From Candidatus Angelobacter sp. Gp1-AA117 (GTDB lineage: Bacteria > Acidobacteriota > Terriglobia > Terriglobales > Acidobacteriaceae): a stretch of DNA of 40,307 nt. The stretch covers positions 1 through 40,307 of the forward strand of contig QHVI01000060.1 of the NCBI GenBank assembly GCA_003223515.1, written 5' to 3'. The first letter of the stretch is position 1; every line of letters starts with the position of its first letter. A program made the translations under genes and the position numbers. This document shows positions 1-40,307 of the stretch, one piece after another. The notes beneath the pieces are model-generated. The model did not search any database, was not told the origin of the DNA, and was given only the letters and a program-made list of their open reading frames with translations.

Positions 1-38
1 ACCAGCAATTCCAGAAAATGGGATTAGTGGAGTTGTAG
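1..38 (+). CDS. Possible C-terminal tail of the intron-encoded reverse transcriptase
   Basis: The frame starting at base 3 is open for eleven codons and ends with TAG at 36-38, giving a tail ending KMGLVEL. The stop lies 53 nt before domain V, where intron-encoded proteins commonly end. The placement is the main argument; the fragment is too short to identify by residues, so this is inference. Confidence 0.3.
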   Translation, partial: QQFQKMGLVEL

Positions 39-91
39 GATTCAACACCGCGCAACTGCCTGTGCACGCCAATGACAAGAAGTTTTCAGGA

Positions 92-124
92 GAGCCCGAT
101 GCGGGAAATCTGCACGTCGGGTTC
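92..124 (+). ncRNA. Group II intron domain V
   Basis: GAGCCCGA at 92-99 pairs perfectly (one G-U) with TCGGGTTC at 117-124. A TGCGG/CTGCA upper stem with a GAAAT loop and a 2-nt CG bulge (115-116) complete the canonical DV shape. The catalytic AGC triad is at 93-95. DV is the most conserved part of group II introns and forms the metal-binding catalytic core. Confidence 0.8.
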
Positions 125-175
125 GACGAGGGGAGAGTGGGTCGCACTACTGTGTTGCCCTCTCTCCTACTCTAC

Positions 176-262
176 CGCCTTACTTGCTTTCCTCTGCGCT
201 CTCTGCGTTCTCTGCGGTTAAAGCCGTTTGGTTGTGGCTCGCCACGCTGCGGTTAAAAACGG
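176..262 (+). repeat. R1 repeat copy (3' half) abutting the intron
   Basis: Three 9-bp units (192-200, 201-209, 210-218), TAAA, then a GTTGTGGCTCGCCACGCTGC hairpin tail. Nearly identical to 21040-21118 and 36107-36190. The copy begins right where the intron ends, so the intron probably split a pre-existing R1 repeat. Confidence 0.85.
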
Positions 263-269
263 AATAGTC

Positions 270-593
270 TTAAGCATCAAACAGGGCGTCGAATTCAGAC
301 AGCAGCGTGATCAGCCTTGCGGCATTCTCGTCGCCGTCAAACTCGTGGACGGCCTGAGCTCCAACACTGCTGCTGGAAGGGAACTCACCCGAGGCGACCG
401 CCTCTCGTACCCGGGGCAGGAAGATGAACTGCAGCCACTGGGCAAAGGCCATGGTGTCCATAGCGAAGGCCTGCTGAAATTGCATCTGTTCAGGCCGGAG
501 AGGCTGGTCCTGCCACATGCCGCTATTCCTCATCTCCGCTTCAATCAGGTCTGCATAGCGGCTGACCTCCTCTTTAAGTTTGGCTGAATTCAT
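270..593 (-). CDS. YqcC-like (DUF446) protein
   Basis: A 107-aa soluble helical protein. The core around residues 41-61 (QAFAMDTMAFAQWLQF then LPR) and the end DALF match the YqcC/DUF446 family, whose proteins are about the same length. The biochemical role is unsettled; in gammaproteobacteria the gene often sits beside the tRNA pseudouridine synthase gene truC, which is not seen here. ATG at 593 was chosen; an in-frame TTG lies 9 bases upstream. It is 57 bp downstream of the small zinc-ribbon gene on the same strand, so the two may be cotranscribed. An R1 repeat follows the stop. Confidence 0.8.
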   Translation of the reverse strand: MNSAKLKEEVSRYADLIEAEMRNSGMWQDQPLRPEQMQFQQAFAMDTMAFAQWLQFIFLPRVREAVASGEFPSSSSVGAQAVHEFDGDENAARLITLLSEFDALFDA

Positions 594-650
594 GAGGAAC
601 AAGGATACTCGGAATCGGCCGGGTCTGAAAACAGTGCCTCACGGTTGCGG

Positions 651-851
651 TTATGCAGCTTGTGAGGTGGGCTGAGGGATAAGGTACTGGCAGCCGCACA
701 GGGCGCAGTTTACCTGCCAATTCTCCTGCTGAAGCGATTTTCTGGTGGCTGGCAGGTGTTCAGGATAATTAAAGGAATAACAGCCGGGACACTGTCCGGC
801 AGCGCTCCGCTCACGCTTCACCAGAAAGGGCCGCTTCATTTCGGGATTCAT
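651..851 (-). CDS. Small zinc-ribbon-like protein
   Basis: A 66-aa basic protein with two cysteine knuckles, C21-P-G-C24 and C49-A-L-C52 plus C54, spaced as in a single zinc ribbon. No signal peptide or membrane segment. The family is not recognised; a nucleic-acid or protein-binding zinc ribbon is the likely fold. ATG start at 851. It is divergent from the MetX-like gene, with 117 bp between the starts, and lies upstream of the YqcC-like gene. Confidence 0.6.
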   Translation of the reverse strand: MNPEMKRPFLVKRERSAAGQCPGCYSFNYPEHLPATRKSLQQENWQVNCALCGCQYLIPQPTSQAA

Positions 852-968
852 GTTAATTCAGATGCAGGCAGGCACATAAAGATTGCTGTTCAGCGCCAAT
901 CAGCGTTCGGCGTTCATCTGTGGCAAAAAATTCAGCGGTCTCCGTCGGAATCATGTATAAGAACACGC

Positions 969-2066
969 ATGAAAAAGCTCGTTCTCCTGCTGCTCCTGCT
1001 CACTCAAGCGCTTGTTGCCCAAAGTCCGGATGAAAACAAAGCCAAAGGCCAACAGCACGAATTCATCATTGCCAATTTCAAAACCGAGAGTGGCGTCACC
1101 CTGCCGCAGGCGCGCATCGTCTACGGCACTTATGGTCATCTCAACGCTGCCAAAGATAACGTGGTGCTGCTGCCATCGCACTACATGGCAACTTTTCACG
1201 GATATGAATGGCTGATTGGCCCGGATAAGGCCCTTGATCCTGCAAAGCTCTTCCTGGTGGCCACCGAATTATTCGGCAACGGACGCTCCTCCTCTCCCAG
1301 CAATACGCCGGAGCCGTTTCATGGCCCGCGCTTTCCGGTGACCACTATCCGTGACAACGTGGAAGCCGTTCATCGGTTGCTGACTGAAGAACTCAAGATT
1401 GATCATGTGCGCGCCATTATCGGCTTTTCCATGGGCGCCGAGCAGGCTTTTCAGTGGGCGGTGAGCTATCCCACCTTCGCCACCCGGATTATCGCGACCT
1501 CCGGCACAGCCAAGTGTTATCCGCATGGAATAGTGCGGCTGGAAGGCCAGGTTGCTGCGCTGACCGCTGACGTTGCTTTCGAAAATGGCGATTACAAGAC
1601 CCCGCCGAAAAAAGGTCTCGAAGCCTTTGCCATGGTCTGGACTGGCTGGCTCTTTTCCCAGGAATGGTGGCGGCGTGAGCTATGGAAGCAGAATTCACCT
1701 CCGGGAACGACTTTTGAGCAGGTGGTGAACCGTTTCCGTACCAACTTTATTCCCGGCGCTGATGCCAACGACCTGATTCTGCAGATGCGTACCTGGGAGA
1801 AGCACGATGTAGGAACAACTCCCGGCTTCAATGGCGACGTGGAACGCGCGTTGCGTTCCATCAAAATTCCATTTCTCTACATGCCTTCAGAGACTGATCT
1901 GTATTTCCCATTGACAGATGCGCGCTATGAGGCAGCCTTCAATTCCCAGATCACACTTATGCCTATTCCATCGCTCTGGGGACACACCGCGGGAGCGGCC
2001 AGCAATCCTCAGGACGCGAAGTTCCTGAATGAGAACATTGCGTCCTTTTTGAAGCAAATTAGGTAG
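969..2066 (+). CDS. Secreted alpha/beta hydrolase, homoserine O-acetyltransferase (MetX)-like
   Basis: A 365-aa protein with an N-terminal signal peptide (MKK, then a Leu-rich core, likely cut near ALVA-Q). The alpha/beta hydrolase body has nucleophile elbow GFSMG (Ser154), Asp310 in SETDLYF and His339 in SLWGHTAG, a complete triad in the order of the MetX family. A secreted location is unlike true MetX, which acts on homoserine in the cytosol, so it is more likely an esterase or acyltransferase of unknown substrate. ATG at 969 was chosen because it starts the signal peptide; the frame is open further upstream but codes nothing recognisable. Convergent with the aminotransferase gene, with a shared hairpin between them. 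Confidence 0.85.
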   Translation: MKKLVLLLLLLTQALVAQSPDENKAKGQQHEFIIANFKTESGVTLPQARIVYGTYGHLNAAKDNVVLLPSHYMATFHGYEWLIGPDKALDPAKLFLVATELFGNGRSSSPSNTPEPFHGPRFPVTTIRDNVEAVHRLLTEELKIDHVRAIIGFSMGAEQAFQWAVSYPTFATRIIATSGTAKCYPHGIVRLEGQVAALTADVAFENGDYKTPPKKGLEAFAMVWTGWLFSQEWWRRELWKQNSPPGTTFEQVVNRFRTNFIPGADANDLILQMRTWEKHDVGTTPGFNGDVERALRSIKIPFLYMPSETDLYFPLTDARYEAAFNSQITLMPIPSLWGHTAGAASNPQDAKFLNENIASFLKQIR

Positions 2067-2071
2067 TAAAG

Positions 2072-2169
2072 AAAAACCTCTCACCACGGATCAACACTGA
2101 TGAACACTGATCTTGTCTTCTGAATCTGTGCAAATCTGTTGTATCAGTGTTATCTGTGTTGAGGTTTTT
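2072..2169. terminator. Bidirectional terminator-like inverted repeat between convergent genes
   Basis: AAAAACCTC at 2072-2080 pairs with GAGGTTTTT at 2161-2169, and AACACTGAT near 2093-2101 pairs with ATCAGTGTT further in, giving a long imperfect stem. The outer A/T runs supply a T-tract in both directions. It lies between the MetX-like stop (2066) and the aminotransferase stop (2168). The ACTGAT/ATCTGTG wording resembles other phrase-like intergenic repeats here. Confidence 0.6.
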
Positions 2170-3484
2170 ATCTGCTTGCGCTCCCAGCATGCATGGGTGA
2201 TACAGCCGCAAACGCCTCATCCATCACCTTGACCGCCTCATCCACATCTGATTTTGCGATGTTGAGCGGCGGTGAGGTGCGGATCACGTTACCGTGCAGT
2301 CCGCCTTTGCCCACCAGCAGGCCGCGCTTGCGGCACTCTTCCATGAACTGGGTGGTTTCCTGCGGCGCGGGCTCTTTGCTGTTGCGGTTCTTGACCAGCT
2401 CAAGAGCCTGCATCAATCCCATGCCGCGAACGTCGCCGATGAGCTGATGTTTCTCCTGGAGAGATTCGAGGCCCTGGCGGTAATAGCTACCCACCGTATC
2501 AGCATTGTCCATGAGGCGGTCTTCTTCAATCACTTCAATAGTCGCTTTCGCTGCAACCGAGGTAACCGGATTGCCACCAAAGGTGGAGATCTGCAGCCCC
2601 TGGAAACTGGCCGCAATCTCCGGACGGGTAGTGGTCAACCCGATAGGAGCTCCATTTGCCATGCCCTTGGCTGATGTAATCATGTCCGGCGTGACCTCCC
2701 ACTGCTCAATGCCGAACCAGCGCTTGCCGGTGCGCCCCCACGCAGTCTGGACTTCGTCGGCGATGAACAGCCCTCCGTAATCCTTCACGATCTTGAATAC
2801 GATCTTGAAATATTCTTTTGGCGGAGTAATGAAACCGCCTACGCCCTGAATGGGCTCCGCCATAAAGGCAGCGATCTGGCCTGAAGTGGTGGTCTGGATT
2901 ACGGCCTCCACGTCTTTGGCGCAGGCAACACCGCACTCCGGATACGTCTTGCCCAGCGGGCAGCGATAGCAATAAGGATTCAGCGCATGCACAATGCCCT
3001 GCGCGGGCACAGGCAGGGAGCGGCGCCAGGTGCTATGGGCCGTGAGTGATTGCGCAAGCTGCGAGCGTCCACTGTAAGCGTGCCGAAGCGCCACGACCTC
3101 GTAATGTCCGGTATGCATGCGCGCAAGCTGGATGGCCGTTTCGTTCGCTTCCGTCCCGCTGTTGCTGAAAAAGCTGCAACTGATTTCTCCGGGAGTGATC
3201 TGGGCCAGCTTTTCAGCCAGGGCAACCATAGTTTCATTCGGAAACAGCGTGGAGGCGTGCTGAAGCTTATCTACCTGGGCCTTGATCTTGGTGGTGACCC
3301 GCGGATTGCAGTGACCCACGGAAATCGTGACGATTCCACCAAAAAAGTCGAGGTACTTGTTGCCCTCCAGGTCCCACAGATATTGCATGGAGGCATGATC
3401 GGCCACCAGAGGATCAGAGTAATAAGTCGAAATGGAGGGAAAGAGGTATTGCTTTTGTTTTCTGATGATCTCTTCTTTAGTCAT
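2168..3484 (-). CDS. Class III pyridoxal-phosphate aminotransferase, AGXT2-like
   Basis: A 438-aa PLP enzyme of the class III (omega) aminotransferase family. Visible: SNSGTEANE (107-115) for phosphate binding, IADEVQTAWGRTG with Asp243 for the pyridine nitrogen, and SAKGMANG with Lys273 forming the Schiff base. The Cys-containing NPYCYRCPLG segment near 169 is typical of alanine-glyoxylate aminotransferase 2-like and related omega-amino-acid enzymes. The amino donor cannot be told from sequence; beta-alanine, GABA or other omega-amines are possible. ATG at 3484 was chosen; in-frame upstream starts would add up to 41 residues unlike the family. Divergent from the KirBac gene (113 bp between starts). 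Confidence 0.9.
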   Translation of the reverse strand: MTKEEIIRKQKQYLFPSISTYYSDPLVADHASMQYLWDLEGNKYLDFFGGIVTISVGHCNPRVTTKIKAQVDKLQHASTLFPNETMVALAEKLAQITPGEISCSFFSNSGTEANETAIQLARMHTGHYEVVALRHAYSGRSQLAQSLTAHSTWRRSLPVPAQGIVHALNPYCYRCPLGKTYPECGVACAKDVEAVIQTTTSGQIAAFMAEPIQGVGGFITPPKEYFKIVFKIVKDYGGLFIADEVQTAWGRTGKRWFGIEQWEVTPDMITSAKGMANGAPIGLTTTRPEIAASFQGLQISTFGGNPVTSVAAKATIEVIEEDRLMDNADTVGSYYRQGLESLQEKHQLIGDVRGMGLMQALELVKNRNSKEPAPQETTQFMEECRKRGLLVGKGGLHGNVIRTSPPLNIAKSDVDEAVKVMDEAFAAVSPMHAGSASR

Positions 3485-3597
3485 GACAGTACCCGCTAAA
3501 AATTTTCTGCTGGGATTCGATTGCAGTATTCTACCCTGTTGCTGGGGACCGCGGCTGATCATTGCATGCTGTTCCATGAACCTGAATTGAGGAAACG

Positions 3598-4530
3598 TTG
3601 AGCACAATCGAACAACCCAATCTTCCGGTGGAAGACAAAGACCGCGATCTTGGTTTCGGAACCTCTCTTTCGCGGCGCACCAATTTCCGCCTGCTGAATC
3701 ATGATGGCACTTTCAACGTGCAGCGGCGGAAACCCACCTTCTGGACTTCGCTCTTCAGCTATAACGCCCTGATTTCCATGCCCTGGTGGAAATTCTTTCT
3801 GAACGTGCTGGCGATCTATGTCACCCTCAACACCATCTTCGCCATTGGCTACATCGCTTTTGGTTCCCAGGCTCTTGTAGGCGATGCCGGTGTACCTCTT
3901 TTTTTGCGCGCCTACTTCTTCAGTGTGCACACCCTGGCAACCATTGGCTATGGGAACGTCAGTCCCCACGGCCTCGCCGCCAACTTGCTGGTAACCATTG
4001 AATCGCTGGTGGGACTCATGAGCTTTGCGCTGGTGACCGGGCTGGTCTTTGCCCGCTTCGCCCGCCCAACCGCCAGCATTATTTACAGTCGTCAAGCGCT
4101 GATAGCGCCTTTTCGTGGTGGACGCGCCTTCATGTTTCGCATCATGAATGCGCGTGACAATGAACTGGTTGAGTTGCATGCCAGCGTGGTGATGAGCCGC
4201 TTCGAAAATGGCCAGCGCCGCTATCATCCGCTCTCTTTAGACAGGGAGCGAGTCACCTTTTTCCCGCTGAACTGGACGGTGGTCCATCCCATTGATGAAA
4301 ATAGCCCACTCTACGGCTGGGATGAGCATATGCTCCAGCACTCCGAAGCAGAGTTCCTGATCCTGCTCACCGCCACCGATGAAACCTTCGCCCAGGTTGT
4401 TCACAACCGCAGCTCCTACACCACGGATGAGGTGATCTGGAGCGCAAGATTCCTGCCGCTGATGGATGCAGACTCTGACGGCGTTCCCAGACTGCGGCTT
4501 GAACGTTTCCATGACTTCGAGCGGGTGTGA
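3598..4530 (+). CDS. Inward-rectifier potassium channel, KirBac-like
   Basis: A 310-aa channel subunit in the usual KirBac size range. Order: cytosolic slide-helix region, TM1 about 65-87, pore loop with selectivity filter TIGYG (115-119), TM2 about 125-153, then the cytosolic immunoglobulin-like Kir domain (RIMNARDNEL, LNWTVVHPID, TYTTDEVIW-like region). Four subunits should form a K+ pore. The start is TTG at 3598, supported by GAGGA at 3589-3593 with 4-nt spacing. The gene ends 16 bp before the MITE-like element. Regulation is not visible. Confidence 0.9.
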   Translation: MSTIEQPNLPVEDKDRDLGFGTSLSRRTNFRLLNHDGTFNVQRRKPTFWTSLFSYNALISMPWWKFFLNVLAIYVTLNTIFAIGYIAFGSQALVGDAGVPLFLRAYFFSVHTLATIGYGNVSPHGLAANLLVTIESLVGLMSFALVTGLVFARFARPTASIIYSRQALIAPFRGGRAFMFRIMNARDNELVELHASVVMSRFENGQRRYHPLSLDRERVTFFPLNWTVVHPIDENSPLYGWDEHMLQHSEAEFLILLTATDETFAQVVHNRSSYTTDEVIWSARFLPLMDADSDGVPRLRLERFHDFERV

Positions 4531-4546
4531 AAAGAAGCTGCTATCC

Positions 4547-4803
4547 GCAATACTGTTCACTTAAACAATACCGAATGTGGATGGAACTTGCGATATGTGG
4601 ATGGACCTGCGATGCTCCAGCGCCGTAGGCGCGAAAAGAAGTTAGCCCAGCGCGTACCGGGCCCCCAGCAGCCGCCGCTCTTGCGGTTGTTGGGGTGGTT
4701 AAGCGCTGGGAAATCAAAGCAGAAACAGAGACAAGCCCCGTACGGGCGGCACAGCTATGTTGTGACCGACCAGATTCTTCTTGTCTTAAGTGAACAGTAT
4801 TGC
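4547..4803. mobile_element. MITE-like element with perfect 18-bp terminal inverted repeats
   Basis: GCAATACTGTTCACTTAA at 4547-4564 and its exact reverse complement at 4786-4803 bound a 257-bp non-coding element. Inside are two 19-bp near-copies (about 4572-4590 and 4591-4609) and the multi-hairpin core (4621-4747). There is no transposase, so it would have to move in trans. If the true ends are CTGTTCACTTAA, both sides are flanked by TA, the target duplication of IS630/mariner-type elements, and the empty site would read GCAATATTGC; this family assignment is inference. Confidence 0.75.
4621..4747 (+). repeat. Multi-hairpin structured repeat, copy A
   Basis: Hairpin 1: CGCC-GTA-GGCG (4621-4631). 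Hairpin 2: CCCAGCGC (4646-4653) with GCGCTGGG (4703-4710), enclosing a 13-bp inner stem (4663-4675 with 4683-4695, loop 4676-4682). Hairpin 3: GCCCCGTACGGGC (4735-4747). Copy B at 38607-38735 has the same order, spacing and GTA loops but different stem bases. Short reading frames through it look spurious. Confidence 0.85.
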
Positions 4804-4805
4804 TG

Positions 4806-5102
4806 TTAGCTACTATAATAGTGCTCCGACCGCATGATTATAGGAGAATAATGGAACTCCTTCCTCGCCTTGATGTGATCGATTTCCATTGAATCCGAGT
4901 ACCTCGATGATTGGTTGCTTGATTCCAAGCAGACACTTCTTGCTCTAATCGGCCCGATCTCTTCTAGCGCGCGTTTGGTGCTGCCAGCACCGGGTGCCGC
5001 CCCGTTTGTTTGTGGAAGAGTCTCCTGTTGCTGCGGTTTGATTATCGTATGTAGAACCAGCAGGAACAACATAACAAGTAGGATTGGGCGGGCAGCATAC
5101 AC
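4806..5102 (-). CDS. Doubtful small membrane-anchored protein
   Basis: A 98-aa reading frame with one hydrophobic stretch near the N-terminus (PILLVMLFLLVLHTII, residues 6-21) followed by a polar, Ser/Glu-rich tail containing a MEIDHI motif. No family was recognised. The ribosome site before the ATG at 5102 is weak. Its stop lies 3 bp outside the MITE-like element. It may be a real signal-anchored protein or a remnant. The rest of 4804-5481 holds nothing else recognisable except the upstream region of the Kelch gene. Confidence 0.3.
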   Translation of the reverse strand: MYAARPILLVMLFLLVLHTIIKPQQQETLPQTNGAAPGAGSTKRALEEIGPIRARSVCLESSNQSSRYSDSMEIDHIKARKEFHYSPIIMRSEHYYSS

Positions 5103-5481
5103 GGCTAGTTCCGTGAATGCAAAAAGTTCATAAAAAATTCAGGAAAAGAATTGCGGGATTACGCAAAGCGCGGATTTTCTCGGGAAGGCTTGTTCACAAG
5201 TGCGAATTTTATAGGAACTAATTAATTATCCGTTAGAGGGTGTAACGCTTTCGTCGGATTTGTCACTAACCTGTAGAACCAAAATAAAGCGTAAAAACAG
5301 AGTCACCTACTTAAGCCAAAGCGATCAATTTTGACCGGCCATCACGCGAGAAGTAGTTTCACCTTTGCGCCATTGGAATTCAGATTGAAAACTCTTAAGT
5401 AAATTGACAGCCATACGGCAGTCCAACGGCTACGCCATCTGTAGCTTCTCCGCGTTCCAACATCTCAAGGAAGGAAATAAG

Positions 5482-7296
5482 ATGAATCGAACAACCGAAC
5501 CAGCACGCCGAATCAAAAGCATCGCCGCTTCAACGGCAGGTGTTGTCCTTCTCTGCATTGCGCTTTTTGCTTCTGATCAAGCCTTGGCGCAGTCGCTGAA
5601 TTGGACCCAGCTTTCCCCGACCGGTGGGCCACCCGCAGCCCGAATATCACCGACAGCGGTGATGGATTCTTCGAATAACATGATCGTTTTTGGAGGATTT
5701 CCGGAGGGAGCATTTGGCCTTCCGCCTTTGTTTAATGACGTTTGGGTTTTATCGAATGCGGACGGAAGCGGCGTGGCTTCTACTTGGACGCAGCTCACGC
5801 CTCCAGGCGCAGCACCTGCAGGCCGTGGTTTTCACAGTGCTGTCTACGCGTCCCTTACCAACAGCATGATCGTTTTTGGAGGCGATCTCAGTGTTGGCAA
5901 CTGCTTCGATGAGACTAATGATGTATGGGTGCTGGCCCATGCCAATGGGACGGGAGGAACACCCGCTTGGACACAGCTTTCTTCCCAGGGGATACCCCCA
6001 ACGGTACGCGATTTTCACACTGCCGTTTACGATGGAGAGAACAATCGCATGATTGTCTTCGGCGGACGTCTCGAATGCTCTAGCGCTAATGCTGAAGTTT
6101 GGGTGCTGGCCAACGCCAATGGGGTGGGAGGAACGCCCATATGGGCTCAGCTTTCTCCCGGGGCTGGTGCCGCCCCTGTACCCCGCGCCGGTCATTCGGC
6201 TGTCTACGATTCCAGTAACAACCGTATGATTATTTTCGGAGGTGGGGCAGACGCCGGTTTTCTAAATGACGTGTGGGTACTTACCAATGCAAACGGTCTC
6301 GCAGGAGCGCCGACTTGGATTCAACTAACACCTACTGGCCCCCTGCCTACTGTCAGAGCTTCTCACTCCGCGATCTATGACCCCGCTGCTAACACGATGA
6401 CCATTTTTGGAGGAAGTGCCAATATTGTTCCCATGAATGAGGTGTGGGTACTCACCAACGCCAATGGCCTTGGGGGAACGCCAACTTGGACGCAATTGCA
6501 GCCAACTGGAGGGCCGCCCATCCCGCGCGATCTTCACTCTGCCGTCTTCAACTCGTCATCTGACCGGATGACCATTTTCGGAGGTGCCGATTCTTCTGCT
6601 CTAGGGCTTAACGACACTTGGGTATTAGCTGGTGCATTGACTAACAGACCAGCGGTTAATCTGTCGCCAGGTGCGCTCACTTTCGCCAATCAGGTTATTG
6701 GTAATACAAGTCCAGGGCAGAGCATTACGCTCACCAATAGCGGAACGGGAACGCTGACGATTGCCAGTATTGCAATTACAGGAGATTTCAGCCAAGCCAG
6801 TAACACCTGCACCAGCCCCATTGGTACAGAGGCAAGTTGCTCCGTGGATATTACATTTACTCCCAATACCTTGGGTCTGAGAGTCGGTAATCTGTCCATT
6901 ACTGACAATGCTGCGGGGAGCCCACAGACTATCTCGTTGACAGGCGCAGGAATTGCCAACATTTGTCCTCTGTATGATCAGACGCGAGCCCTTCGCAGTG
7001 GCGCGACGTTCCCGATCAAGCTTGAACTTTGTGATGCAAATGGCAATGACATCTCATCTCCTTCTATTGTGGTACACGCCACGGGACTTGTTGCGACCTC
7101 AGGCTTTTCCGGTCCTGTAGACGATTCTGGAAACGCCAATCCTGATAACGATTTTCGCTTTGACAGCACACTTGGTTCCACAGGTGGCTACATTTTCAAT
7201 CTGAGCACAAAAGGGGTGGCATCAGGCACGTATGCTCTGCAGTTCACCGCAGGAAATGACCCTATGATGCACTCGGTCACTTTTGGAGTGAAATAA
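5482..7296 (+). CDS. Secreted Kelch-repeat protein with choice-of-anchor D and PxKF domains
   Basis: A 604-aa exported protein. A signal peptide ends near LAQS. Six Kelch-type repeats follow, each with an IVFGG/TIFGG strand, a (N)DVWVL strand and a WTQL turn, enough for one beta-propeller. Next is an ASPM/SPD-2/Hydin-like beta-sandwich (GALTFANQVIGNTS, LTNSGTGTLTI), then a C-terminal PxKF-type domain (TFPIKLELCDANGN, GTYALQF). Such proteins are surface or extracellular and probably bind glycans or proteins; no enzyme residues are visible. ATG at 5482 is set by the signal peptide and by AAGGAAGGAA just upstream. Transcribed alone; a weak terminator follows. Confidence 0.85.
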   Translation: MNRTTEPARRIKSIAASTAGVVLLCIALFASDQALAQSLNWTQLSPTGGPPAARISPTAVMDSSNNMIVFGGFPEGAFGLPPLFNDVWVLSNADGSGVASTWTQLTPPGAAPAGRGFHSAVYASLTNSMIVFGGDLSVGNCFDETNDVWVLAHANGTGGTPAWTQLSSQGIPPTVRDFHTAVYDGENNRMIVFGGRLECSSANAEVWVLANANGVGGTPIWAQLSPGAGAAPVPRAGHSAVYDSSNNRMIIFGGGADAGFLNDVWVLTNANGLAGAPTWIQLTPTGPLPTVRASHSAIYDPAANTMTIFGGSANIVPMNEVWVLTNANGLGGTPTWTQLQPTGGPPIPRDLHSAVFNSSSDRMTIFGGADSSALGLNDTWVLAGALTNRPAVNLSPGALTFANQVIGNTSPGQSITLTNSGTGTLTIASIAITGDFSQASNTCTSPIGTEASCSVDITFTPNTLGLRVGNLSITDNAAGSPQTISLTGAGIANICPLYDQTRALRSGATFPIKLELCDANGNDISSPSIVVHATGLVATSGFSGPVDDSGNANPDNDFRFDSTLGSTGGYIFNLSTKGVASGTYALQFTAGNDPMMHSVTFGVK

Positions 7297-7346
7297 AGTT
7301 CAAGGCATCAGCGAGAAAAGCTTGCGAACTTGCCGGGCGGGTGTAA

Positions 7347-7377
7347 AAAGGGCACGTCAACTAATGATGTGTCCTTT
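7347..7377 (+). terminator. Weak terminator-like hairpin after the Kelch gene
   Basis: AAAGGGCAC (7347-7355) pairs with GTGTCCTTT (7369-7377) with one G-U, followed by CCGTTTT. It lies 50 bp after the Kelch stop. The remaining gap to the FeS-NrfD gene (7378-7681) shows no recognisable RNA motif or repeat. Confidence 0.45.
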
Positions 7378-7681
7378 CCGTTTTATCGCGGAATTGATTC
7401 CTGGAGATTTAGGCAGCGGCCAAGCTGCGACTAGAAATGGGTCTGCGACGGTTGAATAGCAGAAGACAGTGCGAGCAGCAAGCAAGCAGAATCCGACCCT
7501 AAGCAACAGGCTAGGGAGGTTCTAAGTTTCTGCTCCGCCAAGTACCTTTCAAATTTCCTGCTTTCATGCGGTCAGAGCACTAGTGCCTCCGTCAGCTCAC
7601 AGCGTCAGTTTTCCTTATACGGCGGTCGCGGAATCCGATCACGTGCGATTCTCCGATCCTGTTAAGATAGCCGTCTACCTC

Positions 7682-9208
7682 ATGCGCTACGGCTTCGTCA
7701 TAGACCAGGACCGATGTATTGGGTGTCACGCCTGTACGGTGGCGTGCAAAGAGGAACACCAGGTGCCGATTGGCGTCTTCCGCACCTGGGTCAAGTACGT
7801 GGAGAAGGGCGAGTTCCCCCACACCAGCCGCCACTTTGGCGTGATGCGATGTAACCACTGCGACTCCGCCCCCTGCATCGAGATTTGTCCCACCCACGCC
7901 CTTTACCGCCGCTCTGATGGAATCGTAGATTTTGACAACCAGCGATGTATTGGCTGTAAAAGCTGCATGCAGGCCTGCCCTTACGACGCCCTCTATATCG
8001 ATCCCAACACCAACACCGCCGCCAAATGTAACTTCTGTGCCCACCGCGTGGAAAACAATCTGGAACCTGCCTGTGTGATTGTCTGTCCTACGCAGGCCAT
8101 CATCGCCGGTGATCTCGATAACCCTGTCAGCAACGCCAGCCGGATCGTGGCTACAGAAAAGGTTTCCGTGCGCAAACCGGAGAAGGGAACCGAGCCTAAA
8201 CTTTTCTATAAAGGGATTGAAGGCGATCTGCTCCAGCCCACACGCCTGTCACGCCAGAACACCTTTGTCTTCGCCGAGCAGCGCGATGAACGCCCGGTGC
8301 AGCCATTTGATCCGGCAGTTACACGCGAGGTCTACGATGTGGCCCATCCTGCACCCTGGGGCTGGAAGATTGCCGCCTATCTGTGGACCAAGTCCATTGC
8401 CGCCGGGGTGTTGATGGTTCCGGCATTGCATTCCTTAATTGATCGGCATTCCTTGCAGCAGGTTGTTTTCACCATTGTCAGTCCATGGATCGCTTTGGTG
8501 GCACTGGCCGTCACCATGGCCTTGTTGGTATTTGATTTGAAGCGGCCGGACCGTTTTCACTATCTTCTGCTCAAACCCAATTTCCGCTCCTGGCTGGTGC
8601 TGGGAGCATACATCCTGATGGGTTATGGGATATGTGCTTTGGCATGGCTCTGGATGGGGTTTTCCAGCGGAGCGGTTCCGGCTCCATTGGCTATCGTGAC
8701 TACCATATTTGCCATTGGAACAGCTTGTTACTCCACGTTTCTGTTCGCTCAAGCCAAAGGGCGCGAACTCTGGCGCGGCAAAGCTTTCTTCTGCTGGCAT
8801 CTTTTCATTCAGGCACTGCTCGCCGGAGGTGCAGTCATTATCATTCTGCAACAGATGATCCCGTCGGGCGTAATGACAGATACACTTTGGTTCAGAGGCG
8901 GCCTGATTGATTCAGTCAGTGTGTTTGGACAAATACTGCTCCTGAACCTCATCACTTTATTGATTGAAATATTGATACCGCGCAAGAATCAGGAAAAGCA
9001 ACTGGCGATTCGCTCACTTACATACGGAAAGTTTGCAGGTCGTTTCTGGATTTCGGTTGTGTTTCTGGGTGTGCTTTGCCCTTTATTTCTGCCGCGATCG
9101 CTGTTGTCTAGGTTTGCTGAAATCGTCATAGCCCTACTCGCACTCTACGGATTGTGGTGGTTTGAACTGTTGTGGGTGAAAGCAGGACAGGTTGTTCCGT
9201 TAAGTTAA
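7682..9208 (+). CDS. Fused four-cluster ferredoxin and NrfD-type quinone-reacting membrane subunit
   Basis: A 508-aa fusion. Residues 1-200 are a DmsB/NrfC-like electron-transfer protein with 16 cysteines in four sets (12, 15, 18, 22; 57, 60, 65, 69; 89, 92, 95, 99; 116, 119, 131, 135), enough for four [4Fe-4S] clusters. From about residue 248 to the end, repeated hydrophobic helices form an NrfD/PsrC-like membrane domain that would exchange electrons with quinone. NrfC and NrfD are usually separate proteins. ATG at 7682 starts the typical MRYGFVIDQ sequence; an in-frame GTG at 7583 would add 33 unconvincing residues. It precedes the molybdoenzyme by 80 bp, and the two should form one complex. 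Confidence 0.88.
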   Translation: MRYGFVIDQDRCIGCHACTVACKEEHQVPIGVFRTWVKYVEKGEFPHTSRHFGVMRCNHCDSAPCIEICPTHALYRRSDGIVDFDNQRCIGCKSCMQACPYDALYIDPNTNTAAKCNFCAHRVENNLEPACVIVCPTQAIIAGDLDNPVSNASRIVATEKVSVRKPEKGTEPKLFYKGIEGDLLQPTRLSRQNTFVFAEQRDERPVQPFDPAVTREVYDVAHPAPWGWKIAAYLWTKSIAAGVLMVPALHSLIDRHSLQQVVFTIVSPWIALVALAVTMALLVFDLKRPDRFHYLLLKPNFRSWLVLGAYILMGYGICALAWLWMGFSSGAVPAPLAIVTTIFAIGTACYSTFLFAQAKGRELWRGKAFFCWHLFIQALLAGGAVIIILQQMIPSGVMTDTLWFRGGLIDSVSVFGQILLLNLITLLIEILIPRKNQEKQLAIRSLTYGKFAGRFWISVVFLGVLCPLFLPRSLLSRFAEIVIALLALYGLWWFELLWVKAGQVVPLS

Positions 9209-9288
9209 TTTCGACGCTCGAATCCTGACCGTTTTATTTATGCCGTCAATCAGCGATAAGGTTTGGTCTTTTAAATTTTGGCAATTCC

Positions 9289-12105
9289 ATGAAGCTTCCT
9301 CTAAATCCCGCCGCGCTCGAACTCGAACCACCCCAGGGTCTCTCCAGCTTCCCACCCTCTGACCGTTGGGACGACTGGAGCGAATATGACCCGCAGCAGT
9401 GGCCCCGGCGCGTGAAGAAGAGCTATTCACTCATTCCCACCATCTGCTTCAACTGCGAGGCCGCTTGCGGCCTGCTGGCCTACGTGGATAAAGAGAAGAT
9501 GCGGGTGCAGAAATTCGAGGGTAATCCTGCGCACCCCGGCAGCCGTGGACGCAACTGTGCCAAAGGCCCTGCCACGATCAATCAGGTCAATGATCCTGAG
9601 CGCATCCTTTATCCATTGCGCCGCACCGGCAAACGAGGCGAAGGGAAGTGGGAGCGGGTCACCTGGGACGAAGTCCTGGATGATTTGGCTGCGCGCATCC
9701 GCCTTGCTCTTCAGGAGGGACGCAAGAACGAGATCATGTATCACGTTGGCCGTCCCGGACATGAACTCATTTATAACCAGCGCGTGCTGCATGCCTGGGG
9801 AATCGATGGCCACAACAGCCATACCAATGTCTGCTCGGCTGGGGCGCGCACTGGATATGCCTTCTGGCAGGGGTTGGACCGTCCTTCTCCTGATTACGCC
9901 AATGCACGCTTCATCCTGCTGCTGAGTTCGCATCTGGAAGCGGGACATTATTTCAATCCTCATGCCCAGCGCATCATCGATGGCAAGGCCAGCGGCGCGA
10001 AGATTTGCGTCTTCGATACCCGGCTTTCCAATACTGCTTCCAAAGCCGATTACTGGCTCTCGCCCTGGCCGGGCAGCGAGGCGGCCATTTTACTGGCCAT
10101 GTGCAACGTGCTGCTGTACGAGAACCTTTTCAACCACCAGTTCGTGCGCCGCTGGGTGAACTGGGATGAGTATCTGCGCTGCGAGTATCCGGAGCGTCCG
10201 CAGACCTTTGAAGTGTTTGTTGAAGTCTTGAAGGCAAACTATTCCAGTTACACTCCGGAATTCGCCGCCCGGGAATCAGGCGTGGAGCCGCAGTTGATCG
10301 TGGAAGTAGCGCGTGAAATCGGCCGCGCCGGCTCAGCAGTAGCCACCCATGTGTGGCGCAACGCTGCCGCAGGCAATCTTGGCGGATGGCAGGTCTCCCG
10401 CGCCCTGGAATTTCTCACCGTGCTCGTGGGCGCTATAGATACTGTAGGCGGCACGGCCCCCAGCGGCTGGAACAAATACATTCCCGCTCCACCCATGATG
10501 CCGCCTGCGCCCAATGCCTGGAACGAGATGATGTGGGCGCGTGAGTATCCGCTGGCCTTCTTTGAGATGAGTTTTCTCCTGCCCCACTTCCTGAAGGAAG
10601 GGCGGGGCAAGCTGTCCGTCTACTTCAGCCGTGTTTACAACCCGGTGTGGACTAATCCTGATGGTTTGAGCTGGATTGAAACTCTCACCGACGAGAGCAA
10701 AGTGGAGCGCCATGCCTGCCTCACTCCTACCTGGAGCGAGACTGCCTGGTTCGCCGATTATGTTTTGCCCATGGGACACGCCTCCGAGCGGCACGACCTC
10801 ATGAGCCAGGAAACCCATGCCGCGCGCTGGATCGGCTTTCGCCAGCCGGTGCTGAGGGTCGCACTGGAGAAGCAGGGACGGGAATTCAACTCCACTTATG
10901 AGGCGCACCGCCAGGCCGGACTAGGCGAGGTCTGGGAAGAAGATGAGTTCTGGATCGAACTTTCCTGGCGCGTCGATCCTGATGGCTCGCTCGGTATCCG
11001 CAAGTACTTCGAATCGCCTTACCATCCTGGTCAGAAGTTGAAGATCCGCGAGTACTACCGCTGGATTTTCGAGAACAGCGTCCCCGGTCTGCCCCAGGCT
11101 GCCGCAAAAGAAGGGCTCACTCCCTATGACTACATGCGCAAGTACGGTGCCTTTCTGGTTCAAGAAAATGTTTATGGCACTCACGAAAAGCAACTGAAAC
11201 CAGAAGAGTTAAAAGGCAGCTCGGTTGATCAGGCCACAAAAATTGTCAGTGGCGGCGGCGCATCCCTGGGTGTGGAAATTGACGGACAGGTGTATGCCGG
11301 ATTTCCCACGCCTTCCCGCAAATTGGAGTTCTACTCGCGCACACTGAAAGAATGGAAGTGGCCCGAGTATGCCATCCCCACATATATAAAGAGCCACGTT
11401 CATCGCGACAACATCGATGTCGGCAAGGGCGAGATGCTCCTGCTGCCTACCTTCCGCCTGCCGACCTTGATTCATAGCCGCTCCGGCAATGCCAAGTGGC
11501 TCTACGAGATTTCCCACAAGAACCCGGTCTGGATGCATGCGAGTGATGCCGAACGGCTGGGCGTGACCACTGGCGGCTTGGTCAAGATACAGAGCGCGAT
11601 TGGTTACTTTGTTGACCGTGTATGGGTGACGGAGGGAATTCGTCCCGGTGTAGTGGCCTGCTCGCATCATTTGGGCCGTTGGCGGTTGCAGGAAGATTCC
11701 GGCGGCGAGCGCTGGTCAACCGCGTTGGTGGATCTGAAGCAGATTCAGCCGGGACAGTGGATGATGCGCCAGATCCATGGCGTGCGTCCATTTGCCAGCA
11801 ATGACCCCGATTCCTCTCGCATTCACTGGGAAGATGCAGGCGTGCACCAGAACCTGATTTTTCCCGTGCAACCCGACCCCATCAGCGGACAGCACTGCTG
11901 GCACCAGAAGGTCACGGTAACCAGAGCCGGTGCTGAAGACCGCTACGGCGACATCTTTGTGGATACCAAGAAGGCCCACGAAGAATACCGCCACTGGCTG
12001 AAGTTGACCCGTCCCGCCCCCGGCCCCGACAACCTCCGCCGTCCTCTATGGCTCAATCGCGTCTACAGACCTGCAAAAGAAGCGTTCTACATCCCATCTG
12101 AATAA
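9289..12105 (+). CDS. Molybdopterin oxidoreductase catalytic subunit (DMSO reductase superfamily)
   Basis: A 938-aa bis-MGD enzyme. An N-terminal [4Fe-4S] site is formed by C53, C56, C60 and C90 (CFNCEAAC, then RNCAKG). Cys182 in HTNVCSAG sits where the molybdenum ligand is expected, so Cys-ligated relatives (polysulfide, thiosulfate or tetrathionate reductases, SoeA, formate dehydrogenases) are closer than Ser-ligated DMSO reductase. The C-terminal part (about 700 on) is the cofactor-binding beta-barrel domain. No Tat signal precedes the cluster, which points to the cytosolic face, as in SoeABC. Substrate and direction are unknown. ATG at 9289 has no clear ribosome site. Operon with the FeS-NrfD fusion. 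Confidence 0.88.
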   Translation: MKLPLNPAALELEPPQGLSSFPPSDRWDDWSEYDPQQWPRRVKKSYSLIPTICFNCEAACGLLAYVDKEKMRVQKFEGNPAHPGSRGRNCAKGPATINQVNDPERILYPLRRTGKRGEGKWERVTWDEVLDDLAARIRLALQEGRKNEIMYHVGRPGHELIYNQRVLHAWGIDGHNSHTNVCSAGARTGYAFWQGLDRPSPDYANARFILLLSSHLEAGHYFNPHAQRIIDGKASGAKICVFDTRLSNTASKADYWLSPWPGSEAAILLAMCNVLLYENLFNHQFVRRWVNWDEYLRCEYPERPQTFEVFVEVLKANYSSYTPEFAARESGVEPQLIVEVAREIGRAGSAVATHVWRNAAAGNLGGWQVSRALEFLTVLVGAIDTVGGTAPSGWNKYIPAPPMMPPAPNAWNEMMWAREYPLAFFEMSFLLPHFLKEGRGKLSVYFSRVYNPVWTNPDGLSWIETLTDESKVERHACLTPTWSETAWFADYVLPMGHASERHDLMSQETHAARWIGFRQPVLRVALEKQGREFNSTYEAHRQAGLGEVWEEDEFWIELSWRVDPDGSLGIRKYFESPYHPGQKLKIREYYRWIFENSVPGLPQAAAKEGLTPYDYMRKYGAFLVQENVYGTHEKQLKPEELKGSSVDQATKIVSGGGASLGVEIDGQVYAGFPTPSRKLEFYSRTLKEWKWPEYAIPTYIKSHVHRDNIDVGKGEMLLLPTFRLPTLIHSRSGNAKWLYEISHKNPVWMHASDAERLGVTTGGLVKIQSAIGYFVDRVWVTEGIRPGVVACSHHLGRWRLQEDSGGERWSTALVDLKQIQPGQWMMRQIHGVRPFASNDPDSSRIHWEDAGVHQNLIFPVQPDPISGQHCWHQKVTVTRAGAEDRYGDIFVDTKKAHEEYRHWLKLTRPAPGPDNLRRPLWLNRVYRPAKEAFYIPSE

Positions 12106-12118
12106 TGTGCTTCCTTTA

Positions 12119-12200
12119 CGCCGCCCTTCGCTTCATCTGCGTCCTTTGCGTCATCTGCATTGCTATATCTAAAATTCTTGTTTTCCTGCGAAGAATTTCA
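12119..12200 (+). repeat. R1 repeat, variant copy
   Basis: 9-bp units at 12135-12143, 12144-12152 and 12153-12161, then GCTATATCTAAAATTCTTG, a module also found after the core at 25698-25738. With the next copy it fills most of the 357-bp gap 12106-12462. Confidence 0.75.
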
Positions 12201-12263
12201 TACTGCTTCTATCCTTTCATATCCAGCTTTGGCAAATTTTGAGGAACTGAAGCAGTGCCACAT

Positions 12264-12352
12264 GAAATACACATAAACTTACTTTTGTTACCTCTGCGTC
12301 CTTTGCGTCCTCTGCTGTAAAAGGTTTTGGTTGTGGCTCGCTGTGGGTTAAT
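12264..12352 (+). repeat. R1 repeat copy
   Basis: AATACACATAAACTTACTTT leader, core units at 12292-12300, 12301-12309 and 12310-12318, then the GGTTGTGGCTCGC tail, shortened compared with other copies. Confidence 0.8.
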
Positions 12353-12462
12353 CCAAAGAACCCTCGGTAACCGCCACACTCCCGAATTCAGTTGCCATCT
12401 TTCCCGTTCCGGTTAACAATGCTTGGCAAATCCAGAGACAATCCCCGGAAGGAAAGGTCAGC

Positions 12463-13371
12463 ATGAAAACTTGTTTAAGACATGCAGGGGCACTCGCGTA
12501 TGTGTTATTGCTGCTCGCACTCCTGTCGCCTGCATCGGCGCAGGAACCGGCACAACAACAGGAACAACCGAAAGTTCATATTGACTGGCAGGTTGGTCCT
12601 GCCGCCGGTAAGCTGGGCAACATTGCTGAGATCAACATCCCGGAAGGCTATCGCTTTGCCGGCAAAACCGGCGCAGAAAAGGTGCTGCAACTCACACAAA
12701 ACATTCCCAGCGGACACGAACTGGGCGTGCTGGTAGCCAACGATGCCAACTGGTTCATGATCTTCGAATTTGACGAAAGCGGCTACGTGAAAGATGAAGA
12801 AGGCGGCAGCCTCGATGGCAGTGCCATTCTCAAAAATCTGAAAGACAATACAGAGAGCGCCAACACCGAGCGCTCCAAGCGGGGCTGGAAACCGATTCAC
12901 GTAACCGGATGGCAAACATCGCCCTACTATGATCCACAGACCCACAATCTCACCTGGGCCACGCTGGTGCGCGGCGACAACCCACAGGAAGAACCGGCGG
13001 TGAATCATTCCATCCGCATCCTGGGACGGCGCGGCACCATGAACGTTGACTTGGTGGCTTCGCCTGCGGAGTATGCCGCCATTACCGGCAAGTTCAATAT
13101 TCTGATGTCGGGCTTCCATTACGTGCAGGGCAATCGCTACAGTGATTTCACCAAGGGCGACAAGATGGCCGAGTATGGATTGACGGCTCTCATCGTCGGC
13201 GGCGGAGCGGCGGTTGCGCTCAAGACCGGCTTGCTGGCGAAGCTGTGGAAGTTCATCGTGATGCTCATCATTGGCATCGGTGCAACCATCAAGAAAATCT
13301 TCAGAGCCATCTTTAAGAATGAAGAAAAGGTCGAAAATCCCAACCAGCAGGCGGCATCCCAGGGGCAGTAA
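12463..13371 (+). CDS. DUF2167 membrane protein
   Basis: A 302-aa protein with a signal peptide (cut near ASAQ), a DUF2167-type extracytoplasmic domain (residues about 35-235, with GYRFAGKTGAEKV and HELGVLVAND) and C-terminal hydrophobic segments (TALIVGGGAAVAL and a second near 265-285). DUF2167 proteins are membrane-associated with no settled function. GGAAGGAAAGG 9 bases before the ATG supports the start. The next gene begins 3 bp after the stop, so the pair is a transcriptional unit and probably works together at the membrane. Confidence 0.85.
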   Translation: MKTCLRHAGALAYVLLLLALLSPASAQEPAQQQEQPKVHIDWQVGPAAGKLGNIAEINIPEGYRFAGKTGAEKVLQLTQNIPSGHELGVLVANDANWFMIFEFDESGYVKDEEGGSLDGSAILKNLKDNTESANTERSKRGWKPIHVTGWQTSPYYDPQTHNLTWATLVRGDNPQEEPAVNHSIRILGRRGTMNVDLVASPAEYAAITGKFNILMSGFHYVQGNRYSDFTKGDKMAEYGLTALIVGGGAAVALKTGLLAKLWKFIVMLIIGIGATIKKIFRAIFKNEEKVENPNQQAASQGQ

Positions 13372-13374
13372 CCA

Positions 13375-14466
13375 TTGCTGACGCTTCTTGCCGTTGTATT
13401 GCTGGTCTACCTGTTTCAATGCATGTGCTGGGCGCCGGCGCGCGCCCATGTATTTTCGCTGAGTGATCCCCAGCGTGGCCGCTGGAAGAAACACGGCTTC
13501 CTGTGGGGTGCTCTGCAACGCAGGGGCTATTGGGCCAATCCGTTGCCGCCATTGCAGCCACTGGTGGTGGTGGATTGGCCGGCTTTTCAGCTTACCCCCG
13601 AAGCCGTGCATACCGGCAGCGCCTCTTCGGAGCCGGTCTCGTGGGAGCAGGCAGTCTTTTCCCGTGTTGAAGGCAAGCTGCTGTGCAATGGCGTAAAGGT
13701 CTTCGAAGGCGGCGCCGATCAATGCAAAGCTTACCTGGAAGTGCTCTCGCGGCTGCAGCAGGCCAGGGTAAAAGATCGCAAAAAACTCATTCAAGCCTGG
13801 CTTCGCAAGGCTACCGACGCAGAGACAGCCCAGGAACGGCTGGCGTCGTTCTCCCATAAAGCGATCTGGCTGGAATTGGCTGCCAATCTGCAGTTCTGTA
13901 TTCTCTTCACTACAACGCCCGTAGCCTTCTATCGTTTTGGCGGCAAGGCGCTCTGGCCAACACTTGCGGCTGTGCTGGCAATCTCCATTTTCATTACTTG
14001 GCAGTTCTGGCGTCTGCACAGGAAGTTCTTTCCTGCCGATGGTGACGCGCGTTTCAAGTCGCTCTTCAGCATTCTGCTTTCTCCAATCAATGCCGTCCGC
14101 GCAGCGGATTCGCTCGCCCGTGATCTCTTTGCCGGATTTCATCCTGTAGCCGTTGCCCATGTGGTCTGCCGCCGCGCGGAATTCGAAAGCTTTGCCGGAG
14201 AGCAGTTGCGGACCATCAAGTTCGATCACTCTGCTGACGCCGGGTACGCCGGTCAGGTACAGCATTCCCTTGAAGCTTTACTTCAGAAAGCAGGCCTGGA
14301 GCCAAGTCACTTGCTGGATGCTCCGAAGCGCGAGGACCATTGCGTCTCGTATTGTCCGCGCTGCCTCGCGCAATATACAAAGGCCCGTGGAGATTGCGCC
14401 GACTGCGGCTTCAGCCCGCTGCATGCTTTCCCGGAAGAGCAGGGAATCGCGACGAGTCCCAATTAA
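13375..14466 (+). CDS. Unknown membrane protein with C-terminal zinc ribbon
   Basis: A 363-aa protein of no recognised family. An N-terminal hydrophobic helix (LTLLAVVLLVYLFQCM), a mixed soluble region, two central membrane segments (about residues 165-215), and a C-terminal zinc ribbon with CPRC and CADC (about 325-345). The start is TTG at 13375, with AGGGG upstream and only 3 bp after the DUF2167 stop, which suggests translational coupling. The zinc ribbon could bind a partner; function is not assigned. Confidence 0.75.
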   Translation: MLTLLAVVLLVYLFQCMCWAPARAHVFSLSDPQRGRWKKHGFLWGALQRRGYWANPLPPLQPLVVVDWPAFQLTPEAVHTGSASSEPVSWEQAVFSRVEGKLLCNGVKVFEGGADQCKAYLEVLSRLQQARVKDRKKLIQAWLRKATDAETAQERLASFSHKAIWLELAANLQFCILFTTTPVAFYRFGGKALWPTLAAVLAISIFITWQFWRLHRKFFPADGDARFKSLFSILLSPINAVRAADSLARDLFAGFHPVAVAHVVCRRAEFESFAGEQLRTIKFDHSADAGYAGQVQHSLEALLQKAGLEPSHLLDAPKREDHCVSYCPRCLAQYTKARGDCADCGFSPLHAFPEEQGIATSPN

Positions 14467-14499
14467 TTCCTGGGCTTTATCTGCGTAAATCAGTGCAAT

Positions 14500-14562
14500 C
14501 AGCGTCATCAGCGGTAAGATTTTGCCTCCTTTGCGCCCTTAGCGTCCTTTGCGGTTAAATTC
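14500..14562 (+). repeat. R1-like repeat, divergent copy
   Basis: Units at 14529-14537, 14538-14546 and 14547-14555 followed by TAAA, preceded by a CAGCGTCATCAGCGG phrase. It overlaps the upstream region of the metallophosphoesterase. Confidence 0.7.
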
Positions 14563-14603
14563 CGGAAGGCAGAGAAGGCCATCCAATCTGCATCAAAGTT
14601 TTC

Positions 14604-16022
14604 GTGATCGTCGTCATCTCTGATCTTCATTTTGAAGAAGAAGCTACAGACATCATTCCCGGCAACGGACGCCATCCTGATCTGGTCTTTCGCCGCAACC
14701 TTGATCCGCGTGCTTATCGCCATTTCATTGCTCAGATGGCGGAGGAGGTGGAGCGCCGCAAGGTGAGCGACTTTGATCTGGTGATTGCCGGGGATCTCTT
14801 TGACTTCAACCGCACCACCCTATGGTTCCAGGATGAGCAGCGTCCGTATGTGCCTCTCGATGAGATTGCCGGTCCGCTTGAAAAGAAAGTACTGAAGATC
14901 CTTGAAGCAACGGCCAGTGAGTCTCCTGTGAAAGAAGCGCTGGAGGCCTTCCGGCTTCTCGCTCAGGGGCGCTATTGCACCAATGAATCTGAGGGTGACA
15001 AACAGCGCGATTTCCCGGCGAAGCGCATCAAAATCCATTACATAACCGGGAATCACGATCGCCTCAGTAATGCCACGCCCGCCGTTCGCAGGCGCATCTG
15101 TGAGTTGCTGGGGTTGAAAGGCGATGCCCGCTTTCCCCACCATGTTCTGGTGGATGATCCGGCAGTATTGATACGCCATGGCCACGAGTACGACCGCAAC
15201 AACTTTGCCTGGGATTCGGAAAAGGCTGAGATCATCCCGCTGGATGTTCCTGAAAAATGCTACTCAAGCGCCAATTTCGGCGACTTCGTGACCATTGATG
15301 TAGCTGTGCGCCTTCCGTATCTCTTTCGCCGCAAATATGGAGACCAGCAGATTCTCGATGATCCGGTGATGAGCAATCTGTATCAGCGGCTGCTTCAATT
15401 CGATGATGTGCGTCCGCAGTCTGCGCTGTTTGATTACATGCTCGACGATTCTGCGGGTGACTACTCCGCAGAAGAAGCCTGGGAGCATCTGGTGCCCGTA
15501 GTGCAGGACATATTGGATGAGATTCATGACAACAAGTTATTTCATCACTGGCTGAGCCGGCGGGCAAAGCCATGGGCGCCGGCCGAACTGGAAGCCGCGC
15601 GTGGTCTGTTGAAAGTGGGCGGATGGCATAACAGCCTGGCCCGTGAAGCCTCGCGCAAAATCTCTCACTTCATGATGGGTGGTGACATGGATAGGCCGGA
15701 GCTACTGGCCCAGCGCGAAGAGCTGTTGCAGCAGAAGAAAATCCGGCTGGTGATTGCCGGGCACACGCATCATCCGCAAATTTGCCTGATTGCCTCCGAT
15801 AAGGAGAGCGACCGCTTCTATGTGAACACCGGCACATGGCGTAATCGCATCCCTTCCACACCGGATGAGCGGACATTCGGGCGAATCAAAGCCCTGACCT
15901 ACGTGATGCTGTTTTCATCCGGCGAAGACCGCAGGGTGGGGGCAAAGACCTTTGGGACATTTGACTATTGGAACGGCTATACGCGCCACTTTCTTACGGA
16001 CGATCCCAATGAGAGGCGCTAA
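14604..16022 (+). CDS. Metallophosphoesterase
   Basis: A 472-aa calcineurin-type phosphoesterase. Metal-binding motifs appear in order: D7-L-H9, G-D64-LFD, G-N150-H151-D, HGHEYD (192-197) and GHTHHP near 385. Two metal ions are expected; the substrate (nucleotide, phospholipid headgroup or other) cannot be told. A long insertion between the third and last motifs (about 200-380) makes it larger than most family members. Cytosolic: no signal peptide. GTG at 14604 opens directly on the first motif strand; no clear ribosome site is seen, and an R1-like repeat lies just upstream. Confidence 0.85.
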   Translation: MIVVISDLHFEEEATDIIPGNGRHPDLVFRRNLDPRAYRHFIAQMAEEVERRKVSDFDLVIAGDLFDFNRTTLWFQDEQRPYVPLDEIAGPLEKKVLKILEATASESPVKEALEAFRLLAQGRYCTNESEGDKQRDFPAKRIKIHYITGNHDRLSNATPAVRRRICELLGLKGDARFPHHVLVDDPAVLIRHGHEYDRNNFAWDSEKAEIIPLDVPEKCYSSANFGDFVTIDVAVRLPYLFRRKYGDQQILDDPVMSNLYQRLLQFDDVRPQSALFDYMLDDSAGDYSAEEAWEHLVPVVQDILDEIHDNKLFHHWLSRRAKPWAPAELEAARGLLKVGGWHNSLAREASRKISHFMMGGDMDRPELLAQREELLQQKKIRLVIAGHTHHPQICLIASDKESDRFYVNTGTWRNRIPSTPDERTFGRIKALTYVMLFSSGEDRRVGAKTFGTFDYWNGYTRHFLTDDPNERR

Positions 16023-16271
16023 AGTCCTTAGGTGTTATGGAAACTTGATATTGGCGCGGGTCCTAACACTCTAACGTTCTAACACTTCGAAAACAGTGCA
16101 GGAATGTCAAACTGTGCACATGGGGTATACCCGGCCATATCTGTAAGAATCAGTAGGGTTTGTGCCTGATGGCTAAGAGCCAATCCCCAAAAGTTATCTG
16201 GCCATGACCTGCTGTGACCTTTTGCTTCTTCTTCGCATGCGGTAAAAAGAATTGGACGTGGTGCTCCCCAA

Positions 16272-17504
16272 ATGACGTCCAGACCCGTTCATCTGTTCTT
16301 TTCTTCGCTCATGCCCGGCGGTTTGTTATTCGTCGCGGCGCTGTTGCTTACGCGCTATCCTCTGCTGCCTCCATCTGCCTATGATGTGCTGCCGTGGCTC
16401 CCTTACACAATCTTCGCCGTAGGCGCTCTGCTGAGCTGGCGCTTCAATCGCAGCCGCATCCTGTGGGCCATGATTGTTCTTACCCTCATGTATGGTGCGC
16501 TAAGCATCTACGTTCTGGGAAGAGGGAACCCCTCGGGAACAGGCGCCACCATCTTTTCAGCCATTGCCTTATTGTTGCCCGTGAATCTGGTGATCTTCTC
16601 GGTGATGAAAGAACGCGGCACTACCTTCGTGACCGCGCTTCTATGGATAGGGTTGATCCTGGGTCAGTTGATGATCGTAGCCGCTGTTTGCCAGCCTGAG
16701 CTGGAAGTATTTGCGCGCTTTTTGCGGCATTCTTTTGTTCACTCGCGAGGCATAGGACTGACCCGCTACTCGCAGCCTGCCTTTGTTGCTTTTGCTCTGG
16801 GTTTCCTGGTGCTGGTAGTGCGCTTCATCTGGTCTCCCAAGCCGCTGGAGAGCGGATTCTTCTGGACGCTGATGACCCTGTTTCTGGGCATGAACGCGGC
16901 CTCCACCCGCCAGACCACAGGACTGTATTTTGCAACCGCCGGGCTGATCCTGCTGTTCTCGTTGATCGAGATGTCCTATCACATGGCATTTCTCGACGAA
17001 CTCACCGGTCTGCCCGGCAGACGCGCATTCAATGAAGCCGCATTGAAGCTGGGGGAAAGTTACGCGCTGGCCATGGTGGATGTAGATCATTTCAAAAACT
17101 TCAATGACACTTATGGCCACGAATGCGGTGACCAGGTGCTGAGCATGATTGCCGTCAGGCTGGCGGCTGTTACCGGCGGAGGCAAAGCCTTCCGTTATGG
17201 TGGAGAAGAGTTCGCCATCCTCTTCCCGGAACTCTCTGCCAGGCAGGCGATTGTCTATCTCGAGCGCCTGCGGCATACCATTGCCAATACCCCATTCATA
17301 TTGCGGGGAACGGAGCGGCGCAAAAGTTCGAAGAAGAGCCGCAGCAAGGCACGCCACAAACATCCGAATGAAGTGCAGGTGACGGTGAGCATCGGTGTAG
17401 CCAACCGCAATCAACGTTACGAGGAATTCGATCAGGTCACCCGCGCCGCCGACCGCGCACTCTACAAGGCCAAAGAGTCAGGCAGGAACTGCGTCAAAGC
17501 TTAG
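16272..17504 (+). CDS. Membrane-bound diguanylate cyclase (GGDEF)
   Basis: A 410-aa protein. Residues 1-240 hold about seven to eight hydrophobic helices forming a membrane sensor; the GGDEF domain runs from DELTGLPGR (242) to the end. The signature is GGEEF (310-314) and metal/GTP residues are present (VDVDHFKNFND), so it should make cyclic di-GMP from two GTP. The place of the usual inhibitory RxxD site just before GGEEF reads VTGG, so product inhibition by the standard I-site is not expected. A basic, Lys/Arg/Ser-rich loop (349-363) is inserted in the domain. The 3' end overlaps the convergent SDR gene by 11 bp. Confidence 0.9.
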   Translation: MTSRPVHLFFSSLMPGGLLFVAALLLTRYPLLPPSAYDVLPWLPYTIFAVGALLSWRFNRSRILWAMIVLTLMYGALSIYVLGRGNPSGTGATIFSAIALLLPVNLVIFSVMKERGTTFVTALLWIGLILGQLMIVAAVCQPELEVFARFLRHSFVHSRGIGLTRYSQPAFVAFALGFLVLVVRFIWSPKPLESGFFWTLMTLFLGMNAASTRQTTGLYFATAGLILLFSLIEMSYHMAFLDELTGLPGRRAFNEAALKLGESYALAMVDVDHFKNFNDTYGHECGDQVLSMIAVRLAAVTGGGKAFRYGGEEFAILFPELSARQAIVYLERLRHTIANTPFILRGTERRKSSKKSRSKARHKHPNEVQVTVSIGVANRNQRYEEFDQVTRAADRALYKAKESGRNCVKA

Positions 17505-18198
17505 ACGCATTCAGGGCTGACCCAGCTTGGTTGTCGCCGATACTTTGCTCACGGATCTGTGGCGCCTCGAGAATCTTGACTCCTTCACACGGATTTTCTA
17601 CCGAGTTCACCAGCGCGTTAAGCATCTGCTGGAGTGTGACCAATCCCACGCGCAGGGCGCTTTCGCGGGTATTGGGAAAACGCTCCATGATCCAGTACAT
17701 CGGCAGCAGTACATAAGGCCAGCGGTGGCCGGGGCCAAGCACATACCACGGACGCAAAATGGTGGCATTCAATCCGCTCTCCCGGATAATCTGCTCGCAC
17801 TCTTCCCGTACTGCAATATAGGCCTTCATCATGGGTGCGGGGTGCGCCACGCTGACGTAAACAAAATGCCTGATGTGCGCCGCCTGCGCGACCCTCACCG
17901 CGGCCTGCAACCCCTTCAGGTCGATGGATCGGAACTCCGCTGCCTTGGCCGGGCTGGGATGGGAAACTCCTACCAGATGCACGAATGTATCTGACGGAGC
18001 GACGTGGGAGAGATAATCTTCCGTCAAGGCGTTGCCGAAAACCGGATGGCAGCCCATGGGCAGTGAGCGTCCCAGGTTGGGCGTGATGCGGGTCAGGGCC
18101 TTCACGTAGTGTCCACGGTCGAGCAGTATCCGCGCCAGCCTGCTGCCCATATAGCCGGTGCCGCCGGTGAGAAAGACCTGTCTGGGATCGCCTGCCAT
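17494..18198 (-). CDS. Atypical SDR / NAD(P)-binding epimerase-like protein
   Basis: A 234-aa Rossmann protein. The nucleotide-binding loop is TGGTGYMG (11-18); HLVGVSHP follows strand 4; YVSVAHP and the Y-I-A-V-R-E segment replace the classic catalytic Y-x-x-x-K, placing it among atypical SDRs of the NmrA-like NAD(P)H-binding group. Such proteins act as oxidoreductases, isomerases, electron-transport assembly factors or redox sensors; no choice can be made. ATG at 18198. Convergent with and overlapping the diguanylate cyclase gene by 11 bp. Confidence 0.8.
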   Translation of the reverse strand: MAGDPRQVFLTGGTGYMGSRLARILLDRGHYVKALTRITPNLGRSLPMGCHPVFGNALTEDYLSHVAPSDTFVHLVGVSHPSPAKAAEFRSIDLKGLQAAVRVAQAAHIRHFVYVSVAHPAPMMKAYIAVREECEQIIRESGLNATILRPWYVLGPGHRWPYVLLPMYWIMERFPNTRESALRVGLVTLQQMLNALVNSVENPCEGVKILEAPQIREQSIGDNQAGSALNASKL

Positions 18199-18370
18199 GA
18201 ATTTGCTCTTCGCATACTATACGGAAAAAGAGGAGAAATGGATTGAAAGAGGCACTCAGCAGTCGCAGCACTCAGCCCCTGAACATCTTTCTCTCCCTGA
18301 GGTGCAATCCGAGCAGATACGACCGGATTAACCGCAGCAGGCAGGCCGCAACGAGAAAATCTTTATGGAT

Positions 18371-18586
18371 CGCAGCCGCCCTCGGCTAATGTCACTTACT
18401 TTAGGGACACCATGCTGTATCCCAATGAGAGGTGTCATTCCGAACGCCCGTTAAGCTCACGCGCGTTTTCTTCAGCGCGTGAGTAGGGCGGAGGAATCTG
18501 CCCCGCTGCCGTCCGCCCATGCGAAAATTCTCTTAAATTCATGCTCGAATGTGCAATGTAAGTGGCATTAGCCGCCCTCGGCTGCG
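18371..18586. repeat. 216-bp segment bounded by 29-bp imperfect inverted repeats
   Basis: The 29-bp arms (18371-18399 and 18558-18586) match in 24 positions as inverted repeats; each arm itself contains the hairpin AGCCGCCCTCGGCT in the same orientation. The GAGAAAATCYTT direct repeats at 18353 and 18587 lie outside. An R2 hairpin sits inside. There is no coding capacity. It fills part of the 597-bp gap 18199-18795; the remainder shows only a reversed R1-like core near 18630-18655 and the upstream region of the ABC operon. Confidence 0.6.
18433..18500 (+). repeat. R2 hairpin repeat, copy 1
   Basis: GTCATTCCGA opens the element and GGAGGAATCTG closes it. Between them CTCACGCGC pairs perfectly with GCGCGTGAG (loop GTTTTCTTCA), and CGCCC pairs with GGGCG outside. 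Confidence 0.7.
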
Positions 18587-18795
18587 GAGAAAATCCTTCG
18601 CGCGCGGAAAAGAATCTACCGAATAGCAGTTCAAAGGGCGTAAAGGACGCAAAGAATGACGAAAGCAGAAACAATCTTTTGTCGCGTTATTGCGAGGTCA
18701 TCGTTAATTCATTCAGGGTTTCATCGTCTACTTAGAGTGAGACTGTAAGTGTCTCTTCTGTAGAATAGAGAATCAATTCCACTCCGGAGCAGAGA

Positions 18796-19515
18796 TTGGT
18801 TTCCAACGGCACTGAAGCTGTCCGAACTGAATCCCTCGTTCGTCATTACAAACTCGGGCAATCCATTATCCGCGCCATAGATGGCGTTTCCCTGACCATC
18901 AAAAAGGGAGATTTCACCGCGCTGCTGGGCGCTTCGGGATCGGGCAAGTCCACGCTCATGAACCTGATTGCCGGGCTTGACCATCCCACCTCCGGCTCGA
19001 TTGTGGTGGAAGGGAAAGAGCTGGCAAAACTCGAGTCAGGCCAACTGGCGCAGTATCGCCGCCACACCGTCGGCATGGTTTTCCAGTCGTTCAACCTGGT
19101 TCCCACCATGACCCTTGTTGAAAACGTGGAACTGCCCATGCGGTTTGCCGAGGTTGACCGTGGCGAGCGCCGCACCCGCGTAGAAGAGGCTCTGCGCAGC
19201 GTGGGGCTGAGCGGACGGCTGGAGCATCGTCCCAGTGAGATGTCCGGAGGAGAACAGCAGAGGGCGGCGCTGGCCCGGGCGCTGGTGAACCGCCCGAAAA
19301 TCCTGCTGGCCGATGAGCCCACCGGAAACCTAGACAGCAAGACCGGTACAGAGATTATGGAGTTGATTCGAGGCCTGAACCGCGAAATAGGAATGACGGT
19401 GATCATAGTTACCCATGAGCGTCCGCTGGCCGAGCGCTATGCCAACCGTCTCATCTTTCTGGGTGACGGCAAGTTGCTGGGCGAGAGCGCCAATACACCG
19501 GGAGGCACACAGTGA
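18796..19515 (+). CDS. ABC transporter ATPase, MacB/LolD type
   Basis: A 239-aa ATPase with Walker A GASGSGKST (45-53), Q-loop Gln97, signature MSGGEQQR (149-156), Walker B ILLADEP (169-175) and switch His207. The sequence is typical of the ATPase that pairs with FtsX-type permeases in lipoprotein or macrolide-type export and envelope-stress systems. The start is TTG at 18796 with GGAG at 18786-18789 (6-nt spacing). Its stop overlaps the next start in GTGA, so ATPase and permease are translationally coupled. Confidence 0.9.
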   Translation: MVSNGTEAVRTESLVRHYKLGQSIIRAIDGVSLTIKKGDFTALLGASGSGKSTLMNLIAGLDHPTSGSIVVEGKELAKLESGQLAQYRRHTVGMVFQSFNLVPTMTLVENVELPMRFAEVDRGERRTRVEEALRSVGLSGRLEHRPSEMSGGEQQRAALARALVNRPKILLADEPTGNLDSKTGTEIMELIRGLNREIGMTVIIVTHERPLAERYANRLIFLGDGKLLGESANTPGGTQ

Positions 19516-20897
19516 AGGCTTACGATCTGATGGAGCTTGCCGGTCGCAACCTGCGCGAAGCAGTGCTGCGAAACTCACTCACGACTTTGGGGATTGGAGT
19601 AGGCGTGGCCTCGCTGGTGGCCATGCTCTCGCTCGGGGTAGGCCTGCAAAGGCTGGTCTCGCAGCAGCTAGGCCGCTCCGGATTGTTCGATTCCATCTTT
19701 GTGGTTTCGCGCCAGGACATGCGAAACGACCGCCGCCAGGATGTGAAGCCGGACGAAATCAAGCTGCTGGATGATGATGCCCGCAAACGCTTCCAGCAAA
19801 TCTCGGGCGTAGTCGAGGTGTATCCCGATATTCGCGGTATGGGCGAGTTCCGTTTTGCCGGCCCCGGCCAGAAGGAAGAAAGCTATTTCACGCTCATGGC
19901 CGGACTGCCGCTTTCGGCCCGCAGAAGCGATGCGTTTGACGACCTGCAGGGCAATTTTTTCTCCGGAGCGAATGCCCCCGAAGCCATCATCCTGAATGAT
20001 TTTGGGCGCCAACTGCTGGGCATCACCGCGGAGCGCGGGCACTTCGATGATCCTCTGACCAATGATCAGGCAAAGCAGCTTCTGGGCAAAGAAATAACCC
20101 TGCGCTATGCCGAACGGCAGTCCACAGGCGACCAGCCTGCCCCGCAGGAGTCGGCAGATGCATCCGGCTTCAGCGTAGTACGCAAGGAGCAGAAGCTGAA
20201 AATCGTGGGCATCGTGAATGCCGAACCATATGGCGGCGGACGCGGCGCGCGCTCTCGTGTGCTCGTGCCTATGGATTTCGCTGAGTCGCTGAACATGATC
20301 CAGCCCGCCGATCTGCGCAGCCTGATGCGTTCCGGGCAGGGGAAGACCTATGTGGCCTTGATTGTCCGTGTGGCAAAGAGCACTCAGGTGCTGGGTGTGG
20401 AAGATGCAATCAAAAAACAAGGCTACTCCACGTTTTCTCTGCTCGACGCTTCGCGAAACATCAGCCGGTTCTTTACTTTTCTGGATTTGTTCCTGGGGAT
20501 TTTCGGCAGCCTGGCGCTGGCGGTAGCATCGCTCGGCATCGTGAACACGCTGGTGATGGCAATCCTCGAGCGCAGGCGCGAGATTGGCATCATGAAGGCT
20601 ATCGGCGCCAGCGATGGAGACGTGCAGAAGATCTTCTTCTGTGAAGCTGGATCGATGGGCCTGCTGGGCGGCGCGCTGGGCGTGCTCATGGGCTGGCTTA
20701 TCGGCCGCGTGATTAACTTCGGGACAAATATCTATCTGCAACGGCAGGATATCAAGCCGGAAAACTTCTGGTATGTTCCTTTGTGGCTGGTGGCAGCGGC
20801 CCTCGGTTTCTCGATTGTGGTGAGCCTGCTGGCTGGCTTGTATCCCGCGGCACGCGCGGCGCGGCTTGATCCCGTGAAGGCGCTTAGACATGAATGA
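19512..20897 (+). CDS. ABC transporter permease, MacB/FtsX family
   Basis: A 461-aa permease with one N-terminal membrane helix (about 22-45), a large periplasmic region (about 50-320, MacB_PCD-like) and three C-terminal helices forming the FtsX domain (from LDLFLGIFGSLALAVAS, with ERRREIGIMKAIGAS, the usual coupling-helix region). It works as a dimer with two ATPases as a mechanotransmitter rather than a channel across the membrane. GTG at 19512 overlaps the ATPase stop by 4 bp. No membrane-fusion protein is adjacent, so the outer partner, if any, is elsewhere. Confidence 0.9.
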   Translation: MKAYDLMELAGRNLREAVLRNSLTTLGIGVGVASLVAMLSLGVGLQRLVSQQLGRSGLFDSIFVVSRQDMRNDRRQDVKPDEIKLLDDDARKRFQQISGVVEVYPDIRGMGEFRFAGPGQKEESYFTLMAGLPLSARRSDAFDDLQGNFFSGANAPEAIILNDFGRQLLGITAERGHFDDPLTNDQAKQLLGKEITLRYAERQSTGDQPAPQESADASGFSVVRKEQKLKIVGIVNAEPYGGGRGARSRVLVPMDFAESLNMIQPADLRSLMRSGQGKTYVALIVRVAKSTQVLGVEDAIKKQGYSTFSLLDASRNISRFFTFLDLFLGIFGSLALAVASLGIVNTLVMAILERRREIGIMKAIGASDGDVQKIFFCEAGSMGLLGGALGVLMGWLIGRVINFGTNIYLQRQDIKPENFWYVPLWLVAAALGFSIVVSLLAGLYPAARAARLDPVKALRHE

Positions 20898-20917
20898 ATA
20901 CCGGCAGCAAGTCATGT

Positions 20918-21125
20918 TACTTTGCATCCTTTGCGTCCTCTGCATTGCTAACAATCAAATTCGTCTCAAGGTGCGAAGAATTATTAGCGAAACTTGCACG
21001 TAAAAAATTCGCGTAAATTCGCGCAGTTCGCGTCATTCGCGGCTTACTTGCCTTCCTCTGCGCTCTCTGCGTTCTCTGCGGTTAAAGCCGTTTGGTTGTG
21101 GCTCGCCACGCTGTGTTAAGGGTTT
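20918..21125 (+). repeat. R1 repeat block (two cores)
   Basis: Core 1 units at 20920-20928, 20929-20937 and 20938-20946, then the CTAACAATCAAATTCGTCTC module. An AATTCGCG/GTCATTCGCGGC phrase follows, then core 2 (21056-21064, 21065-21073, 21074-21082), TAAA and the GTTGTGGCTCGCCACGCTG tail. It fills the gap 20898-21198. Confidence 0.85.
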
Positions 21126-21198
21126 TTGGGGTTGGTGCGGCCCGGCTGCGCTGTGCTTAATTGCATCTGAACCCGGCGGAGTTGAATCAGATTCATAG

Positions 21199-22104
21199 AT
21201 GCGTCTTTATCGTTATCTTTTCATTTCTCTTCTGATCATTGTCTGTGCCCTTCCCATATTTGCGGCGGGACGGGTGCAGTGTGCCTCGCTTACCAGTCAC
21301 TACGTGCCCGGCAAGGTGGGTTACTGTGCCTTGCTGCCTCCCGGTTATGATTCGCAGCCGGGGAAGAAATATCCGGTGCTGTATTTTCTGCATGGCTTGG
21401 GCGGCAATCACATGTTCCTGGTGCAGAGCGGAGCCTGGAGCATTCTGGAAGATGCCGAGGAAGACAAACGGATCGGGGAGATCGTCATCATCACACCCGA
21501 GGCCGACAACAGTTTCTACATCAACTCGAAAGATGGCCGGATCAAGTACGAAGATTTCTTTATCCGCGAATTCATGCCGCAGATGGAAAAGAAGTTCCGC
21601 ATCGAGGCAAGCCGCGCAGGCAGAGCCATCGGCGGTGTTTCCATGGGAGGCTATGGAGCGCTGCGCTTTGCCTTCAAGTATCCACAGATGTTTGCGGCGG
21701 TTGCGGTACACATGCCTGCGTTGCTTGAGCAATTGCCCCGCGGCTCCAGCAATGCCGGGCTGAGCAGCTTTATGGGAACGGCATTCGGCACACCTCTAGA
21801 CGAAGCTTATTGGAAGGCCAATACGCCGTTTGTTTATGCGCGAACAGCCAACCTGCGCGGGCTGAAAATTTATTTCGACTGCGGCGATCAGGATGATTTC
21901 GGCTTTGATGCCGGAACGCGGGCGCTCGACAAACTGCTGACCGCGAGGCACGTTCCGCATGTGAGCCACATCTACCCCGGCGGACACAATGCCCAATACG
22001 TTGCCGCCCATATAGAAGAGTCGTTGAAGTTCGATACAGAGTCTCTCGGCCTTAGTGAGAACACCAGCCACGAAGGCACGGGAACACAAAGAAAAGCAAA
22101 GTAA
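21199..22104 (+). CDS. Secreted esterase (PF00756-like, esterase D / feruloyl or acetylxylan esterase fold)
   Basis: A 301-aa alpha/beta hydrolase with a signal peptide (cut near FAAG). HGLGGN (65-70) forms the oxyanion region, GGVSMGGYGA the nucleophile elbow (Ser148), DCGDQDD the acid region (about 228-233) and PGGHNAQY the catalytic His263. This layout matches the esterase D/antigen 85-like family, which includes S-formylglutathione hydrolases and polysaccharide deacetylating or feruloyl esterases. The exported location favours a plant-polymer or other extracellular ester as substrate. ATG at 21199. Flanked on both sides by R1 repeats. Confidence 0.85.
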   Translation: MRLYRYLFISLLIIVCALPIFAAGRVQCASLTSHYVPGKVGYCALLPPGYDSQPGKKYPVLYFLHGLGGNHMFLVQSGAWSILEDAEEDKRIGEIVIITPEADNSFYINSKDGRIKYEDFFIREFMPQMEKKFRIEASRAGRAIGGVSMGGYGALRFAFKYPQMFAAVAVHMPALLEQLPRGSSNAGLSSFMGTAFGTPLDEAYWKANTPFVYARTANLRGLKIYFDCGDQDDFGFDAGTRALDKLLTARHVPHVSHIYPGGHNAQYVAAHIEESLKFDTESLGLSENTSHEGTGTQRKAK

Positions 22105-22127
22105 GCCATCAAATCTTAAGTGCGTTT

Positions 22128-22380
22128 GGGGTGCCTTTGTGAAACCTTTGCGTCCTCTGCATTGCTAACTCCGAGTTCTCCTCTGCTTGCGACGAATTCT
22201 CCCGCGCAGCCAAGGGCGGATGCGGTCCACAGGGAGCAACACACCGCCAAATTCAATATACATCAATTACTTTTGTTACCTCTGCGTCCTTTGCGTCCTC
22301 TGCGGTTAAAGCCTTTGGTTGTGGCTCGCCACGCTGCGGTAAAAGGTTTTGGGTGTGGCTCCGCCACGCTGTGTTTATCT
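22128..22380 (+). repeat. R1 repeat block
   Basis: Partial core at 22146-22163, a 120-bp module from 22181 (CTCTGCTTGCGACGAATTCT) shared with 35889 onward, a full core at 22280-22306 with TAAA, then two GTGGCTC..CCACGCTG tails in tandem (about 22319 and 22354). It fills the gap 22105-22412. Confidence 0.85.
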
Positions 22381-22412
22381 GTGGTGAGCATTGACTGGGG
22401 TAAGATATCGTC

Positions 22413-22943
22413 ATGATCGGAATTCCAGAACGCACTGAAGCTGCGCCTTATTATTTCACTTACATTGACCGCATCACGACGCCTGATATCCTGGGCCGGT
22501 TGGAGAGCCAGTTGGATGAGGTCGCCACATTTCTGCGCGGCATCTCTGAAGAAAAGTCTCTCTACCGCTATGCGCCGGGAAAGTGGAGCCTGCGTGAGGT
22601 GCTGAATCACCTGAATGACTGCGAGCGGATGTTTGTCTTTCGTTCCTTCTGGTTTGCCCGTGGCCTGGATACGGCATTGCCGAGTTTCGATCAGGATATT
22701 GCCGCGGCCGGGGCGCATGCTGATCTGATTCCGTGGGCGCGGCACGTGGAAGAATTTCTGCAGATACGGCAGGCCACTCTGCCATTCTTCCGCAACCTGT
22801 CTGAAGATGCATGGAAGCGTACTGGGACTGCCAGCGGGAATCTATTTACGGTGCGGGCGCTGGCTTACATTGCCGCCGGACACGTGGACCATCATGTGGC
22901 GATTCTGCGTGAGCGGTATCTCGGGAAGGCACCCGGGGCCTGA
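22413..22943 (+). CDS. DinB-like four-helix metalloprotein
   Basis: A 176-aa protein of the DinB/YfiT-like superfamily. The likely metal triad is His66 (VLNHLND), His157 and His161 (AGHVDHHVAIL), spaced as in the family; WSLREVLNHL is the typical helix. Members include thiol-dependent S-transferases and proteins of unknown role; cofactor and substrate are not evident. Cytosolic. ATG at 22413, with weak upstream ribosome pairing. It ends 25 bp from the convergent GspG-like gene. Confidence 0.85.
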   Translation: MIGIPERTEAAPYYFTYIDRITTPDILGRLESQLDEVATFLRGISEEKSLYRYAPGKWSLREVLNHLNDCERMFVFRSFWFARGLDTALPSFDQDIAAAGAHADLIPWARHVEEFLQIRQATLPFFRNLSEDAWKRTGTASGNLFTVRALAYIAAGHVDHHVAILRERYLGKAPGA

Positions 22944-22968
22944 TTACCGCAGGGAAGCAAGGGCGGGA

Positions 22969-23337
22969 CTAAGGGCATTTCGTATACGTGCCGTCATCGC
23001 TTTCCGGTTTCTCTGAGCCGCTGGCGATGTCAACTATGCCCAGGTCGCCAGAATCATCTTCATCATCAATCAAGCATAGCCATGTCTTGTTGGAGCCGGT
23101 AACAGGATCGACAGGTATGTCCTTTATATAGCCGCGAGCTACCAGATCGTGCAGTGCCTTGGGTACATGCCCTTGATCCTGGGAAAATTGATCAATGGCG
23201 CTGCGCATCGCATAGAGATCATCAGCCAGGACGTTCTGTTTTACGTTGAGAGGCGCGGATTTGCATCCACAAATAAGCAGCAGTGCTCCCAGGAACGCCA
23301 CTGATAAAGTCCGCGATGCCTGTTTTGATCTGAACAT
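22969..23337 (-). CDS. Lipoprotein with a pseudopilin GspG-like C-terminal domain
   Basis: A 122-aa protein. The N-terminus is a lipoprotein signal (basic start, hydrophobic stretch, LICGC with Cys at about residue 25). The rest has the GspG-type pattern DDLYAMRSAIDQFSQD, P-K-A-L-H-D-L-V-A-R-G-Y-I and IPVDPVTG, then a short acidic tail. GspG proteins are major pseudopilins, but those start with a prepilin signal; a lipidated soluble version probably is not a filament subunit. ATG at 23337 gives the lipobox; an in-frame GTG at 23400 would add 21 residues. Confidence 0.7.
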   Translation of the reverse strand: MFRSKQASRTLSVAFLGALLLICGCKSAPLNVKQNVLADDLYAMRSAIDQFSQDQGHVPKALHDLVARGYIKDIPVDPVTGSNKTWLCLIDDEDDSGDLGIVDIASGSEKPESDDGTYTKCP

Positions 23338-23434
23338 CTTCAAACTCACAGCCTGCAGGAAAGCCACAAAGTCTGTGGCAGTGGCACTCTTCAAGAACAC
23401 TATAAGCCAATATTAGTTGCACTTACAGACATCT

Positions 23435-24205
23435 TTATGCGCGCGTGAGCGCGGCAAACACACTTAGAATTTTAGGCCAAACCTGAGAACCCGGATCAAC
23501 GATTTCAAAGTGGTCGGTCTTGTCCAAAGTGATCAATTCCACATTCTCCCCGGCTTTTTTCTTGGCTTCGAAGTACCTTTTACTGATCTCATAGGGCACA
23601 GAGTCATCCACTGTGCCGTGTACCAGCTTCTGCTCAGCCCCAATCGAGCGTTCCATGGGCGAAGCTTCGCGATAATGCTCCGGAACCTGGGCTGGAGTTC
23701 CACCCAGAAATTCCACCACTGCTTCATTGCTGAGATGCAGTTCCCAGGCACGGCGCAGGTCGAGCACTCCGGCCAGGGAGAACACCCGTGTCACAGATTT
23801 CTCGAAGGCCGCCAGGCATAAGGCCAGGTGTCCTCCGGCTGAGTGCCCGGCAACACACAACCTTTTCAAGTCAAACTTTCCTGCCGGAGCGGGTTTTTCT
23901 GTCTGCAGCAGGCGCCATGCGCTGCGCACATCTTCAAATGTTCCCGGCCAGCCGCCTCCGGGATTACCCACGCGCCGGTATTCCACATTCCAGGTGGCGA
24001 TCCCTGCTTTCGCCAGTGCAGCGCAAAGGTGCCCGGCGTAGCTGAGACCGTACCGGGCGCGCCAGTAGCCACCATGAATGAAGAAAACCACCGGATGTGG
24101 CCCTGTGCTCGCGGGAAAACGCACATCGATGAACTGGTTCGCGTCTGTTCCGTATGGTACCCGCGCATCCGGCTCAGGCGGCTGCTTGTCTAAAGTGTTT
24201 TGCAT
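23435..24205 (-). CDS. Alpha/beta hydrolase, kynurenine formamidase-like carboxylesterase
   Basis: A 256-aa cytosolic hydrolase. HGGYW (44-48) is the oxyanion motif of the HSL/BD-FAE-like group, GHSAGG carries Ser122, GTVDDSVPY the acid (about 200) and KTDHFE His232. The HGGYWRA form is shared with kynurenine formamidases and feruloyl-type esterases. No tryptophan-catabolism genes are near, so the substrate is open. ATG at 24205 was chosen; a TTG at 24289 would add 28 residues and place the start 3 bp after the upstream stop. Confidence 0.8.
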   Translation of the reverse strand: MQNTLDKQPPEPDARVPYGTDANQFIDVRFPASTGPHPVVFFIHGGYWRARYGLSYAGHLCAALAKAGIATWNVEYRRVGNPGGGWPGTFEDVRSAWRLLQTEKPAPAGKFDLKRLCVAGHSAGGHLALCLAAFEKSVTRVFSLAGVLDLRRAWELHLSNEAVVEFLGGTPAQVPEHYREASPMERSIGAEQKLVHGTVDDSVPYEISKRYFEAKKKAGENVELITLDKTDHFEIVDPGSQVWPKILSVFAALTRA

Positions 24206-24292
24206 CAGCCGCAGTATAGATGATGCTGCGTCGTGTAGCGGTCCGAAGCGTTCTCCAAACCGCCACACGCCCTCGGCTGCTATTTCCAAATC

Positions 24293-25102
24293 CTAGACTG
24301 GTGGCCTGCGCCCTCCGGCGCCGCCCTCGCTTCCACCGCCGCCTGAATCACGGCCTCCTGCTGGTGGAGAGTTCGAGCCGCCTGAAGAACCAGACGAAGA
24401 CGATCCGCCACTGTTGCCGCCTCCTCCGGAAGAAGAGGAACTGCCGCCGCTGTCGCCGCCCGAGGAAGATGAACCCGATCCGCCGCTGTTGCTGCTATTC
24501 GAATACGAACTGCCCCCAGAAGAGGACGAGCCTCCACTGGATGAACCGTCGCTATCGCGGGAACGGTCAGGATGGTCGTTCCGGCTATGGTCATGGTTGT
24601 GGTCCGGATGTGGAGGTTTACGTGGCGGTGGATTGCCGTCTGGCGGCGGTTGTGGCGGCGGGTTTCCACCCGGCGGTGGGTTTCCGCCCGGAGGAGGATT
24701 GTTACCGGGAGGACGCTTGTAGCGGTCAGCGTGCTCGTATTCGTCGTTATCTTCACGCCGGTATCCGCATTTTTCATTGTCAATATTGCGATCGGTGGAT
24801 ACCCGTCCCGTTACCGGTCCGCGGCAGCTATCCAATTGATTGGTCCGCTGCGTGCGCAGCCGCCGCAATTCTTCCTGTTGCTGGTTGCGGAGATCAAAAC
24901 ATGCTGACGAGCTCTTGCCGTTGGTGCTTTGGCAGCCTTTCAATTCGCCGTCTTGCTGCTTTTTTAAATCGTCGATCTGCCGGTCAAAATTGCGCTGAAT
25001 CTGCTTGCATGGATTGGGCGTCTTTGGACCAGCCATCAGACTGGAGGGAGCCGCGAGAAGGAGACCCAGTACAGCTAACTTACAAAACCGCTTGGGATAC
25101 AT
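24293..25102 (-). CDS. Secreted low-complexity Ser/Gly-rich protein
   Basis: A 269-aa protein of no recognised family. A signal peptide (KLAVLGLLLAAPSSLMAG) leads to a charged Gln/Arg/Lys region with three to five cysteines (about 28-105, likely helical), then a Pro/Gly stretch of PPPGGN units (about 130-160), an Asp/His/Arg segment (about 163-185) and a Ser/Gly tail of some 80 residues. It may be an extended surface or matrix protein. AAGGAGG 9 nt before ATG 25102 is a strong ribosome site and fixes the start. The low-complexity DNA leaves several long frames open on the other strand, which are not genes. Confidence 0.7.
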   Translation of the reverse strand: MYPKRFCKLAVLGLLLAAPSSLMAGPKTPNPCKQIQRNFDRQIDDLKKQQDGELKGCQSTNGKSSSACFDLRNQQQEELRRLRTQRTNQLDSCRGPVTGRVSTDRNIDNEKCGYRREDNDEYEHADRYKRPPGNNPPPGGNPPPGGNPPPQPPPDGNPPPRKPPHPDHNHDHSRNDHPDRSRDSDGSSSGGSSSSGGSSYSNSSNSGGSGSSSSGGDSGGSSSSSGGGGNSGGSSSSGSSGGSNSPPAGGRDSGGGGSEGGAGGRRPPV

Positions 25103-25215
25103 GTGAGAATGCCTCCTTTCACAGGACCATACGGTAAGCCTGATATAAGAAGGCATCCAGTAGTTTTTGGTTAAGAAGTGGCAAGAAGTAAGTAGCAGCC
25201 ATCGCTGGTGGAAGA

Positions 25216-25233
25216 GCGGGCCTTCAGGTCCGC
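25216..25233 (+). repeat. Short GC-rich hairpin
   Basis: GCGGGCCTTCAGGTCCGC is self-complementary apart from the centre and one G-U. It stands alone in the gap 25103-25307 and could be a remnant of a hairpin repeat. Confidence 0.4.
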
Positions 25234-25307
25234 ATTACAGCATGTGAAGGTCAAAGGGCTTGAATCCTGCTGAAAAATGCCAAGCCAGAATTTGTGAGAG
25301 GAGAGGC

Positions 25308-25532
25308 TTACTTTATCCCGCCATGATGGCTGCAGGCCCCGCGTCTGGTCTTCGCGTGACTCACGGTTCCATCTTTGCACAGAATACCGGCGGAATTGTC
25401 GGTCTTCTTTGATTTGTGAGTTTTGGTGGAAGAGCTCTTTTTACTCTGTGGGCCGTTGCTGGCGCCGAAAGCAAAAGGCATTCCACACATCAGAACGAGC
25501 GAGAGCAACAGAGTGCAGATTCTCTTTGTCAT
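25308..25532 (-). CDS. Small secreted DUF3761-like protein
   Basis: A 74-aa protein: signal peptide (LLLSLVLMCGMPFAFG), a short Lys/Ser linker, then the motif CKDGTVSHAKTRRGACSHHGGI, which matches the DUF3761 pattern of two Cys and a terminal Cys-Ser-His-His-Gly-Gly. Function is unknown; it may be a small envelope or extracellular peptide. AGAGGT before the ATG at 25532 supports the start. Confidence 0.75.
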   Translation of the reverse strand: MTKRICTLLLSLVLMCGMPFAFGASNGPQSKKSSSTKTHKSKKTDNSAGILCKDGTVSHAKTRRGACSHHGGIK

Positions 25533-25576
25533 TGCAAGTACCTCTTAGGGAAAATTCTACTGAAATGTTGATGAGC

Positions 25577-25740
25577 CGCAAAGAACGCGAAGATACTAAA
25601 CAGTGCTGGATCAAATACACATAAACTACTTTTGCTTCCTCTGCGTCCTTTGCGTCCTCTGCGGTTAAAGTTTTTGGTTGTGGCTTCGCTACGCTGTGTT
25701 GCTATATCCAAAATTCTTGTTTCCTCGGAAGATTCTCCGT
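25577..25740 (+). repeat. R1 repeat block
   Basis: AATACACATAAACTACTTTT leader (about 25614), core units at 25639-25647, 25648-25656 and 25657-25665, TAAA, a tail variant GTGGCTTCGCTACGCTG, then the GCTATATCCAAAATTCTTG module seen also at 12161. The rest of the gap (25741-25978) holds only phrase-like T/C-rich sequence such as CTCTGTGTCTCAGTGTCTCC. Confidence 0.85.
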
Positions 25741-25978
25741 GACCTCGTTTTTTGTTCTTGCTGTGACCAATTTATCTTTAGCTAAAATTAAAGACAATTT
25801 TTGACGCACGAAGATTCATAACCTTTTTGGTTTTCCCTCTGTGTCTCAGTGTCTCCCGTGCCTCCGTGGTGGATTTGCCTTTCGTTTCCTCTGCTTACCC
25901 CTTTCCTCTGTGTTCGCGTTCTGCGAATCTATGCTGCGTTTGTTCTGTGTGGTGTGCGCTCCTTGTTTTTGCAATGCT

Positions 25979-26908
25979 TCAACTTCTCGATCCGGCCGCC
26001 TTTGCGATCCTAGCCACCTTCTTTTGCGCGAACTGGAAGGTATACAGGGGCTTGATGCCTTGCGCGGCCATCAGGATTTCGCGCACGTGGTATGGGTTGG
26101 TCAAACCGGCGAATATGTTCTGAATCACTTCGAATAGGTGCTTGATACCTTGGGCTTCATCAATGTCCATGTCTACCAGGTAATCATTGCCTGTGGTCCC
26201 ATTACGGGAGAAGGTCAACTGGAGATTTCCCTCGGCATCCAGCGTCTTAAAGCTGGCGAACCTTTTATAGGGCGGAATGTCTTTGTGAAGAGAGAAGTCC
26301 GCTGTGCGAAAATCAGCGGATGCCCCGGTTTCTTCCACCAGTGAGGCGTCAATCTTTGCGAATAGCCGGTCTTGGTCCAGTTCAACCATGCTGTGTGAGC
26401 TTAGGAAGTCAAAGCATGTTTTCTGTCCCACTTTGGTTTTGGACGATTTCACGAACAGATTCAGCAACGCGGCTTTCAGCTTGGGCTGCAATGAATTGTA
26501 GAGAGCTTCTCCATTAAGCCTATCTGTGCTATTAAGCATGATGCTGGAAGCATTCAGGAATGTTTGCAGCTTCTGGTCGAGCTGCCTGAAGTCAGGGGCG
26601 GAGATATTGATGACCCGGTCCGCGTCCACGGGAAAGACAATGGATTTTTTTCGAACAACCGTGCCTCCCGGCGGCAACGTGAGAAAAAACTGGATAACCT
26701 GGTAATTCGTGGGAGAAAGCTCAAACCGGTAGACTCCGCCTGGAGCATCCTGAAGGCTGATGGCAACATCGGTCCCGCCATTGAGTGGGATCGTCACTTG
26801 ATAATGGTTGATGTTGTGCTGGTCGAAAATGTCGGCCACCACGCTATGATCATCAAGCCCCTTACCAAGTACATCAACTAACTTAAGACGAATTGTTGTC
26901 TGTGTCAT
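25979..26908 (-). CDS. Unknown protein coupled to the GMC oxidoreductase
   Basis: A 309-aa soluble protein with no signal peptide and no recognised family. The first 100 residues look beta-rich (NHYQVTIPLNGG, GGVYRFELSPTNYQ, GGTVVRKKSIVFPV); the middle is helical (LDQKLQTFLNAS, LYNSLQPKLKAALLNLF); a beta segment TLDAEGNLQLTFSRNG precedes a basic C-terminus. The ribosome site AGGAG overlaps the TAG stop of the GMC gene, and the start is 9 bp downstream, so translation is coupled. Its role is presumably tied to the oxidase, as a partner, chaperone or product-binding protein; that is inference. Confidence 0.7.
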   Translation of the reverse strand: MTQTTIRLKLVDVLGKGLDDHSVVADIFDQHNINHYQVTIPLNGGTDVAISLQDAPGGVYRFELSPTNYQVIQFFLTLPPGGTVVRKKSIVFPVDADRVINISAPDFRQLDQKLQTFLNASSIMLNSTDRLNGEALYNSLQPKLKAALLNLFVKSSKTKVGQKTCFDFLSSHSMVELDQDRLFAKIDASLVEETGASADFRTADFSLHKDIPPYKRFASFKTLDAEGNLQLTFSRNGTTGNDYLVDMDIDEAQGIKHLFEVIQNIFAGLTNPYHVREILMAAQGIKPLYTFQFAQKKVARIAKAAGSRS

Positions 26909-26917
26909 CGGAAACTC

Positions 26918-28771
26918 CTAGTGTCCGGCTCCTACGGCCTTTTCAGCCAGGGCATGAGTAACGGCTTTCAGCGCCTGGGCACAAATCGTGAATGTTGGAT
27001 TGGCGGCCAGCGCCCCCGGAATGGCAGCCCCATCCACCACATATAAACCAGGCAGCACGGCCTTGCTGTTCGCAGGCTGGTCGGCATCAAAGACCTCGCC
27101 GAACTCATTCACCACACCATCCTCATGAGTCGTCCCGATTGGGCAGCCTCCCAGAGGATGGGTGATTACCAGTTTCTTTTTGCCCAGCAACACACCCTGC
27201 CAGCCCGGCAAAGTGATGTATTTCCCTCCCATGGCGGAAGAGAACTCACGCAGCAGTGTCTCAATATCAGCCCAGAGTTTTTGTTGTGCAACAGGCTTCT
27301 CCCAGCCCACATCCACCTGATCCCCTGGGAGAGTGATGCGGCCATTGGCGTCGTCCTGGCTCATTACATTGAAGAAGAAGGTGTCCGCCATCATCTCCGC
27401 TTCTGTCTGGAACTTGGCAGGGTCGGCGGTGTGGGGAATCTCCACTAGACGATCGAAAGGATTGGCTTCGAAAAGCCCTTTCATCAATTGAAAGAAGTTG
27501 GGGCTTGCACCGGCTTTATCAAGAATCTCCAGTCCTTTGGATATGAATTCGGCAAACATCGAGGGAATGGCGCAATCTTCAATCTTGATGAAGCGGCCGT
27601 TGAAGTTCATGGTGACATGCGAGGTATTGATCGGGCCGCGGGTGCTGTAGACGGGCAGCGCCGTGCCATCAGGATTTTTAGTCTTGTACGCAAAGGCCCC
27701 AAAGTCGCCGTTGCTGGAGAATTTGCTGCCCAGAGTGTCACTCAATGGAAGCCGGTTGTCAGCTTGCGACCGCAACAGGATCTCGGTGGAACCTAAGACG
27801 CCGCCCGCCAGAAACACGACTGGTGCAAATTCGCTCTTATGTTTCCCCTTACCTGTGAAGTGGTCTTCGAACCTTACTTCATATCCATTATCTTTTTTCC
27901 CGATGTACAGCACCTTGCTCTTGGGCATAAGCGTGACGCCGGGTTTTTGCAGAACCTTCTTGAAAAGGGTTTTGTTCAGAGTATGGCGGGCCTGGGGCAG
28001 ACAGCCCAGCATGCAGCGGCCCTGCCGTTCGCAATGAGTATGTGCAGGAACAGAATCGCTCTCTTTACCCCGGTGAGCGTCGTAGTCAACCACTGCCAGT
28101 TCCAGCGGTTCCCAGGTCATCGGCACACCCAGTTTCTTTGAGACTTGCTTGGCCGCTGCGCGCAATACGCGGCTGCGATCGAGAAGGATATACGACTCGT
28201 CAGTATCTTTGTCCGTGACGGGATCTACGCCCAGCTTGGCATAGTCAGCCGCGCTCATATCTTTGTTCAGCGGGAACTTGGTCACCACATAATTGAGCCA
28301 GCCGCGATTCGCATTGGCATGATTTCCCGGAGGCCCCTCCATCCATTGCCGGGCAGCAGTAAAATCGGCATCATTCAGGTTCAGGCCGATTCGCTGAAGC
28401 GCCTCGTCTTTGGGACGAATGGTCACGTTTGAGTAGATCAGCGAGCCACCACCAACGCCATTGGCCGTAAGTATGTCCGCCTGATTGAACATAGAATATT
28501 GGTAGAGCCCGTCCCCCTCAAACTGCGTGCGCAGGGCTGCAAAGAAATCCTGCAAGCCTTTGCGATGATCGGGGCGCGGCCAGTACTGGACAGGCATATT
28601 GTGATCTTTAGCCCATTTTCCAAAGGCATCGCCGGTGAGAGGAAGAGGGTCAGGTGAGCGCCAGAACGTGCCGCGCTCCAGCATCAGCACCTTCTTGCCC
28701 TGGGCTACCAACTGGACGGCAGCGATGGTGCCGCCAAACCCTGTACCAATTACGATTGCATCAAATGGCAT
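26918..28771 (-). CDS. GMC-family FAD oxidoreductase, cholesterol-oxidase-like
   Basis: A 617-aa flavoprotein. GTGFGG (9-14) and LERG bind the FAD ADP part; CERQGRCMLGC near the middle and the C-terminal THPLGGC (His538), DGVVNEFGEVF and ALAANPTF (Asn591) form the GMC C-terminal active-site region, with His and Asn as the expected catalytic pair. The closest type is the GMC branch that includes cholesterol oxidases and alcohol dehydrogenases. No Tat or Sec signal is visible. A strong AGGAGGAGG site precedes the ATG at 28771. The downstream unknown gene is translationally coupled. Confidence 0.88.
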   Translation of the reverse strand: MPFDAIVIGTGFGGTIAAVQLVAQGKKVLMLERGTFWRSPDPLPLTGDAFGKWAKDHNMPVQYWPRPDHRKGLQDFFAALRTQFEGDGLYQYSMFNQADILTANGVGGGSLIYSNVTIRPKDEALQRIGLNLNDADFTAARQWMEGPPGNHANANRGWLNYVVTKFPLNKDMSAADYAKLGVDPVTDKDTDESYILLDRSRVLRAAAKQVSKKLGVPMTWEPLELAVVDYDAHRGKESDSVPAHTHCERQGRCMLGCLPQARHTLNKTLFKKVLQKPGVTLMPKSKVLYIGKKDNGYEVRFEDHFTGKGKHKSEFAPVVFLAGGVLGSTEILLRSQADNRLPLSDTLGSKFSSNGDFGAFAYKTKNPDGTALPVYSTRGPINTSHVTMNFNGRFIKIEDCAIPSMFAEFISKGLEILDKAGASPNFFQLMKGLFEANPFDRLVEIPHTADPAKFQTEAEMMADTFFFNVMSQDDANGRITLPGDQVDVGWEKPVAQQKLWADIETLLREFSSAMGGKYITLPGWQGVLLGKKKLVITHPLGGCPIGTTHEDGVVNEFGEVFDADQPANSKAVLPGLYVVDGAAIPGALAANPTFTICAQALKAVTHALAEKAVGAGH

Positions 28772-28969
28772 GTAACCTCCTCCTATGGCCCAATTGTTAG
28801 ATAAGCGGCCTCACTGTACTACTGATTGCCAGGAAATCACAGAAGAATCCCTACTGAGGAAAAACGTCAAATTCGGGCATTCCCCTAAGCGTCACTGTGG
28901 ATAAGTGAAAAATATGGGTTTGCGTTTCAGGAATTATTGGGATGATGCCAATTTATCGAATGAATCTCT

Positions 28970-29728
28970 CTAATAATGGACTAATCGTGGGTTGACCTGG
29001 GCTTTACTGCGGCGCTGGCGGGCTACCTCATACATCACAATGGCCCCAGCCACCGAGACATTCAGGGACGGGACTTTGCCCAGCATGGGGATGGATACCA
29101 GGAAGTCGCATTTCTTGCGTACCTGCTCGTGCAGGCCGTGTCCTTCTGCTCCGAGCACGATGGCGCAATCCATCTTGTAATCGATTTGGTCATAAACTTG
29201 AGAACCGCGCTCGTCCAGGCCGACAGTCCAGACGTTTTTGGACTTTAGGTCTTCGATGGCGCGATTAATGTTGGTGACTTTGGCAATGGGCAGATACTCT
29301 GAGGCTCCGGCAGAGGCTTTTACTACGGTAGAGGTCACTCCCACGGCGCGCCGCTCAGGAATGATGATGCCGTCAGCTCCGGCGCCTTCAGCGGTACGGA
29401 CCAGGGCGCCCAGGTTGTGCGGATCTTCCACCCCATCGAGCACCACCAGGAAATAATACTGGCCGCGCTTGGTAGCGAGCAGGTCGTCAACATCCTGATA
29501 TTGCTTTTCCGCGGTCACGGCCACCACTCCCTGATGGTTGGCTGTTTTGGCCAGACGGGTGAGTTGGTCGCGGGGAATCGTACGGACGGGAATGTCTGCC
29601 GCCCGGCAAAGCTGGTTGATCTTTTCCAGCCGTGAATCACCGCGTCCTGAGGCAACCGCGACGTATTCAAAGGCGCGCCCTCGGGCCGTCAGGGCTTCTT
29701 CCACGGCATGAATGCCAAAGATCAGCAT
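28970..29728 (-). CDS. rlmB: 23S rRNA (guanosine-2251-2'-O)-methyltransferase RlmB
   Basis: A 252-aa SpoU-family methyltransferase. An N-terminal substrate-binding domain (FGIHAVEEAL) precedes the trefoil-knot catalytic domain: motif 1 DPHNLGALVRTAEGAG (Asn105, Arg111), motif 2 VLGAEGHGL (Glu195) and motif 3 IPMLGKVPSLNVSVAGAI (Asn223). It methylates the ribose of a conserved guanosine in the 23S rRNA P-loop using SAM. Related SpoU enzymes such as TrmH-like proteins cannot be wholly excluded. ATG at 29728 starts the family-typical sequence; an upstream in-frame start at 29752 would add 8 residues. Confidence 0.9.
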   Translation of the reverse strand: MLIFGIHAVEEALTARGRAFEYVAVASGRGDSRLEKINQLCRAADIPVRTIPRDQLTRLAKTANHQGVVAVTAEKQYQDVDDLLATKRGQYYFLVVLDGVEDPHNLGALVRTAEGAGADGIIIPERRAVGVTSTVVKASAGASEYLPIAKVTNINRAIEDLKSKNVWTVGLDERGSQVYDQIDYKMDCAIVLGAEGHGLHEQVRKKCDFLVSIPMLGKVPSLNVSVAGAIVMYEVARQRRSKAQVNPRLVHY

Positions 29729-29829
29729 GACTAGAGAGTATAGCGGCATCAAGCAAAAACTTTACCGCTGATCACGCTGATAAACGTCAATCCACTCGCC
29801 AACAGCCAGGAGCCAAAAGCCAAGACCCC

Positions 29830-30630
29830 TCAATATCCTTCAAACAGACTCCACGTCACCATAATACCCAGCACCGCGATCACCATTCCCCCGATTACGT
29901 CTGAAAGGTAATGGTAGTTGTCATAGATGGAACTGATGCAGATCAGAATGAAAAATGGTGTGAGCACCAGTCCCAGACGCGGCAGGTAACGCCAGGCAAA
30001 AAATGTCGAAACAAAGGCTGAAGCTACGTGTCCACTGGGAAAGGCGTTGCCGTGAACGCCGGCATGGTGCTGAATCAGCCGCACCATGGAGTTGAACATC
30101 GCCCCATGAGGAACTTTATCGAGGGCAGCCATGGTGTGATGCGGTCCTTCGGTCGGGAACAACAGATAGATCAGATAAGCGAGGAAATATGTAAAAACCG
30201 TGCTTAGAGTCAGTTCGTAGAAGGCCTGCTTATTCTCCCAGGTATAGAGTTTGCCGCCTGCGATCATGAACATCGCATAATAAGAGAAGTAGCCAATATC
30301 CATGACTTCAGACCAGAAGGGCGAGGCGAAGCTGCTCATCCAGAGATTCGGCGAGCGTCCGAACCAGGTTCTTTCAAGATGGATGAGCCATGAATCCTGC
30401 CAGTGCGGCACAATGGACAGCGAGTATCTGGCGATCTCTTCAAAGCAGAAGATGAACATCAGCACTGGATAGCAGTCGTGAAGAAATCGGGCGAAGCTTG
30501 ATTTCTTGTCCAGTGCGGCTACCAGCAGGATAAAACAGGCAATCCCAATATGAATTTCCAGAACCCGCAAAGAATTTTCAGAAAGCAGGGAAAGCAGGCC
30601 GATGAGGGCAAGATACCCAAGATAAAGCAA
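29830..30630 (-). CDS. PAP2-superfamily membrane phosphatase
   Basis: A membrane protein of at least 266 aa with about six helices. The acid phosphatase motifs are NAFPSGHVAS (about 196) and DNYHYLSDVIGG (about 237), which supply the nucleophilic and general-acid His. The spacing is like inositol-phosphorylceramide-synthase or lipid-phosphatase types acting on lipid or isoprenoid phosphates. Only TTG at 30630 is a usual start codon, but the frame stays open upstream to about 30788 and reads as protein-like (SHFVLQNLVLLTLIKTRIE), so the true start may be a non-standard codon such as CTG near 30700. Confidence 0.8.
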   Translation of the reverse strand: MLYLGYLALIGLLSLLSENSLRVLEIHIGIACFILLVAALDKKSSFARFLHDCYPVLMFIFCFEEIARYSLSIVPHWQDSWLIHLERTWFGRSPNLWMSSFASPFWSEVMDIGYFSYYAMFMIAGGKLYTWENKQAFYELTLSTVFTYFLAYLIYLLFPTEGPHHTMAALDKVPHGAMFNSMVRLIQHHAGVHGNAFPSGHVASAFVSTFFAWRYLPRLGLVLTPFFILICISSIYDNYHYLSDVIGGMVIAVLGIMVTWSLFEGY

Positions 30631-30902
30631 ATCGACAACTGTGAGCGTAAGATGGCGGGTTTCGATGCGCGTTTTGATAAGCGTTAAGAGTACAAGGTTC
30701 TGCAGTACAAAATGCGAGTAAGCACCAAGCTCAGCATCTTGAGTTGCCGTTTTAAGGTAAAAGCATACCCATGGGCTTAATAAATGAGGTAATCACAGAC
30801 CGTCATGCGGGGCAGGGAACAGTGTATTAGTATTGTGCAACTACACTCTCTTTGCTCGAGTGAGCATTTCCATACAGACGGTTTGTGGAGGAGTCATAGA
30901 GC

Positions 30903-31709
30903 TTGCCTCCCAGGGAAAAAAAGAACCTGCCCGTTGTGCTGTCGATAGCGGGCTACGATCCATCTTCTGGAGCGGGAGTTACCGCTGACATCAAGACCAT
31001 TGCCGCCCATGGCTGCTATGCGATCACGTGTATCACGGCCCTGACGGTGCAGTCGACGCGTGGCGTGAAGCGCGTCGAAATGGTAGACAGCAGGATCATC
31101 ACCGAGACCCTCGAAGAACTGATTACCGATTTCAAGGTGGCGGCCGTGCACATTGGCATGCTGGGATCGGCAGAGGCGGTCCGCACCGTGGCTGCTTTTC
31201 TGCGGCGCAACCAGCCTGGAAATGTGGTGCTCGATCCGGTTCTGAAATCCACTTCAGGCGCAGACCTGATCTCGCGGGAAGGCGCGCAGGTGATGAAAGA
31301 CAAGCTTCTGCCGCTGGCAGATGTAATCACTCCGAATATCGACGAAGCCGCCGCGCTCACTGGATTGCCTGTTCACGGTGTCGAAGAGATGCAGATGGCG
31401 GCCGCACAACTGCACAGGATGGGTGCCCGCAACGTGATTGTTACCGGCGGACATCTCTCTCCTCCCATCGACCTGCTCAGCCGGAGTTCAGGCAATGATG
31501 TAAAGATTTTTCAGGGCGAGAAGGTCAGCAGCAGTCACACTCACGGGACTGGATGCGCCTTCGCCTCTGCCCTGGCCTGTAATCTCGCCCACGATCAGAG
31601 CCTGCCGGACGCAACCCGCGACGCTAAACAATACGTCTTCAATGCGCTGAAGAATGCGGTTGCTTTAGGAAAAGGGAAAGGGTCGATCAATCATCTGTAC
31701 CGGAGATAG
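30903..31709 (+). CDS. thiD: Hydroxymethylpyrimidine/phosphomethylpyrimidine kinase ThiD
   Basis: A 268-aa ribokinase-fold kinase. SIAGYDPSSGAGVTADI (14-30) binds the pyrimidine, LDPVLKSTSG and ITPNIDEA are family motifs, and GTGC (215-218) holds the anion hole and catalytic Cys218. It phosphorylates HMP and HMP-P for thiamine synthesis. The start is TTG at 30903 with GGAGGAG upstream. No TPP riboswitch is evident in the 272-bp gap before it, and no other thi gene is adjacent. Divergent from the PAP2 gene. Confidence 0.92.
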   Translation: MPPREKKNLPVVLSIAGYDPSSGAGVTADIKTIAAHGCYAITCITALTVQSTRGVKRVEMVDSRIITETLEELITDFKVAAVHIGMLGSAEAVRTVAAFLRRNQPGNVVLDPVLKSTSGADLISREGAQVMKDKLLPLADVITPNIDEAAALTGLPVHGVEEMQMAAAQLHRMGARNVIVTGGHLSPPIDLLSRSSGNDVKIFQGEKVSSSHTHGTGCAFASALACNLAHDQSLPDATRDAKQYVFNALKNAVALGKGKGSINHLYRR

Positions 31710-31780
31710 ACCTTATTTGTACCGGAGACAGACTTTCTTGCTTTATTCAATTATTTATTGCTATTCAACTATTTCTTGCC

Positions 31781-31857
31781 CTGTCATTCTGAGCTGCGCG
31801 CCTGAAGTGTGGTTGCTTCATAAGAATCTTTGGCGCGCAGCGAAGATTTCTGAGGAA
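31781..31857 (+). repeat. R2 hairpin repeat, copy 2
   Basis: CTGTCATTCTGA at the left, TGAGGAAT at the right. GCTGCGCGCC (31793-31802) pairs perfectly with GGCGCGCAGC (31832-31841). It sits in the thiD/TPR gap, which otherwise shows nothing. Confidence 0.7.
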
Positions 31858-31973
31858 TATTTCCTTTACCATGCAGTATCAGGGAGTTCTCACGAGAATT
31901 GTCGTTGAAACTCCGGCATGCTGAGCCGAATCACTTCGGGACCGTTCGCTGTGCCTTTCCTCGTGCACCACTC

Positions 31974-33266
31974 TTACACCGGCGGTTGCTGCCCCTGTGT
32001 AGACGGCGTTTGCGGCTGCTGGTTCTGCTCGTCTGGTGGAGTCGTTTGCTGCTGCTGTTGTCCACCGCGATCGATCAATTGTGGTCTTTGCTCCTGTTGC
32101 TCCGGAGGAGCAGAATTCTGGTCCGGCTGGTTCAAAAGATCGTTCTGCTGCGTCGTTTTCTTCGGCGCAGGTTTATCGACAACAATGCGATTGTCGCGGG
32201 TGCGCAAAGCGGGTTTGCCGCCGGTGCGCCGTCTTACCTCCGCATCGGCTTGTAAGCGTGCATCCACCAGATCGCTGCTCTGTTGTGCTACCTGGCCCAA
32301 CTGCCGGCCTTCCAGTTCCGGCTTGGTGGAAACTGCCACCTTGTTGGCTGCACGTTCAGCGCTGTGGGCGCGGTCATAGAAGGCTTGCGCCGTCTCGCGG
32401 TCGCCCTCCATCTCTGCCAGGTAACCCATATTGTTCAACGCGAAGGCATTTTCCGGATCAAGCTTGAAAGCCTGCTGGAAATAGTCACGTGCTGCCTTGC
32501 GGTCATTGCGATTCATGGCCGAGACACCCCGCAGGTTGAGGCGCGCCACCTTTGCCCCATTGTCTTCTGATCTTTCCAGCTCTTTACGGGTCTTATCAGC
32601 GTTGCGTGCGGCAACTTCACTGATGGGGCGTCCGCGCCAATCCTTGTTGAGCGTGACCACCACAGCCTCACGCGAGCCGCTCATCGCCGACTGGTTGTAA
32701 TAGCGTACAGCGTCTTCCAGTTCGCCTTCTTTTTCTTTGGCAAAACCTATGTTGTTTAGCGTAAATGGATTACGCGGATCGAGCTTCAATGCCTTCTGCA
32801 GGATCAGGTCGGCCTCAGGCGCGCGGTCTTTGGCCAGCAGGGTGATGGCCTCGCTATTCATCTCGTTTACTTTGAGGGGACCTTCCTCTGTATGTCCCGC
32901 AATTTTGGCTACGGCCTGCCCCTTGGCTTCGTCGGAAGTGGATTTATCGATCACTGCATCGGAGGTGTTGGCTTGGGCCTGATCGTAGTAACGCTGGGCG
33001 CGGTCCATGTCACCTTCAAGCTCTGAAACATACCCGAGATTATTGAGGGTGAAAGGATCGTTCGTGTCGATCAGGTACGCCTTATAGAAGAGTCTCTTGG
33101 CCTTCTCAATATTTTGCTTTTTGAGAGCGTCTACGCCGTCCCGGTTGAGTTGCTGGACGGGAGTGAACTTGCTTTTCTTCGGCAACGGGATGCGCAATTC
33201 CTGGGCCTGAAGACCTGAAAACGAGAGCAGGCACAACGCCAGTATGGGGAACAATATACGACGCAT
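31974..33266 (-). CDS. Secreted TPR-repeat protein with Gln/Pro-rich tail
   Basis: A 430-aa exported protein. After a signal peptide (cut near LQAQ), three homologous TPR blocks carry NPFTLNN-type helices (DPFTLNNLGY, NPFTLNNIGF, NAFALNNMGY), each preceded by a KA(K/L) loading helix and followed by a D-A-V/A-Q-x-Y-Y helix. The last 80 residues are Gln/Pro-rich and disordered. TPRs bind protein partners, here presumably in the periplasm. ATG at 33266 is chosen for the signal peptide. It is divergent from the DUF5666-like gene, with 143 bp between starts. Confidence 0.8.
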   Translation of the reverse strand: MRRILFPILALCLLSFSGLQAQELRIPLPKKSKFTPVQQLNRDGVDALKKQNIEKAKRLFYKAYLIDTNDPFTLNNLGYVSELEGDMDRAQRYYDQAQANTSDAVIDKSTSDEAKGQAVAKIAGHTEEGPLKVNEMNSEAITLLAKDRAPEADLILQKALKLDPRNPFTLNNIGFAKEKEGELEDAVRYYNQSAMSGSREAVVVTLNKDWRGRPISEVAARNADKTRKELERSEDNGAKVARLNLRGVSAMNRNDRKAARDYFQQAFKLDPENAFALNNMGYLAEMEGDRETAQAFYDRAHSAERAANKVAVSTKPELEGRQLGQVAQQSSDLVDARLQADAEVRRRTGGKPALRTRDNRIVVDKPAPKKTTQQNDLLNQPDQNSAPPEQQEQRPQLIDRGGQQQQQTTPPDEQNQQPQTPSTQGQQPPV

Positions 33267-33409
33267 GAGTTGTCTTAATCCTCGCAGGGCAGAAGCTCTG
33301 CTTTGGAGTTGGATGGCTTTTGTCCTCATTAGGTTGGGCTTCTTGTTTCCTTAGCATTGCTTGCCATCTAAGCTGCTGCTCTTCGCATCCAACTGCTTGG
33401 TTAGGACTT

Positions 33410-34579
33410 ATGAAGCGTTCCCCACTTTTCATCAGCTCATTCCTATTGCTTTCCGCTGTACTGGTGTGTGCGCAGACCAATCCCGCAACACCGAAACCTG
33501 GTTCAGGAGTGCCGGAAACTCCGGTCCCGAGTACACAAACGAGCACTCCGGCCCCGAATGCCGCTTCCACCAATGCCGCGCCGGCCACGCAGACTCCCCC
33601 AAATACACCCGCCGTGGCCCCTACTCCGGCCCAGGCTCCGAGTGCGCCTTCCGGCTCCAAAGCGACTCCGCCGCCGGGAATCACCTCTGCGCCGCCGGGA
33701 ACGGCAGCCAAGCCGGTTGAACCGTCAGAGAACGTCGAACCGATGCAGCCGAAGACTGAAATCTTCGACAGCTCCGCTACCTCTTCAGGAGTGCTGACCA
33801 CCGACGGACACGACCCCGTTCTCGATCCTCCGCCATTGCCGGGCGGTCTGACTACTCTGGTAGGCGGAACAGTGTCTGGCGTGGATCACATCCGCAATCG
33901 CATGACCATGGTGGTATTCGGCGGCGGACACTGGAAGATCGGCTTTGACGAGCGTACCCACATCTTCCGCAATGGAGCGGAGACCACGCAGCTTGCCATT
34001 AAGAAAGGCGAGCGGGTTTACGTGGATACCATGCTCGACAAAAAGAACCACGAAATATTTGCCCGTAACATCCGGCTGGGCGTGGCTGCTCTCCCCGCAA
34101 ATGCTGATGGGCAGATTGTGGATATTGACCTGAAGCACCAGCGGGTCACGCTGCGCGATCAGATTGATTCTGTGCCGGTGCATTTCAGCATAGACAATCA
34201 GACCAAGTTCAATCACGGAAGCAACTCTGCTTCACTGGGCGAGTTAAAGCCCGGTGCGCTTGTGCATGTGAAGTTTTCCCCTGAAAGCCCCAACCGCGGA
34301 CTGGCGCGCGAGATTTCGATCATTGCTGCGCCCGGCTCGCAATTTACTTATGTAGGCAAGATCACGCATCTTGATCTGCGTAAGGGAGTGATGGCTATTC
34401 AGAACGTGATCGATGACAAGAACTACGAGGTTAACTTCAACCCCAATCAACTCAAGGATGTGAGAGACCAACTGGCCGTAGGGACTGACGTGAGGATCGT
34501 GGCCGTATTCGAAGGCACGCGCTACACGGCACAGTCGATCATAGTGACCAAAGAGCCGGAACCCTCAGAAAAGCAATAA
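33410..34579 (+). CDS. Secreted DUF5666-like protein
   Basis: A 389-aa protein with a signal peptide (cut near VCAQ), a Pro/Thr/Ala-rich linker (about 25-125) and tandem beta-barrel modules of the DUF5666 type: each has a G-x-V/I-x-x-I-D/D-H-x-x-x-x-x-V start, a T-x-F/I-x-N/G segment, and a KPGALVHV / KKGERVYV-type strand followed by an A-R-x-I element. Three modules can be seen at roughly 145-225, 226-305 and 310-380. Function is unknown; the fold suggests an envelope-located binding protein. ATG at 33410. Confidence 0.75.
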   Translation: MKRSPLFISSFLLLSAVLVCAQTNPATPKPGSGVPETPVPSTQTSTPAPNAASTNAAPATQTPPNTPAVAPTPAQAPSAPSGSKATPPPGITSAPPGTAAKPVEPSENVEPMQPKTEIFDSSATSSGVLTTDGHDPVLDPPPLPGGLTTLVGGTVSGVDHIRNRMTMVVFGGGHWKIGFDERTHIFRNGAETTQLAIKKGERVYVDTMLDKKNHEIFARNIRLGVAALPANADGQIVDIDLKHQRVTLRDQIDSVPVHFSIDNQTKFNHGSNSASLGELKPGALVHVKFSPESPNRGLAREISIIAAPGSQFTYVGKITHLDLRKGVMAIQNVIDDKNYEVNFNPNQLKDVRDQLAVGTDVRIVAVFEGTRYTAQSIIVTKEPEPSEKQ

Positions 34580-34637
34580 TTTGGAAACCCGCTCAGAGCA
34601 TTTTAGGTTGAGGTGTAGGGAATTCACTCACCCCCCT

Positions 34638-34693
34638 TGTCATTCCGACCGCAGTCCGACCGACGTAGGAGGGAGGACGGAGTGGAGGAACCC
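34638..34693 (+). repeat. R2-like repeat, degenerate copy 3
   Basis: TTGTCATTCCGACCG at the left and GGAGTGGAGGAACC at the right frame a poorly paired middle. The framing words match the other R2 copies. The rest of 34580-34839 shows nothing further. Confidence 0.55.
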
Positions 34694-34839
34694 CGAGGAT
34701 GTCTGCTCCACCATGCTCTTACAAGGTGTTCCCACGGAGCTGTTGAAAGCGCACGCATGATGCTTGCAAGGTAATGAGCGGAGCGAAAGAACCGGCATGC
34801 AACTCGGCAATCCCTACATTATTTTCGAAATACGCTCTA

Positions 34840-35037
34840 CTAGTCGATTCTTCGGGTAGAACGCAGGAACAGCAAGATTGCTGTTCCTGCGAGGATGATC
34901 CATAAGCCCGCGACGAGACAATAATTCCACTTCCATCCTGAATGGGCGGCTTTGGAGAGCACATACCAACTTACCCACACATAAAACGCCAGGATCACTA
35001 TCAGTCCTGTAATTTCCCAGCTCTTATGCGGCATCAT
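34840..35037 (-). CDS. Small two-helix membrane protein
   Basis: A 65-aa protein with two hydrophobic helices (GLIVILAFYVWVSWYVL, and LVAGLWIILAGTAILLFL) and a basic C-terminus. No family recognised. The ATG at 35037 is followed by a second ATG; GAAGACGAG precedes them. Upstream lies an R1-like core (35087-35113), downstream the R2 remnant. Confidence 0.55.
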   Translation of the reverse strand: MMPHKSWEITGLIVILAFYVWVSWYVLSKAAHSGWKWNYCLVAGLWIILAGTAILLFLRSTRRID

Positions 35038-35079
35038 CTCGTCTTCATGCTAAACCAGAGCATGAACGCAAAGAGCGCA

Positions 35080-35125
35080 TCAATTTCTCTGCGCTCTCTG
35101 CGTGCTCTGCGGTGAATCTTTGCGT
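35080..35125 (+). repeat. R1 repeat core
   Basis: Units at 35087-35095, 35096-35104 and 35105-35113, followed by GAATCTTTGCG, without the usual tail. It sits between two minus-strand genes. Confidence 0.75.
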
Positions 35126-35133
35126 TTGTCTTG

Positions 35134-35511
35134 TTACTTTGATATTCGCTCGGCGATGATGATCGTGTAGCCATCTGGATCGAGGAATGAGAACTCGCGC
35201 ATTCCGTAAAACATCTCCTGCACCTGCATCACGATCCTGGCATTATGCTTCTGCACTCGTTGATGAATTTCATCCAGTCCTTCAGCCTCGATGTACATGG
35301 TGCAGGTGCCGCCCAGTTGGGCGTGAACCCCTGCCACCTCGCGCTGATTCAGGAATATCTCCACGTTGCCGCTGGCCACTGACGCGAATACATAAGGCGG
35401 CTGTTCCGGTACGTTGAGTTCCTGCTTGAAACCGAGGACGTCCTGATAGAACTTCAGGCTGGTGCTTACGTCTTCTACGATGAGATTTGGCGTGAGTTTT
35501 TTGAATTCCAT
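35134..35511 (-). CDS. VOC-family (glyoxalase/bleomycin-resistance fold) protein
   Basis: A 125-aa protein of two beta-alpha-beta-beta-beta modules, as in glyoxalase I and bleomycin-resistance proteins. Visible: LIVEDVSTSLKFYQDVLGF, VFASVASGNVEIFL, MYIEAEGLDEIHQRV and FLDPDGYTIIIAE, the last carrying the usual metal Glu. A metal-dependent lyase, dioxygenase or binding protein is possible; no neighbour suggests the substrate. A strong GAGGAGG site precedes the ATG at 35511. Confidence 0.85.
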   Translation of the reverse strand: MEFKKLTPNLIVEDVSTSLKFYQDVLGFKQELNVPEQPPYVFASVASGNVEIFLNQREVAGVHAQLGGTCTMYIEAEGLDEIHQRVQKHNARIVMQVQEMFYGMREFSFLDPDGYTIIIAERISK

Positions 35512-35744
35512 TGTTCCTCCTCAATTGAAGTGGGCGAGCTTGTAATGTAGGAAACCAGAGACATTTCCTCCATCCACGATCTCTGCGAGGAAGAACGTGA
35601 GTAGAGTCCCAATGGAACTCGCGAGGTACGCCAGAGGATAGCACAAGCTGTAAAGTCAGCCAACAATTGCAGGATCAGGAATTGATGGCTGATCAGGAGG
35701 ATCGACGATCTGCGTTTTCTTCGTTTTTACCCAATCTTCTGATT

Positions 35745-36222
35745 CGCGTAAATTCGCGCTATTCGCGGCTATTTCCCAATCCCAGAGCTTCCTCAGTGAC
35801 CTTTGTGAAACCTCCGTGTCCTTTGTGGTTAGGTTTTGGTTGTGGCCCTGCTGCGTTGTGCCCTTTGTATTACAGCGTTCGAATTCTTCTCTGCTTGCGA
35901 CGAATTCTCCTGCGCAGCCAAACGCGGGTGCGGTCTATAGGGAGCAACACACCGCCAAATTCAATACACATAACTACTTTTGCTTCCTCTGCGTCCTTTG
36001 CGTCCTCTGCATTGCTAACAATCAAATTCGTCTCAAGCCGCGAAGAATTCTGCTTGGGTAGCTAAATGCTAATCCCATTTCTGATTCGTGAGATTCGCGT
36101 CATTGGCGGCTTACTTGCCTTCCTCTGCGCTCTCTGCGTTCTCTGCGGTTAAAGCCGTTTGGTTGTGGCTCGCCACGCTGCGGTAAAAGGTTTTGCTTGT
36201 GGGCTCACTACGCTGCGGTGAA
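35745..36222 (+). repeat. Large composite R1 repeat block
   Basis: The longest repeat block. Order: AATTCGCG phrase; CCTTTGTGGTTAGGTTTTGG tail variant; a module from 35889 shared with 22181 onward; core 35987-36013; CTAACAATCAAATTCG module; a GATTCGTGAGATTCGCG phrase; core 36123-36149; TAAA; tail GTTGTGGCTCGCCACGCTGC. It fills most of 35512-36283; 35512-35744 shows nothing else. Bases 35991-36146 are identical to 40010-40165. Confidence 0.85.
35991..36146 (+). repeat. 156-bp perfect duplication, copy 1
   Basis: Every base equals 40010-40165, direct orientation. Identity begins at GCGTCCTTTG and ends at CTCTGC within R1 cores at both edges. Confidence 0.9.
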
Positions 36223-36226
36223 ACAC

Positions 36227-36258
36227 GAAAGGCGGCGCACTGCGCTACGCCGCCTTTC
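36227..36258. terminator. Strong hairpin terminator of the minus-strand zinc-ribbon gene
   Basis: GAAAGGCGGCG (36227-36237) pairs with CGCCGCCTTTC (36248-36258), an 11-bp perfect stem with a 10-nt loop, 26 bp beyond the stop at 36284. On the minus strand the tail is CCTTTCGTGTTTC; the other direction ends TTTCTTTCT. Confidence 0.75.
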
Positions 36259-36283
36259 TTTCTGCCCGGATAGAGGGGAGAGA

Positions 36284-36718
36284 TTATTTGTTTTTCTTGA
36301 GAAGAACGCCTAAGGCAAAGATTGCCGTAGCTGCCAGCAGCCATTCAATCCGCCAGATCTGCACGGCCTGCCAATCCAGCAACGTGGTTGCTGTATACAG
36401 GAACCCTGTGACCAGTGCTGCAATCACACAGGCCAAACCCAGAAACAGGGCCACAAGAGATGCATTGGTCTGTCCCAGTGCATCACGCAAGGAAGTGTAG
36501 TCAAACCACTCCCGGACACCCTGGCCGCTCGGGTTGGCCAGACCTGCATTGCGGTCGGCTCCGCAAACGTGGCAAAAGCGTGAACCCATGACAAAATCCG
36601 TGCCGCACCGCTCACATACCTGACCTGTTGCTTCGTTCACAAAAGCTTCCTGCCGCGGCTGAACCGCTGGCTTCCAGAACTCCTGCCTTTCTTCGTAGTT
36701 TCGCGCTATCTCTGCCAT
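36284..36718 (-). CDS. Zinc-ribbon protein with two membrane helices
   Basis: A 144-aa protein. A cytosolic N-terminal zinc ribbon (C35-E-R-C38, C49-H-V-C52, of the CxRCG...FCxxCG type) precedes two hydrophobic helices (about 83-105 and 120-138) and a KKNK end. No family was recognised; such proteins may anchor a partner at the membrane. ATG at 36718 was chosen; a TTG at 36763 would add 15 residues. A strong hairpin terminator follows. Confidence 0.7.
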   Translation of the reverse strand: MAEIARNYEERQEFWKPAVQPRQEAFVNEATGQVCERCGTDFVMGSRFCHVCGADRNAGLANPSGQGVREWFDYTSLRDALGQTNASLVALFLGLACVIAALVTGFLYTATTLLDWQAVQIWRIEWLLAATAIFALGVLLKKNK

Positions 36719-36829
36719 AACTGTAAGGACCTTTGTCTTAAATCTACGCACACTGAATGCCAAAGTTCAGTGCCTCATAAGTGTGTGATAATGAGGGGAT
36801 TAGGCTGTTTCCCTCGTTCGGAAAGGACA

Positions 36830-36949
36830 ATGAGTAGAAAGAATTACGTTGTAAAAGCTTCTGCAAGAGTGCCCGGCTGGTGTTCCGGCCGTTGCTGGCA
36901 AAAGATTGAAAAGGGGGAGGTATGGGTACCGCTGAAGAAGGGGAGGTAA
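36830..36949 (+). CDS. Possible 39-aa small protein
   Basis: An ATG preceded by GGAAAGGACA, a good ribosome site, opens 39 codons ending in TAA at 36947. The peptide is basic (MSRKNYVVKASARVPGW, then C-S-G-R-C, and KGEVWVPLKKGR at the end) with a CxxxC pair. It lies between the minus-strand zinc-ribbon and HTH genes. No family is known; coding is plausible but not proven. Confidence 0.4.
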   Translation: MSRKNYVVKASARVPGWCSGRCWQKIEKGEVWVPLKKGR

Positions 36950-36958
36950 GTGAGGGCC

Positions 36959-37189
36959 TTAATTTCTCCTCGGCATGCGGATCACTTTGGGGTTCTCTTC
37001 GCTGTTTCTCCAAAAGCGGAGCAACACCAGATCAGCTTCGCAGAATGTGAGTTCTGTGGGACGAATGCTGCCGTCGTTGAAGATATGTTCGTCGAGCAGG
37101 GAGTGAAGGCGCAGGATAGAAATGTTCAGATACCCGGCAGCCTCCGCTTCCGTATAAAATTCCTGTTCCGGCTTAAGTGGTTTATTCAT
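36959..37189 (-). CDS. Small helix-turn-helix (excisionase/MerR-like) protein
   Basis: A 76-aa protein with FYTEAEAAGYLNISILRLHSLLDE (read in parts: FYTEAEAAGYLNIS, then ILRLHSLLDE), the winged-helix start of MerR-like or excisionase-type DNA-binding domains, where the aligned helix recognises DNA. The C-terminus is basic (MPRRN). ATG at 37189 with weak GGAAAC upstream. Divergent from the TPR gene, so it could act on the shared promoter region; that is inference. No phage genes are near. Confidence 0.65.
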   Translation of the reverse strand: MNKPLKPEQEFYTEAEAAGYLNISILRLHSLLDEHIFNDGSIRPTELTFCEADLVLLRFWRNSEENPKVIRMPRRN

Positions 37190-37273
37190 AGTGTGTTTCC
37201 CTATTCGGGTGTGATGGTTTTACTGCTTCTACTCGGGAAGCGAAATCGGGTAAACTTCCCCATAGCAGCCCTC

Positions 37274-38500
37274 ATGAGACCTTACCTGTCTACTTTCCTT
37301 GCCTGCCTCCAGTCAGGCCTGTTCGTTATACTCCTGATTATTGCCTTAACGGTAAACCCGCTGTGGGCGGGCGACGCTGCCAAAGTGCCCACCTTCGACT
37401 CTCTCACCCAGAGCGGTTTGGAGCACTATTACAGCCTTGAGTATGACCAGGCCTTCAAGGAATTCCAGAAGGCGATAGACCTTAAACCTGATGATCCTAA
37501 AGCAGTTAACCATTTGCTCGAGGCCGTGCTTTTCAGTGAGCTTTACCGGCATGATGCCCTCGATACCAGCCTTTATACCCAGCAGAGTTTTCTAAGTAGT
37601 AAACAAATTACTCTCGATCCCAAGGTCAAACAGCAGATCAAAGACCTCGCCGATAAGGCGCTTTCCCTCTCAGAGAAGCGCCTTAAGTCTAATCCTAAAG
37701 ACGTAGAGGCCCTATATGCCCGTGGGGTTACCAAAGGTTTGCACTCCACGTACTTGGCTCTGGTGGAGCACGCCTGGTTTGCCTCCCTGCGCAACGCTTT
37801 AGGCTCCCGCAGCGATCATGAAGAGGTGCTGAAACTCCAACCCAGCTTTGTGGATGCCAGGACCGTAGTTGGCATTCATAACTACGTGGTGGCCAGCCTG
37901 CCGGTGGCCGTCAAGATCATGGCTGGAATTGGAGGCATTCATGGGGATAAGAAAAAGGGGCTGGATTACCTGGCCGAAGCCGGGAAGGCTGGAGGGGAAT
38001 CCAGCGTGGATGCCAACGTGGCTCTCGGCCTGTTCTTGCGCCGTGAAAGCCGTTTTCAGGACGCCATGGGCGTGGTGCATCACCTGGTTGAGCAGCACCC
38101 CCACAACTTCCTTTTCGCCCTGGAAGCGGCCAACCTGCTCAAGGATTCCGGCAAGAAACCCGAGGCAGTTGCGGCTTATCGCAATGTGGTCGAGAGCTGC
38201 AAGCAGAACAAATTCCCATCCGCTCACGTGGAGATGGCCTATTTCAGCTTGGCAGGTGTCCTCCGCGCACAGGGCCAGTATGCTGAATCCATCCAGGCCT
38301 ACGAATCAGCCGGGAACGCCACCACCACCAATAATGAACTGCGGCAACGTGCGCTGGTGGCCGCAGGCGAGGTTTCAGACCTGCTCACCAAACGGGATGA
38401 CGCTGTGAAGGAATACCGCGCCGCCATCGCCCTCGACGGCAGCAGCCCTGAGGCCGACTTGGCCCGCAAATACCTCAATAAACCCTATCGCGAGCATTAG
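37274..38500 (+). CDS. TPR-repeat protein with N-terminal signal anchor
   Basis: A 408-aa protein. The N-terminus has a hydrophobic segment (SGLFVILLIIALTVNPLWAG) ending in a likely cleavage site. TPR-like pairs follow: YYSLEYDQAFKEFQKAIDLKPDDPKA (in parts: YYSLEYDQAFKEF, KAIDLKPDD), ALYARGVTKG, VHHLVEQHPHNF, LKDSGKKPEAVAAYRNV, LRAQGQYAESIQAYES and KRDDAVKEYRAAI. A scaffold or adaptor role in the envelope is likely. ATG at 37274 was chosen by the signal; the frame is open from 36950. Divergent from the HTH gene. Confidence 0.75.
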   Translation: MRPYLSTFLACLQSGLFVILLIIALTVNPLWAGDAAKVPTFDSLTQSGLEHYYSLEYDQAFKEFQKAIDLKPDDPKAVNHLLEAVLFSELYRHDALDTSLYTQQSFLSSKQITLDPKVKQQIKDLADKALSLSEKRLKSNPKDVEALYARGVTKGLHSTYLALVEHAWFASLRNALGSRSDHEEVLKLQPSFVDARTVVGIHNYVVASLPVAVKIMAGIGGIHGDKKKGLDYLAEAGKAGGESSVDANVALGLFLRRESRFQDAMGVVHHLVEQHPHNFLFALEAANLLKDSGKKPEAVAAYRNVVESCKQNKFPSAHVEMAYFSLAGVLRAQGQYAESIQAYESAGNATTTNNELRQRALVAAGEVSDLLTKRDDAVKEYRAAIALDGSSPEADLARKYLNKPYREH

Positions 38501-38606
38501 GGAACCGCGCACGCAACGGCTGCGTATATATCTTAGTGAGGCCGATTGGCTGGTGGCTTTTAGCTCTTACTTTTGTTCGCCTGGTTTCGTCGAAGTTGCT
38601 CGGCAG

Positions 38607-38735
38607 CCCGCGTAGCGGGTGAAACAGGTTCGCCCGGTGCGTACCGGGGTTCCCGGCAACCGCCGCTTTTGCGGCTGCTGGGGTAGATAAGCGCCGGGAA
38701 CTAAAGCCAATGATAGAACCAAGCCCCGTAGGGGC
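38607..38735 (+). repeat. Multi-hairpin structured repeat, copy B
   Basis: Same layout as 4621-4747. Hairpin 1: CCCGC-GTA-GCGGG (38607-38619). Hairpin 2: CCCGGTGC (38633-38640) with GCGCCGGG (38691-38698), enclosing an inner stem (38652-38663 with 38671-38682, loop CGCTTTT). Hairpin 3: GCCCC-GTA-GGGGC (38723-38735). No terminal inverted repeats flank it. It occupies most of the gap 38501-38873. Confidence 0.85.
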
Positions 38736-38873
38736 GACACACAATTTGATTGAGATTTGGAATAGCGCTAGCTTAGAGGAAGAAGTCAGGCCGGCCTGAC
38801 TTGAAAGACAAAAGCCAAACTCGGCGCGAACAGGATATCAAGCCAACCAGAGTCTTAAAGGAGCAGAGACCCT

Positions 38874-39194
38874 ATGTATTGCAACCATTGCGGCAAAGTC
38901 ATTCAGGATGACGCGCTGTTATGCGCATATTGTGGCAAGAACGTGGCCTGCGCTGTCGTTCGCAAGCGTCTGATGCGTGCGCGCGGGCCCCAACGAAAGA
39001 TCGGCGGAGTCTGTGCCGCCTTTGCGAATTACTTCGATCTGGACGTAACTCTTATCCGCATCGTGTGGCTGGTCTGTCTCATCTGTGCCGGTATCGGAGC
39101 TGTCGCCTACGTTGTGTGCTGGATCGTAATACCGGAAGAGCCGCTGGCGCTGGTTCCGGCTGCCGGTGTCCCCGACAAAGTGGCGAATATGTAA
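38874..39194 (+). CDS. PspC-domain protein with N-terminal zinc ribbon
   Basis: A 106-aa protein. Residues 1-22 form a zinc ribbon (C3, C6, C17, C20 in YCNHCGKVI and LCAYCGK). A PspC domain follows (RKIGGVCAAFANYFDLDVTLIRIVW, read in parts as RKIGGVCAAFANYF and DLDVTLIRIVW) with one membrane stretch (about 65-88). PspC helps sense inner-membrane stress and tethers partners in the phage-shock system; the ribbon fusion occurs in many soil bacteria. AAAGGAG before the ATG supports the start. The hydrolase gene starts 15 bp after its stop, so the two are likely cotranscribed. Confidence 0.88.
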   Translation: MYCNHCGKVIQDDALLCAYCGKNVACAVVRKRLMRARGPQRKIGGVCAAFANYFDLDVTLIRIVWLVCLICAGIGAVAYVVCWIVIPEEPLALVPAAGVPDKVANM

Positions 39195-39209
39195 AAATGT
39201 TGCCGCACT

Positions 39210-40004
39210 ATGAATGTCTCCAGTGACGGCACAGAAATCTTCTACGAAGTGAGGGGCCAGGGTGTGCCCCTCATCCTGCTGCACCCTTTTCCTCTCAATC
39301 ATCAGTTCTGGCAGGGTTGCATCCCGCTGCTGGAACATCGTTACCGGCTGATCATTCCCGATCTGCGTGGACACGGCGACTCTTCTCCCGGCGAAGGCCC
39401 GGCCACCATGGAGAAACACACGCGCGATCTCCTGCAGCTCTGCAATGAAGTGGGTGTTGGAAAGGCCACATTCGCCGGTGTTTCCATCGGTGGCTACATT
39501 CTGTTTGAATTCTGGCGGCAGGCCCGTGAGCGCGTAGCGGCGCTGGTGCTGGCCAATACCCGTGCCACGCCAGAAACTCCGGAAGGACGCGCCCACCACC
39601 AGAAGTCCATCGATGCAGTGCAGCAGCGCGGCCCCGCCCAGTTCATTGACGAGATGATCCCCCGTCTGCTCGCCCGCACCACGCTGGAAACGCGGCAGGA
39701 TCTGGTCGCAGGCGCGCGCCAGATGATGAGCCGCATGAGCGTGCAGGGAATCGTCGCCAATCAGCAGGGCATGATGCAGCGGCCTGATTCCATCCCCACT
39801 TTAAAAACCATCAGCGTTCCTGTGCTGCTGATCGGCGGAGAAGAAGATACAGCGACTCCGCTGGCGGAAGCAGCGTTGATGAAGCAGCACATCCCCAATG
39901 CCCGCCTCGAAGTTGTGCCCAGAGCCGGGCATTATGCCGCCTTCGAACAACCGGAGTATGTGGGACGACTGTTGCGCTCGTTCGTGGATGGATTGTCCTT
40001 GTAA
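39210..40004 (+). CDS. Alpha/beta hydrolase, 3-oxoadipate enol-lactonase-like
   Basis: A 264-aa cytosolic hydrolase. LHPFPLNHQFW (24-34) carries the oxyanion region, DLRGHGDS precedes the elbow GVSIGG (Ser92), GGEEDTATP the acid and PRAGHYAAFEQPE the His. The family includes enol-lactonases (PcaD), haloperoxidase-like enzymes and esterases. With no aromatic-catabolism genes nearby, the substrate is open. ATG at 39210. It follows the PspC gene; an R1 repeat starts at its stop. Confidence 0.85.
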   Translation: MNVSSDGTEIFYEVRGQGVPLILLHPFPLNHQFWQGCIPLLEHRYRLIIPDLRGHGDSSPGEGPATMEKHTRDLLQLCNEVGVGKATFAGVSIGGYILFEFWRQARERVAALVLANTRATPETPEGRAHHQKSIDAVQQRGPAQFIDEMIPRLLARTTLETRQDLVAGARQMMSRMSVQGIVANQQGMMQRPDSIPTLKTISVPVLLIGGEEDTATPLAEAALMKQHIPNARLEVVPRAGHYAAFEQPEYVGRLLRSFVDGLSL

Positions 40005-40005
40005 C

Positions 40006-40168
40006 CTTCGCGTCCTTTGCGTCCTCTGCATTGCTAACAATCAAATTCGTCTCAAGCCGCGAAGAATTCTGCTTGGGTAGCTAAATGCTAATCCCATTTC
40101 TGATTCGTGAGATTCGCGTCATTGGCGGCTTACTTGCCTTCCTCTGCGCTCTCTGCGTTCTCTGCCCT
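40006..40168 (+). repeat. R1 repeat block including the second 156-bp copy
   Basis: Core units at 40006-40014, 40015-40023 and 40024-40032; CTAACAATCAAATTCG module; second core 40142-40168. Bases 40010-40165 are identical to 35991-36146. Differs from that block only outside the identity, where the tail module is missing. Confidence 0.9.
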
Positions 40169-40176
40169 GAAAATCC

Positions 40177-40307
40177 CTATGCCGCCATGGGTGTCGTGAG
40201 TACCTTCAGACCGAGTTCCTCTAAGCGCTTCGTATGAAAACGTATCAGATGCTGGGAGCGGATTTGATCCAAGAATTTTGCACCCAAGTCCACGTAGTCT
40301 CTATTTT
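40177..40307 (-). CDS. C-terminal fragment of a gene running off the right edge, possibly a transposase
   Basis: The minus-strand frame from the right edge is open for 42 codons and ends in TAG at 40177-40179, giving RDYVDLGAKFLDQIR, then HTKRLEELGLKVLTTPMAA at the end. The DLG..F..., K-R-L-E-E-L-G-L-K-V pattern resembles tails of some insertion-sequence transposases, but the match is from memory and tentative. The stop is 9 bp from the R1 block. Its start is outside the window. Confidence 0.5.
   Translation of the reverse strand, partial: NRDYVDLGAKFLDQIRSQHLIRFHTKRLEELGLKVLTTPMAA

Follow-up and report, generated by a model that had tools for sequence, protein, structure and literature searches.

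Two three-hairpin repeats of an acidobacterial genome as probable dispersed copies of a Y1 transposase terminal repeat

Introduction

To our knowledge, the two ends of IS200/IS605 elements are not inverted repeats of one another. In IS608, the palindromes carry 'guide' tetranucleotides on their 5' side, as described in the available text of PMC8266576, and the related enzymes IS608, ISDra2 and REP transposase have been solved in complex with DNA ends or hairpins, according to the titles of the PDB entries. Among the TnpA-Y1 proteins, subclass 1.2 is described in the available part of Quentin 2018 (PMC6006769) as generally without the typical terminal IS200 structures and as mostly limited to Cyanobacteria and Bacteroidetes. 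The same text describes class 3, found in Planctomycetes and Acidobacteria, with atypical structures dispersed by the hundreds (about 600 in Solibacter usitatus), a CnGA foot and the Y-motif YV[VI]xEQ. A further arrangement is that of the TIRYTs (TIRtrons), in which a Y1 gene is flanked by terminal inverted repeats that are also found elsewhere, and which include Acidobacteria (K. versatilis) in the available text of PMC3733652 (2013); 26 TIRYTs are assigned to subclasses 2.1, 2.2 and 2.5, and none to 1.2, in the part of PMC6006769 referred to above. We analyzed a stretch of 40,307 nucleotides from Candidatus Angelobacter sp. Gp1-AA117 (hereafter the window) that contains two copies, A and B, of a three-hairpin element.

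Results

Copies A and B in the window

Both copies of the multi-hairpin element reported in the initial annotation are present where it placed them, as matches of the R1 model (Table 1), and their stems differ in the way it described: the H2 stem reads CCCAGCGC/GCGCTGGG in copy A and CCCGGTGC/GCGCCGGG in copy B, with A-T replaced by G-C and C-G by T-G, and H1 is changed on both sides (GCGCC/GGCGC in A, CCCGC/GCGGG in B). The two copies are 77% identical over 95 nt, ungapped, and both belong to the long form, of which the inner hairpin within the H2 loop is the mark. Two copies alone are insufficient to demonstrate covariation. The likeness goes well beyond chance: a search of the genome with copy A and its edges (4601–4770) finds 31 places at E ≤ 0.01, the query itself included, with copy B at E = 4e-18. 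The copies fold better than most shuffled sequences (z = −2.58 for A and −2.81 for B), an equal or better fold being obtained in 0 of 200 and 2 of 200 shuffles, respectively. In G297 and G300 the regions aligning with the flanks of copy B are devoid of the repeat; the empty site in G297 has no clean junction, 332 nt of the window standing against 9 nt. Copy A sits in a predicted MITE-like unit of a different family, whose terminal inverted repeats (TIRs) are separate from the three-hairpin element; the end motif of this unit has 39 genomic copies at up to 2 mismatches, and its reversed control none.

Table 1. Positions in the window of the two three-hairpin elements, their parts and the MITE-like unit
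Feature	Position	Strand	Basis
MITE-like unit holding copy A	4540..4810		TIRs 4540-4564 and 4786-4810 (GCAATACTGTTCACTTAA), 92% complementary
Copy A, entire three-hairpin element, long form	4617..4754	+	R1 match, 78.7 bits
Copy A hairpin 1 (H1), GCGCC-GTA-GGCGC	4620..4632	+	Sequence; helix covaries among copies
Copy A NTAG foot, TTAG, abutting H2 on its 5' side	4642..4645	+	Position is that of the REP GTAG foot
Copy A hairpin 2 (H2), enclosing inner hairpin; stem 4646-4653/4703-4710	4646..4710	+	Sequence, covariation
Copy A inner hairpin in H2 loop; stem 4663-4675/4683-4695	4663..4695	+	Fold, covariation
Copy A hairpin 3 (H3), followed by GGCACA tail	4735..4747	+	Sequence; tail composition over matches
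Copy B, entire three-hairpin element, long form	38605..38742	+	R1 match, 65.9 bits
Copy B hairpin 1, CCCGC-GTA-GCGGG	38607..38619	+	Sequence
Copy B foot 5' of H2, TTCG, deviating from NTAG	38629..38632	+	Sequence
Copy B hairpin 2, enclosing inner hairpin; stem 38633-38640/38691-38698	38633..38698	+	Sequence, alignment
Copy B inner hairpin; stem 38651-38663/38671-38683	38651..38683	+	Sequence, covariation
Copy B hairpin 3, GCCCC-GTA-GGGGC	38723..38735	+	Sequence

Architecture, spread and covariation of the repeat

The R1 model yields 101 matches in the window's genome; across the phylum, 60 of 297 genomes have matches. The architecture is H1-NTAG-H2-H3, the three stems spanning about 92 nt, or about 138 nt in copies of the long form. 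Outside the window's genome, TAG abuts the 5' side of H2 in 185 of 239 distinct matches and GTAG in 44, as counted with a model that was built on the window's genome and is biased to TTAG-like feet. The unpaired foot and tail are conserved across matches, and H1 and H3 are frequently identical in sequence. Elsewhere in the genomes the repeat occurs as solitary copies and as tail-to-tail pairs, of which 3 out of 15 (L104, L114, L102) have similar flanks beyond H1. In the 36 pairs that bracket a gene, the mean score of these flanks is 6.4 versus 5.8 for mismatched partners, L166 being the sole pair above the 99th percentile. In the titles and abstracts covered, with few subscription papers among them, we found no description of the repeat or of subclass 1.2 ends.

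Covariation over many copies, named in the initial annotation as the test of its proposal, is strong. Indeed, an alignment of 77 matches from many genomes, fitted to the structure, has 98.2% of its cells paired and two-sided changes at 16 of 18 pairs; its covariation is 0.52 versus 0.13 in shuffled alignments, none of 500 shuffles matches the observed value on any of five covariation measures, and structures slid along the alignment score only 0.02–0.06. The inner hairpin and the H2 stem covary across copies, and covariation is also strong in 20 copies from the window's genome. Such paired changes in the stems suggest preservation of the folded shape.

The repeat beside subclass 1.2 genes

Eighty subclass 1.2 loci from many phyla were picked by protein only. 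An inward repeat lies within 200 nt on either side at 48 of these loci and on both sides at 29; within this distance, the upstream repeat (+) is found at 37 loci and the downstream one (−) at 40, and repeats of the wrong orientation at 5 and 8. The phylum sample has the repeat at 17 of 22 loci (both sides, 13) and the genus at 24 of 29 (both sides, 20), the two sets of loci overlapping by at least two. No repeat was found within 200 nt of the 26 other Y1 loci that served as control; one of them (L244) has an inward repeat 215 nt from its ORF, just beyond the limit. The gene is present in 46 of the 60 repeat-bearing genomes versus 19 of the 237 without a repeat match, phylogeny being ignored in this comparison; the window's genome is among the 14 with the repeat but no detected gene. 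The R1 model has no match where one is expected at 32 of the 80 loci, 13 of which still show an inverted repeat when the sequences are compared directly. A model-free test for inverted repeats places 45 of the 80 loci above 30.5, the 99th percentile of mismatched partners; three of the 26 other Y1 loci also exceed it (L242, L032, L250), none of them with an R1 match. At five congener loci, the long form seen in the window makes up one end of the pair. Judged from sequence, the repeat is, at many loci, the tail-to-tail inverted end of a subclass 1.2 transposase gene. In the initial annotation, either selection for structure or a structured copying intermediate was put forward; covariation and the bracketing of a Y1 (HUH) transposase gene support this pair of options without distinguishing between them.

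The partner protein is a Y1 (HUH) transposase of about 147 aa, with a short core, an additional C-terminal segment and the signature Y-x3-Q-x2-HH, by which, and not by a subclass profile, it is assigned to the 'subclass 1.2' of Quentin 2018. H-x-H, WQ and Y are invariant in 22/22 and 42/42 aligned proteins, as is Y---Q--HH (L126, L140 and L142, whose translations were out of frame or contained stops, being excluded from the alignment), and Y...Q..HH is encoded in forward frame at 79 of the 80 loci and near none of the 26 control Y1 genes. Two partner proteins match Pfam PF01797 (E 4e-27 and 1e-20). All three tested lie above the cut-off of the IS200 model NF033573, whereas the REP transposase model NF047646 gives 28.6 and 32.5 bits versus a cut-off of 80, and no match for the third. 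The structural model of the L154 protein, whose locus lacks an R1 match at the position expected, has a pLDDT of 91.7 and ISDra2 and IS608 as top PDB matches; the 30 PDB matches at E ≤ 0.001 are all transposase entries, mainly ISDra2/IS608, and include the REP transposase 4er8.

The window's genome, an assembly with gaps, yielded no subclass 1.2 gene, whereas all eight congeners searched have 1–7; A and B therefore resemble mobile repeats of the REP kind that have been orphaned. No R1 match adjoins the Y1 genes present there (L031, L032, L034) or the fragments L033 and L035, all of which were rejected as partners. The two fragments had been considered as possible pieces of the missing gene because they are situated at contig ends; they derive from a gene of the IS200 type similar to L031.

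Discussion

Copies A and B are most likely dispersed derivatives, probably non-autonomous, of the terminal repeat that belongs to a subclass 1.2-type Y1 transposase. The transposase would bind the repeat as folded single-stranded DNA, with H2 and the foot as a REP-like core and H1 and H3 as accessory hairpins; its catalytic tyrosine would cut near the ends of the element, and the copies would have been spread by the transposase as is thought for REP transposases. The compensatory changes would reflect the need to preserve the single-stranded DNA hairpins. In the window's genome the transposase may have been lost or be hidden in an assembly gap, which would make A and B relics, copy A being additionally carried in the MITE-like unit. 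The chances are about even that, more generally, we are dealing with a subclass of the IS200 lineage having a conserved three-hairpin inverted substrate in many phyla and an independent REP-type life, in which one or a few genes would feed numerous dispersed hairpin repeats. Recognition would be compound, involving the core and the two accessory hairpins, and some copies would have one short and one long end.

Covariation such as that observed would also be produced by a structured RNA (a cis-regulatory element, a terminator or a small RNA) repeated by chance and covarying at the RNA level. With both neighbours on the same strand, 20 copies are co-directional with them and 9 opposed, a weak orientation bias in crude, ORF-based neighbour assignments that leave 36 of 94 copies unclear, but copies are also found between convergent (19) and divergent (10) neighbours. 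Moreover, the repeat brackets the transposase gene in inverted orientation, so that a single transcript would carry the repeat at one flank of the gene and the complementary sequence at the opposite flank. At gathering score no Rfam family matches the element, the sole match in the window being a group II intron (90–175), and copy B by itself, folded as RNA at minimum energy, does not adopt the conserved three-hairpin fold. A structured RNA thus appears very unlikely. Somewhat less so, though still improbable, is repair templated by the hairpins, which would keep palindromes perfect and change both arms jointly, without selection and whatever the function. Pairing is indeed very high even in weak matches of the structure-fitted alignment, and conversion between H1 and H3 is possible because their sequences are frequently identical; this explanation would, however, not account for why the order H1-NTAG-H2-H3 is fixed, why the unpaired foot and tail are conserved and why the repeat lies beside transposase genes in many phyla. 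Such repair and selection could act together.

It could also be argued that other mobile elements, e.g. the TTAAGTGAACAGTATTG MITE, carry the repeats as cargo, and that the adjacency of the repeats to Y1 genes is secondary. Of the 94 copies in the genome, 14, copy A included, have a MITE end no more than 300 nt away on one side or both, and about 13 copies of one subfamily have longer flanks in common. On the other hand, the other 80, among them copy B, have no MITE end nearby, and near-gene copies are mostly inward at loci chosen by protein only. We regard the cargo explanation as the least probable of all.

With terminal repeats of a subclass 1.2-type transposase as the preferred explanation, a candidate DNA partner is provided for a subclass described as without typical IS ends, so that a direct test of its activity needs only a single protein and a single oligonucleotide. 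The same explanation would also account for a repeat found frequently in these genomes, for which no Rfam family reaches threshold in the window.

Comparison with known systems

The partner proteins share with subclass 1.2, as described in the available text of PMC6006769, the Y---Q--HH signature, the short core with a C-terminal segment and the low copy number; many of them have three-hairpin inverted ends, which are structures, yet not of the IS200 kind, and they occur in many phyla, in contrast to the restricted range given there. Like ISDra2 and IS608 of IS200/IS605, they have the transposase fold, the catalytic residues and hairpins near the ends; unlike what is known of IS200/IS605, the ends found here are inverted repeats of each other. 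Class 3 shares the acidobacterial host and the dispersed structures; class 3 TnpA was dropped as partner because both protein motif and foot differ from those given in the available part of PMC6006769 (Y...Q..HH, not YV[VI]xEQ; NTAG, not CnGA). The TIRYTs are set apart by their subclass assignment in the same text, and a published TIR could still be identical with the repeat. As for a MITE of a DDE element, there are inverted repeats at the carrier of copy A, but no such ends at copy B. With the REP/BIME/REPIN sequences of the E. coli type the repeat shares dispersed hairpins, an xTAG foot 5' of the stem, solitary copies as well as inverted pairs, and a Y1 gene that the repeats bracket in relatives; the foot of copy A (TTAG) resembles the GTAG of REP, from which that of copy B (TTCG) departs. 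It differs in having three hairpins in about 92 nt, whereas REP is a single palindrome of 20–40 nt, and in that the partner is, by model scores, not a class 2 TnpA-REP (RAYT). The repeat may represent another, separate instance in which a transposase lives with dispersed hairpins, comparable with E. coli REP.

Architecture and abundance of the repeat

Sequence comparison establishes that copies A and B of the three-hairpin repeat are real and homologous, and that the stem changes named in the initial annotation are correct for this pair. On the plus strand both consist, in order, of H1, a linker, H2, a second linker about 25 nt long, H3 and a tail; the linker before H2 ends in TTAG in copy A and in TTCG in copy B, and the tail 3' of H3 reads GGCACA and GACACA, respectively. 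Both show the long form, which is rarer and whose H2 loop contains an additional hairpin of about 13 bp; the common form mostly measures 90–96 nt and has an H2 loop of about 4 bases.

Table. Features of the window.
Feature	Position	Strand	Remark
Copy A	4617–4754	+	long form
Copy B	38605–38742	+	long form
MITE-like copy	4540–4810		same family as L018, L021, L023, L028 and L029
Group II intron match (RF00029)	90–175	+	49.1 bits, threshold 40
TTCCTCTGCGTCCTTTGCGTCCTCTGCGGTTAA-type dispersed repeat	189–221		one of 11 copies in the 40 kb, 67–100% identical to the reference copy
TTCCTCTGCGTCCTTTGCGTCCTCTGCGGTTAA-type dispersed repeat	12289–12321		
TTCCTCTGCGTCCTTTGCGTCCTCTGCGGTTAA-type dispersed repeat	36120–36152		
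ORF with internal repeats	5404–7296	+	NDVWVL-type, every 171–183 bp; kelch-like as judged by eye

Twenty copies from this genome served to build a covariance model of the repeat (R1); with 150 of 3344 first-look candidates scored, it yielded at least 101 matches in the assembly at E ≤ 0.1. The closer reading covered 91 loci and 94 of 96 matches, one duplicate and one cut-off row being removed, and reveals several subfamilies, each with its own H1, H2 and H3 sequences. Five of these 94 can clearly be classed as long forms (A, B, L081, L089 and L074); L325 was rejected as a sixth, its match length stemming from another place. L006 and L008 are two partial long copies. Within the phylum, probably Acidobacteriota to judge from the best named protein matches (Acidobacteriaceae), at least 60 of 297 genomes, this one counted, carry the repeat (E ≤ 0.001), a lower bound given the 14 candidates scored per genome and the stricter filters. 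Thirteen near-identical copies form a subfamily with H2 CCCACGTC/GACGTGGG (L268–L272, L275–L277, L279, L283, L284, L286 and L290); their nearest flanks are nearly identical as well, and the subfamily therefore seems to travel within a larger unit. Tracts rich in AGCTAG and AGCTAAAAGC adjoin several copies of this genome, e.g. L305 and L327.

Copy A lies inside a unit bounded by GCAATACTGTTCACTTAA repeats, of which this genome has 39 ends at ≤ 2 mismatches; such a MITE end is found within 300 nt of 14 of the 94 copies. Some complete units enclose the three-hairpin repeat, others a single hairpin, an exact fusion of H1 to the H3 tail (C32 vs. C191), and further ones have quite different interiors (C37, C153 and C90). 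Copies of the one MITE-like family represented in the window, like C32 and C191, differ by the H1-to-H3 interval, with three hairpins in some and a single fused hairpin in others. Slippage between identical H1 and H3 would yield the one-hairpin form, and so would excision by the transposase.

Covariation of the stems

Covariation across many copies, on which the initial annotation had made its reading depend, was sought in the 20 copies of this genome and then in 77 matches from many genomes, and is present. In the former, 93.9% of cells are paired, and cells with two-sided changes number 22 vs. 6.5 after shuffling (score 0.194 vs. 0.080). Not one of 500 shuffles equals the real alignment in percentage paired, number of two-sided cells or score; five reach the pair count and 15 the pair-type count. 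The 77 matches, whose alignment was fitted to the structure and is thus biased towards it, are 98.2% paired, with two-sided changes at 16 of 18 pairs, 232 two-sided cells vs. 52.8 and a score of 0.522 vs. 0.132; on all five measures the 500 shuffles stay below the observed value, and sliding the structure gives scores of 0.02–0.06. For the long-form H2 with its inner hairpin (11 sequences) the score is 0.189 vs. 0.088; again no shuffle out of 500 reaches the percentage paired, two-sided cells or score, the other two counts being reached by 13 each. In all these figures a cell stands for a sequence rather than an event, in copies related to each other.

A Y1 transposase beside the repeat

Eighteen of 20 repeat-bearing genomes searched with the Pfam Y1_Tnp profile gave a match, and Y1 genes adjoin the repeats. 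At many of 35 Y1 loci scanned with R1 a plus-strand repeat stands left of the gene and a minus-strand one right of it, so that the gene sits between two copies in tail-to-tail arrangement. Among 22 aligned proteins with the Y...Q..HH signature, a repeat occurs within 200 nt on both sides in 13, on one side in four and on neither in five. A search by protein alone, with the alignment as query against genome contigs, was chosen to avoid selection by the repeat. The best 80 of at least 586 stretches were kept; they span Acidobacteriota, Planctomycetota, Verrucomicrobiota, Bacteroidota, Nitrospirae, Deltaproteobacteria, a chlamydia and others. R1 gave 140 matches in 60 of these best 80. Within 200 nt, an upstream plus-strand repeat is present in 37 and a downstream minus-strand one in 40 (inward on both sides in 29, on either side in 48); the wrong orientation occurs upstream in five and downstream in eight. 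Direct comparison reveals a clear inverted repeat at 13 of the 32 loci with no R1 match in place.

The control comprised 26 loci: 20 lower-scoring Y1 loci from those genomes, picked by E-value rank after L140 was set aside, and six others (L124, L125, L140, L031, L032 and L034). No R1 match falls within 200 nt of the Pfam match, the five matches obtained lying in three of the 26; measured from the ORF, L244 has the nearest repeat, inward-oriented and 215 nt away, followed by L256 at 227 nt. In three controls (L242, L250 and L032) inverted repeats of another sort enclose the gene (scores 44, 34 and 35), perhaps of the TIRYT kind. Head-to-tail arrays of four to five repeat copies, with a period of about 86–100 nt, adjoin the transposase gene at L185 (1013–1483), L189 (631–954) and L230 (838–1207).

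At E < 1e-25 the gene is present in 65 of the 297 genomes of the phylum, drawn under the same genome handles as the repeat survey; a limit of 1e-15 gave 70, the five in between, including the IS200 gene of this genome, being set aside. It was found in 46 of 60 repeat genomes and in 19 of the 237 with no repeat match (Fisher p = 3e-26, phylogeny ignored, with no more than 13 or 14 candidates scored per genome in each search).

The protein has about 147 residues, with H-x-H, WQ, Y, Q and HH invariant in the aligned sequences. Only IS200/IS605 scores above the NCBIfam cut-off for three proteins, and PDB sequence matches are to ISDra2 and IS608. With the AlphaFold model of the L154 protein (pLDDT 91.7; the locus itself has no R1 match in place), the 30 Foldseek matches at E ≤ 0.001 are without exception transposases; ISDra2 and IS608 make up most of them, and the list ends with 4er8, a REP-bound REP transposase. 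In the subclass descriptions drawn from PMC6006769, Y---Q--HH is the signature of subclass 1.2, which is mostly found in Cyanobacteria and Bacteroidetes and generally lacks typical terminal IS200 structures. By signature, the partner is a Y1 transposase of this type.

Congener genes and the window

Each of the eight other genomes of the genus (nine in all) has 1–7 such genes; in this genome none was found at E ≤ 1e-25, and what matches at E ≤ 1 is an IS200-type gene, a fragment of such a gene and two further Y1 genes. Of 29 congener genes, some broken or cut, 24 are repeat-flanked, 20 on both sides. Five loci (L329, L347, L348, L338 and L354, the last with a broken gene) combine one short end with one long end like A and B; at two of them the long end is the downstream one, at three the upstream one. 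The long end of L329 is 70% identical to copy A over 138 nt, that of L347 70% to A over 136 nt and to B over 126 nt, and that of L348 82% to B over 67 nt. At four loci (L335, L345, L349 and L356) H2 carries inserts with a different sequence, in L349 at both ends, and the pairing of one short with one long end is therefore no rule.

Both flanks of the copy B site align in G297 and G300, two congener genomes, with 9 nt vs. 332 nt in the window and about 80 nt vs. about 380 nt, respectively. R1 finds no repeat at the site in either, and on nine congener loci it gives a single weak match (L261, 19.7 bits). The comparison shows absence of the repeat at this site in G297 and G300, not a precise insertion.

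Proposed mechanism and comparison with known systems

The initial reading, that selection for structure or copying through a structured intermediate produced the paired stem changes, is supported, with the Y1 transposase as candidate agent. Copies A and B are likely to be dispersed, probably non-autonomous copies of the terminal repeat of a subclass 1.2-type Y1 transposase; confidence in this is slightly reduced because the L244 control copy lies just beyond the limit and the short/long pairing is no rule. According to PMC8266576, the substrate of E. coli TnpA-REP is one strand of REP in single-stranded form; the enzyme requires GTAG and cuts at CT, and in another system the foot helps choose CT or CA. 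In 239 distinct matches outside this genome (245 rows of the per-base table, six of them repeats), TAG directly precedes H2 in 185, G-R-C-A follows H3 in 104 and CA precedes H1 in 73. H2 with its foot may thus be the core read by the transposase, and CA or CT near the element ends would be candidate cleavage sites. Solitary copies and tail-to-tail pairs with no gene between also occur, and would fit spread in trans. At three of 15 tail-to-tail pairs (L104, L114 and L102) the inverted repetition extends into the DNA outside H1 (scores 26, 15 and 15; 99th percentile 10), and in L104 this outer part looks better kept than the inner hairpins.

Since the ends are inverted repeats, a single strand presents the folded repeat on one side of the element and, on the opposite side, its complement. 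REP pairs share this arrangement; the ends of IS608 are not known to. The three-hairpin repeat may work as REP does; however, it is not a single palindrome and its partner is not of class 2, and it is therefore a variant distinct from known REP.
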